A stretch of DNA of 64,000 nucleotides. It comes from Oidiodendron maius Zn (Eukaryota > Ascomycota > Leotiomycetes > Myxotrichaceae). The translations under genes were made by a program, and so were the position numbers. The stretch is from NCBI GenBank assembly GCA_000827325.1, contig KN832893.1:335576-399575 (forward strand). Reading direction: 5' to 3'. The notes under the pieces were generated by a model. The model saw only the letters and a list, made by a program, of their open reading frames with translations. It did no database searches and was not told the DNA's origin. Of the stretch, positions 1-64,000 are shown in pieces (positions within the stretch are counted from its first letter, which is position 1; each line of letters begins with the position of its first letter).

Positions 1-27
1 TTATTACTTCCTAGACATAACTGATGT

Positions 28-1716
28 GTGACTAGAACTATGAGCCAACAAAGAATAACGCTTTTCTTTCCCCGCCTTTCACAAAAAAAGACCTTGCGAG
101 ACTCCCGATGCCTTTTCCTTGAGCTGCCGGCCTCGATTCGCCTCCAGATCTATTACGAGGCGGGCCTGGTATCAGGCAAAACCATTCACTTGAGCTACTG
201 GGGCTCACGTAACAAAGAGAGCACATCAAAAACAAGGGACAACACGTTAGGCATCTCGGATCTACCTGCCTTGCCCTTAAACCTCTTTGCGGTATGCCGC
301 TCTGTCTATAACGAGCTCCGAAAAGTCCTCTATGGTGATAACCGCCTAGTGGTTTCACGCAAAGCGCCACGGGGTCTCCGAGTGCTAGAACGCCTAAGCG
401 CTTCTACTCTTCTAGAGATCCATTTCCTCGTGATCCGTCTCAACGTCTCATCTTGTGAGAGCAGGTGCTGTGGAGCCCGAGGACACAGATGTGGCAATGA
501 CTGGCATTGTTGCCTGTCACCATCGAGCCATGATCTCCCTCTATCATCGAGCGTAGATCAACTCGTGATCATACAATGGAAGCGTCTCTGCATGCAACTA
601 GCAAACGGTGTTCAACTCAGCAATCTTGCACTCTATGTAACCTGTGATTGCAATGATGCAACAACTGCCCAGATGATTACTCAATCACTCCGATTACTAC
701 CGGCTCTACGAGACTGTGGGCTCCGGCTTGCGATACATATGGATGAAGACATTAAATCTATCACGAAGGATACAGTTATGCGTCTAACTCGCAACTCACC
801 GCCCCGACCTCCGCCACCCTTCCGATTCCTTGATCTCCCAAAGGAAATCCAGCTACATATTCTCGCGTACGCTAGCCTCGTTCCCCGTGCTGAGATTATC
901 TGCACACAAAAGCGGCTCCACTATTGGGCACCATGCCAATTGCGAGGAACAATCGCAGATACCCCTATCATCGATGCTGTACTACTCAAATGCTTTTGTA
1001 GTGCTGCTCATTCCGCTTTTAGTTTTCATTGCTATTGTGATGATTTAACCTCTCCATTTACCATGTTTCGTGTTAGCCGCGAATTCAGGGACTATGCTAT
1101 GGAGGTCTTCTATGGGCAGAACTCATTCAGTGTATTGATGGAACAACCGGTTTCCCTTCCCCGAGATGTGGCGGCTATCTCTTTACGTCAGGATGCTGAT
1201 AGAGGAGGCCAGATAGCTGAGTCGCTATTAATATCGATTATGCCTGGCCTAGCTTCATTCCCACCTGCATCTATTGGTTTCCTCACTTCCTTGTGTCTAC
1301 GTTTCGAATACTCAGATTTAGAACACCTGCAGCCTAATCAAGTGGGGTGGGATAATTGGCTTGGAACAATTCATACGCTTTCTCAGAGAGCAAACCTAGC
1401 CGCTCTCACTCTTCAAATCCAGATGAGTGAAAAGTTTTATCCTGATTTTGATGATGAAAAGGTAGCCTTCTCTCCGATGTATAAGGCTTTTATGCAACAG
1501 ACCTACGAGAATCTAGTTCTGCCGATGAAGGTGTTGCGTGGACGGCTAAAGAATTTGTTCATTCACTTAAATTGGAATACGAGTTCTGGGTTCCTGGATG
1601 GAAGACGAGAGCATGAACAGCTCCTCGAGAGGATAGTGATGGGGCATACCTATAGTGCTTGGAACTGTGGAAAGACTGTCCGTTATCCAGGCCGGTATAA
1701 GAATGCGTTAGAATAG
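28..1716 (+). CDS. Hypothetical protein with two F-box-like units
   Basis: A single uninterrupted frame of 562 residues. Two similar segments begin with a leucine/proline-rich helix typical of F-box or related fungal 2EXR-type domains: FLELPASIRLQIYYEAG near residue 30 and FRFLDLPKEIQLHILAYASL near residue 268. Each is followed by a segment containing a YW pair and a later cysteine- or phenylalanine-rich stretch (VCRSVYNELRK in the first, VSREFRDYAMEVFYG in the second). The protein therefore looks like an internal tandem duplication of one fungal module. F-box proteins recruit substrates to SCF ubiquitin ligases, but related fungal families have no known role, so the function is open. No signal peptide or membrane segment is seen. 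The start could be residue 1 (position 28) or the methionine at residue 5 (position 40). Confidence 0.6.
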   Translation: MTRTMSQQRITLFFPRLSQKKTLRDSRCLFLELPASIRLQIYYEAGLVSGKTIHLSYWGSRNKESTSKTRDNTLGISDLPALPLNLFAVCRSVYNELRKVLYGDNRLVVSRKAPRGLRVLERLSASTLLEIHFLVIRLNVSSCESRCCGARGHRCGNDWHCCLSPSSHDLPLSSSVDQLVIIQWKRLCMQLANGVQLSNLALYVTCDCNDATTAQMITQSLRLLPALRDCGLRLAIHMDEDIKSITKDTVMRLTRNSPPRPPPPFRFLDLPKEIQLHILAYASLVPRAEIICTQKRLHYWAPCQLRGTIADTPIIDAVLLKCFCSAAHSAFSFHCYCDDLTSPFTMFRVSREFRDYAMEVFYGQNSFSVLMEQPVSLPRDVAAISLRQDADRGGQIAESLLISIMPGLASFPPASIGFLTSLCLRFEYSDLEHLQPNQVGWDNWLGTIHTLSQRANLAALTLQIQMSEKFYPDFDDEKVAFSPMYKAFMQQTYENLVLPMKVLRGRLKNLFIHLNWNTSSGFLDGRREHEQLLERIVMGHTYSAWNCGKTVRYPGRYKNALE

Positions 1717-2389
1717 TACTAGATTTTTGAGGTGGGATTGGCTTGGAAGCTTGATATAACTCTTAAGACTTCCTTGGTACTGTACGGACGGGTCCTCGGT
1801 TTAGATCGGCATATCCTACAATCTTAGTTCTAGGAGTTAGTATCTCTTCTCTGTACAGCTATGAGCGAAATCAGCGTCCTGCTCTTCAAACTCTAAGGAA
1901 ATAATTTAGGTCAGCGCACGGACCACCTAAAACCATGAGTGAAATTGAGTCCACAGATAAACTTGAATGCTGATTAACTTTTATCTGATGATGGAGACTA
2001 ACACCGAGTTGCACAGCCTTAAATCAAGTGGTATTACTGTAAGGCTACGGCCCGAGTTCGCTCCTCCATCGGCAAACAACTATCACCGGTCATGAGAACT
2101 GCACAGATCCAATAGGTCCAGGGACTGCCGCAGGACAGAGTGCAATGGACGGGGAATATAGTACCTATCAAGATCTCAAACAACTTTCTACGTGCCCAGC
2201 CATTCGTTTAGCTCCTTTTTCTAGCTCTTCTCGTTTTCTAGTTTTCTTTTACCACTATCCTCCTTCTCTTCACATTTTCAACATCTCACTCCTTTCTCAC
2301 GATCTCATCACACGTCGACCATTACGGATACTATTCTGATCTTTGCTATCGCCGCAGGCGGCGCCCTTTCTATACTTGCTCTTGCTCGA
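1717..2389. other. Intergenic, no gene recognised
   Basis: About 670 bp between the F-box-like gene and the ferric reductase-like gene. A short frame from 2145 to 2339 has no recognisable similarity and probably reads the 5' leader of the next gene, which is rich in CT tracts as many fungal leaders are. Confidence 0.5.
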
Positions 2390-3579
2390 ATGCTCCCCCT
2401 TTTCGTACCTCTCGTTACCCACGTCCCTCTGTTTGTCTTGAAGCATGTTACGTGCCCGTACCTCCTTCATCGACACAGGATTCTAGGGCCATGGACTCGA
2501 GCAGGCGTCCTGATACAGCTAGCCTACCTCGCAGTTAACCTGTTTTACATCTTGATCGTGGAAGTGCCGTGGGACAGTCTTAGAGCTGCCACCTTCTCGG
2601 ACGCGGGTCGTCAAGCCAGCGCCCTTGCGGAACTTAACATGATTCATCTCTTCGCTGGACCTTATCTTGCATTCCTTGCTGATCGGTTTGGGTTCTCTCT
2701 CAAGACTATCCGTAGCATCCACCGGTCAGCCGGGTGGATGACGTCCGCCTTGGTCCTCCTGTATACCATGGCTGCGCTGTCCGATGGGCCTCTGCCTCTT
2801 GGGGTTCCCCAGAATCTGTTTGCAGTCATTGTGGGAATCTCTTATCACCTCCTCGTTCTGTAAGCTAAGACCCGACAGGCCGCGTCGCTACTTTGCCTTC
2901 TTCTCGTTTTTCTGTTCCTTCTCTTCCGCTATCTCTCGTACGAACTCTTTATCCGGTCGCACCAAGCCCTCGCTTTAATTTTTATCTATACAGTGTGGCG
3001 GCACCTGCCATCCGACAATTTTTCTCTGTGCGTCTATATCTACATCTACACGGTGATATTCGCGTCTATATCCTTCCTCCAGAGTGGCGCCGTCATCGTC
3101 CAGAACGGAGTGTTCCGTCACCACTTGTCACGGGCCATGATCAGCCACGATTCCCGTGCGGTCAAAATGCACATACACCTCTCAAAACCGCTATACCTCG
3201 ATGCCGGCCAGTACATAAACCTGTGGATCCCCTCCATTAGCTTCTGGCCCTTCCTCCAGAGTCACCCGTTCACGGACGTCTCGTGGGCCGTAACGGAGTA
3301 CGACATCCTCGATCTGCTAATCGAGCCGCGCCGCGGGCTCATGAGGGAGCTGCTATGCCATACTAAGAAGGGCCATATCGTCAATCCCATTATCATGTTC
3401 AGCGGCCCTCACGGACCAAATGTGTCGATAGTCGATTACGACAGCATCCTAATGGTGGCGAGCGGCTTTGGCATCGCTGCCGTCCTGCCACACCTGGGGA
3501 AGCTGGTCTACGGCTATGACACTCGCGTGGTCCGGGCTTGCCGGATCCATCTGGTCTGGCAAATCGAGAACAAAGGTAG

Positions 3580-3759
3580 TGTTTGTATCACTCCGGTGAT
3601 ACTGCATATGCAATATAGGGTCAAAAAGGTTGGTTGAATTAGTTGTTATTGTTCTAAAGGTAAGGCTACCTTAATCCCTAATATATATTCATTGCCCGGT
3701 CCGATATTCTTCCTCCCGAATCGTCGTGTATATGTTGATCCGGTTACCTTGGTTATACA
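3580..3759 (-). repeat. Copia LTR (left; 3' LTR of the minus-strand element)
   Basis: 180 bp, TG...CA termini, matching the copy at 8808-8987 base for base as far as I can read. It immediately follows the first copy of the GGTAG target duplication. Confidence 0.92.
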
Positions 3760-6700
3760 CTGGTAGCTCTTTGTGAATAGCTTTATTCTTTGACTCTCTC
3801 TACCTATTCAGTAGCCTGTATGTTGATCGTATTGGTGTCGATTAGGTCCTTTAATGCGGAGCAGGGCTTTGACTTCGTTATGGCGTCAGCTGGATTGTTA
3901 TTGCCCTCAATCCACCTAACTTCAGTAATCTCCCTTCTCTTATATGATTGTCGAAGATATATCAGGTCTACCATTAGCCTCTTCTCTTGTGTGGTTCCTA
4001 GCTTGACTAGGCAGTCGTATAAGGACTTCGAATCGGTATAAAGGATAAGGGGAAGTCGGATCTTCAATATGGCTTCAATAGTCGATTTGATCGTTGCCCC
4101 TGTATTGAATCCGTGGGCCATCGTATATAACTCAGAAGCCAGAACGCTGCGTGTGACTCTCTTGTATTTGATTGAAGACCAGTGGAGTATATTAGCCTTG
4201 TTGCTCTTGTCTGCTAATACAATGACGAATCCGATCTGGGAGGATAAGTCCTGGTTGTTGGCAAATGAAGCGTCTGTAAAGACTATCAGCTTCAGGGACT
4301 GAATATCAAGCCGTATAAAGCTTAGTCCTCTTGTAGGGTTATTGAGCTGCCACTGGAGTCTCTTGTTTAGTTGCTTCATATGTTCCTCCTTCGGGTTGAT
4401 CACTTGTGCAGCAAAGGAGAGGTCGAATGCAGCCTCTGGTTGTGATACAGTCGTAATATAGGCCCCTCTAGCACGCTGCGTAACATATTGATCCTTCGGA
4501 GTGACTGCCTTGTGTATTGCACCTCTTGTGCTGGCTAGGTCAGTGGTGTATGTGGCAACCAGTTGTAGGTTCTTGTATTGACGCTCTTGCGTAAGGGCTA
4601 TTGAGCCTTCCTTTTCAAGTGTTATAATGCCGCTATTGAACTTGAGTGGATGCGATTGAGTAAGAAGCTCCCTTTCTTTTGATAGGAATCGAGCCTTCTT
4701 GAGTTTATTAGCCTTATTGATCGTAAAGGTATCGTTACAGAGAATAAGGGTGTCGTCTGTCTGGATCCCTACAATCCTGAAGCCTGAGTCGTTGTTATCA
4801 CTAGTTGTATATAAGAGACAAGGGTTATATGTTGACTGATTCATCCGTAACTTCTTGATGTGGTGGGAGTGGTATGTATTGAACTAGTGGTTACCAGCCT
4901 TAGGGACGCTATATAAGGGCTTAACCACCCGTAATATTGATCCATCCTTAAGCCTAAGCTCTGCCGGTGGTCGTATAAAGAAGTCTCAATTGAGTTGAGT
5001 CTTGGATTGAGTATAGGCTTGCGTGATGTCCTGTAGGTATAACGATGTTTGATCGGTTTGAAGGGTTGCTGCCAGTACCAGTACCAATCTCTGGCTAATA
5101 CGTTGAATAGTTGGTGATTGAGTCAAGACTATGCCCTTCTCAGTGTCCTGGTAAGCCTGGACGACTAGTCTAGACTTCTCAAAGGCCTTGTCTGTTCCAG
5201 GGTTCTTGATCTCGTTAACGAATCGAGAGTTGAAGATCCTAATACCATGTGGTATATCCTCAATATCGACTATTTTGAATACGCCGTTCTCAAGTAAACC
5301 ATTTAACTCCTTGCGGCGGGAGGCTGTAAAGGGTAGCAGGGCTAAGGCGTTATCTTGGATGAATATCGATATATCAGCGATATTCTGCCTAAACCGGGCC
5401 GGCAATCGTCTTGTATGCTGCGGTTGAACCTGTTGCTTATTTTGAGGGCTCTCATTAGCCTGTTCTGGATCCGGATCTGGCTCTGACTCTGATTCCGACT
5501 GCTCTTGTAAGAAGGGTTTGACTACTGTAGTCCTGAACTCGATAGGGCTATGTGGTAGTTGTACTCTGTATGTCTCCCTTTCAATACCTAGCAGTTTGAA
5601 AGGTCCAGTCCACTTGCCACTCTGCCCTGTATTGCCTTCTCGCCAGACTAGGATGTCTGAGTTGAGTGGTGTATCATGAATAGTGCTGGTGTCTGGTCCG
5701 TTGCGTTGCCCTAGAGCCTCCTTGACCTGTATTTGAGTCCTGATCCTTGCAACCTCCTCTATTGCCTTATGTATAGCCGCTGTATGTTGTGTGATCGAGG
5801 GTGTCGGTGGATCGAGGTCAGTCATTCGTGGATAGGCTCCAAAGACTAAGAGGGTTGGGACTAGTCCACTAGGACTAGCTGTATCGTTGATAGCCTTGAC
5901 TGCTATCTGTAAGGCGATATCTTTTGTGATATCAGGACACTCCTTGGTAATGATTTGATATGCACGGTGTAGGATCGGATGAGCGTGTTTAACTAGTCCA
6001 ACAGACCAATGTGCCTCCACCGGGACGCTTTTAGTTGATATGGCCATAGACTGAGTGTATTGTCGAAACTCCCTGCTAATGAAGTTCTTTCCAGCGTCAT
6101 GAGTGATGAACTTAGGTGGTCCAATATATGTGTCAATCCAGCAAAGCCTCAATATATCCCATGTGTGTTTGGCTGATATGTCCTTTAGCCATCTGGCTGC
6201 CTGGAAGCGCGTGGCTTCATCGATAATATGCAAGACTGGCTGCCCATTAATATACATGATGTTGATATATATAGAGCAGTTGAAATCGAGGTCCTGGTCA
6301 TCATGTAGTGTAAATTTGAATCTGCCAGGTGATTTGCTATGCTTCTGGTAGTGGGAGCAGAACTTATTCAGTCGATGTAGCGCCTTCTTATTGATATCAT
6401 TATGCCTAGAGCGTTCCAACACCTTGTATAATCTGTCTGCTGAAGGGTGGCCGAATCGCCGGTGCAGCCGTTGAAGTTCAGTTGTAGTCAGGTAATATGG
6501 GTTGTGCTCAAAGGATTCGTATATATATGAGTACAGAGCCTGAGCCTATAATATGAAGGGGTGGCCGAATCGTCTGATCACTGGAACGGTCTTCGTTGGT
6601 GCGACTAAGAGGTCTTTGAGGTTGTTGTAATAGACTCCAAGTGTATCTATGTCCTTGAGATATAATAGGAAGGGTGTATCAGCCTTAACAATGTGGAATT

Positions 6701-8807
6701 CAGCTTGTCTGACTGGCATATCGACTACAATTGATCCAATCGATGGTGTTGATCTAATTCCAAACTGTACGTTGACTGCCCCTGCCTTTGTGGTATCAAT
6801 TAAGATACTGGTATTTGATCTCTGGTATGCTAGGTATTGACCGTAACCTGCTGTTGACCTCTTTGAGGCTCCAGTATCGATCATGATACTGTAGAATGTG
6901 TCAGATGTATATCGGCTGGTTGTGGTATATGTGAATGGATCCGAATCAACGTGTGTAGCGTCTTTGCCCTTTCGAATAAGAGCATGTGTGAGTGATCGAT
7001 TTGCCAGATTAGTCGTGATATCGAAGGCTCTCTGTGGTTGCAGCGCTCCAAAGGAGGTAATGAAGTGCTCTGCTGGCTCTAGGTTAGCCTGGTCATTTGA
7101 CAACGTATCGGTGACTATAAGGGCCTCAATAGCTTTATCAATTGAGTCAAGATCATCCTTATCATCATCTACACCCTTGTAGTCTGTAATGTATTGCTTG
7201 GTGTACTTGTCAAAGCGTTGGTTGAATCTGGCTTTAAACTTCCTTCTAGACTCTTCTCGCTCTTCCTTTGAGTGGTTTGATGACCAGCAGCCTTCCTTAT
7301 CACATACAAAGCAGCGCTTCTTCTTCTGATCCTTGTTGCTAAACCGAGACTGTCCTTTATACTGGTCCTTATTGTAGGATGATTGAAAGGGACATCGTGA
7401 ATGATATCGTTGATCCGTAAAGAACTGATTAGTCTCACTACCGCTATTTGACTTCTCCCAGGTTGTGATTGAGGACCGCAAATCATTAATAAGGCCTGCA
7501 AGAGTGTCTGAGGGTCTGAAGCATGTATATTGACAGGCTGGCAGGTCCTGACATGCGTTGATAAGCTTGTTATGAAGGAATTTATCCGTATGCAGGTCGG
7601 TATCTAGGCCATGTTGTAGATGCTGAAGCTCCTTGATCAACAGCTGCAGACAGTCCTCAGCTGATTTGCCTGTGTTCTTCTGTATTATACCCCTTAATGT
7701 AGTCGAGTTCCATTGCCCTAATACTCCATGCTTGTATTCAGGACCTTCGAAGTAACTGCGTGTAGAGTTGCAGATCTGTTCAAAGGAGAGGTTGTATGTC
7801 TGGATAGCCCCTTTGATGCTTGTGTAGTAGTGATCAAGTGCTAGGCTTCGCAGCATTGTTGGATAGGCCTTGGCCTTGATATTATCCGGTATATCGACTC
7901 TGCTGCAGAGGTCATGGAAGATGACTAGCTTGTAGTCAAAGTTATCGTTCTCACTACTGTATCTGCTCTTATCTGTATACATCTTTGCCAGGTTTGCAAG
8001 TTCCTTGCTAAACGACTGTTCCCTACCAGTTGACCGCTCTGGTTCCTTGCTAACTGACTGTATATGTTGGTAAGGATCTGGAAAATCGGAGGGGTCTAGT
8101 GGATCTGGCAGATCTGGCGGATCTGGATCTGGTACTGCAGTCCTGGTATGTGCAGAGCTGGTTGCGTCGTTTTGACCAAGTATGTAGTTGATCTGCGCTG
8201 AGTTGAAGCGTCCTGTAGTCCTGATATACTCCTCAATCTCTTGTGTTGTCCACTTAGCTGGCTCCTCTTCCTGCAACGTGTTGTATAGAGACTCAGCAAC
8301 TGTCTTATGCCTATCCTTCCTTACCTATATACTATTTGTCTGTAGTAATGTATGGAGTTTTCGAATACCTGGTTGGTTGCAGTCCTTGAAAGTGGCTATA
8401 GAGAAGCCTTTGAAGTCCTCCTGGTATAGTTCCTATAACTCATCATCCTGGAAGTTGTAGTGGATGTATTCGGTGATCTTGAATGTAATGTAGTCATCAA
8501 TATCCTTACTGGTAGCCTCTGTACTGATTCCCTTTGGCTATCTCTCCCTCCCTGCCTTTATCTCCTTTATCTCACTCATTCTCAATGTCCTTTGCGTGAT
8601 AGACGCGAATCAAGGGCCTTTGTATGTTGAAAGGGGTTGATCCTTTGGATAACTAGTCGAATCAAGGGCCTTCGTGATGAAAGGGGTTGATGTTGACTGA
8701 TATCCTTTAGCAAGTAACGTCTAGCAGAAGCCTCCTAGGATGGGACTATTAGATATCACTTCTCTTCAAAGTAACACGAGCTCCTGATCTGTGATATCAC
8801 TGATCAG

Positions 8808-8987
8808 TGTTTGTATCACTCCGGTGATACTGCATATGCAATATAGGGTCAAAAAGGTTGGTTGAATTAGTTGTTATTGTTCTAAAGGTAAGGCTACCTT
8901 AATCCCTAATATATATTCATTGCCCGGTCCGATATTCTTCCTCCCGAATCGTCGTGTATATGTTGATCCGGTTACCTTGGTTATACA
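8808..8987 (-). repeat. Copia LTR (right; 5' LTR of the minus-strand element)
   Basis: 180 bp direct repeat of 3580-3759, followed immediately by the second GGTAG copy at 8988-8992 and then by host intron sequence. Confidence 0.92.
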
Positions 8988-9889
8988 GGTAGGTTTATTT
9001 ACCATACCCAGATCCACACCGAAGCTGATAGATGTAGCGGACGATCTCCGGGTTCAGGAAATGATGAATAGTGCGCTAGAGGAGGACAAACTGGATGATG
9101 GTTGTGTATGTTGAGCGGTGCCTTATCCTCCAAATTGCAGCTAATCAATACCTGGATCAGATCCTCTCGATCTCGGTGTACGTCAAATCCAAGGTTTCGT
9201 CGAAAACGCCGGTTTGTAAACGTGCTACGATGCATCCGGGCCCCGCTCCCCTTGCAGAGATCTTTCTGGCAGAACTCTCGGGAGATGACATGAAGACACA
9301 TGTCGTAGAGGTCGCTGCTAGCGGGGAGAAGGCGTTAGAAGAGGCGGGATTAGGACCCTCCGTGCTAGAAGGTGATGTTGAATCCGGCGGGAGGACAGTG
9401 GTACGAGACAGAAAGATGCTCGTTGCAAGTAAGCCCCCATGGCTATTGCATCTGCACAGTGCTGACAGATGGAACTCAGGATCTTGATCTTTCCAATTAT
9501 ATGTATTAGGAAATTGAGGCTGCAGGCGTCGACGACTTTGTCGACAAGAGGTTTGAATCGGAAATTGTGAGGAAAAAACGGGTCAGGCACAGGCAATGTG
9601 CATATTCCTGGTTGCCGCTACCTCTGCCCATGTACCTTCAGAGCGAAAGAGGCGAGAATATTTCTTATTTTGCTGACTTTAACTTTATTAGATTCGTACT
9701 TGCCATACAGCAGCTTCGATGTGTCCTCAAAGAGCCAACAGTGGGAGCTATGGAAGACAAACTAGTATCATTGTCCTGTACTGTGCCTGGGACATTCCAT
9801 GAGCCCGTAAATCGTATCCATCAACTACCAGAAAGTCGATACCGCCTTGGAGTGAATGCTCTGATGCGGATTCCGAATACGGCCTGATT

Positions 9890-11986
9890 TAGTGGTGATA
9901 ACATGAATTCAGTCCCAGCACCTAGGGCCTGGACATACTGATATTTGGCGCCGAATATCGGCGATATCACTAAATATCCGAATATAGAATAATAGAAGGA
10001 GATTATTCAGACGCTCTATACTTAGTTGAATATCAGCTCGGCTATTTTATAAAACTTCTCAGAACTCCTGTACTCTTACATTATGGCTCCTAGAGGGAGT
10101 AGTGCCAAGCAGCTATTGATGCAAATGGAGGTCCTACTTGATACTAGGCTAGTTCTTAATAATATCACTAAATTTGGAAGGCAGTGTCTCTAAAATATCA
10201 TAAAACACTATAAAATATGCCTAAAATAAGGGAGGATCAGTCTACCTTTTCGTGAAATTAGCTAAAACCCCATTTAAATACCTTTCTATAATCAATTAAT
10301 CCCTTCTTAAACTACCTCTTCGTCCTTATAGCCTTTAGAGTATATAAACGCTTAGTTATAGAAGATAGAGGCTAGTGTCTACTAACTGACAGCCCTGGAG
10401 CAAATATCACGATAACACGCGAAGCCGCCAGGTAAATGCTGTATTTCACTCGAATACTAAAGTAAGGAGCAACTAGCTAGGTGCGCAGAGGTTTAATATA
10501 AGTGCGCACACAGACCTCCATCCAGGTGACGCACGTGCCCTCAGCGGGGAGGTCGAGCATGTAAGAGGGTTCAATTCGAAAATACTAAGCTAAAGAGAAA
10601 AGAAGAAGAAAGGGAGGTGGATCCCTATGATTAAATACATTATTCTACCACCTGCACTAGTCTGTATTCGTCACTCTCAACACTTCCCTCTAAGCTTAAA
10701 GGTGCTTGTTTGAAAATGCCCGTTGAAAATGCTTAATAAAAATGCCCGGGCAATTTATCACGTAATGTTACCAGGCGAATGTCCTGCGCCGGAACCGTTA
10801 CAATAATTAGACGAACTAAGCTAGTTTTAGGTCGCTAGGGCCTTATTATATAAATGATTCTAGTGAAAACCAGTAAGCATTAATAGGCAGGAAGGGATAA
10901 TTAAAGCAGTTAAAAAGATTAGGCCTAGTTTTTTCTCTATTCTAAAAAGTTTTCCTAGGGACTAGACTATAGGGGCACTTTATAGCTTTATTTTAGCTAG
11001 CTAGAGTAAGAATTAATCAATCAATTAATAATAAGGGAGGATTTAGTGACAAAATATGTGGAATATACAATTAACAGGGGGGGGAATAGTAGAGGACGGA
11101 CCTGGCGGAAGCGCCGCCGTGCCGTAATTGACGTGCAGAGTGGCTTAACTAAGTATTAAGGCACCAAATATACCCAATTACTATATGAGGACATAGTTCC
11201 GAAAAGCGCTGAGAAACTGCGCCGTAAAGAGTGGGGAGGTGACCTTTATTCATTGGGGGGGGAGTCTGACCGCACTGCCCCCGCCCTAGTAGGGATTGGT
11301 TCGTGGGCACTTCTGATTTGCTGTGGATTGAAAGGTGCAAAACCATACCTACAGTAATTCTGACGCATATATGGAGCACAAAATGGCATCAAACTAGAGC
11401 GAATTATTAGACGGAGATCCTTACTAGCGCTGGGACAGTGGCTCAGCCGTAAAGCGCTAGCATGCGTGATTCGGCCACGAGACCAACACAGCCTTTCCTG
11501 CTTCTGTATTGAAGTAAGCCGACACTGGGAGTGCAAGCCAACCACTTTCCGTAAAGGCCATAGTGGCACGGGGCGGGCACAGTTACGCTATATGCCGAAC
11601 AGCCTTCTGGGTAAGCCGTATCAGACCAGGGGAAATCATGACAATGTAGGGGAATGGCCATCCATGAATGTACCTAGGACCAACCTCTACTGTAGGTATT
11701 ACACGTGTACTGTGCCTAGCCACTATTCGATAGTGGCCCGCAGATAAGACTCCCTCCGCTGCATGAGAGCGGGGATGGAGCATTGGGCGCTGCCAGGTAT
11801 ACATCTCGATGGTTAGTCCTGCATGTAACGCCGCTAACGCCTGCCACCCTTCGCTGGATCGCGGGTGGTGGATTCCTAATGAGATATTAGTTATTGCATT
11901 TTATTTTCTCTCTAGGCTTTATATTTCTTTCTTTGACGTGCAGCTGCGACGCCCCAGCAGTAAATGCCACCTCCAAGATACCTATC
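9890..11986. other. AT-rich relic region without an intact gene
   Basis: About 2.1 kb, rich in A and T, with only short broken frames. It contains a dispersed repeat at 10451-10537 that is matched in inverted orientation near 21.7 kb, a run of eight G at about 11077-11084, and a segment around 11439-11476 that faintly resembles tRNA promoter boxes. It reads as old mobile-element debris, but I cannot name a family. Confidence 0.5.
10451..10537 (+). repeat. Dispersed repeat, copy 1
   Basis: Shares with the reverse complement of 21635-21730 an ordered series of matches: CGAATACTAAAGTA, a GCAGAGGTTT core, GCGCACA(C)AGACCTC and GTGACGCACGT. Identity is perhaps 75 to 80 percent by eye with small indels. 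It is likely the end of an old transposable element or its flank. Confidence 0.6.
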
Positions 11987-13718
11987 ATGCCGGCCACATT
12001 AAGCAGAGATATGATGGCTTCAGGACTCTCTACAATATGCCTTCTCACCGTCGCCTACGCGATCGTGAAATTATTGAGGGTCGGTAGGCGATCAGCTGGC
12101 TTGCCACCAGGACCTCGGACTCTTCCTATAATCGGGAATTTGCATCTCATGCCCACTTTCAAGCCGTATAAGAAATTCACAGAATGGGGAAATACTTACG
12201 GGCCCATATATTCGCTAATGGTTGGGTCCAATCCTCTGATTGTGTTGCAATCGCATAAGATCGCAAAGGACTTGCTTGACAAGCGTGGATCAAACTATTC
12301 CTCTCGCCCAGACCTCTACATTTTGTCTGATTTAGCGAGCCGCGGACTTCGACAGGTGGCAATGGTATGTCGAGCCCCTGTTCATATAGCTCGAGTGTGG
12401 ACACAGGCTCCTAGGATTCTAAAACTGGGAACAGAAATACACTCAAACCTGGCGCCAGATCCACCGAGTAAACCACAAGATCTTGAACGCCAAGGCGATC
12501 CGAACTTACACGCCCTACCAGCTCCTGGAGAGTCGCCAGATGCTCGTGGATATACTTGATGACCCCACCGAGCATAGAAGACATATCCAGCGGTATTCTA
12601 ACAGCATCACCTGTCAGATGGTCTACGGCTTCCGAACGACGTCGTGGTCCGACCCTAGGCTGCAGAGCGTTGTCTCCATTTTCTTCGACGTCTGCGATCT
12701 AGCCGTTACCATCCCGGCCCGGCTAATGGACTGCTACCCATTTCTCCAGAACATACCCAAGCGCCTCTTGCCCGTCTGCCGGAAGGCCATGGATCTTGAC
12801 CGCCGTTCTATCAGTCTCTTCCTCAGTCGCTGGCTTGACGGCAAGAAACAGGTCCAGGATGGGACAGCGATGCCGTGCTTCGTCGCGTCCCTGACCCAGG
12901 CGCAGCAGGCCGAGGGCTTCTCCGATGAGCTGGCCTCTTACGTAGCCGCCGACATCGTCGAGGCGGGTAGCAGCACGACCTCTGACGAGCTGTCCGGCTT
13001 CCTCATGGCCATGGTGACACATTCGCATGTCCAGCGGCGGGCGCAGGAGGAGATCGACTCTGTGGTCGGGGCCGGCCGCCTCCCCACCATCGAGGATATG
13101 GCGTCGCTCCCGTACGTTCGCGGGTGTGTTAAGGAGACTTTGCGGTGGATGCCCACCACTGCCTTGTTAATTCCTCACTCGCCACTGAAAGATGACGTCT
13201 ATCAGGGTTACACAATCCCGGCTGGTGCATCGGTAGTACTCAATGTGTGGGCGCTGAACATGGACCCAGAGAACTGGCCAAATCCGCAGAGATTTGATCC
13301 GTTACGGTTTAAGGATGAGACGAGGTTGGAACATGAGATTGCTACCTCAGGTGATCCTTCTGTAGTGCGACATAATTATGTATTCGGCGCGGGTAGGAGG
13401 CTTTGTCAGGGGATTCACATCGCGGAGCGCAGTTTGTTTCTGGCTATGGCTTGTCTGCTGTGGGCCTTTGACATTTCTACTCCTGACCCGAGCAAGATTG
13501 ACACGGAGGATCTCAGGGGCGGGTTGGCCGTGGTCCCCGCGCCTTTTGAATGCCATATGAAGCCCAGGGATGCTCAAAGGGCGGAGGTGATGAGGCGCGA
13601 ATGGACCCAGACGCAAGACGAGTTCCTGGACCCGGTAACGAAGCAGTGGGCCCGAGTTCCTGATGGCCTACCACTCAGCACGTACACGGAAAGCTCAATT
13701 GGAAATGAGGCGGTTTGA
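11987..13718 (+). CDS. Cytochrome P450 monooxygenase
   Basis: Model join(11987..12364,12435..13718), 553 aa. The 70-bp intron has a GTATGT donor, a CTAAAAC branch-like site and a CAG acceptor, and it restores the expected C-helix segment WRQIHRVNHKILNAKAIR. Order of features: N-terminal membrane anchor (about residues 14-28), proline hinge LPPGPRTLPIIGN (about 39-51), I-helix VEAGSSTTSDEL with the usual acidic/threonine groove altered to SSTT, ExxR motif ETLRW (about 358) and haem loop FGAGRRLCQG (cysteine about 448). The enzyme is expected on the ER face and to use a reductase partner. It resembles microsomal fungal P450s of secondary metabolism. The start at 11987 is chosen over 11894 because the upstream extension is not anchor-like; 12011 is also possible. 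It converges on the cyclase-like gene at 14735-16829 and could oxidise its product (inference). Confidence 0.88.
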
Positions 13719-14734
13719 ATATTGGTGTCAATCTCGTAGCCATTAACTCGATCTACGACCCCGTCACTGGATGTAGCGTTTGACAAACGTTTTCCGTTGT
13801 ATATATCCACTACCTCAATAAATTCATCTGTGCTGTGTGCATCCACGGTAGTTAAGGCACCTTACACTGCTAAATTGTTCCTTATCAATAGCTTTCGAAT
13901 GCATAGCGAAGCTTTTAAGTGTACATTTAGTAGATGGCAAAGACTTCAGTAGGAGCACTTAGGAGCTCATAAATAACCATTTCTGTCTCTTCACAGAAAC
14001 AGAAGACTGCACTGAAATCTGTACGCTTATCAAGATTCTGTCTTAGGAGCTTTCCTAGGTTTAGAGCTCATTCGCGAATTTGATACAATAGGGACAAGGA
14101 CAAAGCTATGTTTGTCGTTTCAGCACCAGGAGTAATATCAGTCGTTATCCTTATTTCTACCCGCACAGACCAAGCTCAAGCAATAGTAGTTGTACCGAGC
14201 GCTTTTTGACGGCTCCGTCGACCTCGGCAGCAAGCTCTGCATTTGTAACGTGTGGATTTATATGTGATACAATATCAGAAAGGTAGTCGCGTTGCTCTTC
14301 GGATAGCTTTCGAGGTGGGCTAGACGGTCGTCGAGTCTAATTGACGTCGCGTCAAGCTTGTACTCAAATTGTCATCTAATAGTATTGATACTCTACTCGG
14401 GGTGGATAGAATGAGTCCTTTTGGCTCTTATATCATATATTATGAAGCTCGCAGATGCACGCGCAAGTCTAGGGAGTTAATTCTACACCACGTACTATAA
14501 TTGTGGTGAGTTGTAAGGATAAAGTGATTCTAAAGGCAACATGACAACGAGAGCAAAAGTGGTAAGATTCGGCTATCCTAACAAGAGGGGGTGTGAGAAA
14601 GGCTTATGACACCCCACTGTAAGTGGCCTGGTGGAATGGAAAAGGAAAATCTCACTCAGTCAGTAGGACCGAGACTACAGGAATGCGTTTGGAAATAAGG
14701 TAAGTAAAGCGTCTACATCTGACACTAGATAGTC
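13719..14734. other. Intergenic with a short coding relic
   Basis: About 1 kb between two convergent genes. Apart from the minus-strand relic at 14157-14335 listed separately, only short broken frames are seen. Confidence 0.45.
14157..14335 (-). pseudogene. Short helix-turn-helix-like coding relic
   Basis: A minus-strand open stretch of about 57 codons, ending in TAG at 14157-14159, reads PPRKLSEEQRDYLSDIVSHI then NPHVTNAELAAEVDGAVKKR and ends LLLLELGLCG. The pattern of two helices, a TNAELA segment and KKRSVQLLL resembles the N-terminal DNA-binding helix-turn-helix of fungal Tc1/pogo-type transposases. No catalytic domain follows. The assignment is by pattern only. Confidence 0.3.
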
Positions 14735-16829
14735 TTAGGCCGAAGGTATGGCCTCGAATGCCATAATAATAGCGTCTACGGTATGGTAAGCAATATATGG
14801 TAGGCTCATACTCAGTCTCCCGTAAGCAACAGTGAACTTGTACGCATCGTCGGAGATGCCATCTCTACGAGCCAAGATCTCGCCGGCGTCACCCAACAGC
14901 ATATCTGACTTGTAATCGAAATCGCGGCCCCATCCAGGCTTTTTTGTATCATCGAGCAACTGTTGATGCCAGAGGCTGTGAATATCACGTACTATAGGCG
15001 CCAAATCTTCATTGACACCGAGCGGCTGCTTCTTGGCTAATTGGGCAGAACCATCTTCTACCATGTCATACCACAGTTGGAAGAACTGATTGGCAGGCGA
15101 TTCGGGCAGCTCACCCTGCGTGGCAGCCCTCTTAAGCCCGCAGATAAGTGGCTCGGCAATTCCGGCCTCTGTTATCTGGCACTTGGCCATACGGTAAATT
15201 TCCCATGTCCTGAAAGCAGTGTTAGAAAACCTTTGAAAGTATTTGGAGCAAGGCACCAGGCATCAGAGTGCGCTTCTCTCTTTTCATGGGGCGACTAACC
15301 ATTCCCAGAATTGTGGGTATTTGTTGATATACAGCTCGAGAGTCTCGAAAATGCGTCTGTGGCGAGCCCGGGAGAAGCTGTATGGTGGCGAGGTGGAAGA
15401 GATACGCGCATCCTCACGGTTGTGCTTCCAGGCTCGGTGGTGGCCCCTGAATATTTCACAGAGCATGGACGACAGGACAGTGGATGTGGTGCGCATGGCC
15501 TGGGAAATGCTGTTGCCAGGAGGGTACAGAAGACGCAGAAGATTGCGGGTTTCCCCGGTGAATACATCAGTATGGAGGTCCATTACATCGTTAGGCAGCG
15601 CTGAGCCGATGAGTGAGTCTATGCCCTCATCGTCGAGCCATGCAGCGCCATCTCGACACATATAAGCGGAGCCGATAGTATCGAAAGCACGAGCGATAAT
15701 TACCAAATCAGGGTGAAGCCCATGTTTGATAGGTGCTGTTCGAGGAGTCTTGAATGATTTTGCGTTCTCACAGTCGTTCATAGCACGGAGATACGCAAGG
15801 GCGATTCGCCAGAAACAACGATCCTCGCCGGATTTGGCGTCATCAAGAGTCGGTACAGATGCCCGTGCTAGAGTCTCGAAAGCGGCCAGACGGTCATTGA
15901 ATTTGTTGTTGCCTTTGGCCTGACAGGTCAATGAAATCAGCAGAGTTCACGACCGATGCTTCAGTCGCGGAGAGCCCCCACTGAGAAGTCAGGATTCCGT
16001 AGTAATCCAGAGACCTCCATCTATAAACTAACCAAAGACTTTCTGACAATCGCAAGCAGGGAAAAGGGGAAATACTTACCCAGTCCACACCCGTCAAAGC
16101 CGAGTATACGTAGTCCTCCTTGTGCCAGTTCGGCTCGAAAGTGAAGGATTGACACATTAGCAGGTAAAAGGGAAATTGGACGATGATAGGAGGGTCACAT
16201 TCAAGGTTTGTAAGCAATCTGCCCCAAGACTTGAAGTGGTCGTCTCCGCCAGCCCTCGATGCATGTAGTTGAAGTGACAAATTTGCCGGGTCGTCGGTGG
16301 CATCTGCAGCCAGCAGAATGGCAGCACAAATCTCTAGAGTGCATTGGTATGTCAGCTCGATTGCATCGATGTCATGCAAACCAGCGCTCGATTTCTTCTC
16401 GTTTGCAATCATCTCGTGGAACTCGGTGGCAAACGGTTTAACAAGCTCGAGGACCTCATCAGTTGGCTGATAGCTGGCCAGAGCTTTCTTGACCCATGGG
16501 GCAACCTCGGTCGTCAATGCATAGGTCCCAATGTGTCGCCCTTTTGCTGGCTGCGGAGGGCGTGTATCCTCTCCACTCTCCAGCCATACTCTCTTAGAGG
16601 ACGCCTGGTGCGACTTGTTGCCATTGATCTCGCCAAGGCAGTTATTGTCTTCGCATTTGTCGTGGGTCCGCAGGTTGGCGTCCACACCACCTGCCTTGAA
16701 AGCGGCCTATTTACAACATTAGCAGACGTTTCTCTCATGAAGGACAGTCAGTTTCCATTGACTCATACATACCACTGCCCCTCCAGTATACCTCAGCTTT
16801 CGCGTATTTATGACGACGGTAGCTGACAT
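14735..16829 (-). CDS. Putative non-canonical class I terpene cyclase
   Basis: Model complement(join(14735..15209,15300..15919,16080..16706,16773..16829)), 592 aa, starting MSATVVINTRKLRYTGG. All junctions are in phase. The 66-bp first and 90-bp last introns have good donors (GTATGT, GTTAGT). No DDxxD of a textbook fungal cyclase is visible. However, ALPNDVMDLHTDVFTGETRN in the 15300-15919 exon matches the spacing of an NSE/DTE metal-binding motif, with Asp in place of Ser and Glu, and it follows an acidic WLDDEGIDS. This pattern, a mostly helical composition and the later WDYM/YGRLSMSLPYIAYH region recall the humulene-synthase AsR6 group of unusual type I cyclases. That assignment is from memory of the family, not from a search. 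If right, it would cyclise a farnesyl or geranylgeranyl diphosphate in the cytosol. The middle intron border is uncertain: 160 bp as modelled, or 99 bp plus a frameshift. Confidence 0.5.
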
Positions 16830-18208
16830 GATAGATCGTGATACAGGTATGGAACAATGGGATTGATTATAGCTGGGTATTTACTCTTAGTAAAATAACT
16901 CTCGTGTATACAAATTTTAGGACTCGTCTCGCTGGATCTTACATAGAGGCCAACCCGGCGATAAGGACAGCCTCCTCACTGTCCCTACACGTATGCTTGG
17001 TAAGTCCTTGCAGGATACGTTAGTCACGGCCAGATGTCGCAATGCGGCAGAATTATCAAGGCATCGGTCAGCCTGTAAAATTAGGGGACATGAACCTGCA
17101 GTCCACTAATTCTATCGTGAGCTCTAGTTGCTCAGGCTAGTGCGCCGAAAGTGGAGCACAGTACAACAAAAAGGGCAAAAAGAATCCCCGGCAGTAACCA
17201 ACGGGAATGTCTGTGCCCCCGGGGCTACTGCATAATCGATAAGTACGACTGCGGCACTGGAATACCAACAATGTAAGGGCGGTCTTTTGGTCGCGACCTA
17301 CGAACAAGAAGGTGAAAATGAAATACCCCAGTAGTAACCAATGGCTACCTTCTTGGCCCCCACAGGTACTCCACACACTGCATCATCGTTAAGCACCACT
17401 GCGGCGCTGGAATTCCAGCAATGATAAGGCTGCAGTACCCATGTTGCGAAACTGGCTAGCCATTCGTCGATCTGTATGATGTTGGTGGGTTGCAGTCGTA
17501 TATTTGTGTTACATCTGTTGGTACAAATGTGGCGAAGCACCGAAGCTTAGCATACTGTACATGCAACACATGTAGTCCAGCTCTGCATGCGTTTCAAGGT
17601 ATCCCGCAAGGGTGTGAGCTGTCACAGACTGATAAGCCTCGGAATTGTCATTAATCGGGGCGGGGTGTGTGGCATTTTATTGCCTTGCAGCAACAAGATC
17701 TATGCGAATCCTGCCCCCGTCTGAACAGCGTAACGGATCGTATTTTAGATAGTAAATCGTCGGCTAATAAGTTCGTAAATCGGCACAAGGCTGGGGAAGA
17801 CTTCATTCGATTGAATTGCAACTTAGACGCAAGGGGTTTGTTAAAGGACTCCATACAAGCGGCACAGCTGGCGTGGCTGACTGTATTATCAGATGATCGT
17901 GCCGCCAAAGTTTGGTACCGTGCAGGCGCATCGGCGACGGTTCTAAAATTAGGTTAGGTCTAAAATTAGGTTAAGCGACGATTTTCTCCGAACGAGGCTG
18001 AGGCTTGATTGATCACCTCGGTGCTGTCATGAAAGGTCTTTATTGAAGGCTATTTCATGTTTAAAAAATGCTTTTCCTTTGCACAACTTCTCACCAGTTG
18101 ACATCTTCGCGAGGATCACTCATCTGAGCTCGCTATTTTAGTTGTTGCTTTTGAATATACTGTCACAAGTCCTCCGTTCCACGGAACGGTTCAAGCCAAG
18201 CGTCAAAC
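16830..18208. other. Intergenic with a diverged tandem duplication
   Basis: About 1.4 kb. Apart from the degenerate duplication at 17161-17440 I see no gene. Short frames on both strands near 17.65-17.96 kb carry no recognisable domain. Confidence 0.45.
17161..17440. repeat. Diverged tandem duplication, unit about 140-150 bp
   Basis: Copy 1 (17161-17290) and copy 2 (about 17300-17440) share in order AGTAACCAA, a CCCCC-rich block, TAAG(T/C)AC-ACTGCGGC-CTGGAAT and CCA(A/G)CAATG(T/A)(A/T)AGG. Divergence is substantial. On the minus strand both copies are partly open, so the duplication may derive from coding sequence. Confidence 0.55.
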
Positions 18209-19617
18209 ATGTCCACCACGACTGAGGTTCTGTCTACTGGTATTTCTAGGCTCGCCGTAAATGCCGTAGTAGTCACTACCGTCCTCACTGCCCTGGGGAC
18301 CTTTCTGGCTATCTTGCGGTTTTGTCTTCGAAGGAAGGAAGCCTTCGGGACTGATGACTATATCCTGATGGTAGCGCTTGTATTCCTACAGCTCCAGCTA
18401 GCCTTTTGTTATATGAGTATGTTATTTCTCTTCTTTGTCGATAACGCAGTATGGTGTCTGGATGCTCATTTTATCGTGTAGTTGGTTTCCTAAGCGGCTC
18501 AGGCTGGGAAATGGAAGACCTTGTTAAATACCCAGAAAGAATAACGTGGACACTGAAAGTTCGTAATCGCTCTCAACAGCAGAAGATCAATTGATCAGGA
18601 CATCATTTTAACCCACTATTATAGTTGATCTACTTCCCGGAGCTATGTTATACGGTAGTGGTTGTTCTCATAAAGACATCTATCCTCTACTCTTACAAGC
18701 GCATCTTTGGCCACGTCAAGACCACGAAATACCATATATACGCTCTCCTAGGCCTTTCCTGGGCCTGGGCCGTCGCATTCTTCCTCACTATCGTATTTCA
18801 GTGCCACCCGATTGACAAGGCTTGGATACCAGGGAAACCAGGACATTGCATTGCAGTAGTTCCATTTCTCTGGGGGAACTCGATCTCGAACTTCATTATA
18901 GACTGGATGATCTTGCTCGTGCCCGTGATGCCAGTATTGAAGCTTCAACTCCCTAGGAAACAGAAAATACTTGTTGCATTGTCATTTTTGTTTGGATCCT
19001 TGTAAGTTCAACCTTTTAGGCCTGATAACGCAAATGTCGGGCCGCAACTAAATTTTCTCATGCTAACGTAACCCATAGGGCATGTATTGCAAGCACAGTC
19101 CGCTCCGCCGCGACTGCCAAATTTGATCCAAACGACCTTGGCAGTATGTTGATACAATAGTCCTTTCTCCACCTATTTCTTAGACTAACGAAGTTTTCCT
19201 GCAGTTTCGGACTACAGAGCATCGATTTGGGTTTATATCGAGGCCCCTTTAGCCACCGTATCCTGTTGCCTCCCCTTCCTAAGCCGAATGTTCGGCGTGA
19301 AGGCCTTAGATGTGTTCCATAAGATCACTAGCCATATGAGCAAGGGCTCTACCAAAGCCTCGTCGCGCACCCCTAGTGAGGACAGCAACGCGGGATCGAA
19401 TATGTATGAAAGTAAGCCTGGGTGGGCTTCAGGTGATAACACTCTTGTCGAGCAGGGCCTGCCTCAAGAATATCCGAATATTCATATGACGACCACTACT
19501 TCAGTTCGTAGTGGTTCCTTAACGGAACAGGGACCTGAAATGGGTTCTTATCAGTTCTCCATAACATCTGCATCAGCGATTATTCCGAAGAATGAGTCTA
19601 CACATGCACTGGTGTAA
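18209..19617 (+). CDS. Fungal rhodopsin-domain (PTH11-like) integral membrane protein
   Basis: Model join(18209..18416,18482..18558,18625..19001,19079..19143,19205..19617), 379 aa; all five exons join in phase with GT-AG borders. About seven hydrophobic segments are seen: VNAVVVTTVLTALGTFLAIL at the start, then LVFLQLQLAFCYM, the FPELCYTVVVVLIKTSILY segment, LGLSWAWAVAFFLTIVF, the WGNSISNFIIDWMILLVPV segment, KILVALSFLFGSLACIAS and a final VYIEAPLATVSCCLPFL. The family hallmarks are RRKEAFGTDDYILM after the first helix, FQCHPIDKAW and the DPNDLGISDYRASIWVYIE block. The C-terminal 100 residues are a polar serine/threonine-rich cytoplasmic tail. Members sit in the plasma membrane and some act as G-protein-linked receptors during host or surface sensing. 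No CFEM domain is present. The start codon is followed directly by MSTTTEVLS. Confidence 0.85.
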
Positions 19618-20326
19618 GAATGGGGTCGGTGGTCTGAGTTGGGTGTATACCTCACATTTATATCCAAGTTATAATACGCCATCAGAAAGGTTCACATAGT
19701 CTACCAGATAAAGGACTCGCGATGAAGTGTAGAGTGTAAATAGCACTTATTTATAGCATAGCTATACAATATATTGACTGATATCAGGGCCTCCAGCATG
19801 TAGAGGGTGATCCAGCACTGATACACGCACAGAGCCTATGCATTGAGTGCTGAGTCCTCTTGCATTGAGCTTACGTATAGAACTTACAAGTCCTACAGAC
19901 TGTAAGCGTGTATATAAGGACTGTATTGTATCCGTAAGGAGGCTCTTTAAATTGTCTCTGTATCTCTCAATAGTCAATATAACTGAGTGTCACCCCGATT
20001 CCATACTGCGACTTGCGCACCTATTGATCTCTGCTCAATACAATAAATAACCATGACTTAATCAAGTGACTAAATCTTAATTATAACTAAAGAGGTGAAT
20101 TCTAGTACATTCCGAGCGTCTAGGCGAATAATGAAATATTGTTTGATTTACTACTAGATTAGAAGCCTTAGAATATCATACTCTCGAATTGTTGCTCGAA
20201 CCACCGAATGTTACTACTACTAGTAATAGTTGTCATTAAAGTACAACTAAAACAATCCATTTAGCTAAGACCTTATGTTCTATAGCGTCTCAGGCTTCTT
20301 TGATATAAATAGATGCGCAATGCCTC
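19618..20326. other. AT-rich intergenic, no gene recognised
   Basis: About 700 bp between the membrane-protein gene and the cupin gene. Only short frames are present. The block from about 19.69 to 20.0 kb could be a solo LTR on base composition, but I find no partner repeat or target duplication in the window. Confidence 0.4.
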
Positions 20327-21101
20327 CTAACACTGAGACAAACTTGAGTTCGTGTTAGTAGATCGTGAATATATGGTTCTGTAGGTACTAACCGCTTGAT
20401 CAATGAGTTGCGAGTGTAAAGGTAACGCGAGGTATGCGTCCCCATCGTAGAATGCTCTCAAGGTATGCCACACACCCCCAAAACCCCCTTTAGAAAAAAC
20501 ATCGTTGAAGAACCTATTATAGAACCCGATAAAGCCGATTAGATATATAGAAATCTTTAAGTTCTGGTGGCTTCGTCGACTGTATCTAGTCAATCACACT
20601 TACAAAGCTTTATAAATTCCTGCAGGGTCAGGTTTCTCCCGGAAGATCAGCCTCTCGCCTTTGAAGCCCTTAACGCTGTGGACGGCCCGGCGCGGCACGA
20701 GTACTGCAGGATCGCCGGCCTTCATAAGGGTTGTTTTTCCGTCAAGTGTAATTTCGACCCTACCCTCGATCACGCTAAGAAACTCTTGGTGGTTCTAAGA
20801 GCATTCATGTATATTTAGCATAAACGCCATGCTTATCGCGCGCTACCTTTACTCACCTTGTGCCAATGCGGTGGGATTTCGAGAGCCTCTTCACCAGTAC
20901 AAACTGTGTCCATCACGTATCGATCAATCGAATCTTCCGGCTCGGATTCATTGACAGTGATTTCCATTGTCTGGCCCTATAGACGTGATGTGTCCAATTA
21001 TTTAACTATTCTATCGATCGTTGCAGATAAAGGCCGCTAGATAATGCTGTTTAACATACCTTTCCTACGTTGAGGACTTTTAAGACTTTAATAGAACTCA
21101 T
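20327..21101 (-). CDS. Small cupin-domain protein
   Basis: Model complement(join(20327..20513,20604..20794,20857..20976,21060..21101)), 179 aa. All introns are GT-AG and in phase. The two cupin motifs are clear: PPHWHKNHQEFLSVIEG (motif 1, GX5HXHX3-4EX6G type) and KAGDPAVLVPRRAVHSV (motif 2). These give the His/His/Glu plus distal His set that usually binds a single metal ion. The C-terminal part (FFNDVFSKGGFGGVWHTLRA then FYDGDAYLALP) matches a group of short fungal cupins of unknown reaction. The last 20 residues (TYRTIYSRSTNTNSS) are low in complexity and may be divergent. No signal peptide, so probably cytosolic. A TATA-like TTTATAAA lies roughly 145 bp upstream of the start. Confidence 0.8.
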
Positions 21102-23887
21102 CTTGTCCTCTGCCTCTCTCTGCCCCGTGTGTCCGAAAGGCTGATTGTTAGGTGTCAGGTAACGCCAAGGCTTGAGGCTGGATAAGGAGCGGGAAAGCTA
21201 ACGAGTGCGCGTAGAAGAAACCGGAGACTTGTGGGACGGGCTGGGTTTATAAAGGCCGCCGCTAAATCGACATGCGCTAACCACTTCGAGTAATTAACTG
21301 CTCAGCACGCGTCCTGTGCCACAGTCCAATTTCTTAGGTACCACATGTCACTTTGTTATTAATATGCAATGCAAGTACAGAAAATGCTTTAAATAACTCC
21401 AATCTACCTTAGTACTGTATCATCAATTAAGCCACCCTATATCGACTCAGCAGTTGCAGTAGCTTAGTCTACTATTGAATCTTTCGGATATATTGATGAT
21501 ATACCCCTTATATAAGCCCTTTCTCTCTCTGAGTTCCTGGGTTGTAAAGATCCTAGTACCTATTTCGAAGCGTACTGAGCCCTAAATGGACTATATTTAA
21601 AGGTGCTCTTGGGGCAGTCGATTAATGCGACCGTACGTGCGTCACGTGGCTATGAGGTCTGTGCGCATTCATAAAACCTCTGCACACCTAACTGGCTAGT
21701 TCCTTCTTTCTTTCCGTACTTTAGTATTCGCGCATAGTGCTTTGTGCCTGCTCCTGGCTGCTGTGATAGTAGAATAATCGCATTCCTTGATCTTCGCGGC
21801 ATACTTCTCAAGCTCCTTAAGCAGTCTGACTATGTCAGGATCATCTCAGATCTCGTCCTTTTAGGCATTGGTTAATTTGTCCCAGCACCGCCTCAAGCTG
21901 GCCGACCGCCTGTGTGAGATCGTCGCGCCGCGGCGTACCAAGGTAGATAGCGAGAGTGTCACGGTCGATCAATTTTGACGGTAGCATCGCTCGTAGATGT
22001 CCCGGTGATTGCACATGATCTGTCCACACTCGTCAGGGGTCAGGGCCTCTGCGGTAGACAGTGCCGACGTGGCGCAATAGAGTGCGGGGGAGGTACTATT
22101 CAATTCCTTTCCCGAAGCACGCCGCCAGTCGTACCACTTCCAGCCTGGCGCTCGAGTACACGTGAGCCCCTTGCAATAACTGCGCGGTCACATACTGTGC
22201 CGTTCGGATCAGCTGAGGTTTCATTTCGGCCTGAATGATATCAACGCATGCATCTTGTGGATCAGGTAGTCCTGAAGTACTCTAAAGAGCAGAAGTCATC
22301 GAAAAAGTTCGCATAGCGCGTTTGAAAATGCCTGAGCGCCTTCGAATTCAGTATAGTAAACCCCTAGGAACGCGATAGCTAATGCTATCATGGGCTCTTT
22401 AGTAGCGTCAAAGGTAGGACGATGAATCACGGGGATTGTCTAGTCTCACGGGAGCAGGTGTTATGGCGAGAGAAAGATCATGGCTACATCGTGGGCTTCT
22501 TTCTACGTTGTGATTGAATGGTCGTTATGTGATTACCTATCTTGCTCTTCTTCGATATTGCGGTGATGGCTGGGAGACTGATTTTGTGCTAGGAGCTCTG
22601 TTGCCTGCTGTCTAACAGTCTGAAGGAGAGGTAGTCTCACCACTGATCCTCTGTTCTCTGCACAGGACGGAGCTTGTCTTGCACCCACCACTGCCGCTCG
22701 ATTCCAAGCGTCAGCGGAAGTCGTTTCCATTCTTTCACTTTTTCCTCCTTGGATTGTACTGAGCTATGCTCTGTGAGGGTATCACGATGAGGGCTGCAAT
22801 AAGTGAAACATCGTCTTAGTAAAAGGGAACGCGGGAAGTAGAAAGTGCTTCAAAGAGTGCGATCTCGGTTTCAGAAGACGCCGCTCCAGACTGGAGATGT
22901 ATCCAGATGGAATTCTCTATACATAGCGGAATGTTAATTTGATGTATAAAAATAAGCACATACTACCAAAATTCTGATGAGGATTACACACCAACCTTTC
23001 GCCCCTCTGTTGATAATGATCTGGCATCCCGGCAGAGATACAGTGCGAGCAAGTTGGTCTGTCAAATTAGATATTGAACAATCGGACTCGGGGAATTAGG
23101 CGTATGTAATAGGATGACCACTCCCAATCTACAATCAGCCTGTCCATGATGTTTTCAGATTAGCGCTGAGTCAAACCCATTGGCGACATGGATCTCACCT
23201 TGCATTTCTTCGTCTGACAGAGCTCGCAGGCGATTGGGTTGAGTTGCCCCTATCTCGAGATATGCGCGATGCCAGTGGCGTGGGATCGGAATGACACGTA
23301 CCATGATATCTGGCTCACAGAGACTCATATGCTGATGGTGCAGACGAATGTGTTCCTTACACTCATACTCAGATTCCGTGGTCGTGGAGGACGTAAAGTC
23401 CAATGACAGTGATGGTTTCTAGCCTCCATACCATTCTTTATCTGGGAACGGCCAGCTCGTTGCAATGTTACCTTCCGCCACACTATCTTATTTCTAATAC
23501 CCTCCGCAGGTGCAATACCTGTTCTCTTTACAATGCCAAGGATTAGATATCCAGACAACAGTGCCGTGAATACACCCTCATTCATTGACCTTCATTTGCT
23601 TGATGGGAATTAGATCATACAGTTCAGGAATGACATCGTGCATGAAATATTGTCACTGCCCATAGATCGGCAGTAGCACCAGGCTTAGGGATAGAGATAT
23701 ATTAGTCTAGGAACTCTATTATACTTAATTAAGTATCTGTTAGAATAAGATCTAGGCGAAGAGTATCTAATTTTCATGCTTCCATTTAGGGACCCCCTTT
23801 CTCAGCTACTGGAATCCTGTCCGCTAAACTACACTTCCCAGATTGACAGAAATCTTTTTGACTCTAAATCTATAGTCATGCCACCCC
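21102..23887. other. Relic-rich intergenic region
   Basis: About 2.8 kb with no intact gene. It contains the second copy of the dispersed repeat (21635-21730) and a minus-strand open stretch at 21841-22029 next to it reading LPSKLIDRDTLAIYLGTP, probably relic coding. Two further short minus-strand frames lie at 22533-22730 and 23155-23585. The last includes PRHWHRAYLEI, faintly like a cupin motif, but it has no convincing exon structure. Nothing here can be named with confidence. Confidence 0.4.
21635..21730 (-). repeat. Dispersed repeat, copy 2 (inverted)
   Basis: Reverse complement aligns with 10451-10537 through CGAATACTAAAGTA, a GCAGAGGTTT core, GCGCACAGACCTC and GTGACGCACGT. The two copies lie 11 kb apart in opposite orientation. 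Confidence 0.6.
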
Positions 23888-24100
23888 TTACTCAAACTGC
23901 CAAGTGGTCCTAGAATAGTCATCATAAACTGAACACGTGACCAGAACAACGCTGCGGTCCGATCGAATAGCTCTTAGAAGCTGGTCATCCACATCACGGA
24001 TAGTATATACTAATTCATCATACTCCATTCTAAAGACGTCCTGGATGAAAGGGCGGATATCTTTGTCAAGAACGGCTTGATGTTCACTTATCGAATTCCC
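23888..24100 (-). pseudogene. Unrecognised coding relic abutting a gypsy fragment
   Basis: A minus-strand open stretch of about 70 codons, ending in TAA at 23888-23890, reads SISEHQAVLDKDIRPFIQDV, then FRMEYDELVYTIRDVDDQLL, then SDRSVVLVTCSVYDDYSRTT. Its composition and lack of stops look like real coding sequence, and it stops where the gypsy-derived plus-strand sequence begins near 24.1 kb. I do not recognise the family. It is probably the stump of a gene cut off by element insertion or rearrangement. Confidence 0.35.
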
Positions 24101-25910
24101 GGGGAGGTCGACAGTTCAATTTTCTCTCAGGGCAACTGGTAATGCTGTATGACCATAGGTCAGCCAAGAGAAAGCTGAGACCGGCTTGGAGGGGACCGTT
24201 CATTGTCACAGGGCACGGAGGAACCCATATGAGATCATATACGCTGAGGCAGATTGATGGCACCCCGATTCCCAGGACATACCACAGGGACCAACTGAAG
24301 CCATTCAAGCTGAGAGAGGGCCGCCTGGTTACCGGCCGAGAACTCAACCTGCCAACCTACCAAAACATCAGACTGGGGAAGGCTTGCATCCGATTACTGT
24401 CAAGTACCAGAACACTAATATGTTAACCTTCCAGCTCTTTTCTTCATCTTCAATAGCTATCATATATATTGCTTCGCTGACCTCCTTACACAACTCCCTA
24501 CGCCCGCTGTCGCGGACTACTTCCCCTCTCCTTCTCCATTTATCTCACCATTATAACAACAAACTTGTCATCCTCAGCCGCCCTACCTTCCAAAGGGCCA
24601 CCAACATCATTTGAGCAGCTCCAAATTCAGAACCCAGGCTGGAGAAATAGCGGGAAGACTACCGAATCCATCATCCTGGTACTGCCACTCATCACCTAAT
24701 AATGTCTCCTATAAAGATTTTGATCTAAATGATCAACTTATGCAGCTTGTGGCCCATCTTCCCTCGTCTCGGCAGCCAATAATGGAGAGGTCCACACCTA
24801 TCAACCAACCAGAAGGTAAGGAGGAAGACATGGCACACAGAGAAGAAGGAGAGCTTCGGCCTGAAGATGAAACCACCAATCGGGCTCCTGCAGGCCATAT
24901 TCCCGACCGCTTCCCCCTCATATAGACTGATCCAGATATTATATCTATCAATGATAGTCTGAATTCGCTGCCCTCAGTTCCTATTCCCAAGACTAAAGCG
25001 AAGCCAAGATCAAAAACCATCGAGTATCAAAACATCAAGGAGAAATGCCTAGATCAGGGAATACTTCCTGACCAATCTGTGATCCAGGACTACTACGATA
25101 TCCACGGTGAAAGTCTTCCCCCAAAACTTATCGACTTATACAATCAGGTGGTGGACGAGTTGAATGAAAATCGAGTCAAAAAGCGTGGAGTGAGGAAACA
25201 CAAATACTATGCTACAGCCTTCTCTGATATACCATGGCAAGAGCCTCAGCTATCCAAGGCTGGGAGGGAAGAGCCCCGGCTACCTAAGGCCAAGAAGGTG
25301 TCTAAGGGAACCAAACGTACCTTTGAAGAGGTTTTTGAAACACCCTACAAGGACATGTATTCCTCTGAAGGACCCTCCAAAGGGAAGGAACATGAACACT
25401 ACAAACAGACAGGAAATTCTGAGAGAAATCAAGGGGACGATAGCAACACAAAGAACCCACCAAGGGGCACAGGCCGGGAACAACTGAAGAGCAGTAAGAG
25501 AAAAGGGCAGAAGGCAAAAAGGAACCTAGAGGGTCCGATCTCCGAGGAATGGGAGGTACGAAAGCTTACAACTGTGGGAAACAGAACGCAGCGACAAACA
25601 TATGGGGAGATCAGCAGGCGAATGGACATTGCAGTTCAGAAAACTTTCAACAAGAATCCCAAGGAATCCCTGTCCATTATGCATCGATGGCTTCGCCACG
25701 AGTTCCTAGACCTTAGCAAATATCAACTACCAACTATATGCACAGAGGAAGCCGAAGCTGCACAGTATCCCATTATCGAATCCAAGCATGCAGGGACGGT
25801 TGTGTCGACTGACCTAAAGCTGTTTGTACTATACGACTTGCGACACGGGGGAGTTGTCCCTCTTGGTCCTCCTGTGGTCAAGGTTCAACCTGCCTAGCGC
25901 CTTATCTGTT
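24100..25910 (+). mobile_element. Ty3/gypsy retrotransposon fragment, 5'-truncated
   Basis: The segment opens with the C-terminal end of a gypsy-type integrase (about 24.1-24.4 kb), with a GPF/Y-like module (LRPAWRGPFIV) and a chromo-adjacent tail (IPRTYHRDQLKPF). After a CT-rich gap come one or two frames of a lysine-rich basic accessory protein (about 24.6-25.9 kb). No reverse transcriptase, gag or LTR pair is seen in the window. This is an old, broken remnant with several breaks. The family is inferred from the integrase tail. Confidence 0.6.
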
Positions 25911-26248
25911 TCCCTGAAGATCCAAACCATCAGATGGATCCTCTTCTTTAGTCAGGCTGACTAGCAGATGTCTCCTCAAAATGGAGGTTTCCCGTTATAT
26001 TCGTGCTATTTTCCCACAGGCCAGTAACGAGCAGACGAGAATCACAGTGCATCACAAGGGCCAGCCTTCATTCATTGCATTCATCTTCCCAGTTATCTCG
26101 CCTGGATTTTTGCAGCATCATTTCGCTTTATTCATTATTTTCCCAAGTCTTTAAGACCAGGTCCTTGAAGTTGGCACGGCCCTCGACCGAGTCGGACGCC
26201 AAATGCTCGTGGGATAATAAGATCCGGCTGTACACAAAGCAAGGGTGC

Positions 26249-26437
26249 TTAGTAGAGCTGCGGCCCGATGATACGGTTCGTCGTATTTCCGGGATGAGCT
26301 AAGTTGTTGGCTCGAGCCCGTGCAACTTTTGCTGCGAGCTGTTGCCGGGCATATCGATCGTGCTCCGGAATGCCTGTTGCCAGAAGGCTGAAAAGGGGAA
26401 TGAGAATCAGATAGACTTGGATGAAAGACCGCCACAT
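26249..26437 (-). CDS. Possible small secreted protein
   Basis: A 62-residue frame starting MWRSFIQVYLILIPLFSLLA, which is a plausible signal peptide. A short arginine/alanine-rich tail with one N-glycosylation sequon (NTT) follows. It has no cysteines for disulfides and no known family. It could equally be chance. Confidence 0.25.
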   Translation of the reverse strand: MWRSFIQVYLILIPLFSLLATGIPEHDRYARQQLAAKVARARANNLAHPGNTTNRIIGPQLY

Positions 26438-27441
26438 AATAGAAGAGTTGTGGAGGTTGGTATGTGGTGTTTGGTTGGAGGAAAGAAGGAACACCTCTGG
26501 GACAAGAATGAGATTGGTTAGATTTGCACCGAGAAATCAGCGTGGTCCCTTCCTCCAAGGATTCCGAGTTCACCGTCGAAGAGCAGTTTCATGCAACGGC
26601 CTGGCGTGTTACTTTTATGATCCTGGGAGGCGATGTAGTTACAAGCTTCCTTTAGTCAGCCACACCACACAACCATAAAAAGGTTTATTAGACCAAACAC
26701 ACCGTTTGATCCATTAAAGGCAATTATATAGCAATGCGCTCGCTTATAACCATTCGAAGCGACTCTACAACTGCGGCCAGGCGTGTGCTTGAATAGAGGG
26801 AATGGAAGCGTACCAGAGATGGAGTCGTGGAAAGGCTGAATGTTTCTGTGCAATCTGGTGTAAGCAATTATCACTTGGGGAAAGATTTCGATGAATACGC
26901 TGGAACCACTGGTTCAGGGTGGACACTCATGCCCCAATTTTACGTTTTAATATTGGGGCCCTGCGTGTTGGGTGGCATAACTGTTGGTTGGCTTAGCAGG
27001 CGTGCGGCTTGGGAGGCGTGAAGGGGGCAGATGGAAATGGAATCCCAATGCCCACGACAATCTCCATCCCTATCCAATTGCAACGCTTAGCGATCTATAT
27101 TCCTACAATTGGAATCATGTCGCTGCGCTATTTTTGTTGTTTCGTGCAAACAAACCATTCCTTCTGTGAGCTCGCAACAATGTATCCTTAGAAAATTGGT
27201 ACATGTAGCTTGTCTGCCTCGCTAGAGTGAGAAAGAGTACCTCTAGGGAGTCGAAGCCTGGAGGACTCCTTTAGGATGAAGTAACTTGTTATTTGGCTTC
27301 CTTTCTACTGTACCATATTCAAATGAGCCTTGGTAGTTGCCGTGAGGATGTGAAAGGGCTTGGATGTTACAGTACAAGTAACGGCCTCTGTAAAGTTATC
27401 AGCAATGCTAGATCTTAATGAACGCTGTACAATATACTAAA

Positions 27442-27618
27442 ATGAACCATTTTTGTTCTCTTCTCATGCTAAATGCCCTAAGTGCATGGGCCTTGGTGGC
27501 ACGACGACAGACCCTCGCCCCCTACATTACCTCGGATCAGGTTAGACACTGTGATGATCTCTATGTTTTTCGACTCCAAGAAGGCAGTATTGAGTTGGTT
27601 ACTCAGCGCCGAAACTAG
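27442..27618 (+). CDS. Possible small secreted protein
   Basis: A 58-residue frame starting MNHFCSLLMLNALSAWALVA, leader-like, followed by ARR that could be a processing site and a polar tail of about 35 residues. No family recognised; may be chance or a relic. Confidence 0.22.
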   Translation: MNHFCSLLMLNALSAWALVARRQTLAPYITSDQVRHCDDLYVFRLQEGSIELVTQRRN

Positions 27619-28134
27619 ACTAGCTTCTGGATACCATAACAGAAAGGCGAATTAACATGCTGAGTCCAAATCCGAGCTCTCTAGACTATAGTAACCTCTT
27701 TTCTAGTGGTTATAGTGTGCGCCCGATTAATAAAAAAAAAAATGGTGTACATTAATTAATTTGAGATTGCGGTGGTTGAGATAAGAATCCTTTTTGACGT
27801 AAGACGGACAGTGGCAGTGGCGGAAAGTGGCGGACGGTAGCGGTCAGTAGTGCTTGAGATAAGACACCCCTTTTATATAAGACTTTACATGGTCCACGCA
27901 GACTACAGGTTCCCTACAGACAAAATATTTCAATCAGGAGCAGGGTTTACTGTTGTTGTCGCAGAAGTGCCTTGGACGTCTTTAATACTTGTCAGCATAG
28001 CTTAATAAACAACGTATTGCCAACATTGCAACCTCGTGAAGGTTTAATACCCTCAAGCCTGCTTCGCGTTCTTCTCTACATTTCAAGGAAGCTGCCTAGA
28101 AAGCGTCTGTCTATCCTTCCTCAAATAATTCAGC

Positions 28135-28590
28135 ATGACGACCATGAAGTTCGACAGATTACACCCAGACACCTTCGCACGCAAAGGGGCCTATACCAGG
28201 CAAATTTACCGCGATGTCTACCCATCAATTGACCCCATCTCAACAGCGCTATCTCAAAGCGGGAAGGTTGTGATCATCACTGGTGCAGGCAGTGGGATAG
28301 GTGCCCAAGGAATTGCACCTGCTTTTGCGAAAGCTGGCGCTCGTTCTCTTGTGCTTGTTGGTCGCCGGCCTGACAGAATTAAAGACACTGCGTTGGCCAT
28401 TCGGAAACAGTTCTCGTCAGTTGAGGTGATGGAGGCGCCGACTGATATCTTAGACCCTAAAGCAGTCCACACCCTCTTCTCATCTGTTGGAGCCCAATTT
28501 GGCAGCGTCGATGTACTGGTCAATAATGCAGGCGTGCAGAGCGGAAAGGCCGCCTTCGGTGAAAGTGACGAGATCAAGTGGTTCGTCCCT
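28135..28590 (+). pseudogene. Short-chain dehydrogenase/reductase, C-terminally truncated
   Basis: The frame has the N-terminal half of a classical SDR: the dinucleotide-binding motif ITGAGSGIGAQG near residue 50, LVGRRPDR after the second strand, a DILD segment, and LVNNAGVQSGKAAFGESD about residue 130. After IKW the reading continues into sequence with no SDR similarity. The catalytic YxxxK and the C-terminal half are absent, with no exon found downstream. Enzymes of this class oxidise or reduce alcohols and ketones with NAD(P). The upstream extension (DRLHPDTFARKGAYTRQIY) is usual for a fungal SDR subgroup. Probably a broken remnant. Confidence 0.6.
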
Positions 28591-29582
28591 CTTCTCTTCA
28601 TACAGTTATGTTTATTCTATTTGGGTATCCAACTGTCTTCGTGGCAGGAGCTTAGTCATATTAAGCAGCGTCCCGTAGCCGTAGCTCATCGTAGCTCATG
28701 CGCCGCTCAGGCCTCCGGTCCGCTATCTGGGCTGTGAGTGGCGCCCTGCCTGGCTAGTTCTTGTTAGCTTGATTACAGTCTTGTGACATGCCCGGGAGAC
28801 ATTTACGTCTTTGTGCTTCGATCGTCGAGAGGTAGGTACCGCGGAACACCGGAAAAACAGCTAATAAACTCTGTGCTTCTACCATCGAGAGGTAGTTCCC
28901 GCGGAACACCCGGAAAACAACCAACATGCTCTTCAAAGGCGGGATCATGCTTGAAAGTATAATGCCAGCTTTTGCGAGGTAACAATCCCTCCATATGGCG
29001 TAACCCGCGTAGAAGCCTTGAGGAACGTAGCAAGGACCCCGACTGTACACGATGAGGGGCGCAGCCAGATTCGGCATCGATGAAGCCGCCCGGCAGTTCT
29101 ATTGGATAATTGGGCCTCAATTCGTGCAAAATCATTCTTCCGAAAATTGTATAATTCCTCGCACTCCGGGCTTCCGCGTAAACGGGAGCCAACACAAGTA
29201 AAGTACGAACAATGTCCCTGTCAAGTGGCTGCCAACTTTGTGGATCGCTTAACTAGCGAACTAGGAACTCCCGCAGTTTGTGGAGGGAGCTGTGTACTGG
29301 GAGTAGTGAGGTGCAGTTATTCGCTAACTGGCGCGCGATCTGATCCATAGATTCCCATCCCGTATTGCTGACAACTATAGGCGATCCTTTCCAATATTAC
29401 AGTAGCCGGAGAGAGTGGAGAGTTGAGGAACCCAGTAGAAGTTCGGGATATTCGGTGGGTGGTTTTAATATAAAATAACAATCGACCTCCTTTGTAAATA
29501 GCTTTCGCTCGTCGCCTAAGAGGAACTGAACAATAGCATTGCCGTGCACTCCGTACATAACTGGGAGACCAATCATCTCGTA
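28591..29582. other. Intergenic containing a short tandem repeat; leader of the GH3 gene
   Basis: About 1 kb. It includes a two-copy 60-bp tandem repeat at 28809-28928 (separate entry). A minus-strand frame across it is open but has no known domain. The last 200 bp form the upstream region of the beta-glucosidase gene. Confidence 0.45.
28809..28928. repeat. Two-copy tandem repeat, 60-bp unit
   Basis: Units 28809-28868 and 28869-28928 share CTxTGTGCTTC, ATCGTCGAGAGGTAG-type and CGCGGAACACC blocks, with about ten differences. The period is a multiple of three, and on the minus strand both read FR-F/N-YLS-EAQ-like peptides in the same frame, so it may derive from coding sequence. Confidence 0.6.
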
Positions 29583-32500
29583 ATGACTCCTGCAATCACT
29601 TTTGCTCTGCTGGCAGTCTGCACGGCTGCCTCTACCACTACGGTGATCCCGGGCTTTAATACAGGGGTTAGTTTCCAATTCGTTACATTTTTATCCACCT
29701 CTGCGTGCTGCTCGGTTTGCCTTCTCAGTACTATGTAAAGAGAATGGGTTGATTCCCGGGCACTTCTTCTCTATCCTCCAACAGCCTCTGTGATTCAGTT
29801 TACCACTATGCTAGGAGTCTTGAAGCTCAGCTAGGTCCCAAGTTGACATTTCCGCAGATCTTCCCAAATACCACTTATCCTGCAGCTGTGGACCCTGTTG
29901 CTGCTGCTGGGGCCCAGTTCCTGCAAACCTCTCCTCCTTTCTATCCCTCGCCTTGGATGAAACCAAGCGTTCTCGGTTGGGATGATGCGTACGTAAGGGC
30001 CAGGGACTTTATCTCACAACTGACACTGTTGGAGAAGGTCAATTTGACTACAGGTGTAGGGTATGTTTGCCACAAGTACTTTATCTTTGTTTCAATCTTT
30101 CTTTTAAAACCGTTAAGTGGCACTTTATGTTGCTCTATTGTCAAGAACTCGGTCAAAAGAGCTAATTATGCTGGTGGTGCAAAGATGGGAGAGCGCCCAG
30201 GTTGGTGACTTCAACGTGGTTTGGCGTATTTCTGGTTAACGCTTCCTCCAGTGCGTTGGCGAGACTGGGACAATTCCCAGACTCGGTTTCCGCTCCCTGT
30301 GTATGCAGGACAGCCCAGTAGGGGTGCGATTCACGGACTTCAATAGCGTCTTCTCTTCCGGTCAGACCGTGGCTGCAACATTTGACAGGAGTCTTCTGTA
30401 CGCAAGAGGATATGCCATGGGAAGCGAGCACAAAGGGAAAGGAGTCACAGTTCAACTCGGACCTGTTGCTGGCCCTATTGGCCGTAGCCCAGAAGGTGGC
30501 AGGAACTGGGAAGGCTTCAGTCCGGACCCATGTCAGTGACTTCCATGGAGGTATTTTCTCATCAGGAGCATAGCCATTAACTGTACTAGACCTGACAGGC
30601 GTGAGTATGATTCACACCGTCCAAGGGATTCAAGACGCGGGGGTGATTGCTTGTGCAAAACACTTAATTGGAAACGAGCAAGTATGTGAAGAAACCCCAT
30701 TCGCCCAACTAAAATAGCTATTCCCATCTGAAGCCGTTCGAGCATTAGCTGGCTGTTCCAGTTGCTAACTGTGCTTTTAGGAACACTTCCGTCAAACTGG
30801 CGAAGCTGCAGGCTACGGATTCAATATATCTGAGCCCCTTTCCTCTAATATCGATGACGTGACGATGCATGAACTTTACCTGTGGCCTTTTGCGGATGCA
30901 GTGCGCGCAGGTGTTGGCTCTGTAATGTGCTCTTATCAACAGGTCAATAATTCGCAGACCTGTGGTAACTCAAAGCTTCTCAATAATCTTCTCAAGGACG
31001 AATTGGGATTCCAGGGATTCGTCATGTCTGATTGGGGAGCTCAACATAGTGGTGTTGTGAGTGACTAGGATCCCGTATATATTAATTGTCTGACTGAAGC
31101 AGTCTTCAGCCTTGGCTGGCTTAGACATGTGAGATGCCCATTTTCCATCGATTCTTAATTCGGCCTTGTTTGCTGATCTATCTACTAGGTCCATGCCTGG
31201 AGACACAGCATTCAACACTGGGCTAACTTTTTGGGGTACTAATTTGACTTTGGCAGTCCTAAATGGTACGGTTCCCGAATGGCGAATAGATGATATGGCC
31301 CTGCGAATCATGGCGGCTTATTTCAAGGTTGGACTGACTCTCAATGAGCCCCCAATCAACTTTGACTCCTGGACCATTAATACGTATGGCCCACTTCATG
31401 CTGGTGTTGGGGCGAGTATCCAGCAGGTCAACTGGCATGTGGATGTACGCGGAGAACACGCATCGATCATTAGAGACATCGGTGCAAGGTCTACAGTTCT
31501 TCTGAAGAATGTGAACAAAGCTCTACCTCTCAAGAAGCCCAAGTTCGTTGCGGTAGTTGGCGAAGATGCAGGTATATACAATTTGAATGCCTGCTCAACC
31601 ATGTTGATCAAGCGATGCTGACTATAAAACTTTTCAGGCCCGAACTTGAATGGGCCCAATGGATGCTCGGACCGCGGTTGCGACAACGGGACGCTTGGCA
31701 TGGCCTGGGGATCTGGAACTGCTAACTTCCCCTACCTTGTGACTCCTGATTCAGCTCTCCAGAGCCAAGCAATTGCTGATGGAACAGTTTACCAGAGTAT
31801 ATTTGGTACGTTGATTTGTGTAACCGATCTCTCCCCGCTAGATGTACGAGTCTTCAGACTTTACTGAGTTCATTGACTGCTTTTTTGATAATATTTTTGA
31901 CTTTTAGTCTCCGTTAACCATTGTACTAAAACTGGCTGCTTACAGATAACTATGCTACATCCGCTATCAAAGCGCTGGTATCCCAGGCTGATGTTACTGC
32001 AATCGTGTTCGTCAATGCCGACTCAGGCGAAGGCTATCTACACCCCGATGGCAATGAGGGCGACCGAAACAATCTCACACTCTGGCAGTCTGGCGACGAT
32101 TTGATAAAAACCGTGTCCGCTTTGTGTAAAAACACAATTGTGGTAATACATAGCACGGGCCCAACGCTCATCGCGGACTGGTATAACAGCACAAACATCA
32201 CAGCAATTCTCTGGGCCGGTGTACCTGGCCAAGAAAGTGGAAACAGTATTACAGATGTCCTGTATGGGAAGGTCAACCCGGCAGCACGAACGCCTTTTAC
32301 TTGGGGCCCTACTAGATCTAGCTACGGTACTGATCTCCTGTATTTACCAAACAATGGCAACGGTCCTCCCCAGAGCGACTTCCAGGAGGGCATTTTCATT
32401 GATTATCGAGGATTTGATAAACGAAACATCACGCCTATTTACGAATTTGGGTTTGGACTGTCGTATACCACTTTTGTGTACACGCATCTCACTGTCACTA

Positions 32501-33084
32501 AGCTCACAGCTGAGAAGTACACTCCTGCATCTGGAATGACATCTCCGGCGCCAACCTTTGGGAATTTCTCAACCAACTTGCATAATTATCTCTTTCCTAA
32601 TACCAGCTTTCCTCATATCCGGCAATTTATCTACCCCTACCTTAATACTACGGACGCTAAGGCTGCTTCAGGAGACCCAGACTATGGCCAGACGGCTGCT
32701 GAGTTTCTTCCACCTTATGCTACCGATGGGTCTCCTCAGCCTCTCCTACCAAGTGGTGGCGGCCCAGGCGGAAACCCTAGGCTGTATGATGTTCTTTACA
32801 AAGTGACGGCAAGAATCACGAACACCGGTGCCATCAACGGCGAGGAAGTTCCCCAGCTGTACATTTCACTCGGAGGACCTAATGATCCTAAGGTTGTCTT
32901 GCGTGGATTTGACCGCTTAGCTATCAATGCTGGCCAGACTGCGACATTCTCGGCCGACATCCTCCGCAGAGATTTAAGCAACTGGGATACGGTTAGGCAG
33001 GACTGGATTGTCACTGCTTACCCAAAAACAGTTTACGTTGGGCCAAGCTCGAGGAACCTACCTCTGAGCAAAGTTTTGAACTAG
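29583..33084 (+). CDS. Secreted GH3 beta-glucosidase
   Basis: Model of ten exons, join(29583..29666,29858..30060,30185..30200,30252..30531,30590..30681,30781..31056,31100..31128,31189..31571,31638..31805,31946..33084), 889 aa. Every junction is GT-AG and in phase. A signal peptide ([17 protein letters not shown]) opens the protein. The GH3 N-domain shows [56 protein letters not shown] and [15 protein letters not shown]. The catalytic nucleophile is Asp309 in [10 protein letters not shown]. The C-domain ([19 protein letters not shown]-type region) and a fibronectin-III-like end ([15 protein letters not shown]) follow. The length matches Aspergillus-type extracellular enzymes, which hydrolyse cellobiose and aryl-beta-glucosides in biomass breakdown. 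Two exons are tiny (16 and 29 bp). No truncation seen. Confidence 0.9.
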
Positions 33085-33809
33085 TTGCATATAATAATCT
33101 AATTGGGTAGAAGAGCTAATGAGGCACTTGGGGGGATGTAAAATTGCTTCCGAATTGCAAAATATGAATATGTAGCGACGAACAGTAGCAGCTTAACCAA
33201 CAAAGGCTTATCCAATACAGTCTGTGCCCAAATAAGTTTGCTGAATTATTGACTGGAATGTATTTTTAATCGAACTTATGGGGTTGGCCGCCGTCCTCCT
33301 TCAACTCTCAAACAAGTGTAGCTTAATCCAGCGTCAATACGTCTAAACCAAGCGGCGGCGGTAGAGCATCTGCAGTTGGGTGCAGCATGGATTAGGCTTA
33401 ATCCACTCTCATGGTCATCCTCCCTGATACTGCCTCTCGTGTCTGCTCTATACCTCGGGGTAGCTATTGGAGGGTATATAATGATTGTTCCGTTTGCCAT
33501 AGTTGGTATATCCTGGACCTGTAATCGCCTATGGTTGCCTCTTCTTCCTCCACTAATTTATAACCGTGGCAACTGGAATTTTGGACTCAGGTTGATAAAT
33601 CTACTCCGGAAGAACAGTCGGGCAAATCTTACCAGTATTATCTCTAAAGCTACGGCACGTAACCATCCATTTAAGAGTCAAAAGAAAAATCTCTTTTGTT
33701 CCAAGGGTACTTTCCTAGCGTTAATTATCCTACAAACTATCCCTATACCCTATGCTTTGCCAAGTTCACTCTCTGAAATACTTTATTCTTATGCAGGAAC
33801 TATTCTGCC
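33085..33809. other. Intergenic between convergent genes, no gene recognised
   Basis: About 725 bp. A plus-strand frame runs from 33376 into the end of the hydantoinase gene, but its composition (LILPLVSALYLGVAIGG then basic residues) and lack of family similarity make it unlikely to be a gene. Confidence 0.45.
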
Positions 33810-36800
33810 TCAAAACCTATTGGCCTTCGTTACTCCGTTAACCTTTCGTTCCCCCCAACCACCTCCACCAGGAGTATAAATCACGATCCTATCTCCGGCG
33901 CCCATTTTTGCTGTTGCTTTCCCACCAAGGCTTACCTTACTCTCGCCCTCTTCGCTTCGTCTCACCCAAATATTACGCCCCAAGGAACCCGGCATTCCAC
34001 CCTCTAGCCCATATGGCCGATGGCTTCTGCGCTCGCTGAGAATAGAACACTGTACCGGAACCAAGAACTCTATGTCACGGACAACTCCATCGCCGCCTTT
34101 GTGCAAGCCCTCGCCTCCGCTACCCTTGCGTAGTGAGAACTCGCGAAGAATACACGGATATCGCTTCTCAAATATTTCTGGGTCTGTTATGCGGGTATTC
34201 GTCATATGAGTATGCACACCGCTTTGGCCTACCCAGTCTGGTCCTGCACCTACACCCCCAGCAATCGTCTCATAATATCCGAAGCCGTTGACGTGGTTCC
34301 CTTCGGAGTCTTTGCCACCCGTGCCAAAAGTTAGGTTATTGCAACAACCTTGAGAAGCTGCACAGGCACGAAACGCCTTAAGGATGACATCAGTGATTCG
34401 CTGAGATGTGAGCACATTGCCACCAACAACACCTGCGCCTCTTGATGGAGAGAGCAAGGAGTGAGGCGGTATACGGACATCGATCGGATTTAGGCAACCT
34501 TGGTTGAGCGGTATATCAGACTTGATGAGTGCACGGAGACAGTAGATTATCGCACTGTGAGTTATGGCTGTTGGTGCATTTGTGTTTCCAAACACCTCAG
34601 CTCCTGTGCCAGCAAAGTCGAATATAGCTTCGCCTTTGGTTCCATCGATAGTGACCTTGAGTGCAATCAGCGTTCCATCGTCCATGCAGTCTACCGACTC
34701 CAGCACATCTCCTAGCTTTTCCGATGTCGATTTGAGAAGTTCTCGCACAGCAGTCTCAGCAGTCGATTGAATCTCGTACATGTAGGTGTGCACGCATTTG
34801 AGTCCATGCTCCTTAATCAATCCATTAACAAGCGAAATTCCTTTCTGGTTCGCAGCAACTTGGGCACGTAGATCAGACAAATTATCTTCAAGACAACGCG
34901 TCCCAGAACATCCTTCGTACTGTGCAGGGGCTTTGAGAAGTAATTGGGTCATCTTCTCCTCGTTGAAGCGCCCACCACTAACTAGCTTCTCAGCCTCAAT
35001 AGCAGCACCCTCTTGCCATAGTTCGGTAGAGGTTGGTGGCATGGATCCAGGCAAACAACCACCAATATCAGCGTGGTGGCCTCGGGATGCGACGTAGAAA
35101 ACAATCTTGCCTTCATCAAAAACAGGCGTTATGACTGTAATATCAGGGAGATGCGTGCCACCACATGTTGGATGGTTAGAGACAAGGACATCTCCTTCAT
35201 TTAGGCGCCCAGCCCAGAATCTGTGTTGGTATCGCACTGCAAATTGCATAGAGCCAAGATGGACAGGCACATGGGGAGCATTGGCCACGAGGCCACCATC
35301 TGGGGAAAAGATGGCGCAAGAAAAGTCAAGGCGTTCTTTAATATTTGTAGAAACAGAGGTCTTCTGAAGAGTGCGGCCCATCTGCTCTGCGATGGACATA
35401 AATCTATTGCCAAAGATGGACAACATAATAGGGTTAATTGTTTGTTCCGTGGTCTCAAGGGGAGCATCTATGGATCTGGCCCCTTCTTTGAGATCGATTA
35501 CTACGCAGCGCTCTAAAATGTTGGCAATCGCCCCCGGAACGAGAACAATTGTTTGCGTTTGATCTATAATTATGGACGGGCCGTTGATCTTGGCGCCGAT
35601 TTGAAGATCCTCTAGGTGGTAGATGGGTGTATCAATGCGACCGAATGCAGAGCCAAAGTACACCTGTGATTCCCCCTTGATCCTTGGATTTGGAACAATC
35701 CGCGAGGAAGCCTCCTTAATCTGCACGAGTTTCAGTAAAATGCTTCCCATGAATACCACGGCGACTGACCTGAATGTAAGGACTTTTCTCTTTCTGCCGT
35801 GAGCTCGACCCAATACTTCTAACGCGAATATCGTCTACTAAAATGGGCTTATCCTTAGTTGAAAATCCAAACTCTATTTGATGCCTCTTTTCAAACTCCT
35901 TTGCAAAGTCCCAGTCTTGGCCCTTGAGAATCATAAACGAAGTGATCGTTCCAGCATGCCTCATGTTCAAGTACAATTCATGCCTGATATTCTTTGGTGT
36001 GAAGCCCTGAGACTCCAGTGCGGAACTTGACTGCTGGACCAAGGCCTCGAGTTTAGCTTGGAATGAATCTTGTGTTGAGCTATCAAAGACATCCGCGGCA
36101 GGCTGTTGGAATTCACTCACTACATCTGCGAGAGTCATGCCGTACGCAGACAGGATAGACGAGTACTTGTGAATAATGATCCTTGAGATACCAAGAACAG
36201 CCGCAACAGAGCAGGCATGTTGGCCCCCGGCACCACCAAAACAGGCTAAGTTGTGTGTGGAGGTGTTGTGGCCGCGTGCTTCAGTCAGTGCACGTATGGG
36301 CCGCGACATGGACTCATCGGCCACTTTCAGGAATCCAAGAGCGACGTCTTCGGGAGTAAACTCAACGTGGCCTTTTGCTTTTTGCTCTTTGTTGATGACT
36401 GATGTGAGCTCGGTGAATCTTCTAGCCGTGATCTCAGTGTCGAGTGGTTGGTCTTCATTAGGTCCAAAGATTTTTGGGAAGTACTCTGGCAAGAGCCTAC
36501 CTAGGAAGAGATTCGCGTCGGTGACGGTCAATGGACCACCTTTTCGATAGCAAGCTGGTCCGGGGTGTGCTGATGCCGAGTCTGGGCCAACGACAAATAA
36601 ACCATTTCGCCAGAAGAGCATGGAACCACCACCAGCGGCAACCGTCTTAATGTCTAGCTGTGGCGACTGGATCGAAACACCTGCCGTAGTGGTCTCGAAG
36701 ACGTGATCATAGGTACCGGCAAATCGAGATACGTCAGTGGAGGTCCCGCCCATGTCGAATCCGATGACTGGAACACGCTCGAGCTCGTCCCATGAAGTTT

Positions 36801-37728
36801 GAGCATAGCCAACAACGCCTCCAGCGGGGCCTGACAATATGGCTCTCAGTCCGCTGAACTTACGGAAATCGACCAAGCCTCCATCTGATTGCATGAACTC
36901 AACTCGAGTCGACCTTGATGCGAGCCCACCTATGAAATTGGACGAAATCGAGTTAAGATATTGTTTTAGTACCGGCGTGAGGTATGCATCCGCACTCGCG
37001 CTCATGCCACGGGGCACGGCCTTTATCATCGGCTGTAGTGCAGATGAGAGGGCCACTGAAAATCCCATCGATACAGCTAGGTCGCCTATCAGGTTTTCAT
37101 GCTCCGGGTATGTGTATGAGTGCAGTAAGACAACCGATATCGAACGGTATCCCTCATCCCACAGCTCTTGGAGCTTCACCTTGACGGCATCCGTATTCGG
37201 CTTGACAAGAATCCTCACGTGTTCCCCGGAGATTCCTCGTACCACATCTTCAGACTCCTCAATGGGTTCAGGATTAGGATTCTCGGTATATCCTTCCAGG
37301 GTAACACGCTCATCGATTTCCACGACTTTCTCTGGCAAGACATCTGGTTTTGAGACAGACAGATCAAAGATATTTGGCCGAGACTGATTTCCAATAGCCA
37401 GGAGATCTTTGAAGCCTTTCGTGATTAACAATGCCGATCTTGCTCCCTTCCTCTCCAGAAGTGCGTTTGTAGCAACAGTCGTGCCCATCCGCAGTGCCTC
37501 GATCGGAGTTAAGTCCAGTGGCTGGCCTCGAGGCAGACTTCGCCCTGTCACGATCTCGAGCACGCGTCGAATTCCCTCAGTGGGTGCATCGCTATAATTG
37601 GCCGGGTCGACCGAAAGAAGTTTCAATATAATATCATTTCGTCCAAATACTGAGGCGTGAACATCAGTAAAGGTTCCACCCCGGTCAATGGAGATGCGTA
37701 TGGGGCCAGCTGGCTTTCCTACTGCCAT
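33810..37728 (-). CDS. 5-oxoprolinase / hydantoinase A-B fusion
   Basis: Model complement(join(33810..35720,35770..37728)), 1289 aa, with one 49-bp intron (GTCAGT...GTGCAG) in phase. This is the usual size for ATP-dependent 5-oxoprolinases. The HyuA-like half begins with the family hallmark RISIDRGGTFTDVHA and carries GFDMGGTSTDVSRF and CFGGAGGQHACSVA. The HyuB-like half has DFAGTGAEVFGNTNAPTA, GVVGGNVLTSQRITD and ends in YTPGGGGWGE. The enzyme opens the ring of 5-oxo-L-proline to glutamate, or of hydantoin-type rings, using ATP in the cytosol. The substrate is not decided by sequence. It is transcribed in the same direction as the downstream-numbered Zn2Cys6 gene 316 bp away, next to a Dal5-type transporter, which suggests a three-gene uptake and use module. 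Confidence 0.9.
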
Positions 37729-38044
37729 AGTTTGTGTATTTGAGATAAAGAAAGAGTAGCGGATTCAACACGGTACCAGAAACAAGACAATTCAGCTGCC
37801 TTTGTATTTTAAAGAAAAGTATCTCCTCGCAGGATTACATTGTGATACTGGTATTGAGGTCTCGGAAATCAAGTCCGTATGGATCGGGAAGCGATCCCGA
37901 TCGTGATCACGTGACATCAATACCCCGTGGGTCCTCCACTCGACTCGACTCCATCTATTGTCCCGCATTATGACTGAGCTGGTGAGGTGACAGTAAGCAA
38001 GGCCGTGAACCTAGTCCGCAAACCCTGTGAGATCTTACACAAAT
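37729..38044. promoter_or_regulatory. Upstream region of the hydantoinase gene
   Basis: 316 bp between the end of the regulator gene and the hydantoinase start. It holds a GATCGGGA-AGC-GATCCCGATC near-palindrome at about 37876-37896, followed by GTGATCACGTGA. The CACGTG E-box and the palindrome are plausible operator sites, but no factor is assigned. Confidence 0.35.
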
Positions 38045-40446
38045 TTAATTGCTCCATTTCGTCCAATCGAAATCCATATTAACATCGAAAATACCATATC
38101 CCTCTTCCCAAATCCTCGCATCGGCATCATTTGCCATCCCAGTCATAAGCCCAGTCTCATCTGGCTGGAACACACTCTGACTTAGATCTAGATACCCTTC
38201 GGCAATAAGGTCATTGTGATACAGGAAGGCGGGTGTTGCATCTGGTGGCGGTGCGTGACGTAGAGTTTGTACGACTGCTGTTTCGCTGAGATCTTGTCTT
38301 GGGTCTTGCGAGGCGTCTATCTCGGGTGGAAGGGAGAGGTTCAAGAGAAGCTGATGCAAGGACTTAATGTGAGAATTGCCTTTTTCTGCCACACCCCTCA
38401 TCACTTCGAGTGCCAAGTCCATCGCCGCCCGATCGCGAACATTCTGCGGGAATGCAATATTGATCATAACGAGAATGATGGCCGCCGAGAAAAGATGTTC
38501 GCCGTCCATGTACCCGTATGTAGCTGCATAGCCTTAACAGTCTTGTCACGAATCTAATATTGCTAGAATGACTTACCAATTACATTTTGCTTGGCTGCTG
38601 TGGCACAGATTGCAATGCTATTTCGTGCAGCTGAAATACATGTATCGATTACCGCAATCGTCGTTCGGGATAGGCCCTCCCTCCAATCAGTTTTGTTGAT
38701 GTTGCGATCTTGATTTTGCAGTCGACTACGAACGACGTGGAAGACCAAAGGCCTTGCTGTCATGTTTATGCATTGATTGTAATGAAGATATATTGAGATG
38801 ACTTCTCTCGAGATATCCTCTTCAAGCTTTGTAAAGTCAACCTGTAGTCTGCGTGGAAGATTCATATGCCAATCCGACAAATCCTTCAAGATTGACTGAA
38901 CTGATGTAACAAGACTATAATTTGTTGCACTCTTCCGTCGGTAAACATCTAAGATAGTTAGCACCTTCTTTCTCCAAAGGTTGTATCACTTACCCTTCAT
39001 AATCTTGCCGAGTATTCGAGATAGCTCAGTATAATGGTACAAGACGGTGGCAGGGCAGTTTTCTAGCTCATCGGGTAGTCTAGATGGTGGCAGCACATCG
39101 ATGTCTCGATCACCAATCGTCAGGGGATTGCCGGACTTGACACACAGAATCCTAGAACTATTAAAATCAATTCGCACGAGATATGAGCTTACTTACCTAT
39201 CCATGCTATATACGGACCACCAAGCGCGACGTCGATGCTCCCGTGTTCGAGCATCTAAATGTTGATCCGGGACTTCTTGATGTAAACCGAGAGAGATTGC
39301 CATCCTTAGTGCCAGGCCAATCTAGAGTTGTTAGAACCAAACACAGAAGTTTGGGCAACTTACATATAAAAACGCAACGTCTCGAAGGTTGAGATTCTGG
39401 AAGAAATAACCAACCAGCGAGAGCACCTCGACAAAGATCACGGAGCCCTGTTCATAGATATCGGGGAGCAGCTGCAGCGCCTGCTGGAAGTAATCAAATC
39501 CCGGAGGTCCGTCATGACTCGTCCATTGATTGACCGAATACATCTGGCCAAATGCGAGAACGAGTAGTGTCTGGCAGTAGCAAAGACGATCATTCCTATC
39601 TGTGAAATCCGGCGCTCTGTCATAGAATTTACGTAGATTCTCCTCGAATGATTCTGGATCTGTAAAGGCAAATATGGTTCCAATATATGCATACTGGGCG
39701 GCATAAAGTCGCTTTGCAAAATCAAACGGCGGGAGGGAAATAGCTGGACGGCTAGATTGTTGGCCACTTCGGCCATGAACAGAGAACGAGCTCCGTTTAT
39801 GGGTGGGCGGTTCGTCCTCAATCTCTGAGTCGACTCCAGAACGAAAAGTTTTGATCAGATCTCTGAACCTCAAACCGAGACTGGTTGATGAGGAGTCACC
39901 AAGATATTCTATTCCTGCGTTAGAGCTAAGTTGCAAAAACAAAAGCGGGATGCTATACGTTGCTCTCCCTCAGGGTTGAGAACCAGCTGCGCTGTCCCTT
40001 CTATAAGAGGATTTTGGTCGATGTCATCTTTTCCTGTCTCCGAATCCAATGGTTCAAATGATGATGATAAGGTCTGGGAGGTAGATGACTGTGGTGTGCT
40101 GCTGTCTGCATCAACAACCTCGGACTGGGCAAGCTTGAGTCCTTCCCGTTCGCTTTCGTAGGCCTTGATTCTAGCCTCTAGATCCAAGAGATAACTGTAA
40201 CTTGTGAGATTGCTCTTTTGTTGCAGGAGGATGCCAGCCATACTCTTCAGATACGAGGGTCTTCTTCTGCGAAGCGGGGTAGATACAGTCTTGTCTTGCC
40301 ATAAGACAACTTCTGCACGGAGCACCTCCTAGACATTTGGTTTTCCGCTTCCTGCATCTATTGCAACTACTCAAAGTTAGGAAACCTGGGCTAAACAGGT
40401 ACTGCAAGGCTCACGCGACAGGTACCCGTCTCAAATGGGCTGACAT
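38045..40446 (-). CDS. Zn2Cys6 transcription factor (fungal-trans type)
   Basis: Model complement(join(38045..38532,38577..38948,38994..39151,39197..39321,39364..39908,39959..40200,40244..40366,40415..40446)), 694 aa; eight exons, all in phase, introns 42 to 50 bp. The start MSAHLRRVPVA leads into the binuclear zinc cluster CNRCRKRKTKC-LGGAPCRSC-LMARQDC with C-x2-C-x6-C-x5-C-x2-C-x6-C spacing. A short linker and a coiled-coil-like YSYLLDLEARIKAYE segment follow. The middle homology region has the usual LRMAISLGLHQE, REHRRRAWWSVYSMDRILC and DIDVLPPSRLPDE blocks. A polar acidic C-terminus ends in MDFDWTKWSN. It lies between a hydantoinase gene and a divergent Dal5-type transporter (561 bp shared upstream region), so it probably controls both (inference). 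Confidence 0.88.
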
Positions 40447-41006
40447 GTCCGCTAAACCCGGGAGGCCCAGGCACGGAGGACATGCCGAACTGGCGGAAAT
40501 AAGCACCAGGGCGAAGCTAAGGACGATGAATGAATGTATGACATGGAGCCTCTACAACACTTTCCCAAAGCGCTGTCTGGCTGCCTCGATGATGTTGCGT
40601 CTACGTTCGTAGATGTCGGCTGAAATTGTCGTCCCCGTGCCCGTGCTCCATATGTGGAGGCGATACCCATAACTCCTTAGCCGATGGACCAATGATTGTC
40701 TCGGCTTCAGCTTCCGATCAAACTTTCCCTACCCACCAATAGATAAAGGAAAATACGCCAGAGATCGGGGCGAGGTGAGAACACAGGAAAACATGCCGCT
40801 CGCGTTCAATGGAGACATTCCATCCTCAAATAGCAACGAGTTTCTCGACGTCGGGGACATGTGATATATATATGGAAGCACAGCCAGCACCTAACTAACC
40901 ACCAACCCATTATCCGCCTCTAAGAGATAATAAACTAGTGGAAGAAGATTTTTAGTTCCTCCCTCAGGCGACCATCCCATCTTCTTCACGAATAACCTCA
41001 TTCAAC
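40447..41006. promoter_or_regulatory. Shared upstream region, regulator and transporter
   Basis: 560 bp between divergent starts. It contains CT-rich and TATATATATA tracts near 40.86 kb (transporter side). No strong inverted repeat was found by eye. Confidence 0.4.
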
Positions 41007-42586
41007 ATGTCCCATCAATCCGAGATGATTTCTCTCGATACAAAGGAGGCAGATACTTCGCTCCCCGATGATATAGGAAAGGGAGAAATCTCACACAATG
41101 AGTTCCAAATCGACCCGGTGAAGGAGAAGCTCCTGCTGTTAAAGCTGGATCTTTTCCTCACTCCAGTTATCATGCTGGTCTATCTCTGCTGCTTCCTAGA
41201 CCGTTCAAATATCGGTATGCCTATGTCCAATTGATTACGGTCCACTTGATCGGTGTTCTGATATTAATCCTTTGCAGGTAATGTCAAAGTGGCGGGCATG
41301 CCCGAGGATATCGGTGCAACCACCGAGCAATTCTCCACTGCAGTCTCCATCTTCTATGCAACTTATGTTACGTTCGAAACGCCGTGGGCCGTTCTACTCA
41401 AGAAACTAACTCCAAGATATGTCATTACTGGCCTCTGTGTTGTCTGGTCGCTCGTCACCATCTTCTCCGGATTCATCACCAGCATCAATGGGTTGTATGC
41501 TACCAGACTACTCCTCGGCGTTTGCGAGGCGGGTCTTTTCCCAAGCTTGAACCTGTACTTGACCATGGTTTACAAGCGACAAGAGCAAGCAAAGCGCGTC
41601 TCGTACCTGTTCGTTTCCACTGCCCTTTCCGGCGCTTTCGGCGGAATCCTTGCCTATGCCATCCTGCTTATGGATGGAGTTGACGGAGTCGCTGGTTGGA
41701 GGTATGCATGAAATCCTTTGTAAATATAGGTCGTATTCTGACACTATCTAGATGGGTCTATATAATCGAGGGAGTGTTCAGTGTTGTTTGTGCTATCATC
41801 GTTTGGTTTGGTCTTCCAAACGACCCCACGAAGGCCTACTTCCTGAACGAGGAGCAGAGGGAGCTCATGGCAATTCGGTATGCCCAAAACAAGCAGTACA
41901 ACGGGAGCGAAGAATTCAGCTGGGAAGAAGTCAGGAACGCCCTCCGCGATCCCAAGCTCTACCTCAGTGGCGGCATCCAATTCTGCCAGGATATTCTGTT
42001 ATACGGCTTCTCCACCTTCCTTCCTTCAATCATCAAAGGCTTTGGACATACCACTCTGCAAACCCAGTATCTCACCATTCCGGTCTATATATTTGGTGGT
42101 ATCTGCTTCCTAACACTCGCCTTCGTCTCCGACCGCCTCACCCTCCGAAGCCCTTTCCTCCTCTTCTCCAATGTCTTCGGCATCATCGGCTACATCCTAC
42201 TCCTCACTGTGTCCTCCAATTCCGTAAAGTTCTTTGCTACATTCTTGTGCGCCATCGCCGTCTACAACGGCCCGGGTCTCAACCTCACCTGGCTCAACGT
42301 CAACATCGCGCCACACTATCGTCGTGCGACCGCCATCGGCATGCAGCAAACGATGGGTAACACCGCAGGTATCGTTGCAGGACAAATCTATACGAAGAGC
42401 CCGTTTATGCTTGGCCATGGATTCTCTTTGGGCGCGCTGGTCGTTGCCCAATTGCTGATCCTGGTCAAAATTTGGTATATTAAGCGTTGCACCGCGAAGA
42501 AGGACAAGATTACTAAAGGGGAGATGGAAGATACGAGAAGTATCAAGACAGGTGATTGGGATTTGGATTTCAAATACCATATTTAG
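41007..42586 (+). CDS. MFS transporter, Dal5/anion:cation symporter family
   Basis: Model join(41007..41214,41278..41701,41752..42586), 488 aa, both introns in phase. The protein has a polar N-terminus, then about twelve membrane helices. The family hallmarks are YLCCFLDRSNIGNVKVAGM in helix 1, TPRYVITGLCVVWSLVTIFS and the RLLLGVCEAGLFPSLNLYLT helix, GWRWVYIIEGVFSVVCAI and the central loop ending in FLNEEQRELMAIRY. These match transporters of allantoate, nicotinate, pantothenate or other small organic anions at the plasma membrane. A neighbouring hydantoinase suggests uptake of a cyclic imide or oxoproline-like compound. The C-terminus is basic and then acidic (KKDKITKGEMEDTR). Length and motifs look intact. 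Confidence 0.9.
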
Positions 42587-43865
42587 TTTGTGTAAAAGAG
42601 CTTCCGCTGGAAGATGATACCACATCTTTCAATTGTTACCACACATATTTAATTGCGACAATAAATCACTTATTGTATTTTGAGATGAAACAATGAAGAA
42701 ATCACATGTATATAGACTTGATTGATTTATAGAAATACGGCAATACGCGTGCAGCCTACGTGATTGCGAGTGGTCACGGGAATTGATAGGAGCTCGCTAT
42801 AATATGATATCACATACCTCGGGAGGTGGCGCTTTCCTCGGTAATGGCAATCTCCAGAGGCATTAAATAGGGCTCCATTCTTCAAGGATATTGATATCTA
42901 GAGAGAATGTTAAGGAGAGGTAAGGGGAAGCCAGACCACCCGCTACATTCATACCTTAGTCAAGTCTAGACCTAATATTAGCCAGTCAAGCTGTATTTAC
43001 AGGTCCAGGGTTGAACGCAGGTGCCTTTATTGCCCTTATAGCCCTTTATGGCCCTCGCGGGTGGACAATGAGATTAAACACAAGTGCGGGAGGCAAAACG
43101 ACGCAAACTTTAAACAAGGTGACTACTTCGATACTATTCAGCCCTTGCCTGGTATCTTCTGTTAGCTGGTGAAGGGCCGAGATAAAGGGAACTCCAAGTT
43201 CGGAGCCATGTCGATTGATCCGCAATGCAGGGTGTCAAACGCGAAAGATATAAAGTTCCACTATACTCTTGCCAGAGGTGTATCATAGGCTACCCACGGG
43301 GGTACGCTTGTTATGTGCCTACAAAATCACTACTCTTCTTAATTGCGTCTTGGCGCTAAGGAAATAGAAAGGTTCGATGTTAAGGCTTGGAACTCCATAT
43401 CTGGCACACTGCTTCTCGCTTCATGGATCACGGCATTAATATAAAGATAGTGGAATATATCAAGCTACAAAGACTCTGTGCATCTTCCTTCTAGATCTAA
43501 TAAGAGAGGAAGAGTAATACTTCGGTAGGCGACTCGTAATTGAGAATTGACGTTACAATTTCAGCTTCCCAATACCGGTCGCGACCCTTGAGAAGTCAGG
43601 AGGGAAAGTTGTAAAATGCCTGGGTAAGAATGTGTTTTGATATTTATTAGCAGAGTGGGGCTTTACTGTACCAGAAATGTAAGGAAAAAGAGGAGTACTG
43701 CATTATACAAGTCAATAGCTCTTCTAATCAATACTCAACACAGCTCTATCAACTACCTCAGAGTGTACTTATCCACTATTCATTTGACACAGAAACGGCC
43801 CAACCGCTTATTATAATCCGAGGACGGAGTTGAAGTCAATTCCTAGCCGCGTGTTATACGCCGAT
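42587..43865. other. Intergenic between two modules, no gene recognised
   Basis: About 1.3 kb of mostly AT-rich sequence with no frame that looks coding. It separates the hydantoinase module from the ring-cleavage island. Confidence 0.5.
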
Positions 43866-44918
43866 TCAACCACGGAGCTTGATGAGAATAACCTGCAAGG
43901 CTAGTCTGAGCTTGGCCATGAAGGATAGGTGAGGCATGGTCGGACCCCAGGTCGTAAGTGTGTCGTGCATGTTGAATTCCTTAAAGGATGTCTCATCGTT
44001 GACAAGGTCACCGTCGGTATAGTGCTCCAGCACGAACCCGCTTTTATCGTGCCAGTAATCGAAGATCTGGCTGCCCGCTACATGCCTCCCGATACCCCAA
44101 TGGGGCTTGTATCCCTTTTTCTTGAGAAACTCGTGAGCGATATATTGCACATCGAAGTCGTTCAGCTCAAAGGCTGCATGATGCACTCCAACAGGTTGAA
44201 GCAGGTTCGCGGTGAGAAAGAAGGAGTGATGGTCCGTGAAGGCTTTGCCCTTATCAATATGCAGAAAGATAAAAAGCTGTTCCCTAGGCTTTAATGGATG
44301 AGTGACCTTGTCGCTCGGGATGAAGTTGAAATGCGTCGTATAGAAAGCTAACGCGTTCGGAAGGTCAGAGACGGCGAAGCCGCAGTGCCCAAGCTTGTGG
44401 ATAGGCGCCGGACCTAACTCTGGTCGTTGCATCTCCCCTCGGCGTGGCTTGCGAGTAGCGTTTTCATCACTCTCGGCAGGATAATTAAGTGGATGCATTT
44501 GTGGCGGAGGCTCTTTCCGTTCTACAAGCTTGTGCCCATAGATGACATGGAAGGGAATGCTCTCCGGGCCGTTGATGCTCACCCGCTCACCACCACCAGG
44601 CTGATGGGCCATACTTTCTCTCTTCTTGGCACCCGGCACATGTTCTGCCCGTTCAAGATCTGCCACGCTGCATACCTCGAAGGTCACGCCGAGGAAGACT
44701 GGTGAAGCTGTTTTCTCCACGACGTAGGTGAGCGGTAGGTCACCATAGCCACGGAAGAAGCGAGTTGGCACAGGAGTCTCTATGCTGCCAGCTTCCAGGA
44801 GCCCAAAGTCGCGCGCGAAGACTGATGCCTCATCTAAGTCATTGTGACCGTAGCTGACGTAGGCCGGACGGTTAAGCTGAACGCGATTCGCAGCGATATT
44901 TTTCATTTGTTCCGTCAT
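43866..44918 (-). CDS. Extradiol-type dioxygenase (vicinal oxygen chelate fold)
   Basis: A 350-residue single-exon gene of two tandem VOC/glyoxalase modules, the arrangement of type I extradiol dioxygenases such as catechol 2,3- and 2,3-dihydroxybiphenyl dioxygenases. Candidate metal ligands in the C-terminal module are His178 (HKLGHCGFAV), His246 or His247 (VGVHHAAFEL) and Glu298 (DKSGFVLEHYTDGD), the 2-His-1-Glu set for Fe(II). Such enzymes cleave a catechol ring next to the hydroxyls to give a 2-hydroxymuconic semialdehyde-type product. A hydrophobic patch (LRLALQVILIKLRG) ends the protein and may be a membrane-associated tail. It diverges from the FAH gene starting at 45398, 479 bp away. 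Ring cleavage by this family in fungi is uncommon, so the substrate is open. A role in another VOC reaction remains possible. Confidence 0.78.
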   Translation of the reverse strand: MTEQMKNIAANRVQLNRPAYVSYGHNDLDEASVFARDFGLLEAGSIETPVPTRFFRGYGDLPLTYVVEKTASPVFLGVTFEVCSVADLERAEHVPGAKKRESMAHQPGGGERVSINGPESIPFHVIYGHKLVERKEPPPQMHPLNYPAESDENATRKPRRGEMQRPELGPAPIHKLGHCGFAVSDLPNALAFYTTHFNFIPSDKVTHPLKPREQLFIFLHIDKGKAFTDHHSFFLTANLLQPVGVHHAAFELNDFDVQYIAHEFLKKKGYKPHWGIGRHVAGSQIFDYWHDKSGFVLEHYTDGDLVNDETSFKEFNMHDTLTTWGPTMPHLSFMAKLRLALQVILIKLRG

Positions 44919-45397
44919 GGCTCGAACGAGGTATACCTATGCAGAGAGGCTGACAGGATAAAATATATTTAATGGGATGCTTTGGACAACCGTTTATTGG
45001 TATGACTGCATGTTACAATCGGCAACCAGTTCATATTTGGGCAACATGTACTAGAAGCGGGGAAATGATACCATACAGAAATCTTGCCTGTCTTCTGCGG
45101 TGCCACCATCCGCCCGAAGACCATCTAACCGCATCCGAAAATCTGCGGACTATCTCTTTGTGAACGGCCGCAGTCTAAATTAACTGCCTAGAGTGGCATT
45201 AAGAGCAGGAATTGGACCCACAGAGCGGAGTAATTAACCTGTGGAGCGGAGGCTACATGTGTAGGAAACGCAGCACTGTCGTTGTCTGGTCGTGTAGCTA
45301 TTGATCTCTTCATAATACTGCGTAACTTTCACAGTTTAAAGCGGGAGGGGCTGGGTATCTCCACGTAAAACTCTCTCTACCCATTCTTCACTCTACC
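44919..45397. promoter_or_regulatory. Bidirectional promoter with paired GAGCGGAG
   Basis: 479 bp between divergent dioxygenase and FAH starts. GAGCGGAG occurs at 45223-45230 and again at 45244-45251, 21 bp apart (about two helical turns). CATCCGAAAATCTGCGGAC, a TCCG-N8-CGGA inverted pair, lies near 45134. Both contain CGG triplets, the usual core of Zn2Cys6 sites. Confidence 0.5.
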
Positions 45398-46647
45398 ATG
45401 CCTTCCTGGACTCATCTTATTCGCTTCGTAGCGGCTGAGGATGGGCAGCCGCATCTCGGACAGTTGGTTGACACAAGCCGTGATGTGGGCATGGATACTC
45501 TCGATGGCCGCAAGACGAAGGCTTTTCTGATTGTAGGGAGCATCTTCGACGGCGAGGTCACTGAAATAATCCTCACGGTCAAATATGTGAGACCCTTTCT
45601 GATGTAGAACATCGCCAGAGCTGACGTTGCCACTCACGCTGCAGTTGTTGTCCCCTGTCGACCGGGAATCCTGTAATTACATCCGTTGTGTTGGGCTGAA
45701 CTACAAGGACCACGCAGAGGTTAGTAGAGTTGAGTCGAATAGAGACGATATAAGATCTGAGGCGGCTAACTAGCAGCATTAAACTGCAGGAAACCAAGCT
45801 CCCAGTGCCCAATGTTCCAACCCTCTTCACCAAGCCACGCACTGCCCTCGTCGGGCCACATCCTGCGGTAATCAACATTCCCCGCTGTGCACAGGACGGT
45901 ACCAGCGACTACGAGTCCGAACTATGCGTTGTGATTGGCAAGACTGGCCGCGACATCCCAGAGGAGAACGCTCTTGAGTATGTGTTGGGATATACGGCGT
46001 CGAATGATGTGTCCGCACGAAAATTACAAATGCTGGGGCCGCAGTGGTGCTTCTCTAAAGGCCTCGATAGCAGCTGTCCTATCGGTGAGTATAACTTGCT
46101 CTAGTTACCCTTGGAACGTTGGGTTGATAGTAATGTGCCCCGTAGGACCCGTTCTCGTGTCGACATCAGTCATTCCAGATCCACAAACGCTCTCTATTCA
46201 GTGCATCCACAACGGTTCCGTCGTGCAGAACAGCCACACGAGGTCTGATTATTGCCCCTAAAAACCCAATATACAATTCCTGCTTGCGTCCAGCAGCTCA
46301 CGGGCTGATTAATGCGTTCACAGTGCTATGATATTTAGCATCCGGAAGCAAATCGCGTATTTCTCGCAAGGCACGACTCTCGAGGCTGGGACCCTCATTT
46401 TGACTGGTAAATCGATTCCATAACCCACTTGCGACCTTCAATCCATGTCCTATGCTCTGTTTCTTTGATACATCTTGTAGCTTTCGGCTGGTTGGCTAGT
46501 CTCAGGAAGTCACTGACAAAGTAGGTAGGCACACCAGCGGGGATCGGCTGCTTGTCCAAGCCACCCATTGTGCTGCAAGACGGGAGCAGCATCCGCGTGC
46601 ATGTCGAGATGATTGGCACGCTAGTCAACATGGTGCGATACGAGTAA
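45398..46647 (+). CDS. FAH-family hydrolase/isomerase
   Basis: Model join(45398..45586,45645..45719,45790..46084,46146..46242,46324..46406,46529..46647), 285 aa; all six exons in phase. Motifs: CVGLNYKDHAEETKLPVPN, TLFTKPRTALVGP, DYESELCVVIGKTGRD (metal-binding acidic residues), LEYVLGYTASNDVSARKLQ, QGTTLEAGTLILTGTPAGIG and RVHVEMIGTLVNMVRYE. This is the standard length and layout of the fumarylacetoacetase-like family, whose members hydrolyse or decarboxylate acylpyruvates, or isomerise hydroxyhepta-diene-dioates, in aromatic degradation. It shares a promoter with the extradiol dioxygenase, so it probably acts on the ring-fission product (inference). An intact gene; the last intron (46407-46528) is the longest. 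Confidence 0.88.
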
Positions 46648-47063
46648 AGTACAGAGGACGGAATTGCATTCCTAAATATAAATGCGGGTAGTGGGAGGTG
46701 AGAGGGGGTTTCCAGTGAGAAGCTCTGCAGATATCTTTAAATAAGAACCGATTCCTTTCTACGAACGAGTGGCACACTTGATAGAAGACTCGATGACATA
46801 ACATGCTCTCACCTGTCGGGCTCTTCCCAAACGTAGACCTATCTCTACTGTATCTAACCGTTCAGCAATCCTTGTCTATAAGGCTAGAGAAGAAACAACA
46901 GCGGCAAAATGGTCCAATATAGATCTCCAGTCTTACAGCTCTTATGTACAATACTAGTATTTACCCAGCCTACGATGCTCTTGCTTGTGCCACAACACAA
47001 AGAAATGAACATCCATAACCGATTCCATGATATATGTAGGCGCCCACAAGAGTGTTGAATGCT
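46648..47063. other. Convergent intergenic, no gene
   Basis: 416 bp between the 3' ends of the FAH gene and the monooxygenase gene. No coding sequence or repeat seen. Confidence 0.5.
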
Positions 47064-48921
47064 TTAACGCCTCGCTCTAGTCGTCTTGAACTCCTCTATG
47101 AGCCCGCGATAATCCTTTGCTGTATACGGTGCGAAGATTTCCCTAAGCGGATCTTTCTTCCGATGACTATTGAGCCCGAGATCTTTCAGCAGCAGGTCAA
47201 TGTACGGTAGCGCATCAATCATGAAATCAGGATTGCGGTTCCCAAAGCCAGCCGGGCTGCGCCACTTGCTGAACTCTGTATGCAGCGCGGTTTCCCACTC
47301 CATGGCGGAACTTTCATCCCAAGAGGCAGGGGCGGCGGATTTGTCCAGCCGCTTCGAGATCAGGGAGGAATGTATACGATCGGTAGTAGCTGCGGGAGTC
47401 GATGAGAGCTGGTCCGCAAAGAAGGCTGCAACCCATAGGGCCTGTGTTTGGGCGATTAGAGCAGTGCAACCTGTCTGGGTAGTACCGATAAACGCTATGG
47501 AATGCTCTTTAAAGAGAGGCGGTGGGACCAGGAACCGAGTAAGACGGAATGGGTGCGGCGCTGCGGCCTCGGCATCCTTTGAGAGCAGCTTGTAGTTGGC
47601 ACCAACTTGAGGTGGGCTCCGAAGGATTGGGAAACGGTACTTGATCTCTTCCGTGGCCTTCTCGAGTAGCTCCTTGTTAAGGATTTCGGGACTCCATGGA
47701 AGGCCGAGTTTGCTGTTTATAATCTCGGGCAGGAACTTCAAAGGAGGGGTACTCTTCCACCCAGTCGAGCAAACCAATGCGTCCGTGAGCAATGAGTTGC
47801 CAGTAGACAGATGGACGGTATGTGGGGAGAGCTTGATTATGTCGGCGATATGTATCCTGATGTTGCCGTTCTTGACTTGTTCAAAGAAGTCCGTAGGATA
47901 ATTCAAGATACTAACCGAAGAGGCCGCGTGGTACGATAGGTGCCAAGGCTTTAGCAGCTGTGTTTGATGGTGCTTGTCGTATCCATTCAATCGGATGAAG
48001 TGAGAATTCTGCATTTGACGGAGGGTATCGACGAGTTGACGACCGACCCATGTCTTGTGCAGTAATCTGCGCACCCAACCATACCCGTCTGCGTCGCCCC
48101 AGATGCAGGGGCTGAACCATGTCAGGAATCGTGTCATGAGCAATTTTTCGAGGCATATCTTAAAAGGGGTTGCGTGAGGGAACGTCATCCACACAGGCCC
48201 ATGTCCTGACTCTCGAATCACCCAATCTACTTGGACGCCTGAAGTTGCACACGCATATGCAACGTCCCAAGCGGATTTCGTGCCTCCAAACACCGTTACG
48301 CGCTTACCAGCCTGCAGTATCTCGTTCTCAAAGTCGACGAAATATCGACAGTGCAATAATGGTGCCTCAAACGCATCATGTCCGTCGAATTTAGGCATGT
48401 AAGGTTCGGAGGTCAATCCCGTGGCCACGATAAGCTTTTGTGTCGCGATCGATGAGGTAACAGGCGCCTCCTTTCCCCTCTGTATCGCTGTGACGATCCA
48501 CGTCCCGTCCACTTGGTGTTCCGCACTATCAACCTTACAATTGAGGCGGATCATGTCTGCCAATTTAAACTGTTCCACATAGTCCTCAAAGTAGCGGCTG
48601 ACGATGTGGCCCGGAATGTGACCCCCCGTCTTCACTCCGTAGGCTGACTTGTCCATAGGGAAGTCACTAAACTCGTAGTATCCCATGGTATTGTTGGTCT
48701 TTAGACCCTTATAGAGCCGATGCTTCGCCCAAACGCCGCCTACGTACGGCTCTGCCTCCAAAAGGACAACGCGGGCTGATGGATTGAGATCTAAATAGGT
48801 CTTTGCGGAAACGAGGCCGTGCCATCCTATTCGATTTAGGTAGTAAGCATTCAATGCCCACAATGGCAGTGGATTGGACAGCTATACCTGAGCCGATGAC
48901 GATCAGATCTACGCTTTCCAT
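47064..48921 (-). CDS. Flavin-dependent monooxygenase (FMO/Baeyer-Villiger type)
   Basis: Model complement(join(47064..48826,48888..48921)), 598 aa. The 61-bp intron falls within the Rossmann motif, which splicing completes to VDLIVIGSGWHGLVSAKTYL (FAD, GxGxxG near residue 10). A YVGGVWAKHR segment follows, the YEFSDFPMD block, a second nucleotide-binding motif VFGGTKSAWDVAYACATSG for NADPH, and the VCSTGWKSTPPLKFLP region. The C-terminal part (HSIAFIGTTQTGCTALIAQTQ) is typical of fungal FMO-like proteins of about 600 residues. The family inserts one oxygen atom into a C-H, N or S centre, or a ketone carbon in Baeyer-Villiger cases. The Baeyer-Villiger fingerprint FxGxxxHxxxW is not obvious, so a plain hydroxylating role is equally likely. 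It is divergent from the esterase gene, whose start lies 700 bp away. Confidence 0.85.
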
Positions 48922-49621
48922 TTGGGGCTCGGCAGTCGACTCTAAATCGAATTCACCACGAGACAGGTTAGGGAACAGGGTGGAGTTGTTTTTGTCATAA
49001 ATAAATGCGGCTGCTGCAAGTGAATATACATATATATGTCTGGTTACAGCTTCACAGATCGATTTTGGAGAAGACTACATGACTATATAAGACCAGCAGA
49101 TCGTATCTATCATAACACCGGCCGTGGCAGCGCGGCCTAGCTGGCAACCTTGCTGGCTCCATAATAGGAAAAATTGAAGGGCTAAACTTCCCGTACATTG
49201 TTGACATGTGATTGAATCGAAGTTTCGATATTACGCCGTAACTGCTAACGAGGTGGATAAATTCGAAGACTTGCCGCCTTCCAGATGCGCCGATGGCGGT
49301 AAATTTGCGGGAAGACGAATTCGGAGAATTATGTGGCTTTTGAGATAGTCCGCTGCCACAGTTCAATTACACCGCCTAGCTGAGCAGATGCCCTGGTCCG
49401 ACATACGGAGGCCACATGAGGTAATGCACTGAATTAGTCCCCGGAATAGCTGGCAATGTAATTATACCGCAGGCAAATACAAATCGGTAGGAAAGTAGAT
49501 GGACAAAACAGAACGATTAATATCCTCGACAGATTCCATGCTCCCTTCCATCAACCTGTTTGTAATCAATTTAAACCTAAACTTCGCTCATAGCAACTAA
49601 TATTTTCCGACAATTGTCGCG
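48922..49621. promoter_or_regulatory. Bidirectional upstream region with TCCG-N5-CGGA palindrome
   Basis: 700 bp between divergent monooxygenase and esterase starts. TCCGACATACGGA at about 49398-49410 is a TCCG-N5-CGGA inverted repeat, and a TTCGGAG occurs near 49319. No ORF of significance is seen in the interval. Confidence 0.4.
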
Positions 49622-50914
49622 ATGGCGCTTCCAATCCCAGAACTTGACCCAGAATGGGTGCAGCTCATCGAGCCGACCTTACCCAAAATGCCCCCAGCTG
49701 GATCCATTCCGATAGAACTAGCCCGGGGACTGATGGGAAAACTTGATGCAGCTAAGGTCCAATCACTCAATGAATCAATGCCTGATCTGAAAAAGGGCTT
49801 AAATATTAGCAACATCATGATTGCAATGAGGGATGGGGTGGAGCTCGAAATGAGAATTTTCAAACCTGAAAATGCAGCTTCTGTACCCGTGTATCTAGGG
49901 TACAGTTTCCTCATGATGTTCGCCTTGGAGTTACTGACTCGTCTATGCGAGCAGGTATCACGGCGGCGGTTGGTGTGCAGGCAGCAATGACTCAGAAGAA
50001 CTTATTAATCGCAAGATTTCGAAAACCCTTAATGTTGTCGTGTTCTCGATTGCTTATCGGCTCGCTCCTGAGAATCCTTTCCCTGTCCCATTTAATGATG
50101 CCGAGGATGGACTGAAATGGGTATGTTGATTCCTAGTCAATCACAACGGCTTTGAAGTATAGCTAAATCTGACTGCTATCTCATCATAGGTCTATGAGAA
50201 CGCATCTCGATTCGGCGCAGACGTCACAAAAGGGTTCGTTGTTGGAGGCACTTCATCGGGTGGCCATCTTTCTGCTATGGCGACCTTCCGGGCTAGAAAG
50301 CAGGGCATTCCCATAACCGGCTGTTTCTCTAGAGCGCCGATGGTTATGGACCGCACTACCGCTAAGGATAGCTGGAAAGAAACGCTTGATATCCTTCCTA
50401 AGGATGTCTACACGCCAATGCTGGATTGGGAAGCTTGTGTACGTCTCCCCATGTTGATTGATCCTCCGTCAAATAGAACTACTCATAGCCATTAACAACA
50501 CTACAGGAACTTTTCTATAGTAAGTCAGAAGAGTTTCCGTTCGTAGTAATATTTGCCTCTGATGATAGCAGAATATATGGCAATCCCCCCCGAAAGTCTC
50601 ACAGACCCTTCGAATTTCCCCATCTTTGCCGAATCATTCGAATTGTTTCCGAGAGCCTACATGCAGGTCCCCGGCCTGGATCCATTATCAGGCGAAGGGT
50701 TGCTATTCGAAAAAGTGCTGAGAGAGCACGGCGTTGAGACAAAATTAGACTATTACCCAGTACGTACGAGTATCTCCTTGCCTAGTCCTGGATCGGTGCT
50801 GACAGCTAGTGCAAGAATATGCCACACCCCTTTCATAACTTCCAGCAGCTGACAACGGCACGGAAGTCAGTGGAAGATGCAATGAGTGGACTGAGATGGC
50901 TGTTCCGACTTTGA
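49622..50914 (+). CDS. Alpha/beta hydrolase, hormone-sensitive-lipase-type esterase
   Basis: Model join(49622..49899,49955..50120,50190..50438,50507..50519,50572..50759,50810..50914), 332 aa, six exons in phase including a 13-bp microexon. The oxyanion-hole motif VYLGYHGGGWCAGSND, nucleophile motif FVVGGTSSGGHLSAM (Ser of GTSSG), acid-bearing QVPGLDPLSGEGLLFE and MPHPFHNFQQL (His) form the HSL/acetyl-esterase catalytic set. It hydrolyses carboxyl esters or lactones and is probably cytosolic, since no signal peptide is seen. With the FMO gene opposite, a lactone or ester formed by the monooxygenase is a plausible substrate (inference). Confidence 0.85.
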
Positions 50915-51871
50915 CAGGGGACTGCCGAATATGTCATAGATATTATGAATACGGATTGGGCATTGATCACATTTTTTGGCCGTCTAGAAAACTACAATTA
51001 CTATACCGGTTTTCCATTCGTTCGCATTCTGTAGAGAGTTCCAATTTGACCACCGCCTTGTTCTTTAAAATCACCAGCAAGGCCAATCCCCGTCAGAGGG
51101 AGACACTGCTGCTTTTCTGATTTTCTTCCGGATTTTCCTTCGCAGAAGCAGTATTCCTCACTCTAATTAAGCATCGTTTCCTCTCACGCCTTGTTGCTAC
51201 TGGATTGTAACATCACGTAAACAGCAGTATTTAGGTAGAAATTGCTCTCTTCTCTAAGCCTCTAGTTACAATCACTACATATGTAACTATAAAAGAGTAC
51301 CTAGCTACTATATATAGCCTCAAAAGATCAAATATCTCCCTCTTTGAGCCATTATAAGCCCTGGGACTTTCACTGAAGCTATTTTCATATTTTGTATAAC
51401 CTGCATATATAGCGAGCCGTACTAACAAGCGAGTTCTGCCTCTTTCTACGATCTTATTACAGAATTAATTATTATTTAACTACAACACTCTAAAATCAAT
51501 CACTACAGGACATAATGTAGTATCTCTGTAAGCCAACTTATCCAAGGGTAATGGCAGAGACCTTTTGCCTCCTAGATATCAATGCTCTCTGAGTAGAGTA
51601 TGTTGCTGATGAAAATCCTTAAAAATAGCAGTCCACATTGCCACCCCGGCGAGTGGCCCTCCGTTTCCCGACATCCCTCGGCTCTCCGTTTCCTCCGGTT
51701 CCACCGGGGCAAGTTTTATCAAAACTGCCAGCGAATCAATCCCTGATCGCTGCTTCCCCGCATCCTCTCGTCTAACCAATCCTCATCTCAGTCATCCTTC
51801 TCAGCAGCATCTACCGTCCAAAGACAATATATCAGCACCATCTGCAGACGACGCGGATTTTATTTACTTTG
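50915..51871. promoter_or_regulatory. AT-rich upstream region of the second regulator with repeated CTCCGTTTCC
   Basis: About 960 bp, low in coding potential. CTCCGTTTCC occurs at 51659-51668 and 51684-51693 (25 bp apart), followed by CTCCGGTTCCACCGG. These CCG-containing direct repeats lie about 180-210 bp before the regulator start and could be autoregulatory sites. Confidence 0.45.
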
Positions 51872-54393
51872 ATGGCCTCTATCAACCAATCCACGATATC
51901 TTACACTCGTGTTCTCGCATGCGAGAACTGCAGGCAGTACGATCCCGCCAGTGCTGCGTTGCCCAGTAATCCCCATATAACTAAAAGACATCAGGCTGAT
52001 CTTTGAGTGTTTGAACACATAGACGCAAGAGAAAATGTAAGATCTTCTCGTCTCCAGTGCTATTCCGACGTCCAGAGCTTTTACTCTAGCTTACACTGTG
52101 TCTTCTGCGCTACTCAGGCGACACAAGAAAACCCGAATGCCAGTTGTGCAGACGCTCAGGAATTCAATGCACATACCCTCGCTACTCCACCAAACCTGGC
52201 CCAAAGAGAAAATCGCGATATAAAGACGCCTCACATGGAGAGTACAAAACATCTACAACAGGGCAATTCTCTCTTCACGATCCTTCTGGTCCTCTACATC
52301 TAGAATCAGCGACCAGTATAGGTGTTACAGGCGAGAGCGATGAGCACACCAATAGGCGCGATAGTTGGATCGGGAGGTCAGATTTACCACACGACTCTAC
52401 TATGTCTAATAGGTCTCTCATGAGAAGCTTCGAACCGCCATTCGCTTTCGGTAATGCTTTACCCGCGCCAGGGGACATGTTGGAAGATTTGCTATTTTGT
52501 CGCTCGGGCAATCTGTTCTCTCCCGCTCAGGATTCTCTGAGTGGCCTTCTCCTTCCTCCCATAGAGGTTATTGAACACCTCGTTGATGTCTTCTTCGTGG
52601 CTGTTCAGCCCCAGTTCCGGCTACTCCATCGACCATCTCTGACCCGGCAACTTCAAGACCCCTTTTACCCACTTAGAGGAGGATCAACACTTCTTTTAAA
52701 TGCAGTCTTTGCTCTTTCTGCTCGGTACTCAGACGATATGCGCGTAGAATTATTCGATATGTCACTCATAAAGGCATTTGAGCGAAAGTCACAGCGAACC
52801 AACATGTGCTACCGAAGTATGAGGCATTATGAGCGAGGCAAAGGCTTCGCGCAACTAGCAAACAAGTTGCTCCAAGATAAAATCTCCGAAGACATAAATG
52901 AACTAGTGCCTGGAGAGATAGATGAACAATCTATTCAGGTGCTCCAAGCGATTGCATTACTGGGTTATGCTGAGCTGGGAGCGGGGATAAGCCGCCAGGC
53001 TCATTATTTGATTTCAACATGCGCACGTATGTCATATGATTTAAGATTACACGAAACAGACCGTGAAGAATACCGAAACTTATTTATGGCAACCGCAAAT
53101 TTGGTCGAGAGTGATTGGATTAGAAAAGAAGAACTTCGCCGCCTATGGTGGTGCATCTGGGACTTGGATAATTTCATCTGCACTGCCACATGCCGACCTC
53201 GAATGATGCGCACATTTAAATGCCAGACAAAGCTTCCTGCTAGTGACAAGGATTGGTTTGATGGGTGTGAAGTTCCGTCAGGATTTTTAGCTGGTGATTT
53301 ACAACGATTGACCCAATCTCTAAAAGGTCCCCCCTTGTCATCAGCGATGGCTTACCGGATCGTGTCTTGCCACCTCCTTGCAATGTTAATTGACACTTTA
53401 GACAGTGAAAGCCCCAATGATGTAGGCGACTCGATTTCCGCCATTGAAGATTGTGCTACAGCCTGGAAAGAAAACCTGCCAAATGAATTCAGACCTGTAA
53501 TGGACACGCAACACCTCCTTGAACAGTCTGAAGTCTTGAGCGATTCAATTCCAATGTATATCGAATACGAATTGTGAGCATATCTGACTCTGGCAAAACA
53601 TGTCGTGGTATAAATAGCTAATCACTATGATAGGATAAGGCTGCTCTTGGGAAAGTCACGAATGGTTCAAGACGCGAATGCAGAAACCATTTCAAGCTAC
53701 TGTCAATGCTTTTCTAAGCAAAGTCTAGGGACTTCTCGCATAGAAAATGACAATGAATCGATACTGCCAGGCGCTCAGGCGTTTTCTGATGCACTGTCGG
53801 CGTCCAACGCTATCTGTGCTATTGTACGCGACTGGCCAGCCAATTCCATCATACGAACTTCTCCATTCGTCATCTGTGGTTTATTTGTGCCAGCTACTAT
53901 TCAAGTTCTGGCTAAGACGTTTTCTGGTCGTTCCAGTAACTTCGCAGAGAAAGCGTCAGCCTCGCTTCAGAGTTTGGTAATGACCATAGAGCACACGGCG
54001 GAATACTGGGGTCTCTGTCGATGTATACTCGGTATGTGAAGTACTATTGAGCTTTCTGGCCCAAACGCCATTATGTGCTGATAGCTAGCGTTAGAGAGTT
54101 TTTGTGCGTACGAGAAGAAAGTAACCAACAATTGCGCTCTTTTAGCCGAGGATTGTGATGATGACCCTTTCTCCTTCGCAGCTAAACGGATACTTTCGTT
54201 TCCTGCCCTTGTGGACAAAGATTCATATCTGAGGAGAGGGGCGCTCTCTGGTAATGAGTTGGAATCTGAATTGGACACGGGCCCTCTCAATGCAAGTGTT
54301 GGGTCAACATTACCTGGCGATGACAATTATCTTGAGCTTGAAATGAGGTTAGACAGTGGTATAAATGATCTTGATTACAGTTGGATAGAGTGA
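51872..54393 (+). CDS. Zn2Cys6 transcription factor (fungal-trans type), second
   Basis: Model join(51872..51936,52023..52036,52118..53573,53634..54031,54146..54393), 726 aa. The zinc cluster is assembled over three exons, including a 14-bp exon: CENCRQRKRKC-DTRKPECQLC-RRSGIQC, spacing C-x2-C-x6-C-x6-C-x2-C-x6-C. The middle homology region shows LHRPSLTRQLQDPF, LLNAVFALSARYSDD, ALLGYAELGAGISRQAHYL and the RRLWWCIWDLDNFICTATCR block with downstream DCDDDPFSF. The C-terminus is acidic (LELEMRLDSGINDLDYSWIE), a possible activation domain. It sits in the centre of the ring-cleavage island, so it is the best candidate for its pathway-specific regulator (inference). Its own promoter carries repeated CTCCGTTTCC. 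Confidence 0.88.
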
Positions 54394-55255
54394 TTTATTA
54401 GCACTTACAAACATTAAATTATGTTACCAAATATGCTAGGGCCTAAACATGCTCATCTATCTGAAGCGGAGTTTGAGTCCAAGCTTTTTGCGTGATCAAG
54501 GAATGACAGTAAATTTCTCATTGCGGATGTGACAATTGCCTCAGTAAGCAACAAGAAAGTTCGGATATTGCTCTGATATTATAACTCGCCGTTTGAAAGA
54601 GGACGTAGGGGTGGAAAATAGCCTTGGCTTATATTGAGAAGGTTGGACCGCCTTGATGGAGAGTTTGGTCGCTGGGGTATCCTCTCACCTTGTTACTCTA
54701 TGTGGATGCAATGATGTGGTCGAAAGGTCAGGTCTCGGCAACAAATACGACATCATACATGGTGCCTAGTCAGTGTATCATTCCCGACTTCCACCCTGCA
54801 TCTATCTGCATATTCAATTACCTCCGACTGACCTATATCAAACGGCACCTGCATAACTCGTTTGTCGCTGACATCACGACTCATTTTGTGCCCCTCTTCT
54901 AAGATTCGCACGTAAATAATATCTTAGGCAGTGCCGAACTGTGATTAAGACCACTTTTGTCCGGCGTGCCTCTCGGAGGCCAATCCCGAGCCTCCGAGAT
55001 ACCGACGGGAACATGCAACTGAGGGGTTGTATCCAATTATCGCATGTTTGAGACCGAAGAGACACTATAATCCTTCGGTCTATTGTACGGCAACCTCTAT
55101 CGACATATACCCCATGAAACAATTGACCTCGGCCCAGGACCAAACTATAAATGCCACAAGTACGGCGGGCGGCTTCATATTTCAATAAGCCTCAGCTTGC
55201 CTTGCACTGGCATTTGATATTTTTTCTACAAGGATTTTCGATCATAGCAACCAGA
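54394..55255. promoter_or_regulatory. Upstream region of the carotenoid-oxygenase gene with a perfect inverted repeat
   Basis: About 860 bp. TCTCGGAGGC at 54971-54980 and GCCTCCGAGA at 54990-54999 form a 10-bp perfect inverted repeat with a 9-bp spacer, 257 bp before the likely start at 55256. This contains CTCGGA and TCCGAG, which recur upstream of the P450 and of the decarboxylase/FAH pair. Confidence 0.55.
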
Positions 55256-56836
55256 ATGTCAACATCTGAAGAATCACTACAAACCCATCCTCCACTTTTC
55301 GACGAGGAATATTCGCACCTCGACGCAGCAATCGACGTTGATACGTTCAATAAAACAAGCGTCTATAATGTGCCTGGGTACAAACCGGTGCATGTTGAAC
55401 TCACTCATATTGTTGCTCGAGTAACTGGAGAATTGCCTAGCGATTTGGATGGAGTATATCTGCGAAATGGGACCAATGTTCAGTTTGAACGAACATTTCA
55501 ACGTTTGCATGCATTCAATGGTGCAGGAATGATACATCAGATTCAAATAAAAAATGGAATGGCAACATATTCAAATTTTTATATCCGCACCCCGAGATTC
55601 GAGGTAGAGAGACAAGCCGGTCGTGAGGTTTTTACAAGTATCGGTGATGTTGCTGGCGGGGGTCGAGCAACATTGGAAAAGATGAAGCTGCTTCAAAAAA
55701 AGATACAAGCTGGGAAGATCCCTGCGCTCTCCCCACTTGAGCTTACTACGGGATCAACATCAATTCGATATCATGCTGGGCGAATTTACTGTCTCAACGA
55801 AGCAGGGTATGCATTTGTCCTGAATGCCACTTTTAAGGATGAACGACTCTTCTTCGATGGAACCGGCAAGCTCGAAGACTGGAGTGGAGAATGGGACGGA
55901 CCATTTTCGGCACATCCTCGTTTCGACCCAGATAATGGTGACATGTATAATCTCAGCGTCGACCTTAACGGTCGTGTCTTAGCTGGTCGAATAACACAAG
56001 GATTACGACATTCTCAAGCAGCTCTGCACCAGTTTCCATCTAAAGGAGGGATTGGCTGGTTGCACGACTTTATCCTCACCGAAAACTACCTTGTATTCCC
56101 AGATATCTCCATGCGTCGTAACTTTTCACTTCTGTCAGAGGACAAAAGCATCTTCTACTTTGACAAGGATTATCCCTTGCGGTGGGGGGTATTGCCACGA
56201 TATTTCAAGGAAGGCGATGCAGTGCAATGGTTTACAACAAAGGAGGCCAACACGATTTGGCACGTCATCAACGGGTGGGAACGTGTTAGAGAGGATGGCG
56301 GCAAAGAAATAGTACTTTATTCTCCGGCTTTCCAGTGGTATCCACCGGACCTTCCCATCCACACGCCAGAAGAGCCGCCTGCGCGAGTTCTAAAATGGGT
56401 CCTAGACTTGGAAGCTGGTAAGGTTTCGGAAGAGACTTTGCTGATTGACCACGGCTATGAACGCCCTTCCCTGAATCTCGCAAAAGTTTCGAAACCAAGC
56501 CAATTTTGCTACCTTCTTGATGAACACGGGGACGGCTATATGGGAAAGGGAGTTCTGAAGTATGATCTTCTCCGGGAGAAAGAGGTTAGTTATTTGGACT
56601 ATGGGGATATGTATGGCGGGGAAGCACTATTTGTTCCGAAAGCAAATGCGATTCGTGAGGATGATGGGTATCTCTTGGATCTTCTTATGGCAGAAGACAA
56701 GGCCGATCTTCTTGTTATAGATGCTAGGAGCATGACTGAACTTGCTCGCATTCATCTTCCACAGCGAGTTCCTTTTGGCGTACATGCAGTTTGGCTGGAC
56801 CAAGATGACCTCGCTGCAGTGAAGCGAGCTTTATGA
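55256..56836 (+). CDS. Carotenoid-cleavage-type dioxygenase (RPE65/CCD family)
   Basis: A 526-residue single-exon gene. The start at 55256 (MSTSEESLQTHPP) is preferred; an upstream in-frame ATG at 55151 would add 35 residues with no family support. CCD enzymes are seven-bladed propellers in which four histidines hold a non-haem Fe(II). Candidates are AHPRFDP (about 220), WLHDFIL (about 270), TIWHVINGWE (about 337) and FGVHAVWL (about 510). Other family blocks are GVYLRNGTN, FNGAGMIHQI, GEALFVP and the C-terminal LPQRVPFGVHAVW. Lignostilbene- and resveratrol-cleaving relatives cut the central double bond of stilbenes, and others cut carotenoids. The surrounding aromatic-type genes favour a stilbene or related phenylpropanoid substrate (inference). 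Confidence 0.85.
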   Translation: MSTSEESLQTHPPLFDEEYSHLDAAIDVDTFNKTSVYNVPGYKPVHVELTHIVARVTGELPSDLDGVYLRNGTNVQFERTFQRLHAFNGAGMIHQIQIKNGMATYSNFYIRTPRFEVERQAGREVFTSIGDVAGGGRATLEKMKLLQKKIQAGKIPALSPLELTTGSTSIRYHAGRIYCLNEAGYAFVLNATFKDERLFFDGTGKLEDWSGEWDGPFSAHPRFDPDNGDMYNLSVDLNGRVLAGRITQGLRHSQAALHQFPSKGGIGWLHDFILTENYLVFPDISMRRNFSLLSEDKSIFYFDKDYPLRWGVLPRYFKEGDAVQWFTTKEANTIWHVINGWERVREDGGKEIVLYSPAFQWYPPDLPIHTPEEPPARVLKWVLDLEAGKVSEETLLIDHGYERPSLNLAKVSKPSQFCYLLDEHGDGYMGKGVLKYDLLREKEVSYLDYGDMYGGEALFVPKANAIREDDGYLLDLLMAEDKADLLVIDARSMTELARIHLPQRVPFGVHAVWLDQDDLAAVKRAL

Positions 56837-57373
56837 TTTCTACCTGCACGGCTGAAACCTAGCAGTCCTCTCTTAGTTAAGTGCGACTAATATTGAAATT
56901 AAATGTAATTCCATAACTGCACGATATCCTGGTCCCTATTCATGCTGTAGGTACCATCGAACTGAGAGTATCGCCCTGCCTTTACGCTGGTTTTAATTCG
57001 CCGTCGAAGCCACTCTTTGTCTTTCCCAGCGCATTCATGGCATGACAGCGCTAAAGGCGTTGGGCTTGGAACGCGACAAATTTTACATAAGAATGCGTAA
57101 CAGCGACAGCTCTGTGTGAAGGGTGGAGCAGTAAAGGCCGAGGAAAGATTATGCTTATGTGCTCCGTCAAGTACGGTAAGACTCCACACATGTTAGTGGT
57201 GATGGTAGTGTGTTTGAGTTGAGTTGTGTTGGCATTAACGTGACTTATGAGGGGCTAAGAAAATGCTCTGGCATAAGAAGCACTTAGCGTATGCGATAAG
57301 GCATAACGGTTAAGCATAAGATTTAGCTGGGCCTTGTCCGAAGTAAGTAAATCACAGGAACTAAGCAGTAAGA
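56837..57373. other. Convergent intergenic, no gene
   Basis: About 540 bp between the CCD and P450 3' ends. A minus-strand frame at 56899-57189 lies here but has no family similarity, and its composition suggests chance. Confidence 0.45.
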
Positions 57374-59143
57374 TTAATTACATTGTCTTGCTCGCTCCTC
57401 TCCTTCCTTTTCGATTGAGTCCCAAAATGCTACGTGAACGCCCGCCACCGGCGAGAGCACAATATCTGTCTTCATAACTGGCGTATGAGAAATCTCAGGG
57501 GACATACGATTCTCTATGCGGTCGAAATGCTGCATTAGTCGAACGATGGTATAACCCATCTCAGCCAGCGCGAATTGCTGGCCGATGCAGATGCGAGGGC
57601 CGCCGTTGAATGGGATGTACATCCATGAAGGTGGTTGCCAGGTAGTCCACCGGTCTGGATTGAAGTTAGTTGGGGCAAGGGAAGGGTCATTCGCAAAGGA
57701 TGGAGGATATAAGTCTGGTCGACGCTGCATGAGTAGTGTGCTGAAAGCGATAGCCGTGTCCTTTAGGACCCCGATTGGTGCCCGGCCATCCAGCCCGCCA
57801 CCACGAGGCAAAGTTGTGTCGCGTAGGGAGAAGCGGACATTAAATGGGACGCCTGGATAAATGCGAAGGGTCTCGTTCATAGTATTTTGCAGGTACTTCA
57901 TGCTTTTCAGATGTGCGTAGGTCGGAGGCGTCATTAGCCCTACGGTGGCGGCAATCTCAGCACGCAGCTTCGTCACGACTTCGGGATGCTTTGCCAGCTC
58001 GTAGAATGTCCAAGAGAGTGTTGAGGCTGTGGTATCACGTCCAGCCAGAAGGATAGCAATTAATTGATCACGCAGGGTGTGGCGGTCACGCGTAAATCCC
58101 GCCAGCGCGTGCAGGAAGGTATAGTCTCTGTCTGACTTCGTGTGCATCTCGAGCTCTGCGGGTGACAAGCGGAGGGTCTCTTCAATATAGGGATTTACAA
58201 ACTCATCCATGACCTTAAGAGAGGCACGGTACGATTTCCGTGAGAGGAGACGATTTAGGGGTTTCCTGTGGCTGCGCGTCAGTAGTTTTCTCTACATTAT
58301 AATGTTAAGGCGTACCCTGTTCGCACATATAGGATCTGTAGCCTCTGAGCCTCAGCAAAGGCCACTGCAAAAGGTTGCGATGGGGTCACTAGGCTGTCTA
58401 CGCTGCCACCTAGCAAGAAATCTGTAGCGGCGTCGAGCGTGTAACGGAAGAAGAGGTCGCTGATATCAACAGTCCGGCCCTGCCCGATGCCATCGACGGC
58501 TGTGCCAGGGGTTCCTGCGACACCGCCGTTTGCAATGGCCTCAATCAGAAGTTTGACGTGCGTTTCGAAAGTATGCAAGTTGCTAACCCGATCTTTGATG
58601 AACAACGGCCGGATCAGCTGCCGGCTCGCGTGCCAGAGGTCACCGTCGGTGGCGAAGATGCTCTCGCCGAGGAACTCTTTCCACTCCTCGTAGAATGGTT
58701 TGCCTCTTCCGTAGTCTTGGAACTGCGTTGCTAGGATGGCCTTGATGTTTTCAGGGTCGGATGTGAGTATCAAACGCCGGCCGCTAGGGCTGGTCTCGAT
58801 GGTATCCACCATACGCCCGTCACGCAGTGAGACGTCGGCAAAGAAGGTTCGCCATCCTTCGAATTCATTGTGTAGGATGGAATTACGCAGTGATGTGGCT
58901 ATAAAGCCAAGACCTAGCAAGTAGAAAGGTTAGTCTGGAAGATAAGGAGCAGAGCAGTGAATGTATACCAAAGGGGAATCGGGTTTTCAATTTAGGTGCA
59001 TGCCCACCAAGTTTCTGGATCTTGAGCTCGGCCGTTATCCATCTACCTAGAGTCACGGCAGCAAAGACACCAAGGGTCACGAGAGTAGTGGTCTTTAAAG
59101 AGAGTTGGTTCAAGACGTTGCCCATCACTATTGCCAACTCCAT
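57374..59143 (-). CDS. Cytochrome P450, CYP52-like
   Basis: Model complement(join(57374..58265,58316..58913,58969..59143)), 554 aa. Both introns close in phase. The N-terminus has a membrane anchor (LVTLGVFAAVTLG). Later features are WHASRQLIRPLFIKDRVSNL (C-helix), LIAILLAGRDTTASTLSWTF (I-helix with the oxygen-binding RDTT), NETLRIYPGVPFNVRF (ExxR), and the haem loop PFNGGPRICIGQQFALAEMG. The FNGGPRICIGQQ signature with an RDTTA I-helix is typical of the CYP52/539/584 group, which hydroxylates fatty acids and alkanes at the omega end, but members with aromatic substrates exist. It acts at the ER with an NADPH reductase. A TCCGAG-N9-CTCGGA palindrome lies about 185 bp before the start. Complete. 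Confidence 0.87.
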
Positions 59144-59777
59144 CGTGGTAAAATATAGGTGATTGTGATAGTATTGCGATTGGGAGACCAGTCCGTCTCA
59201 TTTAGCACAACCTTATAGCCTCGAATCAGTGATGTTATTAATGAAGGTAGTAGCTTTGCTAAGACTCGCTGTCATATTTGTATCTTCTAAAGCACATTAT
59301 ACGGACTGTCTTTTCGGGCCGAGGCATCCGAGATTCCCAAGCTCGGAATTCCTACCATAATATAGGCTATGTGATGTTGGAGGTGGGAGTTTAGTGAGCT
59401 TTCATGCTGACGGCAAGTGTTTACGCGTAGGTTTAGGAATCTCATTTTCTGTGCGTAACCTAAATATCAACAAGTGATCAAATATAACGAAAATGATGAC
59501 AAGGTTATCTATCAGTTAATCACATGATAACACAGCACCACATACTAGGCCCAGAACAGGGCAATATACTAGATGGGTCGACATACTCGACTGATCAGTA
59601 TCTTGGAGCGCTTGCATCAGTTGTCTCTAGCAAGCTATCTAGAAGTGGCGTGTGGATTGCTAAGTACAAAATTGCTCGCCTTTTGAGAGCCGTGGAGCCG
59701 GTATACAATGTGAGTCTTGTGCTCACATCGAATAACACTTTGTTTCCACTTGGGATATGTATCGGCCCAATGTAGGC
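59144..59777. promoter_or_regulatory. Upstream region of the P450 gene with TCCGAG palindrome
   Basis: About 630 bp. TCCGAG at 59327-59332 and CTCGGA at 59342-59347 make a TCCGAG-N9-CTCGGA palindrome. A short plus-strand frame from 59524 is not credible as a gene. The decarboxylase gene ends at 59778. Confidence 0.5.
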
Positions 59778-60800
59778 CTACCTCAACCTAGGAAAAACTC
59801 CCAAGGCATTTCTCAGATAAACCTTCGATCGCGTCTCGTCATCCGTCAGATACGCATCAAGACCCTTGGCCAACGGAATGGTAGCAACTGGTGGAGCGAA
59901 CGGGAAATCGCTTCCGTACATAATATGATCGCTAGGGAAGTTTGGTAGCAGCGTATCAAGGGTATGAGAAGTGCTAGACAGGGCGAGGTCGAAGTATAAT
60001 CTTTTAGCATCTTCGATGATATCTTCAGTCGTTGCCGTCTTTAAGCCTGAGAAGCTCGGCAAAAGGCTTGCAGCACGACCGACCACGAACGGTAAGTTTC
60101 CTCCAGCGTGGGAGAGGATCATCTTAACGTCAGGATATAAGCGTACAGTGCCACTGATGATCATATCCAATGCTGTCTTGGTCGTCTCATGTGGAAAATC
60201 CAGGACTGGGGCAGAGAGGTATTCATTCACAGGGTTATTTTCTATAGAAGGGCCCGGATGGATAAAGACGACTGCCTTGCGGGCATTTAGAGCGGCCCAA
60301 ATTGGCTTGAAGTCTGCATGACCCAGATACTTCTTGCCATAACGAGTCATTAGTAACACTCCATCAGCATGCAACGTGTCGAAGGCGTATTTAATCTCTT
60401 CTAGCACAACTTCAACTGACGATAGCGACGGAACGGTAGCAAAGAAACCGAACCGAGAAGGATATGTATCACGCACACCTGCAGCGTATGTATTGGCCTG
60501 TCGCGCAATGGCTTTACTGTCTTCTTCCCCTTCGTGGAGGAATATGTTGGGAAAAGAGAGGATTGCAGTTTGTGTGCCCACTGTATCCATATAATCTATG
60601 CTGAGTTGAGGACTCCATGGAGGGAGCTTGAAATTGGAGATCTTGACAACTAGATGATACAAAAGAGGATAGTTAGCTTCTCGTCCAATACAAGTTGAAA
60701 GGAAAGTTGAGACTGATGGAAGATTGTTGACCTTACATTTTGCTGCATACGCTGGAGGGATAAAGTGGTGATGGACGTCAATTTTAGTTGGGTAGGCCAT
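59778..60800 (-). CDS. Amidohydrolase-2 family decarboxylase
   Basis: Model complement(join(59778..60649,60737..60800)), 311 aa. The 87-bp insertion between AAK and KISNFKLPPW has GT-AG ends and is a multiple of three, so an unspliced 340-residue reading is also open. The start MAYPTKIDVHHHFIPP at 60800 is preferred to 60860. Metal-binding signatures of the ACMSD and 2,3-dihydroxybenzoate decarboxylase family are present: DVHHHFIPP, VVFIHPGPS, KMILSHAGGNLP and IMYGSDFPFAPP. These TIM-barrel enzymes decarboxylate aromatic acids, or ring-fission semialdehydes, without redox cofactors. It could feed a phenol or catechol into the pathway, or act after ring cleavage. Divergent from the second FAH gene. 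Confidence 0.83.
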   Translation of the reverse strand: MAYPTKIDVHHHFIPPAYAAKCKVNNLPSVSTFLSTCIGREANYPLLYHLVVKISNFKLPPWSPQLSIDYMDTVGTQTAILSFPNIFLHEGEEDSKAIARQANTYAAGVRDTYPSRFGFFATVPSLSSVEVVLEEIKYAFDTLHADGVLLMTRYGKKYLGHADFKPIWAALNARKAVVFIHPGPSIENNPVNEYLSAPVLDFPHETTKTALDMIISGTVRLYPDVKMILSHAGGNLPFVVGRAASLLPSFSGLKTATTEDIIEDAKRLYFDLALSSTSHTLDTLLPNFPSDHIMYGSDFPFAPPVATIPLAKGLDAYLTDDETRSKVYLRNALGVFPRLR

Positions 60801-61487
60801 TTTGAGATTTCGTTTGTGTAACGGTGGAGATTGGTCTAGAAATGGGACAAGAAAGCTCATCTCCCTTCATATAGAGGCTACAAACCCAGGAAGCAGTTAA
60901 TTGAATAACGAAAAGTAAAACAATTGCCCAATTCTGGTCATTCATATCCAGCTGATCGGGGCTTCGGATATAAAGGTTCCGGCCGCCGTGACAAAGGCCA
61001 GCAAATTTGCTTGTGTCCGTGGGAGTGAGTACATGTGGTTATTTTGTATTTAACTCTGTGGTTAAGCTTTCAGTTCGCTTGTTAGAATCTATTAACTTGG
61101 ACTGAGATAAATTCAATAAAAGTGAAATACAATCCCCATAACTACATTTGCATATCTTATCTAATCCTGAATTTGGACAGTGCTGCTATTCACTGTGGCT
61201 ATTAGTGATCAAAATTTAGCAAACCAGGCAAAAAATCCCTTTTTGGGTCGTGTGTTGTTGCGTAATGAAAAGACATTAGTATAAGGTGGCCGGTTTGACG
61301 GTTTCCGTTACGCCCATTCTCCGGAGCGGTTTCGGTCCGAGCAGGTCCGAGTCAATAAACACTGCTAATTGACAGGCGTGATATTCTAATTGATACGACG
61401 TGCTTGCCTTTCCTATGTAATAAATAAACCCCCGAATATAAATTCATTTCGTCATCTGCCGATTTTGATCACTTCAATACTGAGAAT
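60801..61487. promoter_or_regulatory. Bidirectional promoter with tandem GGTCCGAG
   Basis: 687 bp between divergent decarboxylase and FAH starts. GGTCCGAG occurs at 61334-61341 and 61344-61351, exactly 10 bp apart. CTCCGGAGCGG lies just upstream (about 61319-61329). The cluster contains several CGG/CCG triplets within 35 bp, typical of Zn2Cys6 operators. Confidence 0.55.
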
Positions 61488-62604
61488 ATGCATACCGCAT
61501 TTGATCGACTTGTCCGCTTCGCTAATAACGATGGGCAAACCTTTTATGGGGAAGCACCGCCGCTAGCCTTTGACCCCTCCAGCCTAATCGGCGAGAAAGT
61601 GCCTGTCTTTGAAGGTGGCGAGCCTTGGAGCCCAGCGTTTAAGCTCAGTGGTAAAACCCAAACCATTGCTAAGGTAAAAGATTCGGCTTAATAGGCGTTT
61701 GCCAAGTTTAGGCATTTGGTCTACCGCGCGGATTTCAGCAGCTAATAGGTGAATGCGAGAAATAGATTCTCTCGCCTATTCCTCACACGCCCATCTATCA
61801 CTGTGTTGGATTAAATTATCGGCAACACATTGTAGAGTCTAAGGTGCGTTTAAACAACTCTGATTAATATCTAAACTCGGCACACTCAAATTATAAATAG
61901 AATCCAATGCCAAAACATCCTGCCTTATTCAATAAGCCATCTGGTATAAAGCCGAGTATTAATTTATTGATATTTGCTAAGTAAATGCCTCTAGACGCGC
62001 TTGCCGGACCCCTCGACGATATATCGATTCAAAAAGAAGCCTACGGACTAGATTACGAGGTATATACGCATGTGCTATGACTTTGAGTCGTATTTTGATA
62101 AATTCTAAATAATATTTATAGGGCGAGCTTTGTATAGTCATTGGAAAAGACATCAAGGGCCTCGCGAAGGACGAGGACCCACTAGACTATGTTCTTGGCT
62201 ATACAGTAGGAAACGACTTTACTTCTCGATACTGGCAAGACCCAAAGCTTTCAAGCTATCAAGCTGGATACGCAAAGTCATTTGATGGATTTGGCCCAAT
62301 CGGCCCTTTCATAGTGTCCACTAAAGTGGTACCACATCCTGGAGAGCTACAACTCACAGTGAGAGTGAACAGCGAGCAGAGACAACAAGCTAACACTAAT
62401 GATTTGGTCTTTGACATCAAGGAAATAATTAAGTTTTTAGCTAGAGGACGTACTATTCGAGTAGGAACCATCATAATGACCGGAACCCCGAGTGGTGTTG
62501 GTGCTTTTTTGACGCCTCCTAGCTTTTTAAAGCATGGAGATGTCGTAATGGTTGAGATCGAGAAAATAGGTATCATCAAGAATAGAGTCATATTTCAAGG
62601 GTAA
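61488..62604 (+). CDS. FAH-family hydrolase/isomerase, second copy
   Basis: Model join(61488..61673,61766..61843,61901..61943,61995..62059,62122..62604), 284 aa, five exons in phase. Blocks: FDRLVRFANNDGQTFYGEAP, IPHTPIYHCVGLNYRQHIVE, KPSDALAGPLDDI, DYEGELCIVIGKDIKGLAKD (metal-binding acidic residues), LGYTVGNDFTSRYWQDPK, QAGYAKSFDGFGPIGPFIV and GTIIMTGTPSGVGAF. Same family and length as the FAH protein at 45398-46647 but clearly diverged and with another exon pattern, so the two are ancient paralogues rather than a recent duplication. Other family members hydrolyse acylpyruvates or decarboxylate oxalocrotonate. Its promoter is shared with the decarboxylase. Confidence 0.87.
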
Positions 62605-63031
62605 AAGATTTTTTACTCATCTTAACATGTCATTTAATATATGTGGATTATATTTAAATATACAATTAGATGAGACTCCAGAATTGATGACAATTGACCA
62701 CCAGATTAAAATGCTCACTGCGTGTATCTTGCGCTTTTGCCAATCACAATAATTTAGACGTCCGAGATATTCTATATTTCGTCTTGTTTGAAAAGATAGC
62801 CCTCTCAGCCCTCCCTATGGAGCTATTTCACTACCTCAGCTCTGCAATCCAGCCCTAAAATATGTACGTCAAGTTGTGTCAAGCACGAGAGTAGCATTAC
62901 GAAAGCTGCACTTCTCTAATATATTAAATTCCGAAGTCTCGTTTAAATCTGTGTTCAAATTCAATGTGGCATAAATTTTTCTCGTACTTTGCCAGCAAAT
63001 GTCTAGTAATTTACTGGAACATTTGTGCTAC
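62605..63031. other. Convergent intergenic, no gene
   Basis: About 430 bp of AT-rich sequence between the 3' ends of two genes. Nothing recognised. Confidence 0.5.
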
Positions 63032-64000
63032 CTAGCGTGCTTCACGTTCACGCGCTAGTTCACCCAAGCTCAAAAGCTTTCGTGGTAAATCCATTTTCTC
63101 AAAGAAAACTTCTAAAAGTTGTATACAGTCTGATTTCTGGAAATCTTCGTTGAGGAGGACCTTGGATAGTTCTGCGTAAGTCCTTGCGGTGTAGCTTCGA
63201 GACTTGGGAGCGCCGAAGAAGGACAAGATCTTTTGGTGGTCCCACAGTGTGGATATGTCGTTGTACTGTTGCTCTGGACCGTGGATGAATCGCTCAATCG
63301 TGTATCCTGCATTATTGACCACGATAATTGTAGGGGTGAACCCCTCACGGATTATTGTACCAATCTCTTGTACGGTCAGTTGCAGACTTCCATCACCTAT
63401 AAGTAGAATGGCCCGACCACTAAGACCCAAACTCTTACGTGCCAGAAGCGCGCCAAGAAGAGCTGGGACCGTGAAGCCGATGCTGCCAAAGTAGAACTGA
63501 CTGAAGTATTGTACTTCATTAGGTAACTTAAACTCTAGAGAACCAAATTGAGCCGTGCCAACTTCTGCGATCACGCAGTCACCAGGCTGAAGGTACATAT
63601 TCATCCGAGCCCAAAATCTTGCGTGGTCTAGGGGATCGTTCGACTGGTCAATTTCGAGATTCTATTTGTCATTATTAATGTTACTTCATAAACTTAAGAT
63701 GAGCCAGGGACGAAGCCGTACATTAATAGTCTTTGGTAATGGTAAGGAAGACTTGGCCTTGCGTTGACAAGGATGCTGGCTAAAGTGAAGCACCAGCTTC
63801 TCCACCACAGGCCTAAAATGGAGACTTTCCCACGACTTATTCCCTATTGAACAATAGCCGGGATGCAACTTGACTGACTTCTCAGTGGGGATGTTGTTGG
63901 AGAAGCCACCCGTGTTCGACGATGTGGGGAATGGCCCAAGATGAAGCATAAAGTCGTGCCCCTCCGCACAAGCCCGTACTTCCGGGCTGCTCGACATAAC
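63032..64000 (-). CDS. TPP-dependent 2-oxo acid decarboxylase, C-terminal part
   Basis: Truncated by the window edge. Exons seen: complement(63032..63661) and complement(63722..64000 and beyond), with an in-phase 60-bp intron (GTACGG...AATAG). The C-terminal TPP-binding domain is clear: GDCVIAEVGTAQFGS, the ILLIGDGSLQLTVQEIGTII segment (GDG of the GDGx24-27NN motif), IIVVNNAGYTIERFIHG and YNDISTLWDHQKI. This is the pyruvate/phenylpyruvate/indolepyruvate decarboxylase subfamily, which releases CO2 from 2-oxo acids to give aldehydes. The catalytic N-terminal part lies outside. It is the natural last step of a meta-cleavage route in which FAH hydrolysis yields 2-oxo acids, though a general fermentative pyruvate decarboxylase is the alternative. 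Confidence 0.82.

What the first reader, a model, noticed from the sequence alone, without database searches (positions are those of the whole stretch)
43866..64000. Candidate fungal meta-cleavage aromatic catabolic island
Nine enzyme genes and one Zn2Cys6 regulator lie together with no unrelated intact gene between them: extradiol-type dioxygenase, two FAH-family hydrolases, FMO, HSL esterase, CCD-type dioxygenase, CYP52-like P450, amidohydrolase-2 decarboxylase and a TPP 2-oxo acid decarboxylase. Known families supply a coherent route: side-chain or stilbene-type cleavage, oxidation, decarboxylation to a catechol, extradiol ring opening, hydrolysis of the fission product, then 2-oxo acid decarboxylation. 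Extradiol cleavage linked to FAH genes is a bacterial-style arrangement and is uncommon in fungi. The ring substrate and the order of steps are inference.
Basis: partly seen in the sequence, partly recalled or inferred. Interest (0 to 1): 0.78.

Follow-up and report, generated by a model that had tools for sequence, protein, structure and literature searches.

The report
Fungal ring-opening catabolic gene cluster
A fungus carries, side by side, an intact set of genes that looks built to break open an aromatic ring in the way bacteria usually do, a route rarely described in fungi; which compound it acts on is still unknown.

Summary
From 43866 to the window end lie nine enzyme genes (the last cut by the edge) and one Zn2Cys6 regulator. 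Every complete gene reads intact with GT-AG introns, and Pfam confirms each family. An MFS transporter at 41007-42586 may belong too.

The central claim is strengthened. The VOC protein has the type I extradiol catalytic set, invariant in 36 aligned sequences, and its predicted fold matches catechol 2,3-dioxygenase. Its bacterial relatives sit next to FAH hydrolases: 55 of 80 loci within 3 kb, 22 per 100 kb beside the VOC gene against 1.6 farther out. The amidohydrolase's bacterial relatives show this link only weakly.

The stilbene step is not supported: the oxygenase lacks the lysine of lignostilbene dioxygenase and is nearer carotenoid 9,10-dioxygenase. The decarboxylase may act after ring opening. 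Transfer of a whole bacterial operon is not supported.

Best reading: a fungal degradative gene cluster with an extradiol-FAH core, substrate unknown. No fungal genomes could be searched, so synteny and co-expression stay untested.

The parts
41007..42586 (+).
   Evidence: gene model; Pfam MFS_1 3.6e-40; membership in the island is inferred from position only
43866..44918 (-). VOC / type I extradiol ring-cleavage dioxygenase, 350 aa, no intron
   Evidence: Pfam Glyoxalase; its four NCBIfam hits are all extradiol dioxygenases, below cut-off; H178, H231, H247, H279, Y288, E298 invariant in 36 sequences; AlphaFold2 pLDDT 89.6; Foldseek to catechol 2,3-dioxygenase
45398..46647 (+). FAH-family hydrolase 1, 285 aa, divergent from the VOC gene across 479 bp
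   Evidence: Pfam 1.2e-62; PDB relatives include HpcE-type proteins and L-2,4-diketo-3-deoxyrhamnonate hydrolase
47064..48921 (-). flavin-containing monooxygenase, 598 aa
   Evidence: FMO-like 4.2e-12; only weak PDB matches, best 8e-12
49622..50914 (+). HSL-type alpha/beta hydrolase (esterase), 331 aa, 5 introns
   Evidence: Abhydrolase_3 6.2e-45
51872..54393 (+). Zn2Cys6 transcription factor, 745 aa, probable pathway regulator
   Evidence: Zn_clus and Fungal_trans
55256..56836 (+). carotenoid-cleavage-dioxygenase family (RPE65) oxygenase, 526 aa, no intron; iron ligands H220, H270, H336, H510 present; N181 at the lysine position of lignostilbene dioxygenase
57374..59143 (-). cytochrome P450, 556 aa
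   Evidence: p450 1.7e-55
59778..60800 (-). amidohydrolase-2 family (ACMSD-like) probable decarboxylase, 311 aa
   Evidence: Pfam; nearest named PDB enzymes isoorotate decarboxylase and ACMSD
61488..62604 (+). FAH-family hydrolase 2, 284 aa, 4 introns
   Evidence: Pfam 3.7e-65; PDB; groups with FAH1 in the tree (85/94, long branches)
63026..64000 (-). thiamine-pyrophosphate 2-oxo acid decarboxylase, C-terminal part only; cut by the window end
   Evidence: TPP_enzyme_C 5.3e-15; NCBIfam indolepyruvate decarboxylase 8.6e-56, below cut-off

Best explanation
The island is a fungal degradative gene cluster for an aromatic compound, under a local Zn2Cys6 regulator and perhaps with its own MFS importer. 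Oxygenases (FMO, P450, possibly the CCD) and the esterase prepare the ring. The VOC enzyme opens a di- or trihydroxylated ring by extradiol (meta-type) oxygenation. Because FAH-family hydrolases often cleave acylpyruvate or beta-diketo acids (recalled), the ring-opened product is probably of that kind, as from a hydroquinone or trihydroxybenzene, rather than the simple muconic semialdehyde of catechol. The amidohydrolase-2 enzyme removes CO2 either from the aromatic acid or from the ring-opened acid, and the TPP enzyme decarboxylates a released 2-oxo acid. Shown here: intact genes, families, extradiol catalytic residues and predicted fold, and the recurrent VOC-FAH pairing in bacteria. Inferred: co-regulation, order of steps, the acylpyruvate chemistry. 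Unknown: the substrate.
For: Intact models and families. VOC: full catalytic set invariant in 36 sequences; model pLDDT 89.6, pTM 0.87; the top 50 Foldseek matches (E 7e-23 to 3e-18) include catechol 2,3-dioxygenase 1mpy (TMq 0.70, rmsd 5.6), LapB, AphC and homoprotocatechuate dioxygenase. VOC-FAH pairing: 55 of 80 bacterial loci within 3 kb; 52 FAH matches in 236 kb at 0-1.5 kb (22 per 100 kb) against 19 in 1188 kb beyond (1.6 per 100 kb); 8 of 8 plasmid neighbourhoods that I picked from 125 records, at up to about 7 kb. The VOC-linked FAHs fall in several FAH lineages (at least 10 label changes), which points to functional coupling. Amidohydrolase relatives: FAH in 6 of 9 and VOC in 2 of 9 fetched stretches. 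A published parallel: in the ipp cluster an assayed extradiol dioxygenase, ippB, lies next to an FAH-like gene, orf2564 (PMC12442392, passages).
Against: No fungal relatives, expression data or chemistry were available. No shared promoter motif beyond shuffles in six promoter regions. Near the bacterial VOC genes, CCD and TPP relatives were found in 0 of 80 loci, P450 in 2, FMO and MFS in 3 each, amidohydrolase in 4 and esterase in 6, so only the VOC-FAH core has good outside support as a unit. The amidohydrolase-FAH link is weak: about 2.7 FAH genes would be expected in the 166 kb fetched at the outer density, against 6 seen. In the ipp paper the dioxygenase is 211 aa, shorter than ours, and the authors' proposed route gives the FAH-like gene no step. 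GC3 varies from 0.41 (CCD) to 0.63 (FAH1), which fits stepwise assembly or chance neighbours. Of 30 high-scoring bacterial FAH1 loci, 4 have a VOC neighbour.
Confidence: 0.6

Rival explanations
1. Only part of the island is one pathway: an extradiol-FAH core, perhaps with the amidohydrolase, while CCD, P450, FMO and esterase belong to a neighbouring apocarotenoid or terpenoid route or are chance neighbours.
For: CCD nearest carotenoid 9,10-dioxygenase; CCD in 0 of 80 and P450 in 2 of 80 bacterial VOC loci; unequal GC3; no shared promoter motif.
Against: All genes are packed at 416-957 bp spacing round one Zn2Cys6 gene; bacteria are a poor guide to which fungal oxygenases join a cluster.
Confidence: 0.27
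2. One reading: the CCD cleaves a stilbene, the aldehyde is oxidised and decarboxylated to a catechol, which the VOC enzyme then opens.
For: CCD family membership and four iron histidines; stilbene dioxygenase is one of 13 core genes used to find fungal degradative clusters (PMC10735191, passages).
Against: Asn181 at the lysine of lignostilbene dioxygenase, and no clear counterpart of the partner tyrosine (the role of these residues is recalled, not read); closer to carotenoid 9,10-dioxygenase; no aldehyde dehydrogenase among the eleven genes scanned.
Confidence: 0.1
3. A tailoring cluster of secondary metabolism rather than catabolism.
For: P450, FMO and a regulator are common in such clusters (recalled).
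Against: No polyketide, peptide or terpene synthase family among the eleven genes scanned; two FAH hydrolases and an extradiol dioxygenase are catabolic families.
Confidence: 0.05
4. The core came into the fungus as one bacterial operon.
Against: The two fungal FAH proteins group with each other and not inside a VOC-linked bacterial clade; FAH1 has five introns and FAH2 four; VOC identity to the aligned bacterial proteins is only 30-39%; the CCD gene also lacks introns.
Confidence: 0.08

Closest known systems
Fungal degradative gene clusters (Gluck-Thaler and Slot 2018, known here only through PMC10735191)
   Same: Clustered catabolic enzymes in fungi, found by core genes that include stilbene dioxygenase and aromatic ring-opening dioxygenase.
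   Different: A type I (VOC) extradiol enzyme with two FAH hydrolases and an amidohydrolase-2 enzyme; I could not see whether any published class has this make-up.
Bacterial extradiol-FAH neighbourhoods, e.g. the ipp cluster of Rhodococcus sp. D-6 (PMC12442392)
   Same: Extradiol dioxygenase next to an FAH-like gene, with a flavin monooxygenase that hydroxylates the phenol first.
   Different: IppB is 211 aa, ours 350; the FAH-like gene has no step in the authors' route. No CCD or TPP relative near any of 80 bacterial VOC genes; the fungal FAH proteins are not inside the VOC-linked bacterial clades.
Fusarium verticillioides FVEG_03387-FVEG_03405, partly induced by 2-benzoxazolinone (PMC10512309, Table 1)
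   Same: RPE65-family gene, FAH hydrolase, FAD enzyme, fungal regulators, transporters and a decarboxylase in one stretch.
   Different: No extradiol dioxygenase is listed; its decarboxylase is UbiD; its RPE65 gene was not induced. Sequences were not compared.

Membership tests
Type I extradiol dioxygenase | 2-His-1-Glu iron ligands plus catalytic His and conserved second-shell His and Tyr | tested here: met
   H178, H247, E298 (metal), H231 (catalytic), H279, Y288; H178, H231 and H247 fall on H145, H194 and H209 of BphC 1dhy in the alignment; all six invariant in 36 sequences; letters checked. Residue roles are recalled.
Type I extradiol dioxygenase | two-domain VOC fold as in catechol 2,3-dioxygenase | tested here: met
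   AlphaFold2 model; Foldseek 1mpy E 2.7e-21, TMq 0.70, rmsd 5.6
Type I extradiol dioxygenase | opens a dihydroxylated ring | not testable with these tools
   needs enzyme assay
NCBIfam equivalogs BphC, HpaD, catechol 2,3-dioxygenase, HsaC | score above the curated cut-off | tested here: not met
   40.2 of 366, 33.3 of 321, 31.4 of 320, 21.5 of 450 bits; the substrate cannot be read off these
FAH superfamily hydrolase (both genes) | complete FAA_hydrolase domain | tested here: met
   Pfam 211.8 and 220.0 bits against a cut-off of 23.9
Stilbene-cleaving oxygenase (CAO1, LSD, NOV type) | four iron-binding histidines | tested here: met
   H220, H270, H336, H510 align with LSD 6ojr
Stilbene-cleaving oxygenase (CAO1, LSD, NOV type) | lysine and tyrosine that hold the phenol (LSD Lys134/Tyr101, CAO1 Lys164/Tyr133; recalled) | tested here: not met
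   Asn181 at the LSD lysine column; the tyrosine column falls on a Gly beside a 7-residue insertion; the tyrosine alignment is uncertain. CAO1 itself was not seen aligned.
Aromatic-acid decarboxylase of amidohydrolase-2 | closest solved relatives are these enzymes | tested here: not met
   uncharacterised 2f6k 103 bits, isoorotate decarboxylase 82, ACMSD 78; 5-carboxyvanillate 46, gamma-resorcylate 44, 2,3-dihydroxybenzoate 39, salicylate decarboxylase 24
Fungal degradative gene cluster | conserved neighbourhood in several fungi | not testable with these tools
   the collections searched hold prokaryote genomes and plasmids, no fungal genomes
Fungal degradative gene cluster | shared promoter motif or co-expression | tested here: inconclusive
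   no k-mer or dyad beyond shuffles in six promoter regions; expression not available

The most novel reading that the evidence does not exclude
A complete eukaryotic meta-cleavage pathway: the fungus has assembled, on its own, the extradiol dioxygenase - FAH hydrolase pair seen in bacteria, added an amidohydrolase decarboxylase, fungal P450, FMO and carotenoid-oxygenase-type enzymes and a Zn2Cys6 switch, and uses it on a plant aromatic or aromatised terpenoid whose breakdown in fungi is unknown.
Probability: 0.3. Interest if true: 0.72.

Novelty: new variant of a known kind. Interest (0 to 1): 0.5.

Why it matters
[quoted passage not shown] An intact fungal cluster with an extradiol-type enzyme beside FAH hydrolases gives a concrete set of genes on which fungal meta-cleavage could be shown or ruled out, and might explain how some fungi consume or detoxify plant phenolics.

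Tried and rejected
Stilbene route: lowered after the residue check. Bacterial operon transfer: tested with FAH1's bacterial matches (VOC beside it in 4 of 30 loci, each about 3.6 kb or less, one per genome) and a tree; not supported. The tree used 45 of 69 VOC-linked and 45 of 77 other FAH fragments, and the two fungal rows are long branches whose joining may be false. Shared regulator site: six promoter regions, 7-9-mers and gapped dyads, no excess over shuffles. RIP-like indices were printed and not pursued. Own-genome search: no genome held. VOC in 198 genomes of the phylum of L085's genome, that genome included: 24 with a match, 5 of them at E below 1e-30. Papers: ten searches; two searches found nothing; no fungal VOC-FAH cluster appeared in the titles and abstracts listed or the passages read, though the library lacks most subscription papers and Gluck-Thaler and Slot 2018 is not held. 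Of papers opened I saw passages (PMC10735191, PMC8120277, PMC12442392, PMC7356986, PMC9304392, PMC10512348, PMC5133782, PMC3091685, PMC5716253) and, for PMC10512309, passages and section 9, part 1. PMC7356986 was checked as an extradiol-FAH precedent and rejected as a VOC one: its ring-opening enzyme is of the amidohydrolase family.

Relatives were sought by tblastn at 1e-6 with the fungal proteins, so weakly conserved families such as FMO may be missed. The eight plasmid neighbourhoods were hand-picked from 125 records. For the amidohydrolase I fetched 9 of 19 places in 299 genomes (those with E below 1e-30), one cut by a contig end. Of four plasmid amidohydrolase loci, L162 has a relative of the window VOC and FAH genes, but I picked it because its record was also in the VOC list; L159 has a gene annotated VOC that gives no tblastn match to ours at 1e-4; L160 and L161 have neither.
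Full report
What is there. The stretch 43866-64000 holds nine enzyme genes and a Zn2Cys6 regulator, the last enzyme gene running off the window. I rebuilt each gene from the sequence. All complete ones read through with GT-AG introns and no internal stop, with two slightly unusual introns (a 44-nt one in the P450, an AAG acceptor in the esterase). Pfam confirms every family. Neighbours are 416-957 bp apart; I saw no other gene between them in the ORF list, though ORFs in the gaps were not scanned with Pfam. An MFS transporter gene lies just outside, 1279 bp from the VOC gene. GC3 varies between genes from 0.41 to 0.63.

The ring-opening enzyme. Its four NCBIfam hits are all extradiol dioxygenases, though far below the cut-offs. 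Its PDB matches by sequence are weak and include BphC (4.6e-4 and 7.2e-4); the best, 3b59 (6.6e-7), is named glyoxalase/bleomycin resistance protein/dioxygenase. Nine sequences and then 36 (the window, 30 of the 80 genome loci and 5 of the 8 plasmid loci) show H178, H231, H247, H279, Y288 and E298 invariant; H178, H231 and H247 fall on the BphC residues H145, H194 and H209, whose roles I recall. A 31-row AlphaFold2 model has pLDDT 89.6 and pTM 0.87. Foldseek ranks 3b59 first, then catechol 2,3-dioxygenase, LapB, AphC, dihydroxybiphenyl and homoprotocatechuate dioxygenases, at TM-scores near 0.7. It is a type I extradiol dioxygenase by fold and residues; activity and substrate are untested.

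The partner genes in bacteria. No fungal collection was available, so I asked what this enzyme keeps company with in bacteria. In 80 loci (the best of 585 confirmed) an FAH-family match lies within 3 kb of the VOC gene in 55, and anywhere in the fetched DNA in 65. There are 52 matches in 236 kb at 0-1.5 kb (22 per 100 kb) and 19 in 1188 kb beyond (1.6 per 100 kb; 0.4 to 3.3 by bin), an internal control. Eight chosen plasmid neighbourhoods all have an annotated FAH gene within about 7 kb. The other families of the island are rare near VOC: HSL 6, AMH 4, FMO 3, MFS 3, P450 2, CCD 0 and TPP 0 of 80 loci.

The amidohydrolase. In 299 genomes, 16 have a match at 1e-15, 19 places in all. Of the 9 places fetched, 6 have an FAH gene and 2 a VOC gene in the stretch. 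At the outer density about 2.7 FAH genes would be expected in these 166 kb, so the excess is weak. One stretch, L164, has VOC, FAH and amidohydrolase, with two frames that look like FAD monooxygenases between them (my reading of the first residues). Of four plasmid loci looked at, L162 has VOC and FAH relatives (I picked it because its record was in the VOC list), L159 an annotated VOC gene that does not match ours by tblastn, and two have neither.

Origin. Of 30 high-scoring FAH1 loci from 299 genomes, 4 have a VOC match beside them. In a tree of 92 FAH rows the two fungal proteins group together (85/94) and not inside a VOC-linked bacterial clade, while VOC-linked bacterial FAHs fall in several lineages, with at least 10 label changes. 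So bacteria seem to have paired the two families repeatedly, and there is no sign that the fungal pair arrived as one operon. Long branches limit this.

The first step. The CCD has the four iron histidines but is closer to carotenoid 9,10-dioxygenase (169 bits) than to lignostilbene dioxygenase (98-101) or CAO1 chains (94-98). At the column of lignostilbene dioxygenase's lysine it has Asn181; the paired tyrosine has no clear counterpart. The function of those residues is from memory, and one search found no held paper on them. A stilbene substrate is therefore unlikely though not excluded.

Decarboxylation and hydrolysis. The amidohydrolase's nearest named relatives are isoorotate decarboxylase (82 bits) and ACMSD (78), ahead of 5-carboxyvanillate (46), gamma-resorcylate (44), 2,3-dihydroxybenzoate (39) and salicylate (24) decarboxylases. 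ACMSD decarboxylates a ring-opened extradiol product (recalled), so the step may follow ring opening. FAH1 and FAH2 have HpcE-type and diketo-acid hydrolases among their nearest PDB relatives. From general knowledge of that family I infer an acylpyruvate-like product, which favours a hydroquinone or trihydroxylated ring. The ipp cluster offers a partial parallel: an extradiol dioxygenase gene next to an FAH-like gene, opening 2-isopropylhydroquinone; but that dioxygenase is only 211 aa and the authors' route gives the FAH-like gene no step (PMC12442392, passages).

Known background. Fungal degradative gene clusters are a described kind (PMC10735191, passages). A Fusarium stretch partly induced by benzoxazolinone carries RPE65, FAH, FAD, regulator, transporter and UbiD genes but no listed extradiol enzyme (PMC10512309, section 9 part 1). 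[quoted passage not shown] niger and older evidence for extradiol gallate cleavage in A. flavus (PMC10512348, passages). Others list extradiol-type genes in Grosmannia and Scedosporium by annotation (passages). My ten paper searches surfaced no fungal VOC-FAH cluster in what I saw.

Verdict. The stilbene route, the order of steps and the unity of all ten genes are not established.

Noticed in passing
33813-37764 (-): A hydantoinase/5-oxoprolinase-type gene: Hydantoinase_A and Hydantoinase_B domains in two overlapping frames, probably joined by an intron near 35.8 kb; not modelled.
   Followed up: partly
38045-40328 (-): Frames that look by eye like a second fungal transcription factor next to the MFS gene; the three pieces tested gave no Pfam hit.
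   Followed up: partly
3804-8324 (-): Long frames resembling a Copia-type retroelement polyprotein by eye; the two larger pieces tested gave no Pfam hit.
   Followed up: partly
31930-33084 (+): C-terminal part of a glycoside hydrolase family 3 enzyme.
   Followed up: no
12423-13715 (+): A second cytochrome P450 gene, outside the island.
   Followed up: no
14735-16706 (-): Three overlapping frames, perhaps one gene with introns; no Pfam match for any piece.
   Followed up: no
L004, L006, L007, L008: Some bacterial relatives of the VOC enzyme sit with cytosine-permease and RidA genes (L004, L007), quinol-monooxygenase genes (L006) or molybdenum-hydroxylase and RidA genes (L008) as well as FAH; some of these may act on N-heterocycles.
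   Followed up: no
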